In this document: positions 1 through 64,000 of the stretch, in pieces
Numbering within the stretch: the stretch's first letter is position 1
Layout of the letters: each line of letters starts with the position of its first letter
From: Segatella oris
GTDB lineage: Bacteria > Bacteroidota > Bacteroidia > Bacteroidales > Bacteroidaceae
NCBI RefSeq assembly: GCF_900637655.1
Contig: NZ_LR134384.1
Coordinates: forward strand, 1-64,000
Reading direction: 5' to 3'
Length of the DNA: 64,000 nucleotides
Position numbers and translations under genes: made by a program
The notes under the pieces: model-generated
The model's input: the letters and a program-made list of their open reading frames with translations, nothing else
The model's database searches: none
Told to the model about the DNA's origin: nothing

Positions 1-1042
1 ATCACTACGCCGGCATCTTCCTTCTTGGGCATGCAGAGGAAGTAGTGTCGGAAGTTGATCTTGTTGCGCTGGTACTCAGGGTCGGTTGCTGCCTCGCTGT
101 AGTACATCTTCGTCGAGCCTGTCGCCTTGAAGACGCGCGGGTGTGTAGAATGCGAACGAGCAGTTGAACTCGCCGTCCCCGGCAGCCACGCCCAGGTTCT
201 TCTTCTTTCCTGCCTGTGTGTAGAGCGGCGTATTGGCATACTCATAGACATCGAAGCCATAGAGTTTGCCCACCTTACCCGTAGCGCGGTCGATATTGTA
301 CTGCTCGCGGAAGGTCTGACTGGCGAGCAGCAGGTCGTTTGCATGATCCGGACAGAGTACCAGTCGGCGGTTCTCAGCAGGAACCCCCAATTTATCCATT
401 GCAGATTTCAATGCTACCACGTCGGCCATTGTCAGACGCAGACGCCCTGTCGTGGCATCACGTTCACCGTGGTCTTCAGCACTGGGGTCTTAGCGGTATC
501 CTGCTGTGCACAGAGGGCATGAGCGGCTTTTGTAAACTTAGAGTCGTTAATGGCATTACCATGTGATTCCTTCACGCGAGCCATCTTGTCGTAGGAAGCC
601 GCATAGAGTTCATCGTCGGTGATAGGGGTCACCTTGGTCTGAAACTTATCCAACTTCACGGCGATATCCTTGTCGGACAAGGCCTGCGTTGGAATCGGAT
701 AGGTCGTGTGTTGATAAGCACATCAGGGTCCACACCTACGTCTACCAAGTGAATGACGTCGTTGTTCACGATGCTGCTCTGGTCGGGAACGCCGTCCAGC
801 CACGAGCCTTCCAACCCACCACGCAGCGATTTTACCAACTCGCCCGTCCACACTTCTGTAAAGACACCTGCACGCAGGGCATCCTTGGGCAGACATGCAC
901 CTACGGCAATGGCAATCACATTCAATGCCACCGCACCTATCCAGGGCGCAACGCCTACAGCTAAGGCTATCAAACCTCCTACAACCACATTGACCAGCAA
1001 TGCAATCATTAATTTCATAACTAATCTCTTCATGTTACTCAT
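1..1042 (-). CDS. Mu-like phage major capsid protein, 3' end outside window, frameshifted
   Basis: Three successive minus-strand reading frames (656-1042, 432-680 and 76-429, plus an open stretch to base 1) join into one protein that matches what I know of capsid proteins of Bacteroidota Mu-like prophages. It has a hydrophobic N-terminus, then VWTGELVKSLRGGLEGSWLD, NNDVIHLVDVG, LDKFQTKVTPITDDELYAAS, RVKESHGNAINDSKF, a KLYGFDVYEYAN stretch, and a tail reading VFKATGSTKMYYSEA near bases 60-130. The three breaks lie near 700, 448 and 138. Each is repaired by one base in a short run (AA, AA, CCC). The protein would build the prohead shell. It follows the protease gene by 40 bp in the same leftward block. 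The start could be 1042 or 1033. Confidence 0.8.
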
Positions 1043-1081
1043 TTTTTTACTTTTACTTTCTTACTTTTATTTCTTTGCCTT

Positions 1082-1534
1082 TCAAAGTTCGCATTTCATG
1101 CCGTACTCTGCCTCGTAGAGCTTCTTGTACTCCTCCACGTTCTCGGCACGCAGCTTCACAAGTTCGTCAGCCGGTACTTCACTGAGTTTCGTGTAGGTCT
1201 TTTCACTATCTGATACAGGGCACTTCCATGATGCCCAAGCATTGAAGACAGCTTCACCTGTGGCTTCATAGCCTGCAAGGTGTTTTCCAACTCCTCGACC
1301 GATCTTCTTGCCCAGCTCCACAAACTGTTCCTTATGCTGCGCGTCAAGACGCTTTTCAGCGATAGCATTGTCAACCAACTGCGCAATACGCGCTTCTGTG
1401 AGCTTCTGTGCCTCCGCCTTTAAGGTGTCGTTTTCCTGCTGCACGGCCGTCAGCTGTGCCAGCTTCTCGTTAATCTCTTTCTCCGTTGCCGTTTCCGGCA
1501 GCCCCAACTGCAGGGCAATGACTTTCTGTTCCAT
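1082..1534 (-). other. possible internally started scaffold protein (Mu Z-like)
   Basis: Inside the protease gene an in-frame ATG at 1534 begins MEQKVIALQLGL and is preceded by an A/G-rich stretch that could bind ribosomes. The part from there to the stop is exactly the coiled-coil scaffold half. Phage Mu makes its scaffold Z from an internal start within gene I, so the same arrangement is inferred here. The sequence alone does not prove that the start is used. Confidence 0.35.
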
Positions 1535-2019
1535 GTCTTCTTGATTTTGATTGTTATTTTGATTGATAAGGGGGAGCCCGCAGGTTCCGTCCTTACTTAA
1601 AGTTATCCGCTTCCCGTCTTTTTCCAGTACGATTGCATCGTCATTGGCCCTCCACATCGGCCACGCTCACCTCGATGAGGCGACTCTTCGTAATCGTCGA
1701 CGAGTCTGTCCGGTACAAGCATTGTAGGGTCTTCGCTGGTCTCAATATCTCAAGCCTGCACTGACCATTCGAAGGCTGCCGACTCGAACTGCTTCTGACA
1801 GCGCTCACTCTGTTCCGAAGCGCAGTCGAACATCAGTTCTCCCGTTATCTCATCATTCTCCACCTTCGGGTCTTTCACGTAGCCCACCACATTGCCGCGC
1901 TCATGCATATATAAAAGTACGGGGTTTCGCTTGTACTGTTCCACATCAATGCCTGCTGTCAGTACGCGAAAGCCGTAGCAGTTCAGGCTTTCATTAGAAA
2001 TTCTTACTCTTTTTCCCAT
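1082..2019 (-). CDS. Mu I-type prohead protease with C-terminal scaffold, frameshifted
   Basis: The N-terminal frame starts MGKRVRISNES at 2019 (an in-frame codon at 2043 is also possible). It reads VLTAGIDVEQYKRNPVLLYM and GNVVGYVKD, typical of the phage Mu I protease group. The C-terminal frame (to 1082) is charged and coiled-coil-like (VQQENDTLKAEAQKLTEARI), as expected of scaffold. Between 1640 and 1760 the frame changes four times. Changing four short runs by one base each gives a continuous 936-nt gene (311 aa) containing EILETSEDP and KSRLIEVSVADVEANDDAIV. The apparent TGA at the end of the first frame is then only a frame artefact. It would cleave scaffold and capsid during prohead maturation. 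Confidence 0.75.
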
Positions 2020-2078
2020 GTTTTGTAAAATTTGATGCTGCAATATTACAAGTTAATCCACAGCAGAGCAAATAACAG

Positions 2079-2112
2079 TGCAAGCATTGCAGTATAGTAT
2101 GCAAGCATTGCA
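2079..2112. promoter_or_regulatory. twin 13-bp palindromes in divergent late-gene gap
   Basis: The 13-bp palindrome TGCAAGCATTGCA occurs twice, at 2079-2091 and 2100-2112. The copies start 21 bp apart, two helical turns. They sit in the 160-bp gap between the leftward protease/capsid block and the rightward terminase/portal block. Two same-face palindromes between divergent virion operons suggest a binding site for a phage late-gene activator or repressor. The regulator is not identified. Confidence 0.5.
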
Positions 2113-2180
2113 CACTTTCTTTTAAGTGTCAATATTTTAGACCAATTTTGCAGGCATAATTCAAACATTATTATAGCGAA

Positions 2181-2645
2181 ATGACAAAAGAAACTGAAAA
2201 GAAAAATCGCTCGCCCGGTCACTCTATCTCTCGGGAATGGAGCAGAATGAGATTGCCGAAAAGGTAGAAGTCTCGCGTATAACCATCTCAAGGTGGGTGA
2301 ATAGCGAGGGGTGGAAGGAAGCGCGTGCCGCAAAGAATATTCGCGTCCTGAATTAGTGAACAAACTCTTGCTCACCATTGACGGAATGATAGAGAATGTG
2401 AATAAATCGAATGATCCTACACTTGTCGGTTCATTAGCTGACAAGCTGTCCAAGCTCTCATCACATTGAGAAACTTGATAGAAGGCAAATGTCATCGACG
2501 CTATAGAAGTGTTTATGGCATTTAACCGGTGGATACAGGACCAAGCCTCCTACGACCCGGAGATTCCCCCGAACTCATCAAGGCGATTAACAAGTATCAG
2601 AATAAGTTCCTCATGGAGCGTATGCAGAACCCGTCTACATTATAA
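2181..2645 (+). CDS. small terminase-like DNA-binding protein, frameshifted
   Basis: No single frame is open, but joined frames read MTKETEK, then EKSLARSLYLSGMEQNEIAE, KVEVSRITISRWVNSEGWKE, RPELVNKLLLTIDGMIENVN, FMAFNRWIQDQASYDPEIPP and INKYQNKFLMERMQNP. The front is a helix-turn-helix of the kind found in small terminase subunits. The stop at 2645 lies 12 bp before the large terminase gene, which supports the role. Breaks are near 2200, 2338, 2463, 2502 and 2570. Four are one-base losses in short A, T, G or C runs; the one near 2463 is not clearly in a run. Repaired length is about 155 aa. It would recognise phage DNA for packaging. Confidence 0.65.
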
Positions 2646-2657
2646 TACACAACAAGT

Positions 2658-4218
2658 ATGGCTACGATTGCAGAACTCAAACAGATGCAGCTGGAGTGGC
2701 AGGAACACTGCCGGCAGATACAGAGCATCACAGACACGAAGAGCCTCGTCCGCGAGACGGCCGTCGAGAAAGAGCGGCGTATCCGCAGACTGCAAAAGGA
2801 CTATGCGCCTTTTGCGAGTATTATTTCCCGCATTTCCTGCAACAGCGTGACAAAGTCACTGGGTGAAGTCGTGCGCATCGTACACATGCACCCTTTCACA
2901 ATGCTGCTGCACTGAAAGTGAAGAACACGCCTAATTTAAAAGCGGTGTTTAAGTGGCCGCGTGGACACGCTAAGTCCACGCATATGGACATTTTTACACC
3001 GTTGTGGCTGATGTTCCAGCCTAAACGCCTGATTGACTTCATGGTCGTTGTCGGCAAGTCCGAGGACAGTGCAAACCGACTCCTTGGTGACATTCAGGCG
3101 GAGCTCCAATACAACAAGCGTATCATCGCCGATTATGGAAAACAGATGTCAATGGGCGACTGGACAGAAGGGGAGTTCACCCACTAAGGACGGAGTGCAT
3201 TTCCTGGCGTGTGGACGTGGCAGTCACCGCGTGGTTTGAGAAAGCGTGAGTCACGCCCGGACTATATCGTCATCGACGACCTCGATGATGATGAACTTTG
3301 CCGTAACCCACGCCGCGTGCGCGAGATGACGGACTGGGTGAAGGAAGCCCTTTTCGGTGCACTTGACGTAGGCCGTGGACGCTTTATCATGGTGGGAAAC
3401 CTTATCTCAAAGACCTCGGTACTGGCTGACATCTGCAAGACCAAAGGCGTACATGTGTCTGAGGTGAAGGCCGTCGACAGTGAAGGCAACCCTACATGGC
3501 GCGAAAAGTGGACAAAAGAGGAGGCCCGTACTTATGCTGAGTTCGTGGGCTACCGCGCATGGGAAAAGGAAATGATGCACAACCCCATCACTGAAGGTAC
3601 GGTCTTCAAGCAGGAATGGATTAAATATGCCAAGCACCCGGCATGGCGCGACTTTGACGAACTCGTACTCTATATAGACCCGTCGTGGAAAAGCAAGAAG
3701 ACAAATGATACCAAGGCGGCGAAGCTGTGGGGTAAATATAAGTGGCAACTGTGGCATCTGCGGGCCTTTGTCAGGAAGGCATCTGTGGCAGAACTCGTAC
3801 GCTGGTGCTACGACCTTTACGAGTGGAGTCTTGAAAAGATATCTCTATCCGCTTCATGATGGAGGCCAGCTTCATGCAGGACATCATCCTTGATGATTTC
3901 ACAATAGAGGGCACCCAACGCGGCTATCAGCTACCCATCACGGGCGACAAGCGCAAGAAGCCGGACAAATTCCAGCGCGTGGAAGCTATCAGCCCGCTAT
4001 GGGAGCGTGGTTTTGTTTTCTATGACCTTTCGCAGAAAGAAGACCCGGACATGCAGGCGGGCATTGCGCAGACGCTGGCATTCGAAAAGGGCATGAGCGG
4101 CAACGATGATGCCCCCGACGCAGACGAGGGTGCAATCTGGCAGTTGCAGCGCACCACGCGGCAGGAAAGTTTTCAGCCACAATTCAGTAAAAGACAAACC
4201 TCAAAAAACAGTTGGTAA
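2658..4218 (+). CDS. large terminase (Mu gp28-like), frameshifted
   Basis: Frames joined from 2658 to 4218 give a phage packaging motor. It has a Walker A-like PRGHAKST after VFKWP (about 2950-2975), a Walker B-like YIVIDDLDDDE (about 3262-3294), and a second-half nuclease strand LYIDPSWKSKKTNDTK (about 3669-3716). Six breaks are seen near 2814, 2863, 2893, 3182, 3222 and 3838. Each is fixed by one base in a run (TTTT, GGG, A, CCC, C, G). Net +2 makes 1563 nt, which is divisible by three and gives 520 aa, a normal size. It would translocate DNA into proheads and cut it. If the breaks are real the gene is dead. Confidence 0.8.
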
Positions 4219-4219
4219 A

Positions 4220-4450
4220 ATGAAAAAATTGATTAAAGACATCATTTTTGCTTGGAAGTTCAAGCGTGCAGTCAGGAAAGCGGACTATCTGCGTCACATT
4301 ACGCACCGCAAGTACATGGTCATCGTAATCAAGGGAAGACTTGAAGTCATTTCCAAACAAGATATCAAAAAGTTCGTCGCAGGCGGAGTATTCCGCAAGG
4401 GAATGACCGCCGCCGACATCGAACGTAAAGCATTATATATAACATTGTAG
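4220..4450 (+). CDS. small basic phage protein, function unknown
   Basis: A 76-residue intact frame starts 1 bp after the large terminase stop and ends 3 bp before the next gene, so it is part of the same transcript. It is lysine/arginine-rich (MKKLIKDIIFAWKFKRAVRK at the start) with no Cys pair or transmembrane segment that I can name. I do not recognise the family. Position in the terminase-portal block suggests a minor virion or packaging protein, which is inference from place only. Confidence 0.6.
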   Translation: MKKLIKDIIFAWKFKRAVRKADYLRHITHRKYMVIVIKGRLEVISKQDIKKFVAGGVFRKGMTAADIERKALYITL

Positions 4451-4453
4451 CTT

Positions 4454-4875
4454 ATGTTTGTAACAGATGAAGACTATCGGGTAGTAATCGGCGAAGCCGC
4501 TTTAAAAGTTGTTTCGCAGACCTCAGCCGACATACGGGCTAACGCCGAGCGAGAGGCCATGGAGGAGATTGCAGGGTACCTACGCCCTGTATACGACACC
4601 GAGGCCACGTTCAAAGCTGAAGGTGATAACCGCAACCGGCTCATCGTCATGTATGCCTGCGACATCGCACTCTACCACATGACGGCCGCCATGCCCCAAA
4701 AGATGGGCAGTGAAATCCGAAAGGAACGCTACGAGCGGGCGATTAAATGGCTTGAGGGTGTACAGGCGGGAAAGATTATTCCGCGCTTCCCGTGGCCACG
4801 GATGCCGCAACGGGCGAACCTTCCGGGACGGGCGTAGTGTGGCATTCACAAAAGCCCCTCAGACATAACTGGTAA
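4454..4875 (+). CDS. Mu gp36-like (DUF1320) protein, frameshift near the 3' end
   Basis: The open frame runs 4454-4837 and reads MFVTDEDYRVVIGEAALKVV, EEIAGYLRPVYDTE and YACDIALYHMTAAMPQ, the layout of the DUF1320/gp36 family of Mu-like phages, thought to act at the head-tail connection. After GKIIP the frame becomes Arg/Pro-rich. The frame one base away continues ALPVATDAATGEPSGTGVVW and ends KPLRHNW at 4875, which fits the usual polar tail of the family much better. One C added at about 4783 joins them (139-140 aa). This is the last of the cluster of run-length breaks. Confidence 0.7.
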
Positions 4876-4896
4876 TAACCCATTAAAGTAATTTCT

Positions 4897-6243
4897 ATGA
4901 ATATCAGAGATATTTTTTCCTCGCTTCGTGGCCGTGACAATGACCACATACTTCGCACCCCTTACGGCACCTTCAACCTTGCCAAGGACGATGAAAAGGC
5001 GCGCGTGAAGCACGTCATCATGCAGCTTCAACAGACCACCGACGCCCTCACGCGAAAGGACATCGCCGACTGGCGGCGTGCGTGGCAGGCAGCGATCAAC
5101 ATCGACAACCCCAACCGCAGTCCGCTCTACGACATCTACCGTGACACCGATGCCGACGGGCATTTGTCAGGGTGTATCCGGCAACGCGAGGGCTTCGTCA
5201 TGGCAAAGTCGTTCAAGATTGTAGATGACAAAGGAGAGGACAAACCTGAACTGCTCGACTACTTCGACCACGCGTGGTTCAAGGATTTTTGTCAGTATGT
5301 ACTTGATTCTCGCTATTGGGGGCATTCGCTCATTGAGCTGGGCGATATCATCGGCACAGGAACGGCTGCCATGACCTACGACTGCGTGAGGCTCATTCCC
5401 CGCAAGCACGTCATTCCTGAATACAGTCGCGTCATCATGCAGCTCGGACAGGACTGGCGTGCAGGCATAGACTACCATTCACCGGCTGTGGCCCCTTCGC
5501 TCATCGAGGCGGGCAAGCCTTACGACCTCGGACTGCTCCTGAAAGCCACGCTGCACACTATACCGAAGAAGAACATGCTCGCGTTTTGGGATACGTTCGG
5601 GGAGATTTTCGGCATGCCCATGCGCATCGCAAAGACCTCTTCGCGCGACAAGAAGGAGATTGACAGACTCCACAGGATGCTCATTGATGCAGGTGCGTCA
5701 CAGACGGCCGTGATGCCGCTTGATACTGAACTCGAGTTCGTCGAGTCCACGAAGGCCGATGCCTATCATGTGTATAACGAGCGTGTCAGTAGGGCCAACT
5801 CCGAAATCTCAAAACTCATCATCGGGCAGACAATGACCATAGAGGACGGTTCTTCGCTGTCGCAGAGCCAGACGCACCTGCAGGTGCTTCAGAACCTCGT
5901 CGAGGGTGATGCCGACATGCTGCGTGACGTCATCAACAACCAGCTGCTGCCGCGCATGGTGGCACATAAGTTCCCACTCGCGGGGTGCCGCTTCGATTGG
6001 AACGACGCCATTGACTACACGCCAGAGCAGCAGGTGGCCTATGAGTCGATGATTGCCGACCGCTATGACGTTGACCCGGCATATTTCGCCGAGAAGTATG
6101 CCATGCCCGTGGGGGAAAGAAGGAACCCCACCCTGACCCTCCCCCAAGGAGAGGGAGAAGAAACGGGCGGTAAAAAGAAAATGTCGTGGAATTCTCCCTC
6201 CCCTTGGGGGAGGGCTGGGGAGGGGTCGTCTTTTTTCGACTAA
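4897..6243 (+). CDS. portal protein (DUF935, Mu gp29-like)
   Basis: The intact 448-aa frame has the DUF935 portal pattern: GHLSGCIRQREGFVMAKSF near the front, SRYWGHSLIEL, HTIPKKNMLAFWDTFGEIFG, and LIIGQTMTIEDGSSLSQSQT, then the C-terminal DVDPAYFAEKYAMPVG. It would form the ring at the capsid vertex through which DNA passes. The last 35 or so residues are not portal-like. They are encoded by a GC-rich inverted repeat (6125-6226) that has replaced or extended the natural end. This frame overlaps the next gene by 58 bp because of that insertion. The gene is read with the terminase genes upstream. Confidence 0.85.
   Translation: MNIRDIFSSLRGRDNDHILRTPYGTFNLAKDDEKARVKHVIMQLQQTTDALTRKDIADWRRAWQAAINIDNPNRSPLYDIYRDTDADGHLSGCIRQREGFVMAKSFKIVDDKGEDKPELLDYFDHAWFKDFCQYVLDSRYWGHSLIELGDIIGTGTAAMTYDCVRLIPRKHVIPEYSRVIMQLGQDWRAGIDYHSPAVAPSLIEAGKPYDLGLLLKATLHTIPKKNMLAFWDTFGEIFGMPMRIAKTSSRDKKEIDRLHRMLIDAGASQTAVMPLDTELEFVESTKADAYHVYNERVSRANSEISKLIIGQTMTIEDGSSLSQSQTHLQVLQNLVEGDADMLRDVINNQLLPRMVAHKFPLAGCRFDWNDAIDYTPEQQVAYESMIADRYDVDPAYFAEKYAMPVGERRNPTLTLPQGEGEETGGKKKMSWNSPSPWGRAGEGSSFFD
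6125..6226. repeat. GC-rich palindromic insertion, 35-bp arms
   Basis: Arms at 6125-6159 and 6192-6226 are inverted copies with about 30 of 35 positions matching; a 32-bp spacer lies between them. The arms read through the portal frame as PTLTLPQGEGE and SPSPWGRAGEG. Such Pro/Gly-rich peptides from palindromic elements occur scattered in Bacteroidota genomes (recollection, not a search). The element lies exactly at the portal/MuF gene junction and changes both reading-frame ends without breaking either protein core. No second copy was seen in this window. Confidence 0.75.
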
Positions 6244-7556
6244 GCCCCGCTGCCTATGTGGGGCTGCACAGTCGTTATGAAGCGTTGCTCGCCGGTGAGC
6301 ATTGCTGTGCTTTATCAGCAAAAAAGATAGACCCGAAGCAACAGGAACAGCTTCGCGCTGCGTTCAAGTCGATGATGAAAGGCCTTTTTAAGCAGAAGGG
6401 AGCATCGCTTGATATCAATATCATCACCTCCAAGGAGGCGCAGGCCTTTATCGAAACACATGCCGATGTGTTGAATAGTGCTTTTGAGCAAACGAAGATG
6501 TCGGCCACCATGCGCGATAGCTTAGAGCATTCCACCTATGTTTTCTCGGGACTCAAGACCTTTCATGAACTGAACGAGGCGTTCCCTTCCTTGGTCGATG
6601 AGAACGGCAATCGCAAGTCGTTTGAACGCTTTTTTAATGACGTTCAAAAGGTGGACAAAACCTATAACGAGCACTACCTGCGTGCAGAATATAACTTTGC
6701 ACATGCTTCGGCTGGGATGGCGGCGAAGTGGGAGACGTTTGCCGAGGACGGTGACCGTTACAACTTGCAATACCGCACGGTGGGCGATGATCATGTGCGC
6801 CCCGAGCACGCTGCCTTGAACGGCACGACGCTGCCTTTCAGCGATGCGTTTTGGGACAGTTACTATCCGCCCAACGGGTGGAACTGCCGTTGTACGGTGG
6901 TGCAGGTGCGCAAGACGAAATATCCCGAGACACCGCACGAGGAAGCCTACAGGCGTGGGGCCGAGGCCTTGGCTAACGACACGCGCGGCATGTTCCGCTT
7001 CAATCCTGGCAAGCAGGGCAAGGCCATGCCCGACTACAACCCCTACAGCATACGCCGTTGTAACGACTGCGACCTTGCCAAGGGGAAAGCGACTCTCGCC
7101 TTTGTGCCCGATAATGAGTTGTGTGCTGCGTGCCGGTTGGTAAGACAATGCTATGGGGATAAGACAAAATCGGAGCGAGCCATTGAGCGCATACATTACT
7201 TGCACGAAATGGAACCGCTGCTTAAGGTGAAGCATGAAAAGCCGATAGAAGATGGAACGATTAAGGTAGGTTTCTCTACTTACGGCAACAAACACCTCTT
7301 CTCCGATACGTTCGGCAGGTCAAAGGTGCTGGAAAAGGACGATTTGGCTTCTTTAGATAAAGTGTTGCGCAAGGCTACATTTATAGAATCCTCACCGCTG
7401 ACGCATCCAAGAACAGACGGCGTTGACCGTTTCTATTATTTCGAAGGAGAAATCAGAGGGAAAAAGGTAAGATTGAATGTGGCAAGGAAAGCTGATAGGA
7501 AAGACAATGGATTTATCCGTATAACACATTTCCTGTATTCTATAAATGATATGTAA
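6186..7556 (+). CDS. MuF-type head protein with C-terminal nuclease-like domain
   Basis: The middle carries the Phage_Mu_F signature: YRTVGDDHVRPEHAALNGT, then YYPPNGWNCRC (about 6770-6890). A CNDC...CAAC pair of cysteine knuckles follows (about 7050-7130). The last 120 residues are a separate domain: KVGFSTYGNKHLF, LDKVLRKATFIESS, a YYFEGEIRGKKVRLNVARK strand pair and a final ITHFLYSIND. This resembles the barnase/EndoU/colicin E5-RelE-like (PBECR/LPD3-type) nuclease folds found at the ends of phage head proteins. MuF proteins travel inside the virion, so the tail may be an injected RNase-like effector; that is inference. The first 25 or so residues come from the palindromic insertion, so the true start is uncertain. 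Confidence 0.8.
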   Translation: MEFSLPLGEGWGGVVFFRLSPAAYVGLHSRYEALLAGEHCCALSAKKIDPKQQEQLRAAFKSMMKGLFKQKGASLDINIITSKEAQAFIETHADVLNSAFEQTKMSATMRDSLEHSTYVFSGLKTFHELNEAFPSLVDENGNRKSFERFFNDVQKVDKTYNEHYLRAEYNFAHASAGMAAKWETFAEDGDRYNLQYRTVGDDHVRPEHAALNGTTLPFSDAFWDSYYPPNGWNCRCTVVQVRKTKYPETPHEEAYRRGAEALANDTRGMFRFNPGKQGKAMPDYNPYSIRRCNDCDLAKGKATLAFVPDNELCAACRLVRQCYGDKTKSERAIERIHYLHEMEPLLKVKHEKPIEDGTIKVGFSTYGNKHLFSDTFGRSKVLEKDDLASLDKVLRKATFIESSPLTHPRTDGVDRFYYFEGEIRGKKVRLNVARKADRKDNGFIRITHFLYSINDM

Positions 7557-7574
7557 AAAACGCATTGGGCGATA

Positions 7575-7660
7575 GTTAGGACTCAATTGCCAGGTCATCA
7601 TTCCCAATGCGCTAATATCGTTACACCGAGGGCGGCGGTTAGGACTCAAATGCCAGGGTG
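7575..7660. repeat. pair of direct repeats, GTTAGGACTCAAnTGCCAGG
   Basis: The 20-bp unit GTTAGGACTCAAnTGCCAGG occurs at 7575-7594 and 7638-7657, 63 bp apart. The similar CATCATTCC and GCCATTCC follow each copy. The first copy is enclosed by an inverted repeat, CGCATTGGG (7561-7569) and CCCAATGCG (7603-7611), which could fold as a stem with the repeat in the loop. It lies between the MuF stop and the terminator hairpin. No coding frame is convincing here. Confidence 0.6.
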
Positions 7661-7747
7661 CCATTCCTTCAATGCTTTATCTGCTGCAAATATAATCATT
7701 ATTTCAATACAAACAATAAAACAGATAATATTTTTTCATATTTTATC

Positions 7748-7786
7748 AAAAAAAGCCTGTCGGTCTCCATGCCGGCAGGCTTTTTC
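7748..7786. terminator. bidirectional terminator between convergent phage blocks
   Basis: The stem GCCTGTCGG (7755-7763) pairs with CCGGCAGGC (7772-7780), with A-rich sequence on the left and TTTTT on the right, so it can work on both strands. It sits between the rightward MuF gene and the leftward gp37-like gene, as expected where two transcripts meet. Confidence 0.8.
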
Positions 7787-7802
7787 CTGAATGATACGCT
7801 GC

Positions 7803-8198
7803 TTATAATACACCTTTCACGGCATATCCCTCAATACTCTCCAAAATATCCTCGTGGTTGTGATTGGTCACGGTTTCTGTGAGCCTCAGGCCGTGAAAGC
7901 TTTCGCCATCCACGCTCTCCATAGCCGCGCGAATTTGGGCAATCAAGGCCCAAGCAACCTCCTGTCCGCCCTCCATCCAGTCCGTCACGACGTGTAGCCG
8001 CACGCTGCCTTCACCACGATAGCCGCCACCCACGTAGGGCTGCCACGCAATAGGACCGAATTCCACGAACACCGCTGGACGTTCCCAGCCCTCTTCTTGT
8101 TCGATGAACTCAACATTGTGGTTCCAAAGGTCGACGTGCTTCACTGCTTCAATCTTTTCCATTGCCGCCTTGATAGCTGCATAGAGTTCCTTTCTCAT
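7803..8198 (-). CDS. phage gp37-like / tail-completion type protein
   Basis: The 131-aa frame starts MRKELYAAIKAAMEKIEAVK and contains FVEFGPIAWQPYVGG, VRLHVVTDWMEGGQE and a final EDILESIEGYAVKGV. The length and the alternating short-strand pattern resemble the small minor tail/neck proteins that follow gp36 in Mu-like phages. I recognise the type, not a precise family. It is the last gene of a leftward block (9.2 to 7.8 kb), and its start overlaps the upstream gene's stop by 4 bp (translational coupling). Confidence 0.6.
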   Translation of the reverse strand: MRKELYAAIKAAMEKIEAVKHVDLWNHNVEFIEQEEGWERPAVFVEFGPIAWQPYVGGGYRGEGSVRLHVVTDWMEGGQEVAWALIAQIRAAMESVDGESFHGLRLTETVTNHNHEDILESIEGYAVKGVL

Positions 8199-8407
8199 TG
8201 TTTTATCCTTGTTTTTATTGTTGTTAGTATACGTTCAATCTCATCACAGGTACTCGACAGTAATAATTTGCCGTCTTCGACAGGGCAGCCGTCATCAGAG
8301 AACATGAGTATCTCTATCCTGCAATCGTAAAGTCGGCTGCGGAGTACATCAAGTTCTTCAGTTACAATACGACTCACCTTACTTCTTCTGATAAATGGAA
8401 ATTTCAT
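8195..8407 (-). CDS. small phage protein, unknown
   Basis: This 70-residue frame (MKFPFIRRSKVSRIVTEELD at the start) shares a 4-bp stop/start overlap with the gp37-like gene and begins 4 bp after the end of the virion morphogenesis gene. The tight packing supports a real gene. It is helical and mixed-charge with a central CRIEILMFSDDGC stretch. No family is recognised. Confidence 0.55.
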   Translation of the reverse strand: MKFPFIRRSKVSRIVTEELDVLRSRLYDCRIEILMFSDDGCPVEDGKLLLSSTCDEIERILTTIKTRIKQ

Positions 8408-8411
8408 ATTT

Positions 8412-8969
8412 TCACTTTTTTAGTTTAAATTCGTTGTTAAAATATTCCTCTAAATTTTGCTCGATGATTGCCGACACAGCCTTTTCAACTTCGGGCGAGG
8501 CACCAAGGAACTGCCGCCGAGGAATGTGTATCACGCTGCCTACGCGCATCAAGGCCATGTACTTCCAAAACGCTGCCTCACTGCTCAACTGTCGGGTACG
8601 CTTGTCGCCTCGCAGTTCACCGTTTTTCTTTCGTCCGAAGCCACCCACAGCCGCATAATGTCGGGCCCAAAAGTAGCGCTTCATACGGGCGGTTACTTTA
8701 ATTTCGCCACCCTCGTTATGAATGTCTGCTGCAGGGTGTGCAGAATAGAACGTCACGCCACCGCTGGTGATTTTGCTCTGAACACTGCGCCGCAAGCCAC
8801 CTGTGTCTACCAACGTTGCTCGCCCAGGACGTAAGGGACTACGTCGCCTTGCCCACCTTTCAGAAAAGAAACCCTGACGTTCGAAGTTCCTGTCGAACTC
8901 CTCCTTCAGTTCTATCTGTACATCCCGCAGTATCCGAGCGAACACATGTACCAAATCATTCTTGCTCAT
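8412..8969 (-). CDS. phage virion morphogenesis protein (gpG/tail-completion family)
   Basis: The 185-aa protein begins MSKNDLVHVFARILRDVQIE (an earlier in-frame ATG at 8981 is possible). It carries FSERWARRRSPLRPGRATLV, TGGLRRSVQSKI, ADIHNEGGEIKVTARMKRYF and a final IHIPRRQFLGAS. The order 'W...L..TG.L..S...HN.G........PRR.FLG' is the hallmark of the virion morphogenesis family in Mu- and P2-like phages, needed to join heads and tails. It overlaps the upstream gene by 14 bp. Confidence 0.8.
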   Translation of the reverse strand: MSKNDLVHVFARILRDVQIELKEEFDRNFERQGFFSERWARRRSPLRPGRATLVDTGGLRRSVQSKITSGGVTFYSAHPAADIHNEGGEIKVTARMKRYFWARHYAAVGGFGRKKNGELRGDKRTRQLSSEAAFWKYMALMRVGSVIHIPRRQFLGASPEVEKAVSAIIEQNLEEYFNNEFKLKK

Positions 8970-9210
8970 CGTCGAAATCAAACAACAAAAGTGGACGGGG
9001 AGAAGCAGGGCAGTCTTTTTTTACGCTTACATCATATTTCAGCATATAATAAAAGGTTCGCTCACTGATACCGTACTCGGGATAGATATATCTGCGCCAG
9101 ATCTCTCTGTTCGAGAGACCCGACCTTGCCCATTGCTGATAAACTGCATTCACGTCCGCAACGCGTTTCAGATAGCTCACCCCACGACGGCGCTCATTGT
9201 CCACTTTCAT
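8956..9210 (-). CDS. small helix-turn-helix-like phage protein
   Basis: The 84-residue frame contains VNAVYQQWARSGLSNREIWR followed by YGISERTFYYMLKYD, which reads as a helix-turn-helix with two recognition helices, as in small DNA-binding or terminase-type proteins of Mu-like phages. The tail is acidic (FDFDDEQE). It is the first gene of the 9.2-7.8 kb leftward block and overlaps the next gene. The exact role is unknown; a regulator or packaging helper would both fit. Confidence 0.55.
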   Translation of the reverse strand: MKVDNERRRGVSYLKRVADVNAVYQQWARSGLSNREIWRRYIYPEYGISERTFYYMLKYDVSVKKDCPASPRPLLLFDFDDEQE

Positions 9211-9311
9211 TGTTTATAAAGATTGTTTTTGTTATTAATTCATTTAACCGCAAAAGCATGGCAGCCCATTTGCTGCCATGCCGTCATGTCTTACCATTAT
9301 ATCTCCGGGAC

Positions 9312-9965
9312 TTACATCCTGCAGAAACTCGGCTCTATCCGACGCCACACATTCGTCTCCGGATTGCGCTTTGAGAAGTAGTAGTTGACCGCGTTCTTCT
9401 GTACCACGTTTGCTTCTTTGAAAAGCCCCATGATTTCACTGTACTCGCTGTCGAACTTATCCTCTAATTCATAGAGTTTCGAAATGCTCTTGTAATCAAG
9501 ATCACCAGACTTGTTGCGCTCTAAGAGCGTCATGGCCATTTGATACATGGGGTCATCGGCCCCTTTTTCGCTCTTCTTCATATAACGCTTGAGATAGTCG
9601 ATAAGACGCTCGGCTGCAAGGTCGGCACGCTCGTCAAAGCCTTTCACCTTGTTACTTGCTATCTCCAGACGGAAGTCGCCGTCAGTGATGGTGTAGCTGC
9701 GCTGGTCGCTCTTGCGCAGTTGGCCATAATCACGCATCACACCTACGAAGCCTTCGACCTCACTTTGTAGCCAGTCATGAAAACTTTGCACGTCAGCAGC
9801 TACTGTCTGCAGGCGTTCCTCCACGCCATGCAGCAATTCTGCACGCAGACTCTCGTAGGTTTCGCGACGCTGGATGCGACTTTGTTTCTCTTCGTTCTGT
9901 AACTCAGCGAGCAACTGTGCCCGTTCCTCCTTACTTAAATTTTTGATGTTTACAGTTGTTTCCAT
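9312..9965 (-). CDS. DUF3164 family protein, Mu-like phage early gene
   Basis: The 217-aa protein has a charged coiled-coil front (LSKEERAQLLAELQNEEKQS) and then a core with YTITDGDFRLEIASNKVKGF, DERADLAAERLIDYLKRYM and a final region with RNKSGDLDYKSISKLYELE. This is the DUF3164 family, nearly always found in the early region of Mu-like prophages beside gemA (family knowledge). The biochemical role is not established. It lies 19 bp downstream of the gemA-like gene in the early operon. Confidence 0.75.
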   Translation of the reverse strand: METTVNIKNLSKEERAQLLAELQNEEKQSRIQRRETYESLRAELLHGVEERLQTVAADVQSFHDWLQSEVEGFVGVMRDYGQLRKSDQRSYTITDGDFRLEIASNKVKGFDERADLAAERLIDYLKRYMKKSEKGADDPMYQMAMTLLERNKSGDLDYKSISKLYELEDKFDSEYSEIMGLFKEANVVQKNAVNYYFSKRNPETNVWRRIEPSFCRM

Positions 9966-9984
9966 ATTCTTTTGTAATTAAAAA

Positions 9985-10446
9985 TTAATTTTCTATTGAA
10001 TTGTTTACGGATAGCATAACAACGGTTCCCCTCGCCTCGGAGGAGCCTGGGGAGGCTTCCTTTTTCCGCTTTATTGTCCGCAGCTTCACGGCAAGCTCTT
10101 CGAGTTCATCTATACTGATGTGGCGGAAGGCTTTGCCGGCGATGCGTGCATCTTCACAGAAAGCATTCACGCGGTTCCAATCGGTCGTATCGATGCCGAG
10201 CTGCTGCATCAGCTTCAGGCATACGCTGCGTTTCCGTCTGAGCTGTCTCCGGATGCCCTCCACGAACTCGTCATAGCCTGCTACCTGCTCCATATCGCGA
10301 CACATCTTGTTATATTCCTGCTGTGTAGTCTCTCGTAGGTGTGTTGTTCTGCCGTTCGTATATTGCTCCACAAGCGTTTCCTTATCAGCGCCGGGCATTT
10401 TCTTGAGCAGGGTGTAAAAGCGTGCGTAGTTAAATCCTTTTTCCAT
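9985..10446 (-). CDS. GemA-like regulatory protein (DUF1018)
   Basis: The preferred start is MEKGFNYARFYTLLKKMPGA at 10446, because the longer frame to 10488 adds residues unlike the family. The body has YEQYTN-like turns, QEYNKMCRDMEQVAG, RRKRSVCLKLMQQLGIDTTD and a C-terminal helix FRHISIDELEELAVKLRTIK. This matches the GemA group of Mu-like phages, which alters host gene expression and DNA topology in Mu. The last 20 or so residues (from EASPGSSEARGT) are Gly/Ser-rich and not family-like. Confidence 0.75.
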   Translation of the reverse strand: MEKGFNYARFYTLLKKMPGADKETLVEQYTNGRTTHLRETTQQEYNKMCRDMEQVAGYDEFVEGIRRQLRRKRSVCLKLMQQLGIDTTDWNRVNAFCEDARIAGKAFRHISIDELEELAVKLRTIKRKKEASPGSSEARGTVVMLSVNNSIEN

Positions 10447-10456
10447 TGTTCTTGTT

Positions 10457-10654
10457 TTAAGAATTATACACTCGTTTATATTCACCATTCAAAACAAATA
10501 CGGGCTCACCTACACCCATGACCCATACGCCGCCTTCAGTTCTCCCGCCTTCAGGAGCAGTTAGTACTTCATGTATGCTACCCGGAGTCAGGTTTTCGAA
10601 AAACTTACCGAAGGCTTTGCATTCCGTGATTTGAATTTTTTCTTTCTTTTCCAT
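10457..10654 (-). CDS. small early phage protein, unknown
   Basis: A 65-residue frame (MEKKEKIQITECKAFGKFFE at the start, VWVMGVGEPVFVLNGEYKRV near the end) lies 10 bp upstream of the gemA-like gene in the same direction. The second half looks like a small beta barrel. No family is recognised. Spacing fits the early operon. Confidence 0.5.
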   Translation of the reverse strand: MEKKEKIQITECKAFGKFFENLTPGSIHEVLTAPEGGRTEGGVWVMGVGEPVFVLNGEYKRVYNS

Positions 10655-10712
10655 TTTCCTTATCCTTTTGAAGTTTGATTATGATTCTCCCTGTCTTCTG
10701 CTTAAGAGGAGG

Positions 10713-11003
10713 TTATTTTTGAATGTAATACACTTGCAAAGGTTTGCTGTTTCGCTTAATAATGAGACGTGTCTCTCCGTCTTCGGTTAGCAGGTCGGCA
10801 GCCACCTCGCTCCTCACCATGATATCCCGGCGCGTGTAGAGGCTACGAATGAAAGCATCTACAAAGTCCTGCAACGCCAGCCAGTCTTCAGGTGTGTCTT
10901 CTATACCACGAATGGCGTAGTGCTGACTTATTTCCAACTGCAACCGCAACAGCCACTCAGGTTTATCGTTCGGTGTCATCGAATAGTGTCTTAATTGTCC
11001 CAT
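10713..11003 (-). CDS. hypothetical early phage protein
   Basis: The likely start is MGQLRHYSMTPNDKPEWLLR at 11003; the frame opens at 11039, but the first 12 residues overlap the upstream gene. The 96-aa product is helical in front (EDWLALQDFVDAFIRSLYTR) with a strand-rich end (RLIIKRNSKPLQVYYIQ). Proteins of this look are common between gemA-like and YopX genes in Bacteroidota Mu-like prophages. No function can be given. Confidence 0.55.
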   Translation of the reverse strand: MGQLRHYSMTPNDKPEWLLRLQLEISQHYAIRGIEDTPEDWLALQDFVDAFIRSLYTRRDIMVRSEVAADLLTEDGETRLIIKRNSKPLQVYYIQK

Positions 11004-11035
11004 TTTTGTTTTACTTTTTATGCTTTGTCCAATTA

Positions 11036-11506
11036 TCATTTAAGTAGGTTGGGGTTGTCATGAATGTTTCCAACAATCTCCATCCTTTCATTATCAGGAA
11101 CTCCATCTATCACAGTTGGGTACAAGCGGTGTCCATTCCAGTTGAAACACCAACCGCTTATACGGATAGGATTGCCGTCAGGCACAAAATCGGATAGTGG
11201 CCTTAATATTCTATCTTCACTTGCCCATTCTACTACAAAATATCGTATAGTACCATCAGGCGCTATGAATTTAAGAATATCCCACTCAAATATTTTCCTT
11301 TTGTACTTATCTTTTAACCCTGTGTATTGACCGATAGTGTCTGGAAACACAGTATAGAGAAGACGTGCCTCTTCCCAAAATTTTGGCACACAAACACAGA
11401 TACAAGGCACATTAGTTGGCGCAGTTAGTCCATAGTTGAACAAATGTCCGTAAAGCCATTTACCTGTGCCGATAGACTTTCCTCTAAATATTATTTCTCT
11501 GTTCAT
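11036..11506 (-). CDS. YopX family protein
   Basis: The 156-aa protein has the clear YopX pattern: REIIFRGKSIGTGKWLYGHL at the front, DTIGQYTGLKDKYKRKIFEW in the middle, then an Asp-Ile pair (EWDILKF) and the closing IVGNIHDNPNLL. YopX proteins are widespread in Gram-positive and Bacteroidota phages; their role is unknown. It lies in the early operon. Confidence 0.85.
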   Translation of the reverse strand: MNREIIFRGKSIGTGKWLYGHLFNYGLTAPTNVPCICVCVPKFWEEARLLYTVFPDTIGQYTGLKDKYKRKIFEWDILKFIAPDGTIRYFVVEWASEDRILRPLSDFVPDGNPIRISGWCFNWNGHRLYPTVIDGVPDNERMEIVGNIHDNPNLLK

Positions 11507-11537
11507 AGTTATCTTTTTTATCGTTTTACTTCCTTAA

Positions 11538-11768
11538 TTATTTTCCCGCTTTCCACTCAATCGTCACCACTGCATCAAGCCGTCCGCTGCCTTTACACAC
11601 AGGACATTCCTGCTTGTAACGTTCACGATAGCAGTTTTCCTGCCAGTGGTAGCCGTTGCCTTGGCAATAGATGCACACGTGCCCACGGCTCAAAAAGCGC
11701 TCTCCCATGCGCCCTCCTGGGCTCATCAGCCCAGGGGCAATTTCTATTGTTCGTTTTTCCTTGCTCAT
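11538..11768 (-). CDS. small zinc-knuckle protein (DnaJ-like CxxCxGxG)
   Basis: The ATG at 11768 overlaps the upstream stop by 4 bp (ATGA). The 76-residue product has CIYCQGNGYHW and CPVCKGSGRL, two CxxCxGxG knuckles spaced as in a single DnaJ-type zinc finger, plus a third and fourth Cys/His nearby (ENCYRERYKQEC). It probably binds one zinc. A role as adaptor or nucleic-acid binder is a guess. Confidence 0.65.
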   Translation of the reverse strand: MSKEKRTIEIAPGLMSPGGRMGERFLSRGHVCIYCQGNGYHWQENCYRERYKQECPVCKGSGRLDAVVTIEWKAGK

Positions 11769-12139
11769 ATCCAATCTACTATTTTATTTTCAAACATTGT
11801 AATCTGTTTTATTTTCTTATCTATTGCTTTAGCGAAGAAAAACTCTGCCAAGGCACCTGGGCTTTCGTGCCAGTCAGGAAGCAGACAGATGATATCACAC
11901 CGTTTCAGTTGCATAATGTCAAGAAGAAGTATCTCTTCATAGAAGTTCGTGCCACATGCCTTTGCGTAGTTCTCTGCCATGATGCCAAGCCCGCTTTGAG
12001 TCGGATTAAACACTTTATATCCTTTTGCTTTCAACCACGCTTCTGCCTCTGCAAATTTCTTGCGAGTTGTATCGCTAAGAATATCTTCACCTATCTTTCC
12101 TGCGATATATACTTTCTTTATTCGTTTTTCCTTGCTCAT
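11765..12139 (-). CDS. DUF4406 / nucleoside 2-deoxyribosyltransferase-like protein
   Basis: Translation from ATG 12139 gives 124 aa: KKVYIAGKIGED at the front, AEAWLKAKGYKVFNPTQSG, then LLLDIMQLKRCDIICLLPDW and SPGALAEFFFAKAI. This is the DUF4406 layout, related to nucleoside deoxyribosyltransferases: a Rossmann-like strand, an Asp in the middle and a C-terminal E in the ALAE helix. Phages use such enzymes in nucleotide metabolism; the substrate here is unknown. The longer frame to 12301 overlaps the next gene and is rejected. Confidence 0.75.
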   Translation of the reverse strand: MSKEKRIKKVYIAGKIGEDILSDTTRKKFAEAEAWLKAKGYKVFNPTQSGLGIMAENYAKACGTNFYEEILLLDIMQLKRCDIICLLPDWHESPGALAEFFFAKAIDKKIKQITMFENKIVDWI

Positions 12140-12146
12140 CTTAATA

Positions 12147-12602
12147 TTAATATCTAAAATTTGTAAAATGAATGATTGCCAACGGATTTGATAAATCATA
12201 GTTCCTGAACCACGCTTTCCAATCTTTGAAAGAAAGACCGTCATTTTTTGCAAACATGTATCTATCCATTGATTTGAATTCGTTACCTGACCCATATTCA
12301 ATAACAGGTAGCATGATATTATTGTCGATAAATATTAGTTTCTGAATACCGACACCCTCATTTGCAGTCAGCTGTGCAATTTCAACCTGCTTGCTCCTAT
12401 ACGGTTCGCCCACCCATTGACGGATAGACAATACACCTTTACCTGCTTGTATTTCTGCAATACGGTGTTCCCACAGGGAATAATTTGCACGAATAGTATG
12501 CAGTTTGCTTATACCGAGCTTCTCTTCAAAAAAAGTTTGTTCTCCAGCATGGAGATGCCCTTTTGGAAAGGTTTTTGATAACATTAAAATATAAGTATTC
12601 AT
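12147..12602 (-). CDS. ASCH/PUA-like phage protein
   Basis: The 151-aa protein has KTFPKGHLHAGEQTFFEEKL, HTIRANYSLWEHRI and GKGVLSIRQWVGEPYRSKQV. The K-HTIR...G...LSIR-W-G-PYRSKQ order is that of the ASCH-like (PUA-fold) proteins found in many Bacteroidota phages. PUA folds bind RNA or modified bases, and some ASCH proteins are RNases or amidohydrolases; which applies is unknown. It sits 7 bp upstream of the DUF4406 gene. Confidence 0.65.
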   Translation of the reverse strand: MNTYILMLSKTFPKGHLHAGEQTFFEEKLGISKLHTIRANYSLWEHRIAEIQAGKGVLSIRQWVGEPYRSKQVEIAQLTANEGVGIQKLIFIDNNIMLPVIEYGSGNEFKSMDRYMFAKNDGLSFKDWKAWFRNYDLSNPLAIIHFTNFRY

Positions 12603-12606
12603 TTGT

Positions 12607-12777
12607 CTATTGTATTACTAATTGCACATTGAAATGAAACTCACGGCAGAGCCGTCTTATCTGTATTAGCTTGAACGGCTCGCCACCCACGCCGAAGAAG
12701 ATAACGCGTTCGCGGGTGTTGGCCTGTACGCCCTTTTTTCGTAGCCTGTACAACAGGTTGTCTCGCTTGTTTGCCAT
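12607..12777 (-). CDS. 56-residue phage protein
   Basis: An ATG at 12777 opens a short frame ending TAG at 12607: MANKRDNLLYRLRKKGVQAN at the start and LIQIRRLCREFHFNVQLVI at the end. It fills the gap between the ATPase gene (5 bp away) and the ASCH-like gene (5 bp away) perfectly, which is good evidence for a real gene. It is very basic in front. I recall similar small proteins next to the MuB region in other Bacteroidota prophages; the function is unknown. Confidence 0.6.
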   Translation of the reverse strand: MANKRDNLLYRLRKKGVQANTRERVIFFGVGGEPFKLIQIRRLCREFHFNVQLVIQ

Positions 12778-12781
12778 AGCT

Positions 12782-13402
12782 TTACTCTTTTGTTTCTCCC
12801 CAATATATGTTTGCTCTTTCCTCCCATATCGTGTAATAGCCTTTGCTTCCGAAATACCGCCCTTTGCTGATTGCCCGATAACCCTCCACCCATATCTTCA
12901 GGGCTGCATCATACATCACACTCACCGCTGTACGACCTGAAGGTTTGTTTCCTTCTGCCTGACTGATGAAGATGAGCAGCTTATCCCGGTGTCGGTTCTT
13001 AAACTTCTGATAATCCTTAAAGCTCATCTGTGTGTACTGAAAGCTGTCTATCACAATGATATCCGGGCTTTTGTGCTTCTTGAGACGGCCGTCAAGGTCT
13101 TTCATGCTTTCACTGATGAGGATAAACCGCCGTGCAACGTCCTGCATACCTGCCTCTATAAGTGCATTCTTCATTGTCAGAGAGAAACCTTCTTCCAAGG
13201 AATTGTAGGCTATCTTCCCGTACTTTGCCAACTCTTTGCAGAGCTTCATCGTGAAGCTGGTCTTACCGCTTCCGCTTCGCCCCCAAATGAACCATACGCC
13301 TCCTCGCTCCGGTGCTCCGAAGGCGTCGGCCCATTCTCCTTCAAAAGGATAGGTTTCTTTCTTCATACGCAGCATATCGGTTACTGACATTGCCCTGTTC
13401 AT
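12782..13402 (-). CDS. RecA/DnaB-fold AAA ATPase, phage early gene
   Basis: The 206-aa protein has Walker A GRSGSGKTSF at about residue 39, Walker B DIIVIDSFQYTQ at about 117, and LLIFISQAEGNKPSGRTAV, a sensor-like strand with Gln as in RecA-type ATPases. It starts one base inside the MuB-like gene's stop (TAATG), so the two ATPases are translationally coupled. It probably acts in phage replication or recombination, for example as a loader. The last residues keep the WEERANIYWG tail seen in homologues of this region. Confidence 0.75.
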   Translation of the reverse strand: MNRAMSVTDMLRMKKETYPFEGEWADAFGAPERGGVWFIWGRSGSGKTSFTMKLCKELAKYGKIAYNSLEEGFSLTMKNALIEAGMQDVARRFILISESMKDLDGRLKKHKSPDIIVIDSFQYTQMSFKDYQKFKNRHRDKLLIFISQAEGNKPSGRTAVSVMYDAALKIWVEGYRAISKGRYFGSKGYYTIWEERANIYWGETKE

Positions 13403-14316
13403 TATCCTGCTGTTTTATCGCTGTTCAAACGCTGATTTTTCGCTGTTTGAGCAGCCATCAATTTAACTCTATGAATATTCTTCTTCACGCGCCGCAGGTC
13501 GAATTCATATTCTTCTGCATCTTTAACAACCTCTGAGATGCGTCCTTTGTCTGTCACACCGTTTGCCATGCAGATTGCATACACATCATGAGGGGCGGTC
13601 TGTTCCAGTTCATAGAACTTGCGGCCGATACGGCTGTGTATCTCGTTATATCCGCATTTGTTGTAGCGCAGCCCCATGGTCATACGACGCTTGATATAGC
13701 TTGTAGAGAAGAAGACGATACCACACTTATCCTCTAATCTGTTATACAAGTCGATGAAATAGTGGAATACTCGCTCCGGCAGTTTGTCGGCTTCGTCAAA
13801 AAGAAGCAGCGGTGCCTCCATCTGAATAAGGTCGTCAATGATCCTGTCGAGCAGCTCTCTGATGCTGTAACCTTCTGTACGCTGACCGATACGGCGTGCA
13901 ATCTCACGTACAAAGTCACTCTTCTTCATGTCTTCAGAACACAAGATGTAGAACACCTCATTGTTCTCATTTGCATAGAGGCGCGCCGTGGTTGTCTTTC
14001 CACAGCCTGCTTCTCCCACTATCCATGTAACATTCTTCACAGCCTGGGCATCTTTCATGACGAGTGACATTTCCTGAAAGGCCTTTGTCTCGACCACCTG
14101 CCAGTCATTACCAGACGTTGTCCCCAACTGTGAGGAGAGGTTGCGCCACATGTCGTCCGAAATATTCTCCCACTTGCCCTGCAGAATACTGCTCACCGTT
14201 GCGCTGCTCGTTCCTACCAGACTCTGTGCAGCCTTATTCTGACTTGGGTACTTGCTGACATACTGCTTCAAGCATTCCTGGATCTGACTCTTTTCGTTGT
14301 TTGTCAACTTACTCAT
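13402..14316 (-). CDS. MuB-like transposition ATPase
   Basis: This 304-aa protein has an N-terminal helix-turn-helix (residues 12-60, with NKAAQSLVGTSSATVSSILQ), Walker A GEAGCGKTT at 101-109, Walker B APLLLFDEADKLPER at about 167-180, and an AAA+ sensor (GIVFFSTSYIKRR). This is the Mu B architecture: an ATP-dependent DNA-binding protein that picks the target and activates the transposase, and gives target immunity. It lies 60 bp downstream of the transposase gene and is coupled to the second ATPase. Confidence 0.9.
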   Translation of the reverse strand: MSKLTNNEKSQIQECLKQYVSKYPSQNKAAQSLVGTSSATVSSILQGKWENISDDMWRNLSSQLGTTSGNDWQVVETKAFQEMSLVMKDAQAVKNVTWIVGEAGCGKTTTARLYANENNEVFYILCSEDMKKSDFVREIARRIGQRTEGYSIRELLDRIIDDLIQMEAPLLLFDEADKLPERVFHYFIDLYNRLEDKCGIVFFSTSYIKRRMTMGLRYNKCGYNEIHSRIGRKFYELEQTAPHDVYAICMANGVTDKGRISEVVKDAEEYEFDLRRVKKNIHRVKLMAAQTAKNQRLNSDKTAG

Positions 14317-14375
14317 ATCTTTTCTATTTTAGTTGTTATTTTTTTATTTTGTGTAGTGAGGCACCACCTCGCTGC

Positions 14376-16430
14376 CTATGATTTGCCAGCCACATAAGCC
14401 ATGTCAACCACTGCTGTCTCAACCTTTGACCAGTCTTCAAGGCTCACTTGCTTCGTCTTTCGTCCTATTTTATACTCTTCAGGCGCCTTGCTATAAATAC
14501 CTGTACGGCGTTCTATCTGTCTGCGCTCTGCTGCTGTCATTCCCTTTGGCTTTGGACTACGTAAGCCGTGCTGCTCCGGCATTACACCGTGAGCCTTTTC
14601 TATCTCACGTCCTGCAACGGTGCGCTCAATACGGTCAGTAGTATTCGCAGCCTGCTGCTGTCTGATGAATGCAGCTTCACCTTCCGTCTGCTCTTGTATC
14701 GCACGATGTATCACAACGTAAGGTTCTGCTACTCGTTCAAACCTCAGGCTGCCGTCAGCTTCTTTCTTATAGAGTCGGACGCTTCCGAAGTCGTAAGGAT
14801 CATACTTGACAACGAACCGCTCGTAAGTGTGCTGTCTTCGCCACTCATGATCAGGAACACCAGGTTCACTCATCACCTCGTATTGTCGCTTCTCCTTCTT
14901 AATCGTTACGCTGATGCCTTGGTCGGTGAACGTGCTCATACGCTTAGCCGTAACCCAGAACATATCCACCATATCGTGTGCCGTAACCTGCTGTGTTTCC
15001 TCATTCACGCTGTTGTCGTAGGCTTCCTGCCGGCTCTTGCCGTATGCAGGATGCTGCATTTCGTTCCACTCCTTAGTAGCCTTTGCGTAAGCATCCTTCA
15101 GTTCCTCAAGCGTATAGAGTGAGTCCTTGTTTTCCTCAATAAACTCAAGGTTCGGACGGCTCGACATCTTCTTTGCCGTAATGTTCTGACCCGTGAAGCG
15201 CCAATCCTTGTGCAGCACCTGCTGTTGGAAGCGGCCGAACACCGCCTCAATGGTCTTCGACTCGCCGTTGTAGGGTTGCGTGGTCCTATGCACGTGGCAA
15301 AGCTTCTTAAACAGTCCGTCAGCGTCAAGTTTTTTGTGTCCGCCCTGGTTGTCGTGCACAATTTCGTAAGGCTTGTGCCTGCTGGTCTGGATTGCCATAC
15401 GGTAAGCGAGATATTGCGCTTCGTAGTCCTCGCTGTCGCTGATGTGCCAGCCAAGCATCACCTCGCTCATCGCATCAATGACTACATAGACCTGCGTGGT
15501 CCGCACCTTGCCTTCCTCATCCTGGTAGTATAGGTTGAGTTTCGTACCGTCACCATACCACAGAGCGTCGCGCTTCGTTGGCAGTGCTGTACGGTGTTTA
15601 CGTCCGAACTTCTGTCGTGCGGCCTGCTCACCATATACTGCATCATACCATAGTGGCATAATCGCAGCACTGTTAAACCATCGCTTCAGACCGCTAAGGC
15701 TCTTCAACGGCTTCCAGCCGTTCTCCACAGCCCTGCGGTTTCCTTCCTCAAAGATTTGTGCATCCGTATATACAGGAACCCGACAGCGTTTCAAGGCTAT
15801 GAGCAACTGCCCGAACTCGGGTGTTATCTTAATAGTGTTCAAATTACCCACCTTACCACTGATCAAGCTGCGATAGCCGTCGGCCTTGAAAGCCTTGAAC
15901 TTTGTCTTTAGGCGTGCTTCATTCTGCGGAAGTGTGTGCTGATATTCTTCACGCATAGCTTCAGAACTCTTATAGATTACCTCCCAGGCTCCGCCCGTGC
16001 TACCATTCAGGCTCTGACGGATAGCCCTGCGTTGTGCCATCATCTTCAGCAACTCTTTCAGTACGCTGGCATTGATGGTGTACTCTTCAATAAGCTTTTC
16101 AGTGAGATGTTCCTGCTTGCCGTTCTTCTCATATGTGAACGCTTCATACCATTCGCGAGCCTCGCTATCTAATTTGATACGGTCACGCATCATGGCTTCC
16201 TTCATGCGCTGTTCAGGGTCGCCGTAACGTTCCATATACCGCTTTCTGTATTTCTGAGGAATGGAATTCCACGCGTAGAGAGTATAGCCACCCTCGCCTC
16301 CGAACCGATGAACACGTGAAATCTTACCTGTCGAAGCATACACATTCAGTGTGCCCTCTTTGAAGATAGGATTGCTGCCCGATGTCAGTTCAGGACTTGT
16401 TACGCACAATATCTTATTGAAATACTCCAT
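14376..16430 (-). CDS. MuA-like DDE transposase
   Basis: The 684-aa protein has an integrase-type core with likely catalytic residues D294 (in LWYGDGTKLN), D360 (in YEIVHDNQGG) and E395 (in NGESKTIEAVFGRF). The D-to-E spacing of 34 is right for a DDE enzyme. The front 250 residues are helix-rich, as in Mu end-binding domains (AWNSIPQKYRKRYMERYG). A Mu-type C-terminal barrel follows (YDPYDFGSVRLYKK). The protein would cut and join the phage ends during integration and replicative transposition. All catalytic positions are intact, so the enzyme could be active. Confidence 0.92.
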   Translation of the reverse strand: MEYFNKILCVTSPELTSGSNPIFKEGTLNVYASTGKISRVHRFGGEGGYTLYAWNSIPQKYRKRYMERYGDPEQRMKEAMMRDRIKLDSEAREWYEAFTYEKNGKQEHLTEKLIEEYTINASVLKELLKMMAQRRAIRQSLNGSTGGAWEVIYKSSEAMREEYQHTLPQNEARLKTKFKAFKADGYRSLISGKVGNLNTIKITPEFGQLLIALKRCRVPVYTDAQIFEEGNRRAVENGWKPLKSLSGLKRWFNSAAIMPLWYDAVYGEQAARQKFGRKHRTALPTKRDALWYGDGTKLNLYYQDEEGKVRTTQVYVVIDAMSEVMLGWHISDSEDYEAQYLAYRMAIQTSRHKPYEIVHDNQGGHKKLDADGLFKKLCHVHRTTQPYNGESKTIEAVFGRFQQQVLHKDWRFTGQNITAKKMSSRPNLEFIEENKDSLYTLEELKDAYAKATKEWNEMQHPAYGKSRQEAYDNSVNEETQQVTAHDMVDMFWVTAKRMSTFTDQGISVTIKKEKRQYEVMSEPGVPDHEWRRQHTYERFVVKYDPYDFGSVRLYKKEADGSLRFERVAEPYVVIHRAIQEQTEGEAAFIRQQQAANTTDRIERTVAGREIEKAHGVMPEQHGLRSPKPKGMTAAERRQIERRTGIYSKAPEEYKIGRKTKQVSLEDWSKVETAVVDMAYVAGKS

Positions 16431-16442
16431 CCCGTCAAACTC

Positions 16443-16820
16443 TTACAAACTCATAGCCATTATTTCAACTTCGTTCTGCAACGCCATGAAACTGGGAACG
16501 TCAAGATTATGCTCCACACGCGTCTCTTTGCCGTCAATCAGAACATGCGTGCTGCCGTCATTGCGGTCATACACCAATTTTATACGTTCTCCATAACGCT
16601 GCGTCATGGTCTTTTCCACCTCCTCGTGAGTGGTCTCCACTTCCTCGGATTTCCAGCTTGGAACGCCACCGAACTGCGTCAGGGCCGTATAACGTATCTT
16701 CCGTGCCAGGTCACTCTCGCGCTTGAAATTCAGCGCTAACCACACCATCATCTTAGAGCAGCTGAATATCTTGCAAAGCTGCGTCTTTGCTTTGTCACTT
16801 ACATAAATCTTCTTTTCCAT
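16443..16820 (-). CDS. early phage protein upstream of transposase, unknown
   Basis: The 125-aa frame begins MEKKIYVSDKAKTQLCKIF, with KMMVWLALNFKRESDLARKI in the first half; this could be a helix-turn-helix, since KIFSCSKMMVWLALNF is spaced like one. The second half is strand-rich. It precedes the transposase by 12 bp. Such a gene is usual at this place in Bacteroidota Mu-like phages (recollection). Its first seven residues and upstream bases are duplicated at 17227-17250. Confidence 0.6.
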   Translation of the reverse strand: MEKKIYVSDKAKTQLCKIFSCSKMMVWLALNFKRESDLARKIRYTALTQFGGVPSWKSEEVETTHEEVEKTMTQRYGERIKLVYDRNDGSTHVLIDGKETRVEHNLDVPSFMALQNEVEIMAMSL

Positions 16821-16885
16821 ATCTGTTGTTCTTATTGTTGTCGATTTTTTTATACCTTTATGGCCTATTATAAAATCTAAGTGTT

Positions 16886-17197
16886 ATGTATAAGTATAAA
16901 TTTGATGCAACGATTACTATCATTCCCGATTATCCAAACTGTGACGAAGCAAAGCTGCAGCTCCGGAATATGGGTTTAGCAATGTTTGAGGACATTCTGA
17001 ACAGCTTGAATTTGGAACATCGGTACGACTACACCTGTCGCTTACAGGGCGATGAGACGTGCGTAGAGTTGTTGATACACGTCTGTAAGGAAGTCCCGAA
17101 ACTTCAACATGTAGTTTACCTGACTCAAATTCTACAAGGACTCTGCAGCCTGTACGACTACTCAGATGACATTGCATGTTATTTCCGTTTACATTGA
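16886..17197 (+). CDS. 103-aa protein on the opposite strand inside the early operon
   Basis: MYKYKFDATITIIPDYPNCD at the start, then helical CEAKLQLRNMGLAMF-type sequence and an acidic end. Amino-acid use looks like a real soluble protein, and the competing minus frame (16920-17246) turns Arg/Ser/Cys-rich after residue 60 as shadows do. It is the only rightward frame between 8 and 17.9 kb and lies exactly between the two copies of a 24-bp repeat, which suggests insertion by recombination. There is no recognisable family and no strong ribosome site. Confidence 0.45.
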   Translation: MYKYKFDATITIIPDYPNCDEAKLQLRNMGLAMFEDILNSLNLEHRYDYTCRLQGDETCVELLIHVCKEVPKLQHVVYLTQILQGLCSLYDYSDDIACYFRLH

Positions 17198-17226
17198 TGT
17201 TGAGACGTGCCGTTCCTTCCTTGCAT

Positions 17227-17250
17227 ACATAAATCTTCTTTTCCATATCT
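17227..17250. repeat. 24-bp exact duplicate of an early-gene start
   Basis: The 24 bases 17227-17250 are identical to 16801-16824, which cover the start codon and first seven codons (MEKKIYV) of the gene ending at 16443. Read on the minus strand, this copy starts an apparent protein MEKKIYVCKEGTARLNINVN that soon loses protein-like character. It looks like a relic 5' end left after duplication or insertion. Confidence 0.75.
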
Positions 17251-17272
17251 TTTCTTTATTAATATTATGTTT

Positions 17273-17355
17273 GTAGGCGGAGGGGAATCGAACCCCAGTT
17301 GCCGAGATGTTCTGGTCCGCTACCATTCGGACGTAGCCGCCTTGGGTTATCCTAC
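17273..17355 (-). other. tRNA-like element
   Basis: Read on the minus strand there is a T-arm-like GGGGTTCGATTCCCC, a D-arm-like hairpin GTCCG/CGGAC with AATGGTAG as loop, and closing arms GGCGG/CCGCC, with a further GTAGG/CCTAC outside. Between the D-like and T-like arms only about 17 bases remain, and they do not form a proper five-pair anticodon stem with a seven-base loop, so I cannot assign an anticodon. It may be a decayed tRNA, a class II tRNA with the hairpins shifted by one domain, or a tRNA mimic. It lies in the early operon. Confidence 0.4.
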
Positions 17356-17358
17356 AAT

Positions 17359-17565
17359 CTATTCACCCAGTCTATTTTGTTCCCGATGTCTTAGAGATGT
17401 AAACATCATATTTCTTAAAGAATAACATGCCCAATATGCTTCATTGCAAAAGCAGGTCTCGCTATTTTCTCCTGTAATGCGCATGTCACTTATCACCCCG
17501 CTTAATGCGTCAACCAGCGCATCTATTTTCTCAACACTTACTCGGTCTAATAAACTCTTGTTCAT
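17359..17565 (-). CDS. small early phage protein
   Basis: A 68-residue frame, MNKSLLDRVSVEKIDALVDA at the start, with a Cys-rich middle (ETCFCNEAYWACYSLRN). The front is a plausible amphipathic helix. It is the second gene of the early operon, 22 bp after the first. No family is recognised. Confidence 0.5.
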   Translation of the reverse strand: MNKSLLDRVSVEKIDALVDALSGVISDMRITGENSETCFCNEAYWACYSLRNMMFTSLRHREQNRLGE

Positions 17566-17587
17566 GTCTTACTTACAATAAGGTTAT

Positions 17588-17824
17588 TTAGAAATTCGTT
17601 ACATCATAATATCTAACGTCATCGTAGGAAACCTGTGCTCCTAATGAGGTAACATTAATCATAAGATAGTTGAATGCCTCATTATACGTTTCAAAACGTG
17701 ACCAGTTCTCATGCAAATGGATGGCTGCTCTTTTGATTTGTGCCTGACTTTGTGCTTTGATAATCGTACAAACGTCTGCTTTGTTCACATTTAACTTGTA
17801 AGATGCGTAGAAGTAAGTTTTCAT
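17588..17824 (-). CDS. first gene of the early operon, unknown
   Basis: A 78-residue protein (MKTYFYASYKLNVNKADVCT; later YNEAFNYLMINVTSLGAQVS). It is the first frame after the leftward promoter at 17909-17939, with a leader of about 80 bases. In Mu this place is taken by the small regulator Ner, but no helix-turn-helix is evident here. Function unknown. Confidence 0.55.
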   Translation of the reverse strand: MKTYFYASYKLNVNKADVCTIIKAQSQAQIKRAAIHLHENWSRFETYNEAFNYLMINVTSLGAQVSYDDVRYYDVTNF

Positions 17825-17872
17825 ATTCCTATATTTTTTAATTAAACATTCTTGTTTCTCGCCCCTTTTTTG

Positions 17873-17880
17873 TATTTTTG
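17873..17880 (+). promoter_or_regulatory. candidate -7 box for the repressor gene
   Basis: TATTTTTG fits the Bacteroidota -7 consensus TAnnTTTG on the plus strand; a weak CTTG at 17851-17854 could be the -33 box (18-bp gap). A transcript from here would reach the repressor ATG after about 75 bases and cross both copies of the operator-like motif. The assignment rests on the consensus alone. Confidence 0.4.
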
Positions 17881-17908
17881 GCGCGGTGTTTATGTATTAA
17901 ACATGCTG

Positions 17909-17939
17909 CAAAGATAGTGATAATTTTCAACTATCCAAA
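17909..17939 (-). promoter_or_regulatory. early leftward promoter
   Basis: On the minus strand a TTTG -33 box (17939-17936) and a TATCTTTG -7 box (17916-17909) are 19 bp apart, an exact fit to the Bacteroidota consensus. It faces the early operon starting at 17824. One copy of the repeated operator motif lies between the boxes, so bound repressor would block RNA polymerase. Confidence 0.65.
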
Positions 17940-17961
17940 TTTTTTAAGAGATAATTTTCAA
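17919..17961. promoter_or_regulatory. two GATAATTTTCAA operator candidates
   Basis: GATAATTTTCAA occurs at 17919-17930 and 17950-17961, start-to-start 31 bp (about three helical turns). The first lies inside the early promoter, the second ends three bases before the repressor start codon. This layout suits a phage repressor that shuts early genes and limits its own synthesis. Confidence 0.6.
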
Positions 17962-17964
17962 TTT

Positions 17965-18687
17965 ATGTGCAAAATTTTATCAAGAATAGAGGAATTATCC
18001 AAGCAAGAGGGGATAACAATCGGCGCGCTGGAGAAGAAAATAGGTGCCAGTAAAGGCGTTTTATCACGTGCTATAGCGAAAGGGACAGACATACAAGCCA
18101 AATGGATAGAGTCTCTTGTTGAAAATTATCCCATGTATTCTACAGAATGGCTCCTCACAGGTAATGGCCCCATGCTTAAAGCTGCTACTCAAGAGTCACA
18201 AGTTACAGCGCAACTGAGCACACCAACAGCAAAAGATAGAATCCCTGAGGCTTTCCGATGTCTTGATGCGCTACATTTCACACATGAGTTGATACCTTTA
18301 GTATCACAAAAGGCTGCTGCAGGATTCGGCAACGCCGACTTTGCAATAACCAAAAGCGATGTAAAAGAGTATTATGTTATTCCAAAATGGAGAAGACAGC
18401 ATGTCGACTTTATGATTGAAGTAACAGGCGACTCTATGCAACCTAAATATAATGCAGGTGATGTCGTTGGATGTACCATCATTCACAACTCCGGTTTCAT
18501 ACAGTGGAATCGACCGCACGTCATCGCAACACGTGAACAAGGACTGCTCATCAAACGACTTATGCCAGGCACTACCGCAAACTCGCTCTCTGCAGTGAGC
18601 GAGAATATACAATATCCTCCTTTCGATATCCCCAAGGATGAAATTACAGGCATTGCACTCGTTATAGGGCACGTAAACCTCGAATAG
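17965..18687 (+). CDS. phage repressor, helix-turn-helix plus S24/LexA-like peptidase
   Basis: The start is set at ATG 17965 (MCKILSRIEELSKQEGITIG), because the longer frame to 17878 would run through the operator region. Residues 5-60 form an XRE-type helix-turn-helix (ALEKKIGASKGVLSRAIAKG). The C-terminal half is an S24 domain with the Ser nucleophile in VTGDSMQPKYNAGDVV and the general-base Lys in GLLIKRLMPG. This is a LexA/CI-like repressor that can self-cleave when RecA is activated, so the prophage is probably damage-inducible. It is 240 aa and complete. Confidence 0.88.
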   Translation: MCKILSRIEELSKQEGITIGALEKKIGASKGVLSRAIAKGTDIQAKWIESLVENYPMYSTEWLLTGNGPMLKAATQESQVTAQLSTPTAKDRIPEAFRCLDALHFTHELIPLVSQKAAAGFGNADFAITKSDVKEYYVIPKWRRQHVDFMIEVTGDSMQPKYNAGDVVGCTIIHNSGFIQWNRPHVIATREQGLLIKRLMPGTTANSLSAVSENIQYPPFDIPKDEITGIALVIGHVNLE

Positions 18688-18813
18688 CACTCCGAAATAG
18701 ACGTACACAGACATTGACTTTCATCGCATCTCAGCTCTTGCTATTGTCAAGGCTTCTGTGCAGATTAACTGCATTGTGTGAACACATATTATTTATCTTA
18801 ATATTATATAGAT

Positions 18814-19215
18814 ATGAAAGAAAACAAAAAATGGGAAGAGATGACTCTCAAGGAAAAATTTACAGGGTGTATTACTTTGATAATCTTTGCTATTATCGCG
18901 ATAAACATTTTAGTGTGGGGATTTAAAAAGTGTAGTGCTCCTTCAGAAGAAGATATGCTTCCTCATACAAAGATTGAAGTAAAATCCAATGGAACTGTTG
19001 TCCCAGTTGCAAACTATCTAAAAAATACTCTGAATGACCCTAATAGTTATCAGTCGATAGAGTGGAGCAGAATCATTGAAACTGACAAAGGTGAATATTC
19101 TGTAAGACACAGATATCGTGCTAAAAATGCTTTTAATGCACTGATAGTCTGCGACCAAGTATTTGCCATGGATAGCCTCGGGAATATCATTAATGTACAG
19201 AATTACACAAAATAA
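18814..19215 (+). CDS. membrane-anchored protein beside the repressor
   Basis: A 133-aa protein with one transmembrane helix at about residues 15-38 (TGCITLIIFAIIAINILVWG) followed by a soluble domain with KIEVKSNGTVVPVANYLKNT and YSVRHRYRAKNAFNALIVCD. The domain reads like a small alpha/beta stress or lipoprotein-type fold. It lies 126 bp after the repressor, same strand, and could be expressed in the lysogen. Its 3' end overlaps the convergent gene by 26 bp. No function is known. Confidence 0.6.
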   Translation: MKENKKWEEMTLKEKFTGCITLIIFAIIAINILVWGFKKCSAPSEEDMLPHTKIEVKSNGTVVPVANYLKNTLNDPNSYQSIEWSRIIETDKGEYSVRHRYRAKNAFNALIVCDQVFAMDSLGNIINVQNYTK

Positions 19216-19777
19216 TTGTTACCCAAGGGCAGTTCAGATATTCAGCCAGTTTAACGAGTATGGTTATAACGGCAACCATTAAAAAGGTTGCCTTTATAAC
19301 TTTCATCACACATTTAATTACTTTTGCACGCTTCTCCAATATGTTTGAATTGTAGTCGTAGCAATATTGATTTTCTTCTATGGCAGACACCAAGAGCGTG
19401 TGCTGGTATGCACCATTCGATTTATAAGCATCTATAAGCTCTTTGGTGATTAAATAACGTGGCTGGTTTCCCTGATGGATAAAAGGGTGTACCCATATCG
19501 CCTTGGAAAACATCAATGCAGTAGCTATACCACACCCCAACCACAATACAACACACGGAAGCAGAACAGTTATATCCACACACCTAATCAAGTAAGCGGT
19601 TATTCCTGAGAAAACAGTAAGTAGGAAACCAAAAAGGGTATAGGCGCGGTCTGTAGACTTGCGCAGCTGTTCAAGTGAACTTGCAACCAGCTTATCTGAA
19701 CGCTCCAGTACAATTCTAAACGTTGCATCATTCAAACGCTCCCACTGCTCATCACTAATCTTAAATGTCTGTTCCAT
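19190..19777 (-). CDS. three-helix membrane protein, possible lysogen-conversion gene
   Basis: The start at 19777 (MEQTFKISDEQWERLNDATF) is chosen for its strong upstream AGGAGGGCAAT site. The 195-aa protein has a cytoplasmic coiled front, two adjoining membrane helices (LFGFLLTVFSGITAYLIRC; VLLPCVVLWLGCGIATALMF), a long soluble middle and a third helix near the C-terminus (ATFLMVAVITILVKLAEYL). The layout recalls small membrane effectors and superinfection-exclusion proteins, but I see no diagnostic motif. Transcribed against the repressor-side gene at the phage end. Confidence 0.6.
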   Translation of the reverse strand: MEQTFKISDEQWERLNDATFRIVLERSDKLVASSLEQLRKSTDRAYTLFGFLLTVFSGITAYLIRCVDITVLLPCVVLWLGCGIATALMFSKAIWVHPFIHQGNQPRYLITKELIDAYKSNGAYQHTLLVSAIEENQYCYDYNSNILEKRAKVIKCVMKVIKATFLMVAVITILVKLAEYLNCPWVTIILCNSVH

Positions 19778-20008
19778 ATTGCCCTCCTTATGCGCCGCGC
19801 GCACACTTTTTTATGATTTAACACCGCAAATATAGCTAAAAAGCCCGATAAACAGGGCGTTCTACGAAATTATTTTTATTCGTCACATGGTATTATACCC
19901 CCTGTTTTGTGGAATAAGGGGGGGGGTAAAACGATAAAAAACGGCATCAATCCGCTTTTTTTTGTCCTTATTAGGGGGGTGAATGTGGGTAGAAATACAC
20001 GAAAAGTA

Positions 20009-20088
20009 TTAAGGTAACTATTAAGGTAACTATCACATTTCGTTTTATTTTATTAAAGTAACTGTTAAGGTAACTATTAAAGTAACCT
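20009..20088. repeat. 12-bp iterons, TTAARGTAACTR, 2 + 3 tandem copies
   Basis: Copies start at 20009, 20021, 20053, 20065 and 20077, exact 12-bp period within each cluster, with a 20-bp spacer that holds ACATTTCGTTTT. Consensus TTAA(G/A)GTAACT(A/G). The gap 19778-20217 holds no gene; it also has a run of nine G (19918-19926). The position, just inside the likely phage end, suggests transposase or replication protein binding sites. Confidence 0.7.
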
Positions 20089-20217
20089 CATTTTTACCCC
20101 AAAATCACACTAACTTTTATTCTCTCTAAATGAAAAAACGGCTTCCGACCGTTCAAATACGTGTCAAAAACCGTTCAAGTGTCGTTCAATCAGCGTTTTA
20201 GCTGTTCAAACGCATCC

Positions 20218-20430
20218 TTATTTTGTTGCCTTAGAGCGTATAAGTTCGCCTGCCCTGATACATGCCTTTTTATTCAGTACAACGCCTCCCTTGCTCAACC
20301 CTACGCGTTCTAATGAACACTGCTTTATACCTATCTCCTCAGCCGTTAGAACGCTGTAAATCGCAGGAATAGAACCGAAATAATAGTTCTTTCGTCCCTG
20401 CATCAACTGTACGTGTATTACCTTAGTCAT
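20218..20430 (-). CDS. small protein at the phage end
   Basis: The 70-residue frame (MTKVIHVQLMQGRKNYYFGS, then PAIYSVLTAEEIGIKQCSLE and a basic end) looks like a small MarR/KilA-like or beta-sheet binding protein. The sequence VQL..GR.NYYFGS..AIY..L..E.IGI is one I associate with short proteins in Bacteroidota mobile elements; no function is assigned to them. It stands alone between the two repeat arrays. Confidence 0.6.
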   Translation of the reverse strand: MTKVIHVQLMQGRKNYYFGSIPAIYSVLTAEEIGIKQCSLERVGLSKGGVVLNKKACIRAGELIRSKATK

Positions 20431-20489
20431 ATTTACTTCTTTTTGCTGCGAATATACAAAATAATAATTATATACGATATTTTAATGAC

Positions 20490-20613
20490 TTATATTTTAT
20501 TCTTTGCGACAAAATAAAAGGCAGGATGCAACTGCTTCTGCCATACTTCAAGCGTTCTCAATTCACCCAGTAAGGCCCTTTCCTTCGCCTGTGCCGTCCT
20601 CTATCGCCTTCAT
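20490..20613 (-). pseudogene. possible small gene with one frameshift
   Basis: An ATG at 20613 reads MKAIED, and the frame one base away continues AQAKERALLGELRTLEVWQK and QLHPAFYFVAKNKI to a stop at 20490. Removing one G of a GG pair near 20595 joins them into a 40-residue helical protein. It may be a decayed phage or host gene, or one more run-length error. Confidence 0.3.
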
Positions 20614-20671
20614 GTTATAAATTACCCGTCTTCAATCAAAACGCCGTCTCATGTAGCCCTATTTTTCACCC

Positions 20672-20845
20672 ATGTAACATTTATGCTTCAAACACTGTTC
20701 AAATAATCCCCTAAATGTAACACGAATGTAACGCAATGTAACATTTCGTTTTGCAAGCTGTCTTTATCTAATTTCGTCCTAACTGATTGAATATCAATGT
20801 ATATAGTCGTTTTCTATCATCTTCCATTTTGTTACATTTCGTTTT
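20672..20845. repeat. phased ATGTAAC repeats near the presumed phage end
   Basis: ATGTAAC occurs at 20672, 20715, 20726 and 20736, and inverted at 20831-20837. Three are 10-11 bp apart, so they face the same side of the helix. ACATTTCGTTTT follows two of them (20741-20752, 20834-20845) and is also in the 12-bp repeat array at 20035-20046. Such phased sites within 250 bp of a Mu-like terminus are what transposase end-binding sites look like. The exact end was not located. Confidence 0.55.
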
Positions 20846-20938
20846 ATGCCCCTTATTTATGAAATAAATAATGATATTGGTGCAAAATAATCAGTTTTTC
20901 ACATCTAAATTGAAAGCTGCAAATAAGCATAAAAAAAA

Positions 20939-21011
20939 TTGATTGTCTCACGACAACCAATCTTCTTAACCTTAATAATCTAATACCATGAAAAACACGA
21001 TACAAAGATAG
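20939..21011 (+). promoter_or_regulatory. leader-like hairpin and seven-residue ORF without a gene behind it
   Basis: TTGATTGTC (20939-20947) can pair with GACAACCAA (20952-20960), eight of nine positions; after a pyrimidine-rich link comes ATGAAAAACACG, a seven-residue frame (MKNTIQR, 20988-21011). It resembles 5' leaders seen before genes in Prevotella (recollection). Here the next gene faces the other way, so the leader is an orphan, perhaps cut off by the prophage or downstream rearrangement. Confidence 0.35.
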
Positions 21012-21144
21012 ATGATAGTTTTCATAATTCCAAATAAAACGGCAATAAACTCTCATCCTTTAATACTTTTTAATTAAACATGCCGTCATTGAGGACTTTT
21101 TAAAAGATTTATCAGCACCCTGCTCCACCTTATATATATATTTA

Positions 21145-21723
21145 TCAAAAGCTTTTTTGCAGATGTTTCATCGGGTGTGAACCCCAGGAAGCATCGTTAA
21201 CATAGCGGAAACCAAGACGTGTATAGAGGCGTTCTGCTGCAGGATTGCCTTTATCTACTAATAAACCAACTGGCAAATGAAGGGCAAAAGCCTTTTCACA
21301 TGTGGCCTCCAGCAGAGCTGTCGCTATGCCTTTACCCTGATAGTGAGCATCAACAGCAAGACTATCTATATAGAGTTCGCCGGCTTGAGTCTCATCTTCC
21401 ATATCGGAATGATCTATGCCAAAGCTTACCAAAGCCTCATCAATGAATGCACGACGCAATGTATGTAACCTTCCCCCCTTATAGCTCACACAGCAACCAA
21501 TGACATCTTTTCCATCCAAAGCTACTATGGTATGAAGATAGGAATATTGCGAATCATGCCGCTCAACAAGGCGAGTCATCAACTGATGAAAGTCGGAAAG
21601 CGTGTGATGGGGGCCTGCAAAATACTGACAGCAAGCATGATTCATTGCCAACATGATTAAAGAAGCGATATCAGAAGCCTGCTGTGGCTGGGCATTTTCT
21701 ATTTTTATATTATTCATCATCAT
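21145..21723 (-). CDS. GNAT family N-acetyltransferase
   Basis: The 192-aa protein carries the acetyl-CoA binding segment LAVDAHYQGKGIATALLEAT (about residue 127-146; the Q-x-x-G-x-G/A motif as QGKGIA) and the C-terminal KGNPAAERLYTRLGFRYV. The substrate is not evident. It is the first host gene right of the prophage, 14 bp downstream of sprA on the same strand, so it may be co-transcribed with it. Confidence 0.85.
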   Translation of the reverse strand: MMMNNIKIENAQPQQASDIASLIMLAMNHACCQYFAGPHHTLSDFHQLMTRLVERHDSQYSYLHTIVALDGKDVIGCCVSYKGGRLHTLRRAFIDEALVSFGIDHSDMEDETQAGELYIDSLAVDAHYQGKGIATALLEATCEKAFALHLPVGLLVDKGNPAAERLYTRLGFRYVNDASWGSHPMKHLQKSF

Positions 21724-21737
21724 TGTTTTTGAGTGCT

Positions 21738-24700
21738 TTAGCGTGTCAAAGAGAATTTCATACTCAATCCAAAATCACGCGTTGATGTAGGATAACTGTT
21801 GCTACTCAACAACGGAGTGTTATTCTGAAAATCATAGAAAAAGCTCATTGTAAGCATACGTGAGAGCGTATAATCAGCAGTAAAGCTCAATCTAAGAGCA
21901 GAGTTTCCACTGCTTGCATTGCTGGTCATCGTTGCGATATCACGCGTCAGCGAAGCCTGTCTGCGATAACTGAAATCGAGATTGAGGTTCAGATCGTGGT
22001 TTACCCCACTGCGTTTCGTCATTGTTTCTGCCTGCATTTCGGTCTCTTTCGCTGTTTTTTTCGTGCGCTTTACTTTGCGTCGGGTCTGCATCCCAAAGAG
22101 TTTGAAATCATTAATACGGTATCCAATGCCCATCACCCAATCTCTACTCAATGATTCATTCAGTTGAACGCTTGTCATACTGAGGTTTAAGCTCCGCACT
22201 GTCCGATATTCCAACTTGGCTGTCATGCCACTGTTGAAGGTCATATCAATACCCAACAATGGAGAGAAAGCCTCATTGATGCTTACCATTGAGACGTTAA
22301 ACATACTGCTGGGAACAGGATTACCCGATGTTGCATCAACAACAAAGCCCAATCCATTCATATACTCTTGATAACTACTGAACGATGCATAGGAACCAAC
22401 CGTATAGATACTGCGGTATCCATGATTGATATTAAAGCTACGGAATACATCGCGGAACCACGGCAACTGAACCAACCCACTATAACGAACAGACCAATTG
22501 GGGAGTAATTTCGTTAGTGCAGGGAAGATATCAAGCCCTTTACCGCTCACGCTTGTATAGGCTGAAAGGAATGCAGGTACCATTACATCTGCACTGTATC
22601 TCGATACAGTCCCATTGTTTGGATTGAAAGCTTGCCCTGCTAAAGATGTGCCGGCAGGGTATCTGCTGCCTACATATTGGGCCTCAACACGCTGTCGGAA
22701 ACCGTCAAGAAGATTACAGAACCTATCAAAAGTCTTACTGTGATAACCACTATTTGCATTACCTATTCCTTCAAAAGCACTTCCCAAAGATATTGTCGTC
22801 ATTGAAAATGTACCACTTTGTGTTGTCGGGCGACCTGCATACATATATTGAATACTGTGCGCCTTGGTTGAAACGCGGGTTGCATTGAGGTCAATCTTGA
22901 AGTCGCGGAAAGGCTCCAAGGTAGCCCGAAGCTGCAGATCTGCAGTCGAAGTAGTGGCAGCTGGCGTTGCAACAGAGTCATTCATAAGAAGCCAATTGCG
23001 TTCAAGTGCCTTGTCAATGTACGAATCTCCTATCACTCCGAACGCGAAATCAAGCCCCGGAGAGAGTAATCCGTTACCGCGACTCTGCCCAAAAGCCTTC
23101 CCGACATTAGGCATGAAGCCCGGCAAGGTCATGGCATATTGATTGCGATAGCTGATATCAACACTCCTCAACATCATCATTACTCGGGCCAGACTCTGTG
23201 TCGTGCGATACCAACTCTCATTTTCCAAAGGTGTTTTTGTATTCACAGTGAGTTTCAGTTTTATGGCAGAATCTACCTTATTTGTAATGCGGAGCGTGTT
23301 ATCATCCATCTTTTTAAACTTCAATTTGAAACTATGCCCATCCTCTGTACGTGCATTTACGATGAGTCTACGACTGTGTTTGCCATGCGTTATGGCAATA
23401 ACTGTATCGGGACGCAACGTAATTTCCTGTTCAAAACCACCCTTATTCTTAGGCAAAGCCTGTTGTGTATGGTCGGTCTTCGAAATCTTTTTCTTTGTAG
23501 AAGGCTGTCGATTATAAACTGTTCTGCGATTAAAACGCTCGTTAGTCTTCTTCAAAAAAGGAATATGATTATATAATCTTTCCATATTGAAAGACCCATT
23601 CAAATTCAGATTTCGATTGTTGGTAATCGTATTCCCAAGACTAATATGCTTCTCAGTTTCAGTTCCTCGCACCCAAGTATAATTGGCATTATACTGCATA
23701 TCAGCATTTATCCAGTCGAAAATAGGTAGCAAATTCAGCGGAACTTGATAGGAGAGCGTGAACGTTTGCTGATAATCGAGTGGTGTTCCAAGGCGTTTGA
23801 TGCTCGTCCAAACGGAATCTTTCCACGCATGATAACGGTCGGCATAGAGCATTTTGTTAACAGGCGTATAAGGTTCTTCTATCTGTGAGCGCGTAGCACT
23901 TTGGAAATTCATGTGCAGATTGCGTGTCAAATCCCAACGAATTGTAAAGTCTCGGTTCCAAAGGAACTGCTCATTGAAACTCACCGGCAGTCGGTTTGGC
24001 TCCAAAGTCTCCATATCCCGCTCCTGCAACTCATAGTAACTGCGTGTCATCTCGGTATTAAATCCCAAGTTCTGTGGTAACCAATTAAGACCAAATTTCT
24101 TCACGATATCCCACCACTTCGACTTGCTTCGAATGCCCTTGAAAGGTTCCCAGGCTCTGTAAACCGGCGACCAATTGTAGTTCATTGCCCCTCGCCAATT
24201 GTCTTCATTCTCATAAACCGTGGTCTTACCACTCGTGTGGCTATGGGAATGACTGTAGGAAAAAGAGAAGTTTGCAGGGTCATAAGGCATCGGATGATTC
24301 TTTGTTTGGACCCCAATTCGCACGTTTGACAGTGAGAAATTTGTATTGATCCGCTTTGTCACCGCAATGGCCTCAATACTATCCCGCTCTGCTTTTGAAC
24401 TTGATTCCAACGCATCTTTCAAGGTCATGTCTGTATCTAAAGGATTATAACGTGGTCTACTTGTTTCATGACTTACCGAATAGTAAAGAGGTGCAGAGAC
24501 CTTTACCTTGTCAGGAAAGAACTTTCCTAATTCCAAACTTGTCGTCACACTGTAGGTTGAAAGACTTTCCTGCGTACGTTCAGCCACCGTGCTTTCAAGG
24601 CCACCAAAACCATCACTGACATAACGTCCCTGTACATTCACCGTGCCCAAATCAGACAACTGAACATTCAAATTGCCGTTAGCAGCCCAGCCACCTTTAT

Positions 24701-27700
24701 TATTATACTCCTTCAGACGCAATTCGTTAACCCATACCTCACCGTTCTTCACATCTCCCGAAAGGTTTCTAACACCAATAATCATTGTCTTCACTTCACC
24801 TAAGGAAGGATTACCCAGGATAGTGATCAGATTGGCAGGATGGTCTTTATCATATGCCGTGAAAGCCTGCATGAAGTTAGCATGTCCTGCAGCTTTTGCA
24901 ATATTGCGTTGCTTTTTCAAATCAGTAAACAGACGTAATGCTATATCCATCATGTTATCTTGCGGCCAAACAACAGTACGATCCGTTGGCGAATTGAGAT
25001 TGTATTTGCCTGGAGGAGTGAGCTTCAAAGGTATCTGGTACTCATAATAATTATTCTTATAGTCAGACCCCAAGCGTATGAATACTGCCAATTGGTTATC
25101 ATCAAGCTGTGTCGTATTCTGTTCCAAGGCATTTGCATGCACGAACATCTGCAAGCGCTTATACTGTCTCAAATCTACCGTTGTGTTCTTATAGACCGCC
25201 TTAGACTCGCCATGTGACAGGTTGTTGACTGTGAAATTCAACGCCTGTTCGTTGCTTTCAATCAACTGAGGCTGCGTCGGATCCTGTTCCCGATTGATGC
25301 CTGGTGGAAGGATATAGTTAACAGGTGTCTTGTCACCATTCTCTTCAATACTGACTGAACTGACAGCCAACGTACCCGAACCTGTATGATTATCAAGGTT
25401 CCGTTCATAGACACGCCAATCTCCCCTCACGAGGTCAAAACTTCCAAAACGCAACACGATAGGATGCTTAAAACCTGTAAGGAACATACGCATGAAGCGA
25501 ATACTCGTGAAATCAGAAATCGAACCAACACGCCGTTCATACTCTCTGAGTGGAATGCGGAACTGATACCATGTGACATTCTCCGTTCGTCCATTGCGCA
25601 GCTTCACACTCGCATCACGCTTATCTACAATAAAATTACTCCCCACAACCATATCATTAGGACGAATTGACACATGATACTGATAATATTTTTCATATTC
25701 GTTGAGCGTGTAATCCTGATTGATATCCTCAACATCGGGCGTCGTCTTGTAGGACGTATCATAGCGTTCACTGCTCGAACCGCTGTCGGGAGAGTTGCCT
25801 TGTGGATTATTAATATACTTGTATCGACGTAGGATGTCTGCCTTCATTTGGTCATAATCAGAGCCCCGGAAATAATGATAATCATCGTTTGCAGGGTCAT
25901 TATAAATTGAATCCCATACTGCAGCACTCACCTGTCCCTGTATGGAAGTGAGGAAATTCTGATAAGACTGAAAGCGTCGTTCTTCTTCATCATTGAGTCC
26001 ATTGAAGCCCACATCCTGCAAGGCACGTGCTCCCTTGGTCGTTGCAAAGGCATAACTGACGATGCTTGACGTAGGTATCTTACCCCATTGTGTCGTCGTA
26101 TAACTCTGCGAACCATCGACAGGCATACCACTTTCATAAAACTTCTTACCATCATGGAGCACATCTTCGGAAACCTCACCCAAGTTCAAATAGAAATCGC
26201 CTCCATAATCATTAGCGTTGGCTTTTCGGTTGGAATAGATGAAAGGATCAAGCAACCAGAACTCTACATATTCTATATTTGCTCGTTCGAAATCATTGGT
26301 GTCAAGCTTTCGCATCAGTCCTCCCCAATGTCTTTCAGGATTGGGAAGCGTACCGTCGTGGTTCAGATTGGGATTAAAATTATAGGGACCACGCTCGTTA
26401 GGATAATAGGCTAAATTGAATACATTCAATGTCGACGACGAGCCATTATAGTTGCTAATATCTTTCTTCGGATAGAGTTCACGCGTTGCAACCTCACGGA
26501 CATAATGGTTGGAAAGCTGCTCCAAATCGCTCTTCAGATGAGCAGGTGTGAGCGAACTACTACGCCGTGTGAACAACGGATCTATCGTATACCATGCCAA
26601 CTGCGAACGATTGAAACCGCTTGCCAATGTAGTTTTGTCACTGCTTTCAGGGAAAGTAGAAGGCACACTCGATATAATCCACGATGCAGGCATGGCGATA
26701 TCAATCTTATTCGTGGTGTTTTCAAAATCATCAAGATAAGATGCATTATCCTGCGTTCCACTGTTTCTACCCGCAATAAGCTGGGCAAATTCTCCTGTAA
26801 AACTAATCTGTGAAGGCTGCGTCAAATGCAGAAAAGGCAACTTATCAAGCATATCCGTGAGCCATTGGCTCTCCTTTTTCCAATTGATATTCAGTCCCCA
26901 CAAGGTATTGTTCAATGGTTCACTGCCCATTGTTACCTTATTTGTCAGCGACTGTTCAGACAGATGTTGCATCGTACCACTCAACTGTAAATTACGTGAA
27001 AAGTCGTATTCCCAGTTCACGCCGAACATCGTCTTACGCTGCATACCATAATCACTGTTACTCTCAAGCGACACATTAACTGCCGTACCTGCATCGATAA
27101 TGCTCTGGTTGAGAATAGTCACTTCGCCTGCACTATAGTCCACACTGTAGTCTGACCCCTCTACCAATCTCACACCACCTGCCGTCACAACCACCGAACC
27201 TTGCGGGATGTTATAAGCACCCAAGGATATGATATTGGCTGAAGAACCGCGGAATTGCCCCACCAGATTATACTTGTCTTTCTCTGCCATCTGCTTGGCA
27301 GCAGTCCGCGTGTTGTCATAAAGCTCATTGAAGACATATTTCTGAGCAACGGCAGAGGGTACACCTTTAGCCACAAGCAGTCGGTAGAGATCACGTCCGA
27401 AAGGTTCAGGCTCGGGGAAAAACACACGTCCATTGCTTACTGTATAGCCCTCTACATAGTCGAAATAGCCATTACTGTTGGGACGATTATTATTATCAAG
27501 GCGGTCAGCCCCAAGCAGTTTGATTATCGTTTGCTTCTTAACTTGCTCCTCTGGGATATAACTTAAGTAGACACCTGTAGTGTCACTCTGATATTTCACA
27601 TCGAGTCTAAACCTCTCTTTCTCCACGGTATCGCCCAGCCGATAGACATTCTTCATCATCAAGTTCCAGTTTCCCTGCGAGGGACTACTACTCGTATTCT

Positions 27701-29228
27701 TCAGCGATTTCACGAACAAAGCTTCGCTCACATTCGTGCGATCACCCGCAAACTCGCCCACTTGATAAGTCTGTCCGCCATAAGTATATTCAAAAGCTAC
27801 AGCCACAACCTGGTCTGTATTGACGCCCGCGTTGAGACTGATATAGCCTAAAGCCTTGTTCACTGTATATTCCGAAGTACTCAACAGCCGTGCACTCTCT
27901 AACTTTTCATAGTCACTTCCACCCGTCAATCCGGCTCCGTCAAGCACCGTTGAAGTCTGGTTTATGTCGCGGGCTGCATTGTATGTGCCTGCCATGGCAG
28001 CATATTCGGTGTTTGCCCTGTTGCTCGGAACCGACATACCTGTCGTTGCCCAAAGATGCGCATTGCTCACATTTGCATGCTCACCCAAGTCGGTCAATGC
28101 CACAATATTACGTGTATTGGTTGTTGTTCCCGTCTTATTGGTCACCCAAATCTCTACACGTCCGATGTTAATACCGGTTTTCAAGTTAGGTAAAGCCCGC
28201 ATGCCTTCGGCATAATGGTCACGGAAATACTGCGCAAGAAAGAAGTGGCGGTTCTCTTCATAGTTAGCCGCGCTGAACTCGAAAGGCGTCAACTGCACTC
28301 CTCCCCTACTCGAAACAGTCTTCGAAGAACTTTTCTTCTGCGAGGCAACAAGCTGCATCTTGAGTTTTCCAAACTGCAAATCCGTGCGCAATCCGAAGAG
28401 TGAAGTCGCACCTCTGATAAGAGAAGAATTAGAAGGAAACGAAATATTACCCGCCTCAACGAGTTTCACAATCTCGTCTTCCTTGCCTTCATACTTCAGT
28501 TTCAGGTTCTGCGCATCAAAGTCAAAGGTTGCATCAGTGTTATAGTTCAGGTTCATGTTGACCTTATCTCCAACCTTTCCATTGACATTGACATTGAGTT
28601 TCTCATCGAAATTCATCGTCGTAGTATGGCGTCGGTTGATAGTCAAAGCAGGGTTCTCCACGTTTTTCATCGTAGCGCCAAACTTCAGTTCGGCTGTTCC
28701 CTGCGTACGAATATGCACACCACCCGGGCCGAAAATCTTTTCGGCAGGGCCCAAATCGAAGTGCATATCCGTGAAATCGAACTTGTCTTTTCCTTTAGCT
28801 TGGAAGATCTCTGCATTCTTTTTGCGAAAGAAAGCATACCTCTGTTGCCTGCCAGTCCAATTCATATACTCGTCGGGCAACATCACTATGGGTGCCGACA
28901 AATAGGTTCCACCAAGCTTGCGACCAAAGAAATAACCGTTGAGCGTATCATTATAGATGACTTGTTGACGCAAATCAGGGGGCGTTTGCAAATCGAGTGC
29001 ACTGCTATCAAGGTCGCTCCAACTTATAGGTTGTGTGCGTTGAATACGCCAAAGCGGTTTTTTGACACGCTTCGCCGTATCCGTTTCTGCCCGATATTCC
29101 TGTTTTTGCACCCCATTACGCTGCTGACGGGAGGACACTTCCTGCTGGAAGAAAGGCACAGTAAAGGCATAACTGACCGCAAAAGCCATCAGAAATCCCA
29201 ATAATACGTATGCTTTTTTCTTACTCAA
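21738..29228 (-). CDS. sprA: SprA, type IX secretion outer-membrane translocon
   Basis: The 2496-aa product has the size of SprA, among the largest bacterial outer-membrane barrels, and its features: a short N-terminal hydrophobic segment (AYVLLGFLMAFAVSYAF), a long series of paired-strand segments (TAELKFGATMKNVENPALTI and on), KMDDNTLRI-type inserts, and a closing strand ending in FGLSMKFSLTR. SprA forms the pore through which T9SS cargo leaves the cell. The gene is unbroken, so sequence quality is good here. It starts 15 bp after ruvA, an arrangement conserved in Bacteroidota. A C10 protease with a T9SS-like tail is encoded at 62.1 kb. Confidence 0.95.
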   Translation of the reverse strand: MSKKKAYVLLGFLMAFAVSYAFTVPFFQQEVSSRQQRNGVQKQEYRAETDTAKRVKKPLWRIQRTQPISWSDLDSSALDLQTPPDLRQQVIYNDTLNGYFFGRKLGGTYLSAPIVMLPDEYMNWTGRQQRYAFFRKKNAEIFQAKGKDKFDFTDMHFDLGPAEKIFGPGGVHIRTQGTAELKFGATMKNVENPALTINRRHTTTMNFDEKLNVNVNGKVGDKVNMNLNYNTDATFDFDAQNLKLKYEGKEDEIVKLVEAGNISFPSNSSLIRGATSLFGLRTDLQFGKLKMQLVASQKKSSSKTVSSRGGVQLTPFEFSAANYEENRHFFLAQYFRDHYAEGMRALPNLKTGINIGRVEIWVTNKTGTTTNTRNIVALTDLGEHANVSNAHLWATTGMSVPSNRANTEYAAMAGTYNAARDINQTSTVLDGAGLTGGSDYEKLESARLLSTSEYTVNKALGYISLNAGVNTDQVVAVAFEYTYGGQTYQVGEFAGDRTNVSEALFVKSLKNTSSSPSQGNWNLMMKNVYRLGDTVEKERFRLDVKYQSDTTGVYLSYIPEEQVKKQTIIKLLGADRLDNNNRPNSNGYFDYVEGYTVSNGRVFFPEPEPFGRDLYRLLVAKGVPSAVAQKYVFNELYDNTRTAAKQMAEKDKYNLVGQFRGSSANIISLGAYNIPQGSVVVTAGGVRLVEGSDYSVDYSAGEVTILNQSIIDAGTAVNVSLESNSDYGMQRKTMFGVNWEYDFSRNLQLSGTMQHLSEQSLTNKVTMGSEPLNNTLWGLNINWKKESQWLTDMLDKLPFLHLTQPSQISFTGEFAQLIAGRNSGTQDNASYLDDFENTTNKIDIAMPASWIISSVPSTFPESSDKTTLASGFNRSQLAWYTIDPLFTRRSSSLTPAHLKSDLEQLSNHYVREVATRELYPKKDISNYNGSSSTLNVFNLAYYPNERGPYNFNPNLNHDGTLPNPERHWGGLMRKLDTNDFERANIEYVEFWLLDPFIYSNRKANANDYGGDFYLNLGEVSEDVLHDGKKFYESGMPVDGSQSYTTTQWGKIPTSSIVSYAFATTKGARALQDVGFNGLNDEEERRFQSYQNFLTSIQGQVSAAVWDSIYNDPANDDYHYFRGSDYDQMKADILRRYKYINNPQGNSPDSGSSSERYDTSYKTTPDVEDINQDYTLNEYEKYYQYHVSIRPNDMVVGSNFIVDKRDASVKLRNGRTENVTWYQFRIPLREYERRVGSISDFTSIRFMRMFLTGFKHPIVLRFGSFDLVRGDWRVYERNLDNHTGSGTLAVSSVSIEENGDKTPVNYILPPGINREQDPTQPQLIESNEQALNFTVNNLSHGESKAVYKNTTVDLRQYKRLQMFVHANALEQNTTQLDDNQLAVFIRLGSDYKNNYYEYQIPLKLTPPGKYNLNSPTDRTVVWPQDNMMDIALRLFTDLKKQRNIAKAAGHANFMQAFTAYDKDHPANLITILGNPSLGEVKTMIIGVRNLSGDVKNGEVWVNELRLKEYNNKGGWAANGNLNVQLSDLGTVNVQGRYVSDGFGGLESTVAERTQESLSTYSVTTSLELGKFFPDKVKVSAPLYYSVSHETSRPRYNPLDTDMTLKDALESSSKAERDSIEAIAVTKRINTNFSLSNVRIGVQTKNHPMPYDPANFSFSYSHSHSHTSGKTTVYENEDNWRGAMNYNWSPVYRAWEPFKGIRSKSKWWDIVKKFGLNWLPQNLGFNTEMTRSYYELQERDMETLEPNRLPVSFNEQFLWNRDFTIRWDLTRNLHMNFQSATRSQIEEPYTPVNKMLYADRYHAWKDSVWTSIKRLGTPLDYQQTFTLSYQVPLNLLPIFDWINADMQYNANYTWVRGTETEKHISLGNTITNNRNLNLNGSFNMERLYNHIPFLKKTNERFNRRTVYNRQPSTKKKISKTDHTQQALPKNKGGFEQEITLRPDTVIAITHGKHSRRLIVNARTEDGHSFKLKFKKMDDNTLRITNKVDSAIKLKLTVNTKTPLENESWYRTTQSLARVMMMLRSVDISYRNQYAMTLPGFMPNVGKAFGQSRGNGLLSPGLDFAFGVIGDSYIDKALERNWLLMNDSVATPAATTSTADLQLRATLEPFRDFKIDLNATRVSTKAHSIQYMYAGRPTTQSGTFSMTTISLGSAFEGIGNANSGYHSKTFDRFCNLLDGFRQRVEAQYVGSRYPAGTSLAGQAFNPNNGTVSRYSADVMVPAFLSAYTSVSGKGLDIFPALTKLLPNWSVRYSGLVQLPWFRDVFRSFNINHGYRSIYTVGSYASFSSYQEYMNGLGFVVDATSGNPVPSSMFNVSMVSINEAFSPLLGIDMTFNSGMTAKLEYRTVRSLNLSMTSVQLNESLSRDWVMGIGYRINDFKLFGMQTRRKVKRTKKTAKETEMQAETMTKRSGVNHDLNLNLDFSYRRQASLTRDIATMTSNASSGNSALRLSFTADYTLSRMLTMSFFYDFQNNTPLLSSNSYPTSTRDFGLSMKFSLTR

Positions 29229-29243
29229 AGAATAACTTTAGCG

Positions 29244-29861
29244 TTATTTTAACTGTTTCAAAGCCTCTTTCACCACCAGCTCTACCGGCATATCTGCCTG
29301 CTTCTGGAGAATAGCCACAACGACCTTAGCCACCGGAGCGGGAGAGAAACCAAGCATTGTCAATGCTGCCACAGCCTCATCTTTCACGGCATTATTCACC
29401 GCAATACCACTCTTCTGACTACCCACATGCAGTTCATCGGCAATGCCACTTGCCATGATTTTGTCTTTCAAATCAACGATGACACGCTGTGCCGTCTTCA
29501 ATCCGATACCTTTTACTGCCTTAATCATCTTCTCGTCACCATTGGCGATTGCATTACAAAGTTCAGCCGGACTCATTGACGAAAGCATCATGCGAGCCGT
29601 GTTTGCACCTACTCCCGACACGGTAATGAGCAGGCGGTAGAGTTCCCGTTCCTGCTTATTGACGAAACCGTAGAGCGTGAAACTGTCATCACGACCGCCC
29701 GTAGTGAGTGCCTCATGCACATAGAGTTTCACTGCTTTCTTGCCTTGGATACCACTGTAAGTGGTCAATGAAATGTTGAGAGCATAGCCCACCCCTGCAG
29801 CTTCGACAACGGCCAAAGCCGGCGTAAGTTCGGTCAGTTCTCCCTTTATATATTCTATCAT
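29244..29861 (-). CDS. ruvA: Holliday junction DNA helicase subunit RuvA
   Basis: The 205-aa protein starts MIEYIKGELTELTPALAVVE (OB-fold), has LYRLLITVSGVGANTARMML and MIKAVKGIGLKTAQRVIVDL (the two helix-hairpin-helix motifs) and a C-terminal three-helix domain (AVAALTMLGFSPAPVAKVVV) that contacts RuvB. RuvA holds four-way DNA junctions so that RuvB can drive branch migration. Full length. It is the first gene of the ruvA-sprA-GNAT row. Confidence 0.96.
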   Translation of the reverse strand: MIEYIKGELTELTPALAVVEAAGVGYALNISLTTYSGIQGKKAVKLYVHEALTTGGRDDSFTLYGFVNKQERELYRLLITVSGVGANTARMMLSSMSPAELCNAIANGDEKMIKAVKGIGLKTAQRVIVDLKDKIMASGIADELHVGSQKSGIAVNNAVKDEAVAALTMLGFSPAPVAKVVVAILQKQADMPVELVVKEALKQLK

Positions 29862-30337
29862 TGCTGTTTTATTTTCCTGAGTTTATATATTATAACGTGT
29901 GCGCGGTAAATATATTGTATGCCTGACTATAACACCATCAATAGCACGATGCGAAACCGAAAAGAAACACATACCCTTTTATTCCTATCAAAGCTACTCG
30001 ATATCAGACACCCGTGACAATCTACACAGACCAGAATTCCAATGCAAGATACCCATACAACATTACTCAGAGATAGAAGGTGACGCACGAGATGCCTATA
30101 TTGCACGGGCTGCCGACGCCAAGAGCTTCATCATGATAACACGACAACGACTTCTCCTGCCAAACAGAATTAAAGCTTTATCACGTTTTCTTGCCTCTTC
30201 CCAAGCTTGTAGGAAGAGGCAAGTTTCATTTTTCAGGAAAGACCATCTGGATGAAATTCACGGAAAGTAATTGACAGAATGTTTTGCAATCTACATGATA
30301 ATTACTATCTTTACCACCAAAACAACAAAATAAGACA
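29862..30337. other. gap without a clear gene; weak ORF and a strong hairpin
   Basis: A frame at 29899-30270 (+) is open for 123 codons, with IEGDARDAYIARAADAKSFI as its most protein-like part. It has no good start site or family and runs through the terminator hairpin at 30190-30223, so I do not call it a gene. The hairpin implies that something is transcribed rightward here, perhaps an RNA or a gene remnant. Confidence 0.35.
30190..30232 (+). terminator. 12-bp stem terminator
   Basis: CTTGCCTCTTCC (30190-30201) pairs perfectly with GGAAGAGGCAAG (30212-30223), followed by TTTCATTTTT. It would stop a rightward transcript that begins in the preceding gap. The next gene, 30338, starts downstream of it. 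Confidence 0.75.
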
Positions 30338-32845
30338 ATGGATTATATATCGTCAACCATGTTGATGTTGCTTACCATAATCGTATTGGGAGCTCTTCTC
30401 ATCACTATCCTCACGCGACTATCAGAAATCAACAAGACACTCACAATCATGAGATTGGAACTGTCAACGCTGAAAAATTCGCTTGCAAATAAAGTGCACT
30501 CTGCCGATGAAAAGCCTGAAGAAGCTGTGCAGAAGAAGTCGGAACAAAAGACAACAATACAGCATGGCAGCAACACTGAGACACAAACAAGTACCACAAA
30601 AGCTACAGATGCAGAGACCGAAACTAAAGAAACGGTTGTCATTGGGGAAAGCATTCAACAGCCACCAATGGTAGATGTGTCCGTCAAAACACCAGAAACG
30701 GAGGCGCTGATGCTTTCAGAGGAAGCTTTGGAAAAACAAGAAACTGCCCCTACTCCATTTCAACCGTCAGTCATAGCGCCTGCTGAAGCTTCTGTTGCAC
30801 CAACAGAAAATAACGCTATTCCACTCCAACAACCCTCAACAAAAGCAGAGGAGACGCCTCTTAGCCCAACGGATGAAGCGACAGCAAATACAGAACAACT
30901 GGAAGAAATGACCGAAAAGACAACCAATTATGAGAAGTTTATCGGTGAAAACCTCTTTGGGAAGATTGGTATTTTGGTGTTTATTCTCGGTATTGGATAC
31001 TTTGTCAAGTACGCCATTGACCAGAACTGGATCAACGAAGTGGCCCGCACGGTCATGGGATTTGCCGTCGGTGTTGTCATGCTTGGCTTGGCCCAATGGC
31101 TCCACAAGCGTTATCACACATTCAGTTCACTGCTCGCAGGCGGCGCGTTCGGCGTTTTCTATCTGACCGTTTCCATTGCTTTCCACTATTATCAGCTGTT
31201 CTCTCAAACGGCCGCTTTCGTCATTCTCTGCCTCACAACGATATTCATGGCCATTGTTTCCATACGCTATGACCGCTGCGAATTAGCTGTAACGGCCCTT
31301 GTCGGAGGCTTCATTGCTCCCTTTATCGTCAGTACCGACTCTGGAAGCATCATCGCATTACAGACTTATCTCGCCATTCTCAACCTTGGAATGTTTGCAC
31401 TTGCATTCTATAAGAAATGGGGATTGCTGCCCATCGTGGCTTTTGCTTTCACTTATATTATATTATGGTTGACTGTTATAGAAAGCCATATACTCTACTA
31501 TAATCTGCAAATCAATTTCCTTGTACTTGGGTTTGCCACGCTCTTCTATTTCATCTTCCTGCTTCCCGTGCGTCTCATCATGCAACCGTCTTGCAGTCAA
31601 CGCATGCACAGGGCACTCATGGCAGTCATCACCCTCAATGGTTTTATTTATCTTCTATATGGAGGATGCGTCATAGCAGACAGCGACATGTTCATCAATG
31701 AGCCTGGTTATCTGTCGTTCTTCATCGCATTTGTCAATCTCATTTTCTACCTCTACCTACGCTTCCGCATATCGGGTCACGACACATTGCGCAAGACTAT
31801 GTCTGCTCTGACGATAGCTTTCGCATCAATAGGTGTACCTTTGTTGTTCACCAATACAACCATTTTCATTATCTGGGCCACAGAGTCCGTGCTGCTACTT
31901 TGGCTTTATACGAAAGAGAAATCCGTCATTTATGAGCGCAGCGCAGCCATACTTGCGTTCCTTTCTATAATCTTTAGTCTGACATACTATATCCTTTGGT
32001 ATACCTCCTACGAAGACACAAGCCACAAGTTGTTCCTCAACAGCAACTTCCTCATGCTGTTTACCATTTCCATTGCTTCGTTCGTAGCAGCCATTATCAT
32101 GCAACGCAACAGGCGACTCTTCAGTAAAGGCCGGCGCATTCTGCACTACACTCCCTGCAATGTCATTGCCTATGCAGTAGGCTTTCTATGGCTTTACATG
32201 GCGTTCTCCAACGACTTTACATGCTATTTGGCAGAAGACATTGCCCATGAAGCCAACCCTTTGACGACAGCAACTATCCTTCTTGCCGGCTCTCTCGTGC
32301 TTCATCGCCGCTTTAAAGTAAGAAAATACAAGGTGGCCTATCTCATTCTGCTCTGCTTTGTCACTATAGTCTATATGGTAACGATATGGGGTGGCTATGA
32401 CATCCGCAGTACTACGGTGCTCACACTGCAATGGGTAACAACATCAGTTGTCGCGACTCTGATGGGCTATATCATGTGGAAGATGCTGGCATTACATTGG
32501 GAAACAAAGAAATTACAGCCGTTCTTTGCCGTCATTTCCACACTCGTGTGGCTCACAGGCGCCCGTCTTTTGCTGCTCACATTCGGCAATCCGAGTTTCG
32601 ACACGGGTTTCTCGCTCTCTCTGGGCACGGCAGCTTTCCTGCTGATGATTATCGGCATGCGCTGCAAGAGCAAGGAAGTGAGAATGGTGAGTCTGGCTGA
32701 ATTCGGCATTGTTTTAGGCAAACTCGTGCTCAGCGACGTATGGACAATGCCTGCACTCGGCAAGATTATCGTGTTCATCAGCCTTGGCCTGCTGCTTCTG
32801 ACGCTATCATTCTTGTATCAGAAGCTAAAGGATGTGCTGTTCTGA
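30338..32845 (+). CDS. DUF2339 polytopic membrane protein
   Basis: The 835-aa protein has an N-terminal membrane helix (TMLMLLTIIVLGALLITIL), a 150-residue Thr/Glu/Lys/Pro-rich linker, then the DUF2339 core, which opens with ENLFGKIGILVFILGIGYFV followed by KYAIDQNWIN, and at least twenty further hydrophobic helices (LVGGFIAPFIVSTDSGSI and so on). The family is of unknown function; some members have been proposed to act in envelope processes. It stands alone between two gene-free gaps. Confidence 0.88.
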   Translation: MDYISSTMLMLLTIIVLGALLITILTRLSEINKTLTIMRLELSTLKNSLANKVHSADEKPEEAVQKKSEQKTTIQHGSNTETQTSTTKATDAETETKETVVIGESIQQPPMVDVSVKTPETEALMLSEEALEKQETAPTPFQPSVIAPAEASVAPTENNAIPLQQPSTKAEETPLSPTDEATANTEQLEEMTEKTTNYEKFIGENLFGKIGILVFILGIGYFVKYAIDQNWINEVARTVMGFAVGVVMLGLAQWLHKRYHTFSSLLAGGAFGVFYLTVSIAFHYYQLFSQTAAFVILCLTTIFMAIVSIRYDRCELAVTALVGGFIAPFIVSTDSGSIIALQTYLAILNLGMFALAFYKKWGLLPIVAFAFTYIILWLTVIESHILYYNLQINFLVLGFATLFYFIFLLPVRLIMQPSCSQRMHRALMAVITLNGFIYLLYGGCVIADSDMFINEPGYLSFFIAFVNLIFYLYLRFRISGHDTLRKTMSALTIAFASIGVPLLFTNTTIFIIWATESVLLLWLYTKEKSVIYERSAAILAFLSIIFSLTYYILWYTSYEDTSHKLFLNSNFLMLFTISIASFVAAIIMQRNRRLFSKGRRILHYTPCNVIAYAVGFLWLYMAFSNDFTCYLAEDIAHEANPLTTATILLAGSLVLHRRFKVRKYKVAYLILLCFVTIVYMVTIWGGYDIRSTTVLTLQWVTTSVVATLMGYIMWKMLALHWETKKLQPFFAVISTLVWLTGARLLLLTFGNPSFDTGFSLSLGTAAFLLMIIGMRCKSKEVRMVSLAEFGIVLGKLVLSDVWTMPALGKIIVFISLGLLLLTLSFLYQKLKDVLF

Positions 32846-32871
32846 AAGCCCCTTTTATGAACTCATACGCG

Positions 32872-32920
32872 CCCCTGCCTCTCAAAAGCAAGCTGTCTTC
32901 AGAGGCTTCAGAGGCAGGGG
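32872..32920. terminator. hairpin after the DUF2339 gene
   Basis: CCCCTGCCTCT (32872-32882) pairs with AGAGGCAGGGG (32910-32920), an 11-bp perfect stem with a 27-base loop, 27 bp after the DUF2339 stop. There is no long T run, so it is a terminator-like or mRNA-stabilising hairpin. Confidence 0.5.
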
Positions 32921-32975
32921 TGACTGTATAATATGCAGTAAGAAGAAACATCAAAGCCCTTGCAACACCCCATTT

Positions 32976-33365
32976 CTTTTGTAAAGATATCAGCTCGTTT
33001 TTAACATTTCTCATCCTCATCAAATAGAAATGAAAAGCCACTTTCAATGCCTGTGTGAAGTCATTTAATGGCTTTGGTATTCTCATTTTTACCCTTTCAA
33101 TTTACAATTCCAGTCACTTCATCCTGCAATCTGCATCACTTTACACGCTAAAGTGAGTCAAATTGCCACGTATTTTGACACAGATTGCATGGTAACTTGA
33201 TACAAGTTACAACGTTTTCTATCGTGATTTTATCGTGCAATTCGCCTTGAGTTCCATAACACCCTGACTGTCAATATATTGCAAAACACCCAAAAACAGC
33301 ATTTATTTAGACCAAGAAAGGACTTCAGTTCAAATCTACAAGCATGATGAGAACATTTGTAAACA
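32976..33365 (+). repeat. dispersed intergenic element, copy A
   Basis: It starts CTTTTGTAAAGAT and continues TTTTTAACATT, AAATAGAAATGAAAAGC, CTCATTTTTACCCTTTC, TTTTGACACAGATTGCA, GGTAACTTGATACAAGTTAC, then AACGTTTTCTATCGTGATTT and ends with CATTTGTAAA. The same order is present in copies B and C. It fills the gap between the DUF2339 and FMN-binding genes. A minus frame of 102 codons in this copy is not kept in the others, so the element is not coding. Confidence 0.65.
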
Positions 33366-33465
33366 ATCATGAACAGAATTAACACATTATTTGCTTCCGC
33401 TCTTCTGCAAGGTTAAAAAACCTAATTTTTACCTGTCATAGCCCGCACTATTCATTTTATTTCGC

Positions 33466-33473
33466 TATCTTTG
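33466..33473 (+). promoter_or_regulatory. -7 box (TATCTTTG) for the FMN-binding gene
   Basis: TATCTTTG fits TAnnTTTG and lies 36 bp before the ATG at 33509. No good TTTG -33 box is visible at 19-20 bp upstream, so the promoter may be weak or activated. Confidence 0.45.
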
Positions 33474-33508
33474 CCCACGTTTTAACGGATAATTTAAGAA
33501 GCAAAACG

Positions 33509-33910
33509 ATGAAAAAGAGAATGAATGGACTACTCACAACCCTCACAGCATGTGCGATGGTTGTAATCATGATGAGTGCAATGCCTGCCGATAACATCAT
33601 GACTAAGGAAAATGATACGACGATTATCAACACCAATCTATTGGGAAAAGGCATCAAAGGTTTCAAGGGAACAACCCCTGTGAAGATATATATCAAACAG
33701 GATAAAGTCGTGAAAATCGAGGCACTTCCTAATCATGAAACGCCTAAGTTCTTTGACAAAGCGAAAACTTTGCTGACAGAATACAACGGAAAAAGCGTTT
33801 CGAAGGCAGCCAAGATGGATGTCGATGGGGTCAGCGGAGCTACATATTCATCGAAAGCATTAAAGAAGAACGTACAGTTGGGCTTAGAGTATTACAAGAA
33901 GAACAATTGA
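33509..33910 (+). CDS. exported FMN-binding domain protein
   Basis: The 133-aa protein has a signal peptide (MKKRMNGLLTTLTACAMVVI...SAMPA) and one FMN_bind domain ending in DVDGVSGATYSSKALKKNVQ. In this family the Thr of the SGAT motif is where FMN is covalently attached (as in RnfG/NqrC). The small single-domain form is probably a periplasmic flavoprotein passing electrons; the partner is not in the window. Terminator hairpin 30 bp downstream. Confidence 0.85.
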   Translation: MKKRMNGLLTTLTACAMVVIMMSAMPADNIMTKENDTTIINTNLLGKGIKGFKGTTPVKIYIKQDKVVKIEALPNHETPKFFDKAKTLLTEYNGKSVSKAAKMDVDGVSGATYSSKALKKNVQLGLEYYKKNN

Positions 33911-33940
33911 TTTCAGCCACATTTTTTTAAAGAAATATAG

Positions 33941-33970
33941 AAGGAGAAGTGTCGAACTTCTCCTTTTTTT
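33941..33970 (+). terminator. terminator of the FMN-binding gene
   Basis: AAGGAGAAG (33941-33949) pairs with CTTCTCCTT (33957-33965) and is followed by a run of T. It separates this gene from the susC promoter. Confidence 0.85.
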
Positions 33971-33972
33971 AT

Positions 33973-33980
33973 TATATTTG
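33973..33980 (+). promoter_or_regulatory. -7 box (TATATTTG) for the SusC-like gene
   Basis: TATATTTG fits TAnnTTTG and lies 33 bp before the ATG at 34013. A -33 box is not evident at the usual distance because the terminator T-run occupies it. Confidence 0.45.
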
Positions 33981-34012
33981 CAATATAAACATGACGAATA
34001 TATAGCCCTAAC

Positions 34013-36721
34013 ATGAAACACCTAAACATTCTAATCGCATTTCAATTCCTTGCAATGCCTGCTGCAATGGCACAGAAAATCACTAAGGGTATCGACTCCA
34101 TAGCTATCAAACAGCTCACACCCAACGTGTCTCAAGGGCCTATTGACATTATCACAGAGCGGCAAATGAACAAAGGATTGGTCACCAACTCGCTTAATGC
34201 GTTGAGCGGACAAGCGGCAGGTGTGAACATTTCTTCAGGTGAAAACCGTATGGCCCAGCTTAATAGTGTACGCGTTCGCGGTACAACTTCACTCACAGGA
34301 GGCAACGACCCACTCGTTATTATCGACGGAGTCTACAGTGACTTGGCAACACTTTCCACCGTTTATCCTGCCGACATAGAGCGCTTTGCCATACTGAAGA
34401 ACGCCACGGAAACGGCTAAATATGGTTCAAGAGGCGCTTCGGGAGTCATTCAGGTGACAACTAAAAAAGGCAATGGAAGCCTGTTTCACATCAGCTATGA
34501 CGGCAATATAGGCTTCGAACGAAAATACAATAAACTCCAAATGCTGTCTGCACGCGACTACATCAACACTGCCAAGCGGCTCGGCCTCAAGTATGTTGAC
34601 GGAGGATATAACTCTGATTTCCAGGATGCTATTACGAGAACAGGCTTCGTTCAGAACCATCATGTGGCCTTCAGTGGCGGTTCTCCCAACAGCAACTACC
34701 GTGCTTCAGTCGGCTTAATGCAGCATGATATGGTCGTAAAAATCACCGAAAGCCATAACTTCGTGGCTAAGTTCGACCTCACACAAAAGGCTTTCGATGA
34801 CCTGTTACAGATTGATTTCGGAGTCTTCGGCTCATCACAGAAGAACAAATTCATTGCAGATGAGCAGAAACTTTTCTATGGAGCAGCCACTCAAAACCCT
34901 ACTTTCCCGGAAAGAAAGAATGCAAATGGTGGCTGGGATCGCAATGGGGCAGCCAGTCAGATAGCCTCACCTTTGGCCGAACTGAATAAGAAAGAGCATG
35001 AACAAAGCCTGAACTTCAACACGCATCTGGGGCTTGATTTCGCGCTTAATCCTTCACTCAATCTGCGGTTTTTCGGCAGCTACAGCTATACATCGCTTGA
35101 AAATGCCTCGTATTATCCTACGTGGGTGTGGGCACAGGGACAGGCTTTTCGTGGTGAACACAAAAGCGAAGAATGGTTAGGCAACGTCACATTGGACTAT
35201 CATCATCAATGGGATATGCACGAAGTCAATGCAACAGCCATGACAGAATATCAGAAAAGCCAGCGTACCGGCTTCTGGACGACAGTGAAAGGCTTTACTA
35301 CCAACGATATCGGCTATAACAATCTGGCTGCCGGTTCCACGCGCCCTTATGGTGGAACTGGCTCTGAATACAGCGATCCCTCCTTAGCTTCTGTGATGGG
35401 AAGTGTCAGTTATACGCTGCTCAAACGCTACACCCTTGATATGAATCTGCGTGCCGATGGCAGCAGTCTCTTTGGGAAAAACAACAAATGGGGGTTCTTT
35501 CCATCTGTTTCCGGCACGTGGGTTATCAGCCAGGAACCGTTCTTCAAGCCCCTCAATAAAGTCATCAACCTATGGAAACTGCGTACAGGCTATGGGCAAA
35601 GTGGTAATCAAGGCGGCATCGACTCCTACAACTCAATGGCACTATTGCGTCCCACGGGCGTCATTAGTGTACAAGGTTCGCCTACAACTACATTCGGACA
35701 ATTCCGCAATACGAACCCCGATTTGAAATGGGAAACGCGCAGTACCTTCAATATTGGCACCGACATAGCGCTTCTCAACAGCAGGATTGTGCTCACTGCA
35801 GAATACTATTACAGTCTCACTACCGACATGTTGTACCAGTATGATGTGCCTGTTCCACCCTTTACTTTCAATAAGTTCTTAGCCAACTTAGGTAAGATGA
35901 GCAACAGTGGTCTTGAGTTTGGACTCGGAATTATACCGATAACAAAGAAAGATATGGAGTTGAACATCAACATGAATGTGGCCTTCCAGAAGAACAAACT
36001 GATTTCACTTTCAGGCAATTACAAAGGGAGTAACCTCACTGCTGCCGACATCATAAGCATCGGACAGCTTAATGGTGCAGGCTTTCATGGCGGTAACAAC
36101 AACATCGTTTATCAGATTGTGGGACAGCCACTCGGCGTGTTCTATCTGCCTCATTGCACAGGACTGCACCGCAACGACAATGGAAGCTACAGCTATACTA
36201 TCGCTGACTTAGACCATAACGGGAGTGTAAACCTCGAAGACGGAGGCGACCGTTATATCGCCGGACAAGCCACTCCGAAATGGACTTTGGGTTCAAACAT
36301 CAGCTTTCGCTACAGAGATTTCGATGTATCTCTACAGATAAACGGTGCCTTTGGGCATAAAATCTACAATGGAACCAGCCTCACTTACATGAACATGTCA
36401 AGTTTTCCAGACTACAATGTAATGGCTAAGGCACCACAGATGAACATCAAAGACCAGATTGCTACAGACTACTGGTTGGAGCGCGGAGACTATATTAACT
36501 TCGATTATCTTACGATTGGCTGGAACATTCCTGTCAAGTCACGTTATATCAGCGCCCTCCGTCTGTCGTGTTCTGTCAACAATATAGCCACCATTACAGG
36601 CTACAGCGGACAGACACCCATGATAAACAGCTACATCGTCAATGGCACTTTGGGCATTGACGACAAGCGAACCTATCCTCCTTATCGCGCTTATTCTATT
36701 GGCATGAGCATTCAATTCTAA
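34013..36721 (+). CDS. SusC/RagA-type TonB-dependent receptor, short N-terminus
   Basis: After a signal peptide (MKHLNILIAFQFLAMPAAMAQ) the plug domain begins almost at once: SVRVRGTTSLTGGNDPLVII (the SusC-family DPLVIIDG motif), YGSRGASGVIQVTTKKG, then a 22-strand type barrel ending YRAYSIGMSIQF. At 902 aa it lacks the roughly 90-residue carboxypeptidase-regulatory domain that most SusC proteins carry in front. It imports a glycan or peptide across the outer membrane with its SusD partner (next gene, 11 bp away). The substrate is unknown; no glycosidase is near. Confidence 0.92.
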   Translation: MKHLNILIAFQFLAMPAAMAQKITKGIDSIAIKQLTPNVSQGPIDIITERQMNKGLVTNSLNALSGQAAGVNISSGENRMAQLNSVRVRGTTSLTGGNDPLVIIDGVYSDLATLSTVYPADIERFAILKNATETAKYGSRGASGVIQVTTKKGNGSLFHISYDGNIGFERKYNKLQMLSARDYINTAKRLGLKYVDGGYNSDFQDAITRTGFVQNHHVAFSGGSPNSNYRASVGLMQHDMVVKITESHNFVAKFDLTQKAFDDLLQIDFGVFGSSQKNKFIADEQKLFYGAATQNPTFPERKNANGGWDRNGAASQIASPLAELNKKEHEQSLNFNTHLGLDFALNPSLNLRFFGSYSYTSLENASYYPTWVWAQGQAFRGEHKSEEWLGNVTLDYHHQWDMHEVNATAMTEYQKSQRTGFWTTVKGFTTNDIGYNNLAAGSTRPYGGTGSEYSDPSLASVMGSVSYTLLKRYTLDMNLRADGSSLFGKNNKWGFFPSVSGTWVISQEPFFKPLNKVINLWKLRTGYGQSGNQGGIDSYNSMALLRPTGVISVQGSPTTTFGQFRNTNPDLKWETRSTFNIGTDIALLNSRIVLTAEYYYSLTTDMLYQYDVPVPPFTFNKFLANLGKMSNSGLEFGLGIIPITKKDMELNINMNVAFQKNKLISLSGNYKGSNLTAADIISIGQLNGAGFHGGNNNIVYQIVGQPLGVFYLPHCTGLHRNDNGSYSYTIADLDHNGSVNLEDGGDRYIAGQATPKWTLGSNISFRYRDFDVSLQINGAFGHKIYNGTSLTYMNMSSFPDYNVMAKAPQMNIKDQIATDYWLERGDYINFDYLTIGWNIPVKSRYISALRLSCSVNNIATITGYSGQTPMINSYIVNGTLGIDDKRTYPPYRAYSIGMSIQF

Positions 36722-36732
36722 CTCTTTTTCAT

Positions 36733-38334
36733 ATGGGAAAACGACTCTTCACTATCACTCATATCTTCATGGCAACAGTCATGGCGTTGCTTTTCAATGC
36801 CTGTCTTGATGAAACTCCAAAAGACAAGCTTGAAGAAGATAAGCTTTATACATCGGCCAGCAACCTATATATCAACACCATTGGCAACCTTTACCACCAG
36901 ATTGGAGGTTATTCTGACAGTCAAGGACTACAAGGAACCAACCGAGGTATATACGACTACAACACCTTTTCCACTGACGAAGCAATGCTTCCCATACGTG
37001 GTGGCGACTGGTATGACGGCGGGTTCTGGCAGAATCTCTATCATCATGAGTGGACATCTACCGATCTTCCGCTCCTCAACACATGGAACTATCTCTATGG
37101 CAGCGTGTCACTTTGCAACCACGCACTTTATGAAATAGACCAGCACAAGCAACTTCTTACCGACGAACAATATAAGGAATACGCTGCAGAAGCACGTGGA
37201 CTGCGTGCCTTGTTCTACTTCTATATCATGGACATGTGGGGCAATGTGCCCCTTGTCATGCAGGAAGGTGTGACCTTGGAAGATGTAAAACAGTCTACCA
37301 GAAAGAAAGTAACCACCACGCTTATCAACGAACTTTTAGCCGCAATTCCCTATCTGCCCAATGCACACAGCAATCACGAAGGCAACTATTATGGCCGTTT
37401 CACGCGACCCGTGGCTTACTTCCTGCTGGCTAAAATTCTGCTCAATCATGAAGTTTATCTTCATGATGACACGCTGACTTTCGATATTAACGGACAGAAA
37501 CTCAAAGCGTTGGAGGCATGTATTGCCTGTTGTGACAAGATAACCGAAGCCGGATATACACTCGAAAGTGACTATGCAAGCAACTTCAGTGTACACAATG
37601 AAAACTCCAACGAGAATGTCTTTACCATCCCAATGGACAAGACTCTCTACAGCAACAAGTTCTTTTATCTCTTCCGAAGCCGTCATTACAGCCATGGAGG
37701 AGCATATAGAATGGACGCAGAAAACGGCAGCTGTGCCACGCTTTCAACAGTAAAAGCCTACGGATATGGCACATCACAGGAAGACAAACGCTACAGAATA
37801 AACTTCTTCAGCGATACCGTTCGCGTGGATGGAAAGGTTGTTTATCAGGAAAACAGCGAGCCGTTGGTCTATTATCCGAATGAAGTGGCACTCAGTCTTA
37901 CGGGGAGTAAGTATGAGAAAACGGCCGGAGCACGCATGGCAAAATATGAGATTGACCGCACAGCTTATGATGATGGCCGACTGCAAGACAATGACATCGT
38001 GCTCTTCCGCTATGCCGATGTGGTGCTGATGAAGGCAGAAGCCCTCGTCAGAAACGGCAAAAACGGAGACAAGGAGCTTAACCTCGTGCGCCAACGGGCA
38101 GGAATGACATCGCGTTCTGCCACACTTTCCAATATTCTTGAAGAGAGATTGCTTGAACTGATGTGGGAAGGCTGGCGCCGTAATGACCTTATCCGTTTCG
38201 GTCTTTACCACAAAGCCTACGATCTTCGACAGCCCATTGAAGGCGAAGAAAGCCGATTCACCAATCTCTTCCCTATCCCGAAAAACATTCTGAAGATGAA
38301 TGGTAATCTTCAACAGAACCCCGGTTATAAGTAG
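36733..38334 (+). CDS. SusD/RagB-type outer-membrane lipoprotein
   Basis: The 533-aa protein has a lipobox at about residue 24 (LLFNAC) and the SusD sequence pattern: LYINTIGNLYHQIGGYSDSQ, YAAEARGLRALFYFYIMDMW followed by GNVPLV, FTRPVAYFLLAKILLN (tetratricopeptide-like helices), ADVVLMKAEAL and RRNDLIRFG. It caps the SusC barrel and binds the substrate. Surface-exposed lipoprotein, same operon as the SusC gene. Confidence 0.93.
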   Translation: MGKRLFTITHIFMATVMALLFNACLDETPKDKLEEDKLYTSASNLYINTIGNLYHQIGGYSDSQGLQGTNRGIYDYNTFSTDEAMLPIRGGDWYDGGFWQNLYHHEWTSTDLPLLNTWNYLYGSVSLCNHALYEIDQHKQLLTDEQYKEYAAEARGLRALFYFYIMDMWGNVPLVMQEGVTLEDVKQSTRKKVTTTLINELLAAIPYLPNAHSNHEGNYYGRFTRPVAYFLLAKILLNHEVYLHDDTLTFDINGQKLKALEACIACCDKITEAGYTLESDYASNFSVHNENSNENVFTIPMDKTLYSNKFFYLFRSRHYSHGGAYRMDAENGSCATLSTVKAYGYGTSQEDKRYRINFFSDTVRVDGKVVYQENSEPLVYYPNEVALSLTGSKYEKTAGARMAKYEIDRTAYDDGRLQDNDIVLFRYADVVLMKAEALVRNGKNGDKELNLVRQRAGMTSRSATLSNILEERLLELMWEGWRRNDLIRFGLYHKAYDLRQPIEGEESRFTNLFPIPKNILKMNGNLQQNPGYK

Positions 38335-38336
38335 GA

Positions 38337-39902
38337 ATGCGGATAAATGGCCCACTACAACGCTATCCTCTGCTGCGTATTGCCCTTGTTCTGATAGGCG
38401 GAATAGCTGTCGGCGATGCCTGTTACCCCACACTTGGCACAGGCTTCTGGCTCATCTGTGCCTGCGTGAGCATTGCCTTGGCACTGCTTTCCAAGCGAGC
38501 AGCATGGCGTAACGGCTGCATTTTCGTCATCACGCTGACGGTAGGTGCAACGTTAATAAATCGCAGTGAGCAGCATGCCGACTGCAAGTTGCCTCACGGA
38601 GAAAGCCACTATGAGGCCATTATCAGCAACACTCCGACCCTGCATGGCAAGACTTGGCGATGTGACTTGTTGTTGACAAAGCTCAACGGGCAGCCGCTCC
38701 GCAATGCCATTACCGTGAGGGCAACGGTTCTGAACGACCCCAACAGACCGATGCAACTGCAAACCGGCAATGGCATCATTGCTTCATCAGTTCTTGAAAA
38801 ACCACAAAACCGTTGGCCCAATGCCCATTTTGATTATGCACTTTGGCTCAGACGGCATGGCTATCAGGCTGAAACATTCATTCCTTACTGGCAGTTTCAG
38901 ACGGCAGAAGTGCCTATGACATTGGGTCGCCGGCAACGAGCAACACTCCAGGTTCGCCGTCTTCGCGACCGCATCATACGACATTTCGCATCGTCATCCC
39001 ATGCCGACAATCAAGACTATACCATTCTCCAAGCCATGGTCTTAGGCCACCGCGAAGCTGTCAGTAAAGCCACACGAGAAACCTATGCACTATCAGGAGG
39101 CAGTCATATCCTGGCACTTTCGGGACTGCATATCGGCATTATCTTTGGCATTTTCCTGCTCGTTTTCGGCCGAAATGTATTTGCAATGACACTATCTATC
39201 CTCACTATTTGGGCCTTTGCCTTCTTAGTTGGACTGCCACCCTCGGTAGTTCGCAGTGCCGTGATGCTCACCACCTACGCGTTTGTCAGTCTGCTTGGCC
39301 GCGAAAACATCAGTCTCAACACGCTCGCCTTAGCCGCATTAATCATTCTCATAGCCCAACCCATGACGCTATGGGACGTTGGTTTCCAGCTATCCTTTAT
39401 GGCCGTAGCCGGTATTCTCATTGCCTATAAACCGCTTTTTCAGTTATTCAACCCCATAACTCGCCTGCTCCGATGGGCATGGGGCATGATTTGCGTGTCG
39501 GTTTCAGCCCAATTGCTCACGTTTCCCCTGCTGCTTCACTATTTCGGTCATTTCTCCACATACTTCCTCCTGACCAATTTCATCGTTGTTCCGGCAGCAA
39601 CCGCCATACTCTATCTTGCCTTTCTGACAGTTCTCTCCACACCTTTCGTGGCCTTGCAAAACCTAATTTTCAATGCTATGACCACCATAACAGGCTGGAT
39701 GAACACTTCCGTTACCGCCATTTCACGCCTCCCCTATGCCTCCATTGACTGCGGACATCTCTCTTTCTTGCAAACCGTTTGCCTCTATGTTTTCGTATTT
39801 TCAATGATGGGAATATACAGAACAGCCTTCTACAACACATCAGAAGCGGGGAAATCTCAGGCAACAGAATTCTCAATGGCAAAGAAGAAGATACAAGGAT
39901 AA
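38337..39902 (+). CDS. comEC: ComEC/Rec2-family DNA-uptake membrane protein
   Basis: The ATG lies 2 bp after the susD stop. The 521-aa protein shows three N-terminal membrane helices, an OB-like periplasmic part and the competence core: LSGGSHILALSGLHIGIIFG (the conserved SG-H-ALSGLH motif), LVGLPPSVVRSAVMLTTYAF and LTFPLLLHYFGHFSTYFLLT. There is no C-terminal metallo-beta-lactamase domain, as often in Bacteroidota. It would form the inner-membrane channel for single-stranded DNA during transformation. Its operon position behind susCD is probably accidental. Confidence 0.88.
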   Translation: MRINGPLQRYPLLRIALVLIGGIAVGDACYPTLGTGFWLICACVSIALALLSKRAAWRNGCIFVITLTVGATLINRSEQHADCKLPHGESHYEAIISNTPTLHGKTWRCDLLLTKLNGQPLRNAITVRATVLNDPNRPMQLQTGNGIIASSVLEKPQNRWPNAHFDYALWLRRHGYQAETFIPYWQFQTAEVPMTLGRRQRATLQVRRLRDRIIRHFASSSHADNQDYTILQAMVLGHREAVSKATRETYALSGGSHILALSGLHIGIIFGIFLLVFGRNVFAMTLSILTIWAFAFLVGLPPSVVRSAVMLTTYAFVSLLGRENISLNTLALAALIILIAQPMTLWDVGFQLSFMAVAGILIAYKPLFQLFNPITRLLRWAWGMICVSVSAQLLTFPLLLHYFGHFSTYFLLTNFIVVPAATAILYLAFLTVLSTPFVALQNLIFNAMTTITGWMNTSVTAISRLPYASIDCGHLSFLQTVCLYVFVFSMMGIYRTAFYNTSEAGKSQATEFSMAKKKIQG

Positions 39903-39917
39903 ACGGCTTTGATTTTA

Positions 39918-40215
39918 TTTTACAAAACACCTTATGAGATTTCAATATTCAGAACGAGACTTTTTATTTTTGTAAATACGCCCGAAAATCGCCTGCTTAG
40001 CAACCTGTTGACTATCAAAATATTACGGGATTTGCAGCAAGTTATTGAGTAAAACAAGGAAAAACAACAGTTAAAATCACGTCAAATCAGCTTGTAATTT
40101 GATGCAGATTACAGCCTGAAATGAGGCAGAAAGCGAGACCGTTTGACGCATTTGGCGCGGAAAAGTGACGCGTATTGCAGGCAAAAGTGAATGAAAAACA
40201 GATTTAAATCGGGGC
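39918..40215 (-). repeat. dispersed intergenic element, copy D (reverse)
   Basis: On the minus strand it contains AATCTGCATCAAATTACAAG, TTTGACGTGATTTTAACTG, GGGCGTATTTAC, CTCGTTCTGAAT and ends GTTTTGTAAAA, all in the order of the other copies. It lies in the 537-bp gap between comEC and the C1 peptidase gene, which has no other gene-like content except the hairpin at 40388-40422. This is the most diverged copy. Confidence 0.45.
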
Positions 40216-40387
40216 AAACCCCACTTTCAAGCGAAATTCATGGCTTTGGAATTTCTATTTGGTGAGAAAATCAAGACATGTTTTTAAGCAATAAAAATCA
40301 ACAAAATGAAGTTTTGTTTTCCCTAAAAGAATACCGCAAAAAACAAAGGAAAAGGAAGAATATGAATGTGGAAAGCATTTCCTGTCC

Positions 40388-40422
40388 CTTTGCTTCAGCT
40401 CAAAATTCAGGCTGAAGCAAAG
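40388..40422 (-). terminator. hairpin after the C1 peptidase gene
   Basis: CTTTGCTTCAGC (40388-40399) pairs exactly with GCTGAAGCAAAG (40411-40422), a 12-bp stem starting 18 bp beyond the peptidase stop in its direction of reading. No T run follows, so it could be a terminator or a mRNA 3'-end stabiliser. Confidence 0.55.
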
Positions 40423-40439
40423 AGGCAGGAAAGGCATTT

Positions 40440-41846
40440 CTACTTGTCATCTTGGAATAATGGGTCGTCTTGCAACAGCATAATGGGCTTCTGCTGTGCT
40501 GCTTTGAGCACCTTTTCTGAAGCATATTTCCTGTCAACAACAAGGCGGAACATGAACTCATTGAACCAACGATTGGTCATGATGAGGTAACCTTGATGCC
40601 CATAAGAGGGGCCCCAACTGTTCTCTACCTTCCATTTCACGGGCTTACCTTGCCTGTCTAAGTCGACAGCCGTAAGCGTCATGGCATGCGTTGAGCCACT
40701 GTCGAAAGTACGGATGCGGTCGGCTTTGTTCATATTATAAGTTGTTCCTGTGAGCGAAGCATAATCGTAGTTATCAAGATCAAGGTAACCTCGCTTGCGA
40801 TCAAGCTGCTTTCCAACGTCGTAACTGCTGTACATTTTGTGACCGTCTTTAATGGATGCGATGGCCAACTGAGCGATTTCGTCCATCGGGAGATTGAGAT
40901 AAGTCCAGTTATGTCCGTCGTATGTGTGGCGATCATACTGCACTTCATAGGTCTTATAATAAGGATGTCGCGGGTCGTTCATTACCATAAGGAATGTACC
41001 ATTCAGCGGATGGCCCACTGTAACGTCATAGAAAGAACGCGGTGTGTACTGCTTTGACTCGCCAATCGCCTTGCCGTTCTTATCTGTAAAGACATAGGTG
41101 AACGTCTTTACCGGTTCTCCAAGCGTGAGTGTCAGTAAGTGATAAATGGTTGAAAGCATCTCAGTCTTGCGGTCGTTGATAGCCGTTTTGCTCTTTCTTT
41201 CAGCCACCAACTTGCGCAGTTCAAGGCCAAACTCGCGCAGTTTACGCGACACAAGCTTTGCCATTATCTTTGTGTTGTCGCTTGAATAAGTTTCAGGTTG
41301 CACGCTCTTGGGCACCAGACCATACTTCTCGGCAAGGTCAGCCACACCGCAGAATGTACCGCCATCATTGATAGGGTTCTTGAAGAAGAACTGCACTCGG
41401 GCATCTTCCATCGGCAATTTAGCATTGTCAATGACAGCCTGGAGCATGAGATTGGCCTTCTCCAACTGGTCGTAGAAGAAGAGATAAGCATGAGAAAACT
41501 CCACAGCAAGCGTGTCGTTGTGGGCCTTGGCAAAATTACCACGCAACACATTCAAGCCGGAAAACATCCAGCAACGGCCCGAACTCTCCTGGTTCTGAAT
41601 GCTCTGCTTGGGCGTTTCATCACTGAAATAGGTGTTCAGTGCACCTTGATGAGCATGGTTACGGGCCAAATCATCGATGTTGTTCGAAGCAAAGGCATTC
41701 GCCAAAGCATGTTCGGCAGGGGATGACTTCTGTGAGGTTTCAATCTTCTGCAACATGACAGAGGAGATACCTCCGGGTTGGTTCTGTGCTATCAGCGTAG
41801 TTGCTGAAGCCAGACAAAGGGCGAAAGTGATTGTTTTTTTATTCAT
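40440..41846 (-). CDS. secreted C1-family cysteine peptidase (aminopeptidase C / bleomycin hydrolase type)
   Basis: The 468-aa protein has a signal peptide (MNKKTITFALCLASATTLIA) and the bleomycin-hydrolase catalytic set: Cys in NQESSGRCWMFSGLNVLRGN (about residue 92), His in TFDSGSTHAMTLTAVD (about 388) and Asn in KWKVENSWGPSYGHQGYL (about 409). Cytosolic in most bacteria, the enzyme is exported in Prevotella and Bacteroides types. It would trim peptides for use as food. The gene is single, with a TAACTTTG -7 box on its strand at 41861-41854. Confidence 0.9.
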   Translation of the reverse strand: MNKKTITFALCLASATTLIAQNQPGGISSVMLQKIETSQKSSPAEHALANAFASNNIDDLARNHAHQGALNTYFSDETPKQSIQNQESSGRCWMFSGLNVLRGNFAKAHNDTLAVEFSHAYLFFYDQLEKANLMLQAVIDNAKLPMEDARVQFFFKNPINDGGTFCGVADLAEKYGLVPKSVQPETYSSDNTKIMAKLVSRKLREFGLELRKLVAERKSKTAINDRKTEMLSTIYHLLTLTLGEPVKTFTYVFTDKNGKAIGESKQYTPRSFYDVTVGHPLNGTFLMVMNDPRHPYYKTYEVQYDRHTYDGHNWTYLNLPMDEIAQLAIASIKDGHKMYSSYDVGKQLDRKRGYLDLDNYDYASLTGTTYNMNKADRIRTFDSGSTHAMTLTAVDLDRQGKPVKWKVENSWGPSYGHQGYLIMTNRWFNEFMFRLVVDRKYASEKVLKAAQQKPIMLLQDDPLFQDDK

Positions 41847-41882
41847 AGTGATGCAAAGTTACACATTATCAACTATTTTTTA

Positions 41883-41890
41883 TACCTTTG
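41883..41890 (+). promoter_or_regulatory. -7 box (TACCTTTG) for the CobW-like gene
   Basis: TACCTTTG fits TAnnTTTG, 45 bp before the ATG at 41935. Another -7 box on the opposite strand at 41861-41854 serves the C1 peptidase gene, making an 88-bp divergent promoter region. Confidence 0.5.
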
Positions 41891-41934
41891 CATGCGATTT
41901 CTACATTAATATATATTAAAGAAAGGAAACAGAG

Positions 41935-43185
41935 ATGAAGAACAAAGAAATACCCGTATTGTTGCTTACGGGCTATTTAGGAAGCGGCAAAACGACCCTT
42001 GTCAACAAGATATTAAGTAACGAACGAGGCATTAAATTCGCTGTTATCGTGAATGATATCGGCGAAGTAAACATCGATGCAGACCTCATTCAAAAGGGCG
42101 GAATCGTTGACCAGAAAGACGATAGTCTTGTGGCATTGCAGAACGGTTGCATCTGTTGTACGTTGAAAATGGACCTCGTGAAGCAGTTGAACGACATCGT
42201 CAACATGAAGAAGTTCGACTATATTGTCATCGAAGCCAGCGGTATCTGCGAGCCGGCTCCTATCGCACAGACCATCTGTTCGATACCAACCATGGGCCCA
42301 CAGTTCATTAAAAACGGCATCGTTCGCCTTGACAGCATCGTCACAGTGGTTGATGCGCTGCGCATGAAAGATGAGTTCGGCAACGGTGCAGACCTCATCA
42401 AGCAGAACATCGGCGAGGAAGATATTGAGAACTTAGTGATTCAACAGATTGAATTCTGTAACATTATCCTGTTGAACAAGGCTTCGGAAGTGGAGCCACA
42501 GGAATTGGAACGCACGAAGAAAATCATTCGTGCGCTGCAGCCCAAGGCAGAGATTATAGAATGTAATTATGGTGATGTTGCACTTGAAAAGATTATCAAC
42601 ACCCGCAAGTTTGACTTCAACGAAGTGGCAACATCAGCAGCCTGGATTGATGAAATCGAGCATCATCATGGCGATGAGCACATGGATGAGGAGGAAGAAG
42701 AGCACGAACACAATCATCACGACCATGACCATGAAGAGCATCATGACCACGAACATGAGCACAAAGAGGGACATCACCACCATCATCACCATGATCATGA
42801 GGGCGGAGAAGTTGAAGAATACGGCATAGGTACATTTGTTTACTATCGCCGCAAGCCTTTTGACCTGGTAGGATTTGATGAGTTTATTGCCACACAATGG
42901 CCAAAGACAGTCATTCGGTGCAAAGGTATATGTTGGTTCAAAGACGAGCCTCAAACCTGTTATGTGTTTGAACAGGCAGGCAGACAGATGGGACTTCGCA
43001 ATGCCGGTCAATGGTATGCTACCATGCCGGAAAAGGAACTTAAAGAGCTCATGTCACGCGAAGAAGGACTCCGACGCGACTGGAACGAGACCTATGGCGA
43101 CCGTATGCAGAAGCTTGTTTTCATTGGTCAGCATCTTGACAAGGAAGAAATAACCCGTTTATTAGATGCCCGTCTTGTTGACTGA
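41935..43185 (+). CDS. CobW/COG0523 GTPase with histidine-rich metal-binding insert
   Basis: The 416-aa protein has G1 LTGYLGSGKTTLVNK (residues 11-25), the family's GCICCTLKMDL metal site (CxCC), a switch motif EASGICEPAPIAQT, the NKxS-type LLNKASEVEPQE, and a C-terminal CobW_C domain with FVYYRRKPFDLVGFDEFI. Between the two lies an insert of about 50 residues (bases 42657-42810) with some 27 His, plus many Asp/Glu. COG0523 proteins are GTP-driven metal chaperones; a His-rich stretch points to zinc, nickel or cobalt. It overlaps the following HAD gene by one base. Confidence 0.88.
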   Translation: MKNKEIPVLLLTGYLGSGKTTLVNKILSNERGIKFAVIVNDIGEVNIDADLIQKGGIVDQKDDSLVALQNGCICCTLKMDLVKQLNDIVNMKKFDYIVIEASGICEPAPIAQTICSIPTMGPQFIKNGIVRLDSIVTVVDALRMKDEFGNGADLIKQNIGEEDIENLVIQQIEFCNIILLNKASEVEPQELERTKKIIRALQPKAEIIECNYGDVALEKIINTRKFDFNEVATSAAWIDEIEHHHGDEHMDEEEEEHEHNHHDHDHEEHHDHEHEHKEGHHHHHHHDHEGGEVEEYGIGTFVYYRRKPFDLVGFDEFIATQWPKTVIRCKGICWFKDEPQTCYVFEQAGRQMGLRNAGQWYATMPEKELKELMSREEGLRRDWNETYGDRMQKLVFIGQHLDKEEITRLLDARLVD

Positions 43186-43904
43186 TGCCTATGAATCTCA
43201 AACCATTCAAGGTTATCGCCATCGATGCCGACGACACATTGTGGGACTGCCAGTCGCATTTTGACAACGCAGAAGCGGCCTATTGCCAGCTGTTGGCCGA
43301 TTACAACGATGCCAAACACATTTCAGATGCGCTTTTTGAAACCGAGAAACTCAATATGCCTTCATTAGGTTTCGGCACGAAAGCTTTCACTTTGTCACTT
43401 CTTGAAACTGCAATCAAAGTCTCCGGAGGCAGTTTAAGCGGCAAAGTGGTGGCTGAAATCCTGCAATTAGGCAAGGCTTTGCTCTCCTTTCCAACCACAC
43501 CTTTGCCCGGCGTTGAGGACACATTGATTGCCCTCAACGAGCGAAAAGGTGGTGAAGACTATCGCCTTGTGGTGTTCACGAAAGGTGAATTGCAGGATCA
43601 AGAGAACAAACTCAAACGGTCGGGGCTTGCCAATTACTTTGATGATGTAGTCGTTGTGGCGGATAAAACAGAGGAGGAATACCGACATCTCTGCGTCAAC
43701 AACGAAATCCGGCCGTCCGAATTGCTGATGATTGGCAACTCTTTCAAATCGGATATTGCCCCGGCACTCGCCATTGGTGCATATGCCGTGCATGTACCGT
43801 TCAGCGTGGCTTGGAAGATGGAACTTGCTGAAACATTCGATCACGAGCGCCTGACGACCATTGAAAACTTTAAAGATTTGATCGCCTCTCCTAACCTTTC
43901 ATAA
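43185..43904 (+). CDS. HAD-family hydrolase
   Basis: The 239-aa protein has motif I AIDADDTLWDCQSHF (nucleophile D and acid D), motif II VVFTKGELQDQENKL, motif III lysine in that region (KLKRSG), and motif IV LMIGNSFKSDIAPALAIGAY. Together these make a phosphatase of the haloacid dehalogenase group with a C1-type helical cap. The substrate is unknown. The start codon overlaps the CobW-like stop (TGATG), so it may be co-translated with it. ATG 43191 is a possible alternative start. Confidence 0.85.
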   Translation: MPMNLKPFKVIAIDADDTLWDCQSHFDNAEAAYCQLLADYNDAKHISDALFETEKLNMPSLGFGTKAFTLSLLETAIKVSGGSLSGKVVAEILQLGKALLSFPTTPLPGVEDTLIALNERKGGEDYRLVVFTKGELQDQENKLKRSGLANYFDDVVVVADKTEEEYRHLCVNNEIRPSELLMIGNSFKSDIAPALAIGAYAVHVPFSVAWKMELAETFDHERLTTIENFKDLIASPNLS

Positions 43905-44017
43905 GGCAGAAGAGGCAACTTTATGACATGTTGTCAGTAGAATTAAATAAAGACTACTAAGCAACAGCCATGCACTTTGCTTTACATGAGCCCCTGAAAA
44001 AGAAAATATTGCTTTTC

Positions 44018-44049
44018 TTTGCTTTATACATGATTTTAACGTAACTTTG
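44018..44049 (+). promoter_or_regulatory. promoter of dxs-trkA-trkH
   Basis: TTTG (44018-44021) and TAACTTTG (44042-44049) are 20 bp apart, an exact match to the Bacteroidota promoter consensus, and lie 26 bp before the dxs start. Confidence 0.75.
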
Positions 44050-44075
44050 CAAAGTTAATCATACTCATTGTATTG

Positions 44076-45956
44076 ATGAATGCAAATAAATTTGGATTAT
44101 TAAGTCAAATCAAATATCCTGCAGACCTCCGAAAGTTGAGCATCGAGCAATTACCTGAGGTTTGCAAGGAGTTGCGCGAGGATATCATCCATGAAGTTTC
44201 GGTAAATCCCGGGCACTTTGCATCTTCTTTAGGTGTTGTTGAGATTACAGTTGCCCTGCACTATGTCTATAACACACCCGATGATCGCATTGTGTGGGAC
44301 GTTGGACATCAGGCTTATGGACATAAGATTCTTACGGGAAGACGCGACTTGTTCTATACGAACAGAAAGCTGAATGGTATCTGTCCGTTCCCGACTCCTA
44401 AGGAAAGCGAATACGACACGTTTGCCTGCGGTCATGCAAGCAACTCTATTTCTGCTGCCTTGGGTATGTCTGTGGCAGCCAATGGCAGCGGACGTCATGT
44501 GGTTGCCGTTATCGGAGACGGTGCCATGAGTGGCGGGTTGGCTTTCGAGGGACTTAATAATGTATCGAGTATGCCCAATGACCTGCTCATCATTCTCAAT
44601 GACAATGATATGTCAATCGACCGTGCTGTGGGTGGAATGGAGAAGTATCTGTTAAATCTCGACACGAATGAGACCTACAATAAACTACGCTTCAAGGCCA
44701 GCAAATGGCTCCACCGAAAGGGTTATCTGAATGAGGAGCGCAAGAAAGGTATACTCCGTTTGAACAACGCCTTAAAGAGTGCACTGAGTCATCAGCAGAA
44801 TATCTTCGAGGGAATGAACATCCGTTACTTCGGCCCTTTTGACGGACACGATGTTAAGGAGATAGTACGTGTACTGCAACAGCTTAGAGATATGAAAGGC
44901 CCAAAGCTGCTGCACCTGCATACAACGAAAGGAAAAGGATACAAACCGGCCGAAGAAAGTGCCACGATTTGGCATGCCCCAGGCAAGTTCGACCCGGAAA
45001 CAGGAGAGCGCATTCTGCAGGATTGCAGTGATATGCCCCCCAAATTTCAAGATGTTTTCGGTCATACACTACTTGAATTAGCCGAGAAAAACGACCGCAT
45101 TATAGGTGTAACGCCGGCCATGCCGACAGGTTGTTCGATGAACATTCTGCAGAAAGCAATGCCCAACCGCATGTTTGATGTAGGCATAGCTGAAGGCCAT
45201 GCTGTGACCTTTTCGGGTGGAATGGCGAAAGAAGGACTGCTTCCTTTCTGCAATATTTACAGTGCTTTCAGTCAGCGAGCCTACGACAATATCATTCACG
45301 ATGTCGCATTACTGAACCTGCCTGTCGTGCTTTGTCTCGACCGCGCAGGACTCGTTGGAGAAGATGGACCTACGCATCATGGCGCCTTTGATATGGCTGC
45401 CTTACGCCCCATTCCTAATCTGACAATTGCCAGCCCAATGGATGAACACGAACTACGGCGCCTGATGTACACTGCACAACAACCCAACCAAGGCACCTTT
45501 GTCATTCGCTATCCACGCGGAAGAGGCGTTCTCAAGGATTGGAAATGCCCTTTGGAAGCAGTCAAAGTGGGCACAGGACGCAAGTTGCGTGACGGTGAAG
45601 GCACAGCAATTATCAGCATTGGCCCAATCGGAAACAATGTAAAAAGTGCTATTGAGGCTTCAGGAGAGAACGTCGCTCACTATGATTTGCGTTTCTTAAA
45701 ACCACTCGATGAACCCCTACTCCATGAAGTTGGACAACGCTTCAGACATATTATTACTGTGGAAGACGGCATCCGCAACGGAGGAATGGGGTCTGCCATA
45801 CTCGAATGGATGAGTGACCATGGCTATTCACCCATAATGAAACGCATGGGCATTCCCGACGAGTTTATCGAACATGGAACCGTTGCTGAACTGCAACACA
45901 TCTGTCATATAGACCAAAACAGCATCATCGCTGCTATCAAGGAGACCAAGAAATGA
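44076..45956 (+). CDS. dxs: 1-deoxy-D-xylulose-5-phosphate synthase
   Basis: The start is ATG 44076 ([20 protein letters not shown]). The 626-aa protein has [20 protein letters not shown] (His of the substrate site), the thiamine diphosphate motif [26 protein letters not shown]-type [14 protein letters not shown], and the transketolase C-terminal half [20 protein letters not shown]. It joins pyruvate and glyceraldehyde 3-phosphate in the first step of the MEP isoprenoid pathway, and feeds thiamine and pyridoxal synthesis. Its stop overlaps the trkA start (ATGA). Confidence 0.96.
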
Positions 45957-47299
45957 AAATCATTATTGCCGGCGCATATGCCATTGGAACCTATCTTGCC
46001 AAGCTTCTCTCACGCAACAATCAAGACATTATCCTCATGGATGAGAGTCTGGAGAAGCTTGAGAAATTAGGTTCTGACTTCGATTTGATGACGATGAACG
46101 CCTCATGTGCCAGCATAACAACGCTGAAAGAGGCCGGTGCAGAGTCAGCAGACCTCTTCATTGCCGTCACCCCGGACGAAAACAAGAATATGACAAGCTG
46201 CATGATTGCCAAGGCCTTAGGTGCCAAGAAGACTGTGGCAAAGGTAGACAACTACGAATATGTAGCTCCGGATTTGAATGACTTTTTTGAAAGATTAGGC
46301 ATCAGTTCCATTATCTATCCCGAGCTTTTAGCAGCTAAAGACATTAACAACGGATTGAAAATGAGCTGGGTTCGCCAGCGTTGGGATGTTCACGACGGAG
46401 CCTTAGTGATGCTGGGCATCAAGCTTCGAGAGACTTGTGAGATACTCAACAAACCGCTCAAGGACATCAGTGGCCCCGATGATCCCTATCATGTCGTGGC
46501 TATCAAGCGCGACGGTGACACCATTATACCGGGTGGTAACGATGAACTGAAACTCTATGACATGGCTTATTTCATGACAACTCGCCAGTATATACCTTTC
46601 ATTCGCAAGATTGTGGGTAAGGAACACTATGTAGACGTGAAGAATGTAATGGTCATGGGAGGCGGCCGTACAGCCGTAAGAGCTGTCAAAACGATGCCGG
46701 AATACATGAATGTGAAAATCATTGAAGCCAACGAACAACGCTGCGACCGACTCAACGAACTGCTTGATGACGACCGTGCACTGATTATTCACGGCGACGG
46801 GCGCGATGTTTCGCTGCTTCAGGAAGAAGGCATCAGAAGCACACAAGCCTTTGTTGCACTCACAGGGAATGCCGAGACTAACATTCTTGCCTGCCTTACC
46901 GCCAAACGAATGGGCGTCAGGAAGACCGTTGCCATGGTCGAAAACGAGGATTATGTGAATATGGCGGAGAGCTTAGATATCGGCACTATCATCAACAAGA
47001 AAGCCATTGCAGCCGGCCACATCTATCAGATGATGCTCGATGCCAATGTCCACAACGTGCGCTTCCTCATGAATGCAAATGCTGATGTGGCCGAGTTCAT
47101 CCCTCAAGAAGGGTCGAAAATCACACAGAAAGCAGTCAAAGACATGAGGTTACCCTATGGGATGACCATCGGTGGATTAGTCAGAAACGGTGAAGGATAC
47201 CTTGTTTCGGGTAACACGCGCATTAATGCGGGCGACTCAGTAATGGTGTTCTGTCACAGTATCAACATGAAGAAAATAGAGAATCTCTTTAATAAATGA
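45953..47299 (+). CDS. trkA: TrkA, regulatory NAD-binding subunit of potassium uptake
   Basis: The 448-aa protein has two RCK units: N-terminal [20 protein letters not shown] (nucleotide loop, with Ala in place of the second Gly) with [14 protein letters not shown], and the second, [15 protein letters not shown], with [16 protein letters not shown]. TrkA_C domains follow each. TrkA sits on the cytosolic face of TrkH and gates K+ uptake with nucleotides. It overlaps dxs and trkH by four bases each, so the three form one operon. Confidence 0.93.
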
Positions 47300-48753
47300 T
47301 CAATCGTAGCATCATATTCAAGATCATCGGCTCGTTACTTTTCATCGAAGCCATACTGCTATTGGCCTGCCTGTGCATGGCTGTCGGCTACCAGGAAGAC
47401 GATGTTCTTGCCTTTATCATCACCATCATCCTGACTACGTTCACGGGAATTGTACTGCATTTCCTTGGCCGTCATGCCAACAACTACATGAGTCGACGCG
47501 ATGCCTACCTTGTCGTGACGCTCTCATGGATAATCTTCAGTCTCTTTGGTACATTTCCTTTCATGATCAGTGGTTACATCCCAAACTTCACCGACGCTTA
47601 TTTTGAAACCATGTCGGGCTTTACAACCACTGGCGCCACTATCATTGACGACGTTGACAAGCTGCCACATGGCCTGCTTTTCTGGCGTAGTATGACGCAA
47701 TGGATAGGCGGATTGGGCATTGTTTTCTTTACCACGGCCATTCTTCCTTCCTTTGTCGGTGGTTCCGTCAAAGTGTTTGCAGCCGAAGCAACAGGGCCTG
47801 TTACCACGCGATTACATCCTCGGCTCAGCACAAATGCAAAGTGGATATGGGTTGTCTATCTTGTACTGACCATCAGTTGCATACTCAGTTACATGATTTG
47901 TGGCATGGGATGGTTTGACAGCATCAACTATGCCATGGGGACAACTGCCACCGGTGGTTTCTCAACCCATACCGACAGCGCAGAGTTTTTCCGCTCTCCG
48001 GCAGTAGAATATATTGCTACTTTCTTCTGTTTCATTTCGGGAACGAACTTCACCTTATTATATATGTCGGCCACACATCGCTCTTTAAAAATGATGTTCA
48101 AGAGCGAAGAGTTCCGCTTCTACACCTTTGTCGTCATCGCATTCTCGCTTTTCATCATGGCTCAACTCATGCTTCACAATGGCTATGACCTTGAGAAAGC
48201 GTTTCGTTGTGGCATCTTCCAGGTTGTTTCTTTCATCACGACGACAGGTCTCTTCAATGATGATGCCGCCCAATGGCCCCATGTCACCTGGGTTGTTCTG
48301 GCCACTTGCATGTTCCTCGGGGCCTGTTCCGGCAGCACAAGTGGTGGTTTCAAGAGCATCCGCAGCGTCATGATGCTGAAGATTATCCGTAATGAATTCA
48401 AGCAGATTCTGCATCCCAACGCCATACTTCCTATTCATGTAGACGGCAGCAACATTCCTTCGCAGAAGCGTGTCACGCTGCTTTCTTTCTTGGCAGTCTA
48501 TCTGTTGCTGTGCCTCTTCGCGTCGTTTATCTTCATTGCAGCAGGGGTTGACAACACGAATGCCATTACCATCACATTGAGTACCCTTGGTAATGTCGGC
48601 CCTTCATTGGGCCTTGAGATTGGTCCCACCATGAGTTGGTCGATGCTTCCGGCTGGAATCAAGTGGGTCTGTTCGGCATTAATGCTCATTGGAAGAATTG
48701 AAATCTTCACTATTCTGGTTATATTTACTCCTGCATTCTGGAAAGATAGATAG
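47296..48753 (+). CDS. trkH: TrkH-type potassium transporter
   Basis: The 485-aa membrane protein has the four selectivity-filter loops of the family: ETMSGFTTTGATIIDDVDKL, YAMGTTATGGFSTHTDSAEF, VVSFITTTGLFNDDAAQWPH and LSTLGNVGPSLGLEIGPT. Ten or so membrane helices surround them. The filter glycines are all present. It imports K+ with TrkA as gate. Confidence 0.95.
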   Translation: MINRSIIFKIIGSLLFIEAILLLACLCMAVGYQEDDVLAFIITIILTTFTGIVLHFLGRHANNYMSRRDAYLVVTLSWIIFSLFGTFPFMISGYIPNFTDAYFETMSGFTTTGATIIDDVDKLPHGLLFWRSMTQWIGGLGIVFFTTAILPSFVGGSVKVFAAEATGPVTTRLHPRLSTNAKWIWVVYLVLTISCILSYMICGMGWFDSINYAMGTTATGGFSTHTDSAEFFRSPAVEYIATFFCFISGTNFTLLYMSATHRSLKMMFKSEEFRFYTFVVIAFSLFIMAQLMLHNGYDLEKAFRCGIFQVVSFITTTGLFNDDAAQWPHVTWVVLATCMFLGACSGSTSGGFKSIRSVMMLKIIRNEFKQILHPNAILPIHVDGSNIPSQKRVTLLSFLAVYLLLCLFASFIFIAAGVDNTNAITITLSTLGNVGPSLGLEIGPTMSWSMLPAGIKWVCSALMLIGRIEIFTILVIFTPAFWKDR

Positions 48754-48822
48754 ACATCTACACAGATTTTACTTTTTCTTTAGCATTTATAAGGCATAGG
48801 ATACGCCTTAAAACAAGTCTGC

Positions 48823-49212
48823 TCTTTTGTAAAGTTATTATCTCAAATTTAACACTTTTTCCTGCGACTAAATAGAAATGGAAAGCTGTCTTCAACGTGA
48901 GTGCGAAACCATTTTATAGTCTCGATACCCTCATTTTTATCCTTTGGATTTGCAATCTCAGTCATTTCAGCCCGCAATATGACTGTCTTTACAGCGCATG
49001 ATGATGCAAAACACATGGTAACTTGACGCAGATTGCAAAGTAATTTGACACAAATCACAGCGTTTTCTAACGTGATTTTACGCTGCATTTTGCATCTTCT
49101 TTCACAACAAACTGAATGTCAGCATGTTACAAACTATCAAAATACAGCGCGTATTTGAAGCGAGGATGACTTTATTTCTGAATTTACAAAATCTACGAGA
49201 GCAATTGTAAAG
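48823..49212 (+). repeat. dispersed intergenic element, copy B
   Basis: It begins CTTTTGTAAAGTTATT, then ATTTAACACTTTTTCC, AAATAGAAATGGAAAGC, CTCATTTTTATCCTTTG, GGTAACTTGACGCAGATTGC and AGTAATTTGACACAAATCAC as a tandem pair, CGTTTTCTAACGTGATTTTA, TTACAAACTATCAAAATACA, CGCGTATTTGAAGCGAGGAT and closes GCAATTGTAAAG. This is the clearest copy, in the gap between trkH and a 49-residue gene. A minus frame at 48849-49088 is not conserved between copies. Confidence 0.7.
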
Positions 49213-49300
49213 TCCTGTGATAAAAATTAACATATAATCTGCCATGCCGAATGATATGAGATTTTATCATTCATTTCGCCAGACAAAACCCTAAGACCGG

Positions 49301-49450
49301 CTATTCACAAATCAATCCTTTGGTCAGCATGTCATAATACAAAGCCTCGAGTTCGCCCTGTGTAAGCTGCTCAACAGCGTGCTCTATGGCTCTTATCAGC
49401 TCTTCGCGGCGATATTCGCCCGACGCATTGAAATGTGCAAAGTCTACCAT
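49301..49450 (-). CDS. 49-residue conserved-looking small protein
   Basis: ATG at 49450, stop at 49301: MVDFAHFNASGEYRREELIR, then AIEHAVEQLTQGELEALYYD and MLTKGLICE. It is mostly helical and acidic with a clean protein-like composition, unlike its AT-rich surroundings. I believe near-identical small proteins exist in related Prevotella and Bacteroides genomes (memory, not a search). It would be the only gene in the 860-bp gap. Function unknown. Confidence 0.65.
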   Translation of the reverse strand: MVDFAHFNASGEYRREELIRAIEHAVEQLTQGELEALYYDMLTKGLICE

Positions 49451-49574
49451 TTTATCTTTCTTTTTGTTTCTTGCAAAGGTAGTTCAAATAGGAGACAACC
49501 GAAAGAAAAACGGCAAATTATTTTGTCGATAAACTTTATAAGCCACTTAACGGCACATCATCAGATAATTTTAT

Positions 49575-49582
49575 TACCTTTG
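49575..49582 (+). promoter_or_regulatory. -7 box (TACCTTTG) for the epimerase gene
   Basis: TACCTTTG fits TAnnTTTG and ends 26 bp before the ATG at 49609. Confidence 0.5.
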
Positions 49583-49608
49583 CTATATCATTCTTAAAGA
49601 AACATATC

Positions 49609-50490
49609 ATGGAACAAATCAAGAACGAACACCTGACTGTGAGCCTTTCTGCTCATGGTGCAGAATTGCAGAGTATCAAGGATGCCAATGGGAAAGAATA
49701 TCTCTGGCAAGCCAATCCCGACAAGTGGGGGCGTCATTCGCCTATCCTTTTCCCCATTGTCTGCGGACTGTGGAATGACACTTTCCGCATCAACGGCAAG
49801 GAATATCCCATGTCACGACATGGCTTTGCACGCGACACTGATTTCACTTTAGTGGCCCAGAGCGAACAAAAAGCGGTCTATGCACTGCACGATACTGCCG
49901 AAACGCTTAAGGTTTATCCTTTCCATTTCAATCTGGCTATCAGTTATAAACTTGTTGGAAACAGGATAAAGGTGGTGTGGCATGTGGAAAATACAGACCG
50001 AAAAGAGATTTATTTCCAGATTGGAGGACATCCCGCTTTTAATGTTCCCGACCTCAAAGTGGGTGAGCCCTTGCACGGAAGACTACGTTTTGATGAGGCC
50101 GAACCACGCCGGATATTCGGTAATGTGAAAGGTTGTATCGCGCCGGAACACCACACTGTGACCACTGAAAACGGCATATTCGAGTTTACAGAAGAGAGTT
50201 TCAAAGACGATGCCATTATCTTTGACCACAGTCAACTCCACAAAGTGAGTCTTCTGAACAAAGAAAACAAGCCCGAAGTAACTGTTGATTTCAAGACACC
50301 TGCTATCGGGATATGGAGTCCTTACGGCAAGAATGCACCCTTTGTCTGCATCGAACCGTGGTATGGAATTGCTGACTGGGTAGAGTTTGAAGGCGAGTTT
50401 AAGGATAAATATCTTATGAATAAACTGCTCCCCGGCTGCAGTTTCATGAGCGAATACACCATAACGATAGGGGAACTCCATGCGGATTGA
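49609..50490 (+). CDS. aldose 1-epimerase family protein (LacX/YihR-like)
   Basis: The 293-aa protein has AHGAELQSIKDANGKEYLWQ, the paired Arg region HSPILFPIVCGLWNDTFRIN, SRHGFARDTDF (catalytic-site His), the QIGGHPAFNVP motif and FVCIEPWYGIADW (catalytic Glu). This is the galactose-mutarotase superfamily of the shorter LacX type, which interconverts alpha and beta sugar anomers; the sugar is unknown. It is followed by a terminator. Confidence 0.88.
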   Translation: MEQIKNEHLTVSLSAHGAELQSIKDANGKEYLWQANPDKWGRHSPILFPIVCGLWNDTFRINGKEYPMSRHGFARDTDFTLVAQSEQKAVYALHDTAETLKVYPFHFNLAISYKLVGNRIKVVWHVENTDRKEIYFQIGGHPAFNVPDLKVGEPLHGRLRFDEAEPRRIFGNVKGCIAPEHHTVTTENGIFEFTEESFKDDAIIFDHSQLHKVSLLNKENKPEVTVDFKTPAIGIWSPYGKNAPFVCIEPWYGIADWVEFEGEFKDKYLMNKLLPGCSFMSEYTITIGELHAD

Positions 50491-50560
50491 ACCTTTTATC
50501 AACTGAACTTGTGGAGAAAGAAAAAGCATTCTGTCGCACAAGAAACTTCATATAAACAAA

Positions 50561-50598
50561 AAAGCTAAATGGTTTGAAAATCATTTAGCTTTCTTTTT
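50561..50598 (+). terminator. terminator of the epimerase gene
   Basis: AAAGCTAAATG (50561-50571) pairs with CATTTAGCTTT (50582-50592), followed by CTTTTTG. It lies 70 bp past the epimerase stop and abuts the 3' end of the oppositely read tRNA-Gln, so it can also end that transcript. Confidence 0.8.
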
Positions 50599-50599
50599 G

Positions 50600-50670
50600 T
50601 TGGGATACCCGGACTCGAACCAGGAATGACAGGACCAGAATCTGTAGTGTTACCATTACACCATATCCCA
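50600..50670 (-). tRNA. tRNA-Gln (CTG)
   Basis: Read on the minus strand: acceptor TGGGATA/TATCCCA, D-arm GTGTAATGGTAACAC, anticodon loop TTCTGGT (anticodon CTG), T-arm CCTGG/CCGGG with loop TTCGAGT, discriminator A; 71 nt without encoded CCA. The lowest anticodon-stem pair is A-C, otherwise the cloverleaf is perfect. Glutamine decoding of CAG. Confidence 0.93.
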
Positions 50671-50879
50671 AGATTTCAATTGACTCATCGGCTTTACTCC
50701 CGATTTTCGCATGCAAAGGTAGTGCATTTCTCTGAACCATCAAAACTTTTCGGCACTTTTTTTCATAAAAAACAGCGAAACTTAAAAATAGACTTTGCTT
50801 TATGAGTAATATAGCTTGAAATTATGTACCTTTGTCCCTGATACACTATTATTACATACATTAAAAAGCAAATCCATTC

Positions 50880-51239
50880 ATGGAAACAACAGAAAAGTTG
50901 GTTGAGACCATCACAAAAGGCATACAAGAGAAGAAAGGTAAGGACATTACTATTATCAATCTGAAACATATTGACGGGGCTATTGCCAAATATTTCATTA
51001 TCTGTCAAGGCAACTCACCGACACAGATAGAGGCCATTGCAGGCTCAATCAGCGATACTGTTCGTGAAGACTTAAAGGAAAAGCCTATCAATGTGGCCGG
51101 ACTCGGCAACAATCAATGGGTAGCTATTGACTATTCTGACGTGCTCGTGCATATCTTCATGCCTGAAACACGCGAATATTATAACCTTGAAAACCTGTGG
51201 GAAGATGCCAAATTAACAAATATTCCAAATCTCGATTAG
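50880..51239 (+). CDS. rsfS: ribosomal silencing factor RsfS
   Basis: The 119-aa protein has the RsfS pattern: ITKGIQEKKGKDITIINLKH, then AKYFIICQGNSPTQIEAIAG, GLGNNQWVAIDYSDVLVHIF and MPETREYYNLENLWEDAKL. It binds ribosomal protein L14 and keeps subunits apart when nutrients are short. A TACCTTTG -7 box is at 50827-50834. It heads the row rsfS-ftsH-cdsA. Confidence 0.93.
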   Translation: METTEKLVETITKGIQEKKGKDITIINLKHIDGAIAKYFIICQGNSPTQIEAIAGSISDTVREDLKEKPINVAGLGNNQWVAIDYSDVLVHIFMPETREYYNLENLWEDAKLTNIPNLD

Positions 51240-51299
51240 ACGTTTGGCATGTAATTTGATAGCACAGTTTCCATATAAATCAGAAATGCATACTATAAC

Positions 51300-53351
51300 A
51301 TGAACGAAAAAAAGAACTTCTTAAATAACAGAGATAAAGGCAATGAGCCTAAGATGCCACGGTTCAATATGAACTGGATCTACTTGCTTGTGGCCATCGT
51401 TGCAGGCGTATTCCTGCTCTCTGGAGGCGGGAACATGCTCGCCAGAGACGGAGCTAATCAAGAAGCTTCATATACAAAATTCAAGCAATATGTGGCAAAA
51501 GGCTATGCAACCAGCGTTGTTGTGAACAAGGAAAAAAGCACGCTGAAGATGTATGTTGCACCGAAACATATTCAAGATGTATTCCACATGAATGCCAAGC
51601 AGGTAGGAACACGCCCTTATGTCAATGTGGCTTTTGGTTCTGTCGACGAGCTTGAGAAGTTCCTTACTTACGAACAAAAGGCTGGAAAAATAGTCGATTT
51701 CAGTTATGACAACGACTCCGGGAGCAGTATTTTCAACGGACTTCTGTTCCAATTTGGGCCGCTCTTACTCCTTATCTTGTTCTGGTTCTGGCTCATGCGG
51801 CGCATGAGTGGCGGTGGAAATGTTGGCGGAGGAGGTGGCATCTTCAGTGTAGGCAAGAGCAAAGCCAAGCTATATGAGAAAGCCAACGACCTCGGGATAA
51901 CATTCAAAGACGTAGCCGGACAAGAGGGAGCAAAGCAAGAAGTGCAGGAAATTGTAGAGTTCTTGAAGAATCCCCAGAAGTATACTGAGCTCGGAGGAAA
52001 GATACCTAAGGGTGCATTACTCGTCGGACCACCGGGTACCGGCAAGACTTTGTTGGCCAAAGCTGTGGCAGGTGAAGCCGGAGTTCCATTCTTCTCTATG
52101 AGTGGTTCAGACTTTGTTGAGATGTTTGTCGGTGTCGGTGCAAGCCGAGTTCGCGACGTTTTCTCGCAAGCTAAAGACAAATCACCATGTATTATCTTTA
52201 TAGATGAGATTGATGCCGTAGGCCGTGCCCGCAGCAAGAACCCCTCTATGGGCGGTAATGACGAGCGAGAGAACACGCTGAATGCCTTATTGACAGAGAT
52301 GGATGGTTTCGGAACAAACAGTGGAGTCATTGTTCTGGCAGCTACAAACCGTGCAGATATGCTCGACAAAGCCTTGCTTCGTGCAGGTCGTTTCGACCGT
52401 CAGATCAACGTAGATCTGCCGGATCTGACTGAACGTAAGGCCATTTTCAAAGTCCATCTGCGTCCTCTGAAGGTGGATAACAGCCTTGATATCGACTTCC
52501 TTGCACGCCAAACACCTGGCTTTTCGGGTGCCGACATCGCCAATGTTTGTAATGAAGCAGCACTGATTGCTGCCCGTCATAACAGCAAGACGGTCTGCAA
52601 GCAAGACTTCCTTGATGCCGTTGACCGCATCATCGGTGGTTTAGAGAAGAAAACCAAGGTGATGACAGCCGCCGAGAAGCGTTCTATCGCATTGCATGAA
52701 GCCGGACATGCCACGATCAGCTGGTTCTGTGAACATGCTAATCCGCTTGTAAAGGTGAGCATAGTTCCTCGTGGTCAGGCCCTTGGTGCAGCGTGGTATC
52801 TGCCCGAAGAACGCCAGATCACGACCAAAGAGCAAATGCTCGACGAGATGTGTGCACTGCTTGGAGGCCGTGCAGCAGAGGAGTTGTTCACCGGACATAT
52901 CTCAACAGGCGCGATGAACGACCTCGAACGCGCCACCAAGAGTGCCTATGGCATGATTGCTTATGCCGGTATGAGCGACCGATTGCCTAACATCTGCTAT
53001 TACAACAACCAGGAATATCAGTTCCAACGCCCTTACTCTGAGACCACCGCTAAGGTGATTGACGATGAAGTTTTGAAGATGATCAACGACCAATATGCCC
53101 GTGCAAAGCAAATGCTTGAAGAACATAAAAAGGGACATAATGAACTGGCTGAACTGCTTATCACACGTGAGGTCATCTATGCAGAAGACGTGGAACGCAT
53201 CTTCGGAAAGCGTCCATGGATTAGCCGGGCACAGGAGATTATCAACGAAAATGAGGCCAATGTGCCGAAACTTGAAGACATGCCCGATGCTGTAAAGCAA
53301 GCTGAAGCTGAACATCAAGCATCATTAGAAAAGAACAATAGCAATGAGTGA
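51300..53351 (+). CDS. ftsH: ATP-dependent zinc metalloprotease FtsH
   Basis: The 683-aa protein has membrane helices at about 25-44 and 150-168, Walker [21 protein letters not shown] (about 242), Walker [14 protein letters not shown] (about 299), the second-region-of-homology [19 protein letters not shown], and the zinc site [14 protein letters not shown] (about 460). The third zinc ligand (Asp/Glu) falls in [20 protein letters not shown]. FtsH degrades membrane proteins and some cytosolic regulators. It overlaps cdsA by eight bases. Confidence 0.97.
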
Positions 53352-54213
53352 CAAAATGAAGAATTTGATTGTGAGAGCCATCAGCGGTGCGCTCTTCGTC
53401 GTTATCATGGTGGGTGGCTTCATGAGTCCACGCACAATGGTGGCATTGTTTGCCCTGATTACCGGACTGACCGTATGGGAATTCACCGGATTAGTGAACC
53501 AAAGAAAGGGCGTAACGGTCAATCGTTTCATCAGCACAGTGGCTGGAGTTTATTTCTTTCTGGCCGTAGCTGCCTTCCGAATGGGCATCACATCAAACTT
53601 CATTATCTTTGTTCCTTACCTGCTTACAATCATCTATCTCTTCATCAGCGAACTCTACCTGAAACAGGAAGACCCTGTCAACGACTGGGCATATACCATG
53701 CTTTCGCAACTCTATATTGCCCTCCCGTTCTCCATGATCAACGTTCTTGGCTTTGAACTTTCGGAAGACGGCCTCAGCTGTCACTACAACATGCTGCTTC
53801 CACTGTGTGTATTCATCTTCCTTTGGCTTAATGATACGGGAGCCTACTGCAGCGGATCACTGTTTGGGAAACACAAACTTTTCCCACGCATCAGCCCGGG
53901 TAAGAGTTGGGAAGGAAGCATTGGAGGTGGTATTCTCGTGATGATTGTGGCTGCTTTCATCGGTTACTACACCAATGAAAACGGCCAAATTTCACAGCTT
54001 TCTGTTCTCGGTTGGGTTGGATTAGGACTCATCGTAGTGGTTTTCGGCACATGGGGAGATCTCGTAGAGAGCCTTTTCAAGCGCACATTGGGCATTAAAG
54101 ACAGCGGGAAAATCATGCCGGGTCATGGTGGAATGCTCGACCGTTTCGATTCTTCTCTCATGGCTATTCCTGCTTCTGTCGTGTATCTCTACACACTGCA
54201 ACTACTTTCATAA
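53344..54213 (+). CDS. cdsA: phosphatidate cytidylyltransferase
   Basis: The 289-aa membrane protein has about seven helices and the CDP-diglyceride synthetase signature near the end: GDLVESLFKRTLGIKDSGKI followed by MPGHGGMLDRFDS. LWLNDTGAYCSGSLFGKHKL with RISPGKSWEGSIGG is the catalytic Mg site region. It makes CDP-diacylglycerol from phosphatidate and CTP for phospholipids. The end of the rsfS-ftsH-cdsA group. Confidence 0.95.
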   Translation: MSDKMKNLIVRAISGALFVVIMVGGFMSPRTMVALFALITGLTVWEFTGLVNQRKGVTVNRFISTVAGVYFFLAVAAFRMGITSNFIIFVPYLLTIIYLFISELYLKQEDPVNDWAYTMLSQLYIALPFSMINVLGFELSEDGLSCHYNMLLPLCVFIFLWLNDTGAYCSGSLFGKHKLFPRISPGKSWEGSIGGGILVMIVAAFIGYYTNENGQISQLSVLGWVGLGLIVVVFGTWGDLVESLFKRTLGIKDSGKIMPGHGGMLDRFDSSLMAIPASVVYLYTLQLLS

Positions 54214-54240
54214 GGACACTGTTCACAACAAAACAGCCCC

Positions 54241-54278
54241 ATACATGCGAGGACTTTCTTCCTCGCATGCTTTGTTTT
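54241..54278 (+). terminator. terminator of the ftsH-cdsA transcript
   Basis: CATGCGAGGA pairs with TCCTCGCATG across a TTTCT-type loop (about 54244-54271), followed by TTTGTTTT, 30 bp after the cdsA stop. Confidence 0.8.
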
Positions 54279-54307
54279 AAAACCTCTCTGCTAAAGACTG
54301 ATTTTTC

Positions 54308-54620
54308 TTTACAATAGCCCACACAGGAAGGGGCATGTTTCAAAATAAAAGTTCAACGGTCGGAAATACGCGAGTTTTGAGCCTCTTTGCTAACAAACTG
54401 TACATCAATCAATTACATCATTTCTTGCTTTTTATTTCATAACATCACAGGAAAAAGCACTGCAATTTGAGTCATCTTACAGGGTGATTTGCGTCAAATT
54501 ACCCCGTAATCTGCTACAGATGACACACCAAACTATGGCATATTACACCCTAAAATGACAGAAAATATAAAATCAGCAAACCGAAAACATAAAATCAAGT
54601 CAATCAAAACAGCAGACAAC
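54308..54620 (-). repeat. dispersed intergenic element, copy E (reverse)
   Basis: On the minus strand it carries GGTAATTTGACGCAAATCAC, GATGACTCAAATTGCA, AACTCGCGTATTTCCGACCG and closes GCTATTGTAAAG, which match the middle and end of copies A-C. It lies in the 790-bp gap between cdsA and tRNA-Leu. The rest of the gap (54620-54960) shows nothing gene-like. Confidence 0.55.
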
Positions 54621-54967
54621 ATGCCATTTTCCTCCTCTTTTTTTCTAATTCATAACTTTAAAAGGATGGCTTTTCTGACCAATTAATTTGACAAATATTG
54701 AAATCAATAAACACAGTGCATAGAAGTAAACAGAACTGGAGATAGTTCGTCAGTCGTTGTCAGTTTCCTTGTATATGCCCTAAAACAGCCGCATTTCATG
54801 CAATTCAAACATACACTTTTTGCACGTTATAAAGGCGCAACAAACGATTATCGGAGTAAAATCATGAGGAACATCTGCAAGTCTTTTCCTTAATATTAAA
54901 AAGCAAGTGCAATGAAATAATGCCATTCACAACGGCAAAACAGCATCTGTTTTTACAGAAAGAAAAA

Positions 54968-54996
54968 GCCAAGCAGTTAATAATCAACTACTTGGC
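54968..54996 (-). terminator. terminator of tRNA-Leu
   Basis: GCCAAGCAGTT pairs with AACTACTTGGC (one mismatch) and is followed on the minus strand by TTTTTCTTT. It lies 12 bp past the 3' end of the tRNA. Confidence 0.7.
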
Positions 54997-55007
54997 AATC
55001 TGTACTG

Positions 55008-55089
55008 TGCGCCTGATAGGACTCGAACCTACACGGCATGAACCACTAGATCCTAAGTCTAGCGCGTCTACCAATTTCGCCACAAGCGC
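55008..55089 (-). tRNA. tRNA-Leu (TAG)
   Basis: Minus strand: acceptor GCGCTTG/CAGGCGC, D-arm with AAATTGGTAGAC, anticodon stem CTAGA/TCTAG with loop CTTAGGA (anticodon TAG), a long class II variable arm, T-arm with GGTTCGAGTCC, discriminator A; 82 nt, no encoded CCA. Decodes leucine CUA/CUN. Confidence 0.94.
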
Positions 55090-55248
55090 TTTGTGGATGC
55101 AAAGATACAATAAAATTCCGAGATAACGAAAAGAGGATGACGATTTTTTAACGCTTTTGCGCAATGTCCAAACGATTTCACTGAATATCCTGACTGCTAT
55201 GCACGCTGTCTTTTCCGCTATGACTTAAGGGGCTGTTTCGTGTGTTCA

Positions 55249-56058
55249 CTAACGCTCACGGATAGCCGAAGGCGACTCTCCAAGCTGTGCCTGTACGTAA
55301 CGGGTGAAGTGGGCCGGCGATGAGAAATTAAACTTTTCACTGATCTCCAACACTGATAATCGCCGATTACGCAAGTGCAACCGAATGTCAATCTTTACAA
55401 AATGATGTATCCAATAGTTGGCAGGATGCCCCGTAACTGTACGGCAAACGTCCGACAGATACTTGGCCGTGACAAAGAGTTTATCGGCATAATAAGCCAC
55501 TTCCCGATGTAACTTATACTCACCATTCTGCAACAGTTTGATGAAATCCCGAATAAGTCTTGCCGACCGAAGAGGCACATGTGTGGGGCCGTAAATACGG
55601 TCTTCGAAGTGAAAGATGTCTAAGAAGAACTGCAAACAACTTACGGCAAGCGCATCAAGATAAAAGGCATGACACCTGTTATCGGCTCTCTTGACAATGG
55701 CATTCATGTCATCCTGGCATACTTTTGCTTCTTTCTCGGTCAATTCCAAAATTGGGTTTTCCATCAGTAACAACGTGCTTCTGACACCGAAATTGGCATC
55801 AGGAGCCGCCGAATCCATAAAAGGAATATTGATATAGAGTACTGTTACTTCGAATTTTTCATGCAGAGAGAAGTCTTTCAATAAATGATGTTCTCGAACG
55901 ATTAACAAGTTGTTTTTCTGAATGTTATATTGTTTGTCGTTGTAAATAAAGCTGCACGAGCCTTGCAAACATAACACATGAGCAACATAATCCTTGGTTT
56001 CAGTAGCTCCCATCTTCGTAAAGTCACTTCCGGTAATGATTGTTTCGCGGTAGTCCAT
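55249..56058 (-). CDS. AraC-family transcription regulator
   Basis: The 269-aa protein has an N-terminal cupin-like sensor half (HVLCLQGSCSFIYNDKQYNI) and the AraC double helix-turn-helix at the C-terminus: YYADKLFVTAKYLSDVCRTV and LSVLEISEKFNFSSPAHFTR followed by YVQAQLGESPSAIRE. The ligand and target are unknown; it is transcribed leftward, downstream of the parC-DUF3316-S41 row but separated by 120 bp. Confidence 0.9.
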   Translation of the reverse strand: MDYRETIITGSDFTKMGATETKDYVAHVLCLQGSCSFIYNDKQYNIQKNNLLIVREHHLLKDFSLHEKFEVTVLYINIPFMDSAAPDANFGVRSTLLLMENPILELTEKEAKVCQDDMNAIVKRADNRCHAFYLDALAVSCLQFFLDIFHFEDRIYGPTHVPLRSARLIRDFIKLLQNGEYKLHREVAYYADKLFVTAKYLSDVCRTVTGHPANYWIHHFVKIDIRLHLRNRRLSVLEISEKFNFSSPAHFTRYVQAQLGESPSAIRER

Positions 56059-56178
56059 AAGCTGGGAATAATTAAGTTAATGAAGCGCCTTATCAGCAGA
56101 ACTCCAAGACAAAGATAGACATAATAAGTCAAAAGCACTGTCAAGTTTTAAGAAAAGTTTTTATGTTTCTAAACATTT

Positions 56179-57198
56179 CTATTTCAATATCTTACGTGCT
56201 TGTTCGATGATTGTATCTATTCCGCTGAAGAAGTCAAATCTATTGAGCCCTGCATGCACATCAGGTGGGATGCCAAATTCCGTACTTTGTCCGTCTTTAT
56301 CATAGATAGGACAAGCTGAGAAACGTACACTCCACCCGTTAGGCAATTCACTACTGAAGGGAAGTCCAGCTCCCCCACCGGTCGTGTCGCCTACAATCTT
56401 GACGTTAGGGCAGCATTTCATATACTTCACAAACTCGTTGGCAGCACTGTAAACGCCACGGTTTGTCAGCACAATAACAGGTTTTTGCCAGCGCAAACCA
56501 CGGCTTGGATGCAGCCATTGCTCTTTCATTGCAGAGAAATCATTATGCCCTCGTCCTGTCTTATGCTGGAAATAGCCTACAAGAATATCATCATTCGTGA
56601 AGCGTGCTGCCAGCTCTTCAGCACTCGAAATCATTCCTCCGCCGTTATTACGGATGTCGATAATCAGACCACGTGCCGTCAGGAAATAAGCTAAGATCTC
56701 ATTCAAGTTGCCGCTTCCCAACCCATATTCGAACGTTGCACAGCGTATATAGCCGATATTATCATCAAGGATACGATACTTCATTCCATTGGAAATGCGG
56801 TAGTCTGTGCCTAAATAACGGTTGATTAATGAGTCGTTTACATTGCTCGGATAGTTCTCACGCCACGACCAGTTGCGTGCAATATTGAAGCTGGTGTACA
56901 TGTTTACATGCCCATCCCGTAGTTCACCGAGCATGTTCCCAAGTACTTCGAAAAGCTGTCCTTCGGTCATCTGACCGTTAATCTGCTTGCTGTAACGCGC
57001 GTAAACATCATTCCAGTCGAGACCATATTGCTTGGCTTTATAGTCAAAAAAACAGTAATGCTCATCTATGATACGCCATAACGCTTCAAAATTTCCCCGT
57101 GGATTGTTGGCAAACTCATCTTCCTTTACGCAACCGGACAGCAGAGATGCGCAAAGAAACAGCAGTAAAGGCAATATGGAACGTAGGAAATGCTTCAT
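56179..57198 (-). CDS. S41 (tail-specific) peptidase, lipoprotein
   Basis: The 339-aa protein has a lipoprotein signal (LFLCASLLSGC, lipid Cys at about 22) and an S41 core: INGQMTEGQLFEVLGNMLGE, LRDGHVNMYTSF, GLIIDIRNNGGGMISSAEEL and the catalytic segment IVLTNRGVYSAANEFVKYMK with its Ser (Ser-Ala-Ala-Asn-Glu) followed by GDTTGGGAGLPF. No PDZ domain is obvious. It is a cell-envelope protease of unknown target. Starts four bases inside the DUF3316 gene (ATGA). Confidence 0.88.
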   Translation of the reverse strand: MKHFLRSILPLLLFLCASLLSGCVKEDEFANNPRGNFEALWRIIDEHYCFFDYKAKQYGLDWNDVYARYSKQINGQMTEGQLFEVLGNMLGELRDGHVNMYTSFNIARNWSWRENYPSNVNDSLINRYLGTDYRISNGMKYRILDDNIGYIRCATFEYGLGSGNLNEILAYFLTARGLIIDIRNNGGGMISSAEELAARFTNDDILVGYFQHKTGRGHNDFSAMKEQWLHPSRGLRWQKPVIVLTNRGVYSAANEFVKYMKCCPNVKIVGDTTGGGAGLPFSSELPNGWSVRFSACPIYDKDGQSTEFGIPPDVHAGLNRFDFFSGIDTIIEQARKILK

Positions 57199-58049
57199 CT
57201 TCTGACATGAGTTAGCTTAAACGTTTTGGTCACCCCGAGCAGCAAAGTATGCGTATAGGTGTGGTATTTTATTTTATTTACGTGCGCTTGCAGATACTCC
57301 CCTTGGTATCCAATGCGGAGAGTTGCCCGCCAAAGAGGGATATCCAAGGTCAGGAAATGCCGTAAAGAAGGCGTATTTCCAATATAGGTCGGCACAATAT
57401 TATGGTCGTAATTGCCTTTCGAAAACAGCTCATAATAGGATTGTCCATAGTTAGGTGAGAACATCACTCCCACCAAAGGCATACCCACTTCATAACGCAA
57501 ACGGAAGTCGCGAAACCCACTTGAACAGAAAGGATTTTGGAAATTGTAGGTCAAAGCAGCCACCGGAAGCAGGTTAAGAAAGGCATGAGCCTGAGCCGGA
57601 TTATTGCTGTTACGCGTATTATAAAGGAAACCGAGATTGAGTTCTGCATTTCCTCCGGCCTCCAACTGTAACTCATTACGCCCTAACTTCCATGCTCCAC
57701 AGAGATAATGCAGGCCACACTGGAAGTTATAGTTACCGGCGATTTCCCTTCCATTCTTGGCTCGATTGTTCACATAGGCTATGTTGCCTTGATGAATTAA
57801 CTCATAGATCATATGGCTTCCCTCACGTTGTCGCAGCGTATGACTGATGTAACGGAGGTCTAATCCCGTGTATTCTTCAGGACTGAGATACGTATCAAGG
57901 AGGTTTGTTGTGCCCCACCCTATCATCTTACTATTGGTGATGACACGTTCTCCGGCCCTCACCTTATCGGTCTGGGCAGTAGAAACCAACGGGCAAAGAC
58001 ATAACATCAAACCCGCCAAAAAGATGTTATTTCGTATTGTTCGCATCAT
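57195..58049 (-). CDS. DUF3316 outer-membrane-type protein
   Basis: The 284-aa protein has a signal peptide (NIFLAGLMLCLCPLVSTAQ) and repeated amphipathic strands ending LLLGVTKTFKLTHVRR. It reads NSKMIGWGTTNLLDTYLSPE, EYTGLDLRYI, RNELQLEAGGNAELNLGFLY and FRDFRLRYEVGMPLVGVMFS, as in the DUF3316 family of Bacteroidota. This is likely an outer-membrane barrel; function unknown. Its start overlaps the parC end by 23 bp and its end overlaps the S41 gene by four, so it is translationally coupled to both. Confidence 0.8.
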   Translation of the reverse strand: MMRTIRNNIFLAGLMLCLCPLVSTAQTDKVRAGERVITNSKMIGWGTTNLLDTYLSPEEYTGLDLRYISHTLRQREGSHMIYELIHQGNIAYVNNRAKNGREIAGNYNFQCGLHYLCGAWKLGRNELQLEAGGNAELNLGFLYNTRNSNNPAQAHAFLNLLPVAALTYNFQNPFCSSGFRDFRLRYEVGMPLVGVMFSPNYGQSYYELFSKGNYDHNIVPTYIGNTPSLRHFLTLDIPLWRATLRIGYQGEYLQAHVNKIKYHTYTHTLLLGVTKTFKLTHVRR

Positions 58050-60738
58050 CTTCAGGGAACAAACTCAATTGTCCATTTAATTCATCTATCACCTGTTGCT
58101 GGCTTTTTCCTGCGTCGGGATCAAGATTTTCAGGTTCTTCTTCAACCTCGTCCTCGTCATCCTGCACTTCCGGTTCAGGGAAACGGACTGGTTCAAGCTC
58201 TTCAATCGTCCCGATTTGCCATGTAGAAATGCGCTTACCTTTAGCCTTGAAGCCTTTCTGTCCAATGAATTGTTCAGCGTCAATCTCTTCTGGTGAGCGT
58301 GCAGCATCATGTCCGCCATAGGTTACCTTGATGCGAGGGAATGGCACATCCGTAAGGATTACGAGCCTGCTATTGGCGTTTTCACCGACAAAGTTCTGCG
58401 GTTTTGCCATTGCATCCATCGTGAAGCGCTTGATATAAGGATAGCCCTGATTGTCTGCATCGAAGAGAACAGCTGTCCAAACTTTATCCGGTTGCCACTT
58501 CTCTATCCTCACAATATTGTCCGGATAGTGGTTGTTGGCATCGAAATTCGTAATATAGAAGTCGTTGTTATCAAGGATAACGAGGATGCGATCTTCATCA
58601 AAGAACTCCCCGAGGAAGCGTCCGTGTTCCTCATAGTTGATGCGCTTCACGTCGGGATCAAACCACACTTTACGTCCACCGAGCGTTGAGTGCCCTTGGC
58701 TTTTCAGTCCAATGCGGTGGATACTCTGCTTGGTTAAGATGACACCTTTGGCTCCACGGCTCTTGATCATCACCTTACTAAAGTCGCGTTCAAGGAAGAT
58801 ATTCTGGCGTTTCTTCTTCGGATCAGGCTCAAGAACAACCTTAATGATTTCGGCTTCTCCATTAGGATTGGCCGTGAAATAATTCACTTTCGACCCCGGA
58901 GTGCCTGCAGTAAGGTCGTATTCACGGTCACGTGTCATACTGGTCACGTTGAAACGCTTCATATAATAATAGCCTTCACGACCATCTTTATATACAACAT
59001 TATATATAGTACGCTTATCATTCTTCTTGAATACCTGCAACCAAATGATTCCCTTGCCTACAAATATCTTGTCAGCAACCTTGATTATCTTGTATTTTCC
59101 ATTCTTATAGAAGATGATAATGTCGTCAATGTCGGAGCAGTTACAAACAAATTCGTCCTTCTTCAGCCCTGTTCCGATGAATCCTTCCTGCCTGTTGATG
59201 TAGAGTTTCTGGTTGGCTTCCACCACCTTTGCACTGTCGATAGTGTCGAAACTGCGTATTTCGGTATGACGAGGATGCTCATTTCCATATTTATTCTTGA
59301 TGAACATAAACCAGTTAATGGTTACATCTGTCATGTGTTCCAAGTCGTGTTCAATCTCAGCTACTTCTGCCTTGATGCGTGCAATGAGTTCATCGGCCTT
59401 GTCTTTATTAAACTTCAAGATACGTTGCATCTTGATTTCCATGAGCCTGAGAATGTCATCACGCGTCATTTCACGAATGAAATCGGGCTTGAACGGTGTG
59501 AGTTTCAGATCAACAAAAGCAACAGCTTCGTTCATGTCCGCAGCCTGTTCAAACTTCTTTTCCTTATAGATGCGCTGCTCAATGAATATCCGTTCGAGAC
59601 TGGCAAAGAAGAGTTGTTCGAGCAATTCTCCCCTTCTAATCTGCAGTTCCTTGCGCAAAAGTCCCATCGTTCGGTCCACCCCATGGCGCAACACATCGCT
59701 GACCGTAAGGAAACAAGGCTTGTTGTCTTCGATAACACAGCAGTTGGGAGAGATGTTTATCTCACAATCACTGAAAGCATATAGGGCATCCATGGTCTTG
59801 TCTGACGACACACCGGGGGCCAAGTGCACCTGAATTTCCACTTCAGCTGCCGTGTTATCATCCACGCGCTTGGCTTTGATTTTCCCCTTATCTATGGCTT
59901 TCAAGATGCTGTCGATAAGCGTAGTTGTAGTCTTACTGAATGGGATTTCACGGATAACAAGTGTCTTGTTGTCGAGCTTTTCAATCTTTGCTCTCACCTT
60001 CAACACACCGCCCCGCTGTCCGTCATTATATTTACTGACATCAATAGCACCACCTGTCGGGAAGTCGGGATAAAGCTGAAAATCTTCTCCCCGCAGGTAT
60101 TTGATAGCTGCATCACAGATTTCATTCAAGTTATGCGGCAACAGTTTGCTGCTCAATCCGACAGCAATACCCTCGGCTCCCTGGGCAAGAAGCAACGGGA
60201 ACTTCACGGGAAGCGTGATCGGTTCCTTGTTTCTTCCGTCATAACTCAACTGCCAATCCGTGGTCTTTGGATTGAAAACTACGTCAAGAGCAAACTTCGA
60301 AAGGCGCGCTTCTATATAGCGTGGCGCCGCAGCTCGGTCTCCGGTAAGGATGTTTCCCCAGTTTCCCTGGCAGTCAATGAGCAGGTCTTTCTGTCCCATC
60401 TGCACCAAAGCATCTCCTATAGAAGCATCACCATGGGGATGAAACTGCATGGTATGTCCCACAATATTAGCCACTTTGTTGTAACGTCCGTCGTCCATAC
60501 GCTTCATGGAGTGAAGAATACGGCGCTGAACCGGCTTCAGTCCGTCCTCAATATGAGGCACAGCACGCTCTAATATCACATAGCTGGCATAGTCAAGAAA
60601 CCAATTCTTGTACATACCACTAAGATGATGCACCGCAGATGCATCAAACCTATCGGCCGGTTTGTAGTTAGAATGAGCATCATCGACCATGTTTTCGTCC
60701 TCGTTGAGATATTCGTTGTCTTTGATTTCGTCGTCCAT
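58027..60738 (-). CDS. parC: DNA topoisomerase IV subunit A (ParC/GyrA family)
   Basis: The start is MDDEIKDNEYLNEDENMVDD at 60738; the frame is open to 61047, but the extra front is Cys/Phe-rich and upstream of the promoter. The 903-aa protein has HPHGDASIGDALVQMGQ (quinolone region), the catalytic Tyr in DRAAAPRYIEARLSKFA, and a C-terminal half without the GyrA box, with an acidic tail (EVQDDEDEVEEEPENLDPDA). The absence of a GyrA box and the divergent beta-propeller favour ParC, although Bacteroidota databases often say gyrase A. It decatenates daughter chromosomes. Confidence 0.85.
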   Translation of the reverse strand: MDDEIKDNEYLNEDENMVDDAHSNYKPADRFDASAVHHLSGMYKNWFLDYASYVILERAVPHIEDGLKPVQRRILHSMKRMDDGRYNKVANIVGHTMQFHPHGDASIGDALVQMGQKDLLIDCQGNWGNILTGDRAAAPRYIEARLSKFALDVVFNPKTTDWQLSYDGRNKEPITLPVKFPLLLAQGAEGIAVGLSSKLLPHNLNEICDAAIKYLRGEDFQLYPDFPTGGAIDVSKYNDGQRGGVLKVRAKIEKLDNKTLVIREIPFSKTTTTLIDSILKAIDKGKIKAKRVDDNTAAEVEIQVHLAPGVSSDKTMDALYAFSDCEINISPNCCVIEDNKPCFLTVSDVLRHGVDRTMGLLRKELQIRRGELLEQLFFASLERIFIEQRIYKEKKFEQAADMNEAVAFVDLKLTPFKPDFIREMTRDDILRLMEIKMQRILKFNKDKADELIARIKAEVAEIEHDLEHMTDVTINWFMFIKNKYGNEHPRHTEIRSFDTIDSAKVVEANQKLYINRQEGFIGTGLKKDEFVCNCSDIDDIIIFYKNGKYKIIKVADKIFVGKGIIWLQVFKKNDKRTIYNVVYKDGREGYYYMKRFNVTSMTRDREYDLTAGTPGSKVNYFTANPNGEAEIIKVVLEPDPKKKRQNIFLERDFSKVMIKSRGAKGVILTKQSIHRIGLKSQGHSTLGGRKVWFDPDVKRINYEEHGRFLGEFFDEDRILVILDNNDFYITNFDANNHYPDNIVRIEKWQPDKVWTAVLFDADNQGYPYIKRFTMDAMAKPQNFVGENANSRLVILTDVPFPRIKVTYGGHDAARSPEEIDAEQFIGQKGFKAKGKRISTWQIGTIEELEPVRFPEPEVQDDEDEVEEEPENLDPDAGKSQQQVIDELNGQLSLFPEDDANNTK

Positions 60739-60779
60739 GTAATAATTAATTTTATGCTTGGTGTTTTCTGCAATAGCTA

Positions 60780-60811
60780 CAAAGGTAGTGAGAAATATTG
60801 GAATATGCAAA
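60780..60811 (-). promoter_or_regulatory. promoter of the parC-DUF3316-S41 operon
   Basis: On the minus strand, TTTG (60811-60808) and TACCTTTG (60787-60780) are 20 bp apart, the Bacteroidota consensus, 42 bp before the parC ATG at 60738. Confidence 0.75.
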
Positions 60812-61055
60812 TAAAAAAGAATTTCAAAACGGGATGGACAAAGTTTACAATCACCGTAACCACTATGAAACGAAACGACAACACGCATCCATCCGTAACT
60901 TTCTGACACGACATCCCGTATCTGAATTTCTGTGTATATGCACTGAAACTTATATCTGTTCATCAACACTAAGCATAGTGACAAGAAATTACACACAAAG
61001 CGATGAAAGTTTATTTTCAGCTCGGAAAGGCAACAAAAAGTATTCATGAGCCACC

Positions 61056-61425
61056 TGTTTTTGTAAAGATTACGACACTGTTTTTAACACTTCAGAGCCA
61101 CACCAAATAGAAAATAAAAAGCGAAAAAACAGAGGTCGTCTTTCAATTTCAAGCTTACGGAGCTGCAATCCCATTCATCATAAGTTGTAACTTGACGCAA
61201 AACACGCTGCCATTTGCATCATAACACACGGTGAAACAACTCTAATTGCAAGGTAATTCAATAGTAATCACGCCGTTTTTTGACATGAAAATTCTTCATA
61301 TTTCAAGACAAACTTCACAACCTTCTGACAGACAACGCATTACAAACTGTCAGAAAACAGCGCGTATTCAGAACGAGGAAGACATTCATTCTGAATAACG
61401 CAGCTATGCGAAAGTATTTGTAAAG
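61056..61425 (+). repeat. dispersed intergenic element, copy C
   Basis: It begins GTTTTTGTAAAGATTACG, then TTTTTAACACTTC, CAAATAGAAAATAAAAAGC, GTAACTTGACGCAAAACACG, CATTACAAACTGTCAGAAAA, CAGCGCGTATTCAGAACGAG, ATTCATTCTGAAT and closes TATTTGTAAAG. The order of blocks is that of copies A and B. It fills the gap between the parC promoter and the small lipoprotein gene. Confidence 0.65.
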
Positions 61426-61544
61426 TTAATTGACAGAAATGGAGTTGTACTCTTCTTATTGATTTCAGATCGAAAAACTTCATACATTTTATGAATTCAA
61501 AGAGAAAGAAAACAGAAAAAGTTGCACGCATTAAAAATATTATC

Positions 61545-61552
61545 TACCTTTG
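61545..61552 (+). promoter_or_regulatory. -7 box (TACCTTTG) for the small lipoprotein
   Basis: TACCTTTG, 26 bp before the ATG at 61579; a partial -33 box (GTTG, 61521-61524) is 20 bp upstream. Confidence 0.5.
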
Positions 61553-61578
61553 TGAAATAAAATAAAAAAATAAGAGTT

Positions 61579-61920
61579 ATGAAGAAGTATTTATTCCTTA
61601 TGCTTGCCTTGGCGGGCATCATGTTTTCATTTGTGAGTTGTTCATCTGACGATGACGACCTGACTTCCTTGCAAAGTACCATATGGGTGAGTCCTGATGA
61701 CGGCGATGGACTTAGAACGTTAACCTTCGGTGAAAAGGACTTCTATGTCACTATATCCAAGAAAGGGAATACACAAATCGACCGAGGTAACTATATCTGG
61801 GATCCACCTATCGTTAGGTTCACATATACGGACAGGAAAACAAAGAAACTTGAAACAGCAATTGGAAAGGTTGAAGGCAACAAACTGAAGATTAATGAAA
61901 TTGTTTATACAAAACAATAA
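61579..61920 (+). CDS. small lipoprotein, unknown
   Basis: The 113-aa protein has a clear lipoprotein signal: MKKYLFLMLALAGIMFSFVS then C, followed by SSDDDD, an acidic run typical of Bacteroidota surface-exported lipoproteins. The mature part is strand-rich (YVTISKKGNTQIDRGNYIWD, LETAIGKVEGNKLKINEIVY) and looks like a lipocalin-like or META-type small barrel. It is monocistronic, with its own promoter box and terminator. Confidence 0.75.
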   Translation: MKKYLFLMLALAGIMFSFVSCSSDDDDLTSLQSTIWVSPDDGDGLRTLTFGEKDFYVTISKKGNTQIDRGNYIWDPPIVRFTYTDRKTKKLETAIGKVEGNKLKINEIVYTKQ

Positions 61921-61923
61921 AAG

Positions 61924-61953
61924 AAAGAGGCAGTATTTTCGACTGCCTCTTTT
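61924..61953. terminator. bidirectional terminator of the small lipoprotein gene
   Basis: AAAGAGGCAGT and ACTGCCTCTTT form a perfect stem across a small loop (ATTTTCG), 4 bp after the stop, with A and T runs on both sides. It also stands between this gene and the convergent C10 peptidase gene. Confidence 0.85.
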
Positions 61954-62100
61954 CATGTATATTTCTTAGCGAAACGTTTTTATTTCTATATTTTTCATTT
62001 TCTTGCCGAGCATATATTGCCAGCACATACAACAGACTTTGCCTCTACAGATGTTTTTATCAATAACACAAATTCGGTTGTCAAGACAGAAAACAAGGCC

Positions 62101-64000
62101 TTACCTCATTACTTTTTTCCCGTCAATGATATAGACTCCCTTAGGCAAACGGTCTGCAGGTATAACGATGCGAGTGCCTTGGAGATTATAAATCACAGGA
62201 ATGGAAGGGGCATTTTCTATCGTAGAGACACCCGTACTCCCAGGATTGGAAACCGCAAACTGCACACGGGGAGTTTCATTATTCCACACATCTACCCGCT
62301 GATTGTTCTCCTTTATCTCTACATGTACCTCGTAAGTATGCCCACGTTTCAAGCGATTGAGCGGGAATTGAGCAAGCGTAGTCTTGGGTGGAATGTAGGC
62401 AAAAGCATTGAAAGACACGTTGGCTACCGACCCTACATCGACAGAGGTGCCGTCAGTTGTGTCCTGTACACGATAAAACAACGGACCGTAATAGTTTTTA
62501 CTGCCTCTCAAATTGGCTGTCACCATTAGTCCTAACATCTTCGTTTCTTCAGGATTAAACACTTGCAAGGGAGTGGATTTTCCGTCAGCAAGAAACTCTA
62601 TCCCATTGATACTGAGATAAAACGGGGCAGTGTTGGGCAGCACATTCACTTCTATCGGAGCTGTGGTTGCAATAGGTATCTCTTCTGACTGATTGCCACC
62701 TTTATCCACAGAAATAAAGAAACTAACCCGATAGCGACCTGCAAGAAGGGCATTACTGACACCATTCGTGTCGTAAGACGTTAGTACCGGAGCACGCAAA
62801 GCTGTTGTTTCAAGTCGTTGAGCAAGTACCTCTTGCGTAATAGGAGCAGTATATTTAATGCCGTTTTCTATTCCCTCAAAGCGCACAATTATCTTTCCGC
62901 GCACCTCTTCCCAGCCTTCATTTTTAACAACCAAACCGAACACACCCTGCCTTCCACTACCTTGATAGAGAGGGGCAAGCAGGTCTGGCTGTCTTTCTAA
63001 TGAAAGATGAATACGAGGGGCAAGCTCTTTCACAACGATTTTATCATCTGTCAATTCCACCTTTTGTGTGTTTGCATAAACTATCGACTGCCAACCCGAA
63101 TAGGTGGAAGGCCGTTCTGTGAGTTCGTTGGAAAGGGGTTTGAGCGTATAGGTTCCATTCGGAAGACCAGCAAAGTCGAGGTTGTCGAAGTCTGCAGTGG
63201 TAGTGGAAAAGATACTGCTGAGATTGATTTCTGTTTGAAAAGCATTGAAAAGCTTCACCCTTACGCCTTTTTCATCATAAAGTCCAAGTGCCACCTTGCC
63301 CGTAAAACGCCCGAGTTCACCATTGACAGGACTGTTGGTTCCAAGCTTTTTCACCTTTGCATGCAATACGGCACCCCGTTTCACTTCTGTCTCTGCAACG
63401 GTAAAAGGGTAAACATCTCTTGTCTCCAACCCTCTCAATACAGCAAACTCTTTGTGGCTTCCGTCTTTGGGATGCGCAAGAACTACTTCTATTTCCTCAT
63501 AAAACTTGCCGTCGTTTAATCCGAAACCACTAACAGGAAGATAGATAGTATTAATATCAAAGTATCCGTCAAATTCGCCACCCCATCCCCAATTCGTATG
63601 TATAAAGCCACGTCGGTCGTATCCATCAAACACGAAAACATGTGAGCCTCCACAGACCAGAACAGGATAACCATCGGATAGTTCGTTGAGAATAACATCG
63701 TAAAAAGCCCCCGACAACATATAATCCTTGTACAGATGACGTACCGAATAGCCGAAATCGTTACGCAAAGCATCCATAGCATAGTGCAGATTAGAGTTGC
63801 TTCCTTTATAATAGTAATGCATACGAACGGCCTTCCCAACATCTCGCATCAGCACACCAACAGCATCTCCTCCTTTATTATCCATCTGTTTTGCATAATC
63901 TTTCATATATTGCCACTGATAATCGGCACTTTTCTGAGCCTCTGTACCTTGGGAGAAGATGTAAGCATTGGGGCGTGATTTAGGCCACTTATGATAATAC
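62101..64000 (-). CDS. C10 (streptopain/interpain-type) peptidase, 5' end outside window
   Basis: The frame is open to base 64000 and reads SRPNAYIFSQGTEAQKSADY at the window edge, so the N-terminus, including the signal peptide and catalytic Cys, lies beyond it. The visible catalytic part has VLVCGGSHVFVFDGYDRRGF with the active His, and IHTNWGWGGEFDGYFDINTI, the C10 signature. A long series of beta domains follows and the last 80 residues (VIYNLQGTRIVIPADRLPKG, then VYIIDGKKVM) match the C-terminal sorting domain of T9SS cargo. Prevotella intermedia interpain A is of this family. It would be a secreted cysteine protease, exported by SprA-type T9SS. Confidence 0.88.
   Translation of the reverse strand, partial: YYHKWPKSRPNAYIFSQGTEAQKSADYQWQYMKDYAKQMDNKGGDAVGVLMRDVGKAVRMHYYYKGSNSNLHYAMDALRNDFGYSVRHLYKDYMLSGAFYDVILNELSDGYPVLVCGGSHVFVFDGYDRRGFIHTNWGWGGEFDGYFDINTIYLPVSGFGLNDGKFYEEIEVVLAHPKDGSHKEFAVLRGLETRDVYPFTVAETEVKRGAVLHAKVKKLGTNSPVNGELGRFTGKVALGLYDEKGVRVKLFNAFQTEINLSSIFSTTTADFDNLDFAGLPNGTYTLKPLSNELTERPSTYSGWQSIVYANTQKVELTDDKIVVKELAPRIHLSLERQPDLLAPLYQGSGRQGVFGLVVKNEGWEEVRGKIIVRFEGIENGIKYTAPITQEVLAQRLETTALRAPVLTSYDTNGVSNALLAGRYRVSFFISVDKGGNQSEEIPIATTAPIEVNVLPNTAPFYLSINGIEFLADGKSTPLQVFNPEETKMLGLMVTANLRGSKNYYGPLFYRVQDTTDGTSVDVGSVANVSFNAFAYIPPKTTLAQFPLNRLKRGHTYEVHVEIKENNQRVDVWNNETPRVQFAVSNPGSTGVSTIENAPSIPVIYNLQGTRIVIPADRLPKGVYIIDGKKVMR

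Follow-up and report, generated by a model that had tools for sequence, protein, structure and literature searches.

The window analysed here is a stretch of 64,000 nucleotides of the Segatella oris chromosome, which is a single contig of 3,168,212 bp. Its first 32 kb carry a Mu-like prophage (4897-18687) with a Mu portal protein, a MuB-like AAA protein, an rve-domain protein and an S24 peptidase-type repressor, followed by a run of 12-bp TATTAAGGTAAC-like repeats (20007-20089) and, on the reverse strand at 20929-20998, a match to the Bacteroidetes paralogous sRNA FopS (RF04319). This part is free of copies of the intergenic element that is the subject of this work. Five copies, A to E, lie in the remainder of the window, as follows.

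32979-33365 (+), copy A, core, matched by nhmmer; 32979..33407 with a right extension of about 42 bp set by eye
33255-33373 (+), copy A right block, matched by the right-block model R2
39917-40303 (-), copy D, degenerate, matched by nhmmer in the gap where comEC and a C1-like peptidase gene converge
39907-40027 (-), copy D right block, R2 match
48827-49212 (+), copy B, core, matched by nhmmer downstream of trkH; 48827..49254 with the right extension
48827..48885 (+), copy B left block, TTGTAAAG ... TTTAACACTT ... AAATAGAAATGGAAA, from the alignment of copies
48950..49062 (+), copy B array, about five 22-bp imperfect palindromes; limits by eye, period computed
49102..49222 (+), copy B right block, R2 match and alignment
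54305 to about 54651-54658 (-), copy E, degenerate, matched by nhmmer in the gap between a cytidylyltransferase (cdsA-like) gene and a tRNA gene
54298-54417 (-), copy E right block, R2 match
61061-61427 (+), copy C, short-left subfamily, matched by nhmmer just upstream of a DNA gyrase/topoisomerase IV A gene
61315-61436 (+), copy C right block, R2 match

An iterated nhmmer profile over 38 loci and the window recovered all five copies with E-values of 4.5e-46 to 1.8e-95, close to the places where an earlier note on this DNA had recognized them as one family, and the alignments of copies reproduce the ordered series of blocks described there. Copies D and E are longer than that note had them, and conservation continues in most copies about 42 bp beyond its right ends. 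No sixth copy in the window is found among the 150 listed places of R1, a sequence-only model built from 30 S. oris copies.

In terms of architecture, imperfect palindromes of 22 bp form a central array that is framed by a left and a right block. The 80 near-full copies in the S. oris genome (copies covering less than 85% of the profile were left out) fall into length classes of 364-366 and 385-388 bp, and the difference between the two is one 22-bp unit. Edge profiles of 70 of these copies, with 10 left out, reveal a sharp left edge at TTTTGTAAA and conservation on the right that in most copies reaches ATTAACATATAATTCGCTT, about 42 bp beyond the end of the model; a full copy is therefore about 430 bp long. 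By eye, the direct motif TTGTAAA-N15-TTAACA is present at both ends. Between the ends lie TTTAACACTTC, CCAAATAGAAATGAAAA and then a GAAGCCATTTTATGGCTTC palindrome that is missing in a subfamily. The array unit of S. oris is of the type GTAATTTG-ACG-CAAATTAC, 22 bp in length; a block that had been noted as often doubled is a piece of this array, which holds four to five units at a 22-bp period. The right block reads TAAC..TTGAT..TCAAC..TTGCAAA and contains in addition the inverted repeat GCGTATTT..AAATACGC. The edge profiles of these 70 copies show no terminal inverted repeat, TTTTGTAAA on the left having no inverse on the right, and no target duplication was seen at the copy edges. A coding relic was rejected because the length classes differ by 22 nt, which is not a multiple of three, and is also disfavoured by conserved columns that, by eye, have no three-periodicity.

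A blastn search of the genome with copy B alone returns 51 pieces at E<=1. R1 yields at least 159 matches when the best 150 of 1604 candidates are scored, so that any copy count is a lower bound; nine of the 159 lie outside the 150 listed places. Merging 149 of those places, the one omitted being half of a split copy, gives at least 147 element places in the 3.17-Mb genome, or roughly one every 21.5 kb in either orientation, which makes the earlier expectation of hundreds per genome nearly right. An abundance no higher than that of shuffled DNA, which would have dissolved the family, is not what is observed: in 1.49 Mb of relatives the profile of S. oris copies has 12 matches at E<=0.01, compared with none in a first-order shuffle of the same DNA. 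R1 has no match at E<=1e-5 in eight genomes of other families. A chance origin of the repeat family is excluded.

The placement is mostly gene-free, as had been stated, with no overlap of an ORF of at least 110 aa (simple ORF caller) for 74 of the 80 copies, and the 147 places are distributed over both strands (83+/64-) with no strand or replichore bias. A replication-oriented signal was rejected, there being no strand pattern. The 80 copies occupy, in raw counts, 38 tandem, 26 convergent and 16 divergent gaps, and no fixed orientation of genes relative to the element was found among them. Spacing is irregular (mean 21.5 kb; CV 1.20 vs 0.99 for random placement), and gaps below 3 kb are rarer than random (4 vs 19), under a null model that ignores that only intergenic gaps are open. 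When 509 proteins from 150 loci were clustered, no gene family recurred beside the element in more than three genomes, and a cognate gene adjoining the element was rejected on this ground. The suggestion of a link to DNA uptake, made because comEC borders copy D, finds no support: comEC adjoins one of at least 147 places, and no neighbouring gene family recurs in more than three genomes. At G000:C1:3000839-3002017, two element matches lie close together beside rimP-like and nusA-like genes; the elements of Segatella maculosa in a rimP/nusA-like neighbourhood have the opposite orientation to those of S. oris.

Identity among the 80 copies is low, as had been noted (mean pairwise 58%; ts/tv 1.0), and is distributed in a position-specific manner. 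Conservation of at least 1.5 bits is seen in 64 of 387 columns, which are 93.4% identical between S. oris copies, and 223 columns with less than 1 bit are saturated, with 42.6% identity vs 43.5% expected from composition. Insertions and deletions are few and mostly of whole units: outside the left-hairpin zone, 18 internal deletions are of 22 or 44 nt and six are of other lengths, and the insertions comprise 37 of 1 nt (29 of them at one column), four of 22 nt and three others.

The 22-bp rhythm was compared among species by self-match against first-order shuffles, using 80 copies from S. oris, 10 from genome G082, nine from G238, 13 from G091 and six from S. maculosa. Self-match peaks exactly at lags 22 and 44 in all five. 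In S. oris the two peaks have z values of 33.7 and 38.3, respectively, and the lag-22 values for the others are 16.4 (G082), 10.1 (G238), 17.8 (G091) and 19.7 (S. maculosa). The letters of the units differ: G082 has similar outer blocks around different array units, ATTCTT-GCG-AAGAAT, G238 has units of GATTA-AGGTC-TAATC, and array-only places in S. maculosa consist of AATCTCAGCCATTTTGC units. Compared with shuffles, palindromes are clearly in excess in S. oris and G091, by about 2 sd in S. maculosa and not significantly in G238 and G082; tandem units spaced at whole helical turns, 22 bp, are thus seen in five species and clear palindromy in two of them.

Whether the conserved positions reflect a transcript was assessed by several measures of structure. 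In the window, Rfam models match FopS and two tRNAs and nothing on the copies. RNAalifold returns zero consensus pairs both on 30 S. oris copies and on 38 right blocks (35 from other genomes and three from the window). The inverted repeat GCGTATTT..AAATACGC is real: it extends to 19 bp in locus L093, and 62.4% of its cells are paired, with 48.0% for the best slid version. The same value exceeds the 59.9% of shuffles only slightly and is reached by 9 of 500 of them, and its covariation score does not go beyond shuffles (62 of 500). Changed-pair counts also remain within shuffles (44 cells vs 36.5; 69 of 500 as high), and the top pairs by MI/APC are not Watson-Crick. The Watson-Crick pairing excess is strongest at centres 168 and 88 (z 3.5 and 3.3). 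About the array spacer (centre 168), the wobble excess is equal for G-U and A-C (z 4.4 each), which suits a dyad in DNA better than a stem in RNA. An RNA gene is accordingly disfavoured by the lack of an Rfam match, of consensus pairs and of covariation beyond shuffles.

Across the genus, R1 finds the element in at least 46 of 299 genomes, including S. oris, with the best four candidates per genome scored. The right block is recognizable more widely. R2, built from 38 sequences, some of them from genomes later searched, matches 122 of the 276 genus genomes that are at least 90% complete, including S. oris (E<=1e-5; best 12 candidates per genome scored), and in 35 of those 122, by our own count, all 12 best candidates match. 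In a sample of the family, 21 of 301 genomes match, including S. oris, 12 of the same genus and nine in four other genera; in a sample of the order S. oris matches and none of the 197 others does. Match counts are very uneven, with at least 150 in S. oris, at least 150 in G238, 127 in G082 and 36 in G192, and 6, 3, 1 and 0 in the genomes G052, G129, G031 and G296. S. maculosa (G307), which is the closest named relative by TrkH (86% aa identity among 80 loci compared), yields 149 matches at E<=0.01. Near-full copies make up about a dozen of these; most of the others are array only, often on both strands. Six of the array-only places in S. maculosa were read, and in G192 two of the 36 matches. 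Another repeated palindromic sequence, of the GTAGGGACGCACGGNCCGTGCGTCC type, adjoins the array-only places of S. maculosa (L274, L278 and L140 17150-17230), and the gap after trkH, which holds copy B in the window, is occupied in S. maculosa (L140, about 11490-11900) by a different tandem repeat, of about 45 bp, which includes a CGCCCTAGGGCG palindrome. Y1/RAYT transposase genes have three matches in S. oris, are present in three of seven copy-poor genomes and have no match in the other copy-rich genomes G307, G082, G238, G192, G091 and G290.

The history of individual copies was followed within S. oris, against S. maculosa and in a pair of sister species. Within S. oris, an identity of 80% or more at variable columns is reached by 2 of 3160 pairs. 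The pairs with the greatest similarity lie close together and are mosaic in identity, most of them inverted, and from this mosaic pattern copies probably exchange tracts by gene conversion; a preference of conversion for inverted pairs was rejected as not significant (p 0.107, inverted vs direct among 86 close pairs). Seven of 20 S. maculosa loci share a flanking gene with the 80 S. oris copies. The orientation is the same at L259 and L262, where both flanks are shared, and at L266, where one is; by our reading, the element is flipped in four shared gaps, one of them in genome G020 (L267, L269, L270 and L088), and L267 and L270 have one S. oris partner in common. Ranked among the 80 S. oris copies at variable columns, the positional partner comes first, 42nd and fourth at the three same-orientation sites, and therefore descent in place is supported there for L259 and perhaps L266 only. 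Conserved columns are as identical with non-partners as with the S. maculosa positional partners.

Synteny with S. maculosa being only partial proof, the case for residence in place rests on the sister species G198 and G053 and is modest there. Five of eight G198 loci have an orthologue among 10 G053 loci, all chosen from top matches and one pair known beforehand. These five orthologues show no indel in 1805 core positions and one in 184 positions of the extension, compared with 10 in 3301 positions of other intergenic DNA, a modest deficit (P 0.043 when the extension is included and, calculated by hand, about 0.013 for the core by itself). The core has an identity of 0.915 and the extension one of 0.853, with 0.911 for the remaining intergenic DNA; at 4-fold sites, available for four of the five pairs, identity is 0.841, below the core. 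The length of the element thus seems to be held, and its substitutions are not slower than those of other intergenic DNA. Four paralogues, one from G198 and three from G053, are 74-89% identical with sharp common ends and unrelated flanks, and therefore the whole unit was copied and then kept. Two larger differences between the sister species adjoin elements: a gap of about 6 kb with a SusD-like gene at the left edge of an element (L291 2870-8869 vs L292), for which no second element flanking the insert was found beside L076, and a 484-bp gap at a right edge that reaches into the extension (L329 1478-1961 vs L336).

The repeat described in the literature that comes nearest to this element is PINSR, described (PMC4755523) as a 188-bp intergenic non-coding repeat of the P. 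intermedia group, with 177 and 184 copies in two strains and no terminal inverted repeats. About three-quarters of its sites are common to the two strains, it is missing from most strain-specific CTns/MTns, and PCR was positive in four species of one clade only (PMC4755523). The S. oris element is likewise intergenic and non-coding, has no terminal inverted repeats and exceeds 100 copies; it differs in length (about 390-430 bp vs 188 bp), and PINSR is reported there as confined to the P. intermedia/nigrescens group, whereas our right block occurs in 122 of 276 genus genomes. A stand-in is provided by genome G091, whose nearest named loci, among 27 compared, are those of P. corporis or P. disiens. 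It has no R2 match at the E<=1e-5 threshold and carries a repeat of about 200 bp composed of 22-bp units with the end TTTTGTAAAGATAATT. In 160 kb of G091, 12 of 14 matches of the right-block profile (E<=1) fall inside these repeats, which cover 2.8% of the sequence; the match to our right block is weak (best E 0.0018), and the order of motifs differs from that of our element. A profile of the G091 repeat finds no copy in the 11.9-kb locus L187 of P. disiens, a PCR-positive species, and one weak match in P. corporis. We infer that the G091 repeat is PINSR or near kin and a member of the broad family that includes our element. With PINSR compared by description and through this stand-in, it is probably a divergent relative. 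The statement in the earlier note that no name was known for the element stands for the wider family, of which the open-licence papers searched gave no description, and not for the probable relative named PINSR (PMC4755523), beyond which no further paper linking PINSR and Prevotella appears in the open-licence literature searched.

Tentatively, and at somewhat less than an even chance, we favour the interpretation that the repeat is a dispersed intergenic DNA element with multiple operators, to which a lineage-specific protein likely binds and which perhaps organises the chromosome. This operator-array reading follows from palindromes spaced at two helical turns, dyads of the DNA type and conserved outer modules, and also from the lack of an orientation rule and from residence across sister species. 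Dimers of a predicted lineage-specific DNA-binding protein would occupy the 22-bp palindromes side by side on one helix face; the binder would change with species and so drive the change of array letters; and the bound elements, about one per 21.5 kb, might act as chromosome-organising or boundary sites, with new copies arising by copying of the whole unit, as the sharp ends and unrelated flanks suggest. A protein-binding array was among the earlier suggestions and is the best reading of the 22-bp array in five species and its DNA-type dyad, with the binder itself a prediction. Against it, a core chromosome system would not be expected to vary so much in copy number (0 to at least 150 matches), the spacing is irregular, and the palindrome excess is clear in two of the five species; neither a binding protein nor a recurrent neighbouring gene was found, and the in-place indel deficit is modest, with a core identity of 0.915 that is not above the 0.911 of other intergenic DNA.

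The strong rival is a non-autonomous mobile family without terminal inverted repeats, moved in trans by a putative enzyme for which the arrays would be binding sites, different among species through different partners. We regard this as a serious, if rather doubtful, possibility. It accounts about as well for the four sharp-ended paralogues with unrelated flanks (G198, G053), for the uneven copy number and species-specific arrays and for the orientation in shared gaps, where the element is flipped as often as not (L267, L269, L270 and L088 vs L259, L262 and L266), and the direct motif at both ends would suit it. It fits less well with the lack of young copies in S. oris, where the 2 of 3160 pairs that reach 80% at variable columns indicate no recent burst, and with intact cores at shared sites, copies staying put in sister species; nor was a terminal inverted repeat or target duplication seen, and the Y1/RAYT genes are missing from six of six other copy-rich genomes. 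The proposal of an old non-autonomous mobile element is thus borne out as regards copying with sharp ends, but "gone old" misfits the fixed length and position-specific conservation. The same alternation of conserved and saturated columns, together with few indels besides whole 22-bp units and a right block recognizable across the genus, is difficult to reconcile with neutral relics, old dead repeats merely looking conserved; the low overall identity and a sister-species substitution rate like that of other intergenic DNA are what such relics would show, and we consider them scarcely credible as the explanation. A bidirectional terminator or insulator between transcription units, consistent with 74 of 80 copies clear of ORFs and with more convergent than divergent gaps (26 vs 16), is improbable given 38 tandem and 16 divergent gaps and no consensus stem. 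A structured regulatory RNA family, also proposed earlier, is not supported and is very improbable: the slight pairing of GCGTATTT..AAATACGC above shuffles and the weak excess at centres 88 and 168 are outweighed by zero consensus pairs, changed pairs within shuffles, non-Watson-Crick top pairs and the lack of an Rfam match.

A bolder form of the operator-array reading, which we consider unlikely, is a genus-wide Prevotella chromosome-addressing system in which hundreds of operator arrays with fixed two-turn spacing and species-rewritten letters would co-evolve with a fast-evolving DNA-binding protein as a new nucleoid-organising type, PINSR being a local dialect. At least 147 places of about 0.4 kb amount to about 2% of the chromosome, and if the arrays are protein sites, a genus prominent in the gut and the mouth would possess a DNA-binding system spanning the chromosome, whose fixed 22-bp period and species-specific letters make the co-evolution of binder and site directly testable over hundreds of sites. 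If the element is mobile instead, it would be a transposon type without inverted ends or known enzyme. Either way, PINSR, thought to belong to one clade, looks like a branch of a much wider family.

Other repeats share parts of this architecture. The BrickBuilt MITE of Porphyromonas gingivalis (PMC4596501) has a leader, tandem repeats of about 23 nt (up to 22.8 units) and a tail, with IS5-like terminal inverted repeats GAGACCTTTGCA and 19 copies in ATCC 33277. Our element is similarly intergenic with outer parts around tandem repeats; identity with BrickBuilt was rejected, as the period is 22 and not 23 nt and there are no IS5-type terminal inverted repeats. BIME/REP sequences with their RAYT occur as intergenic mosaics, hundreds of them, in which palindromic units are accompanied by conserved side motifs, and the S. 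oris element differs from them in its fixed 22-bp period and larger defined unit. A RAYT as mover, and with it membership of REPIN/RAYT or BIME, was rejected from the distribution of Y1 genes (three in S. oris, none in the six other copy-rich genomes). The BOX elements of pneumococcus consist of outer modules that enclose middle units in varying number, an arrangement that, compared by description, our element shares.
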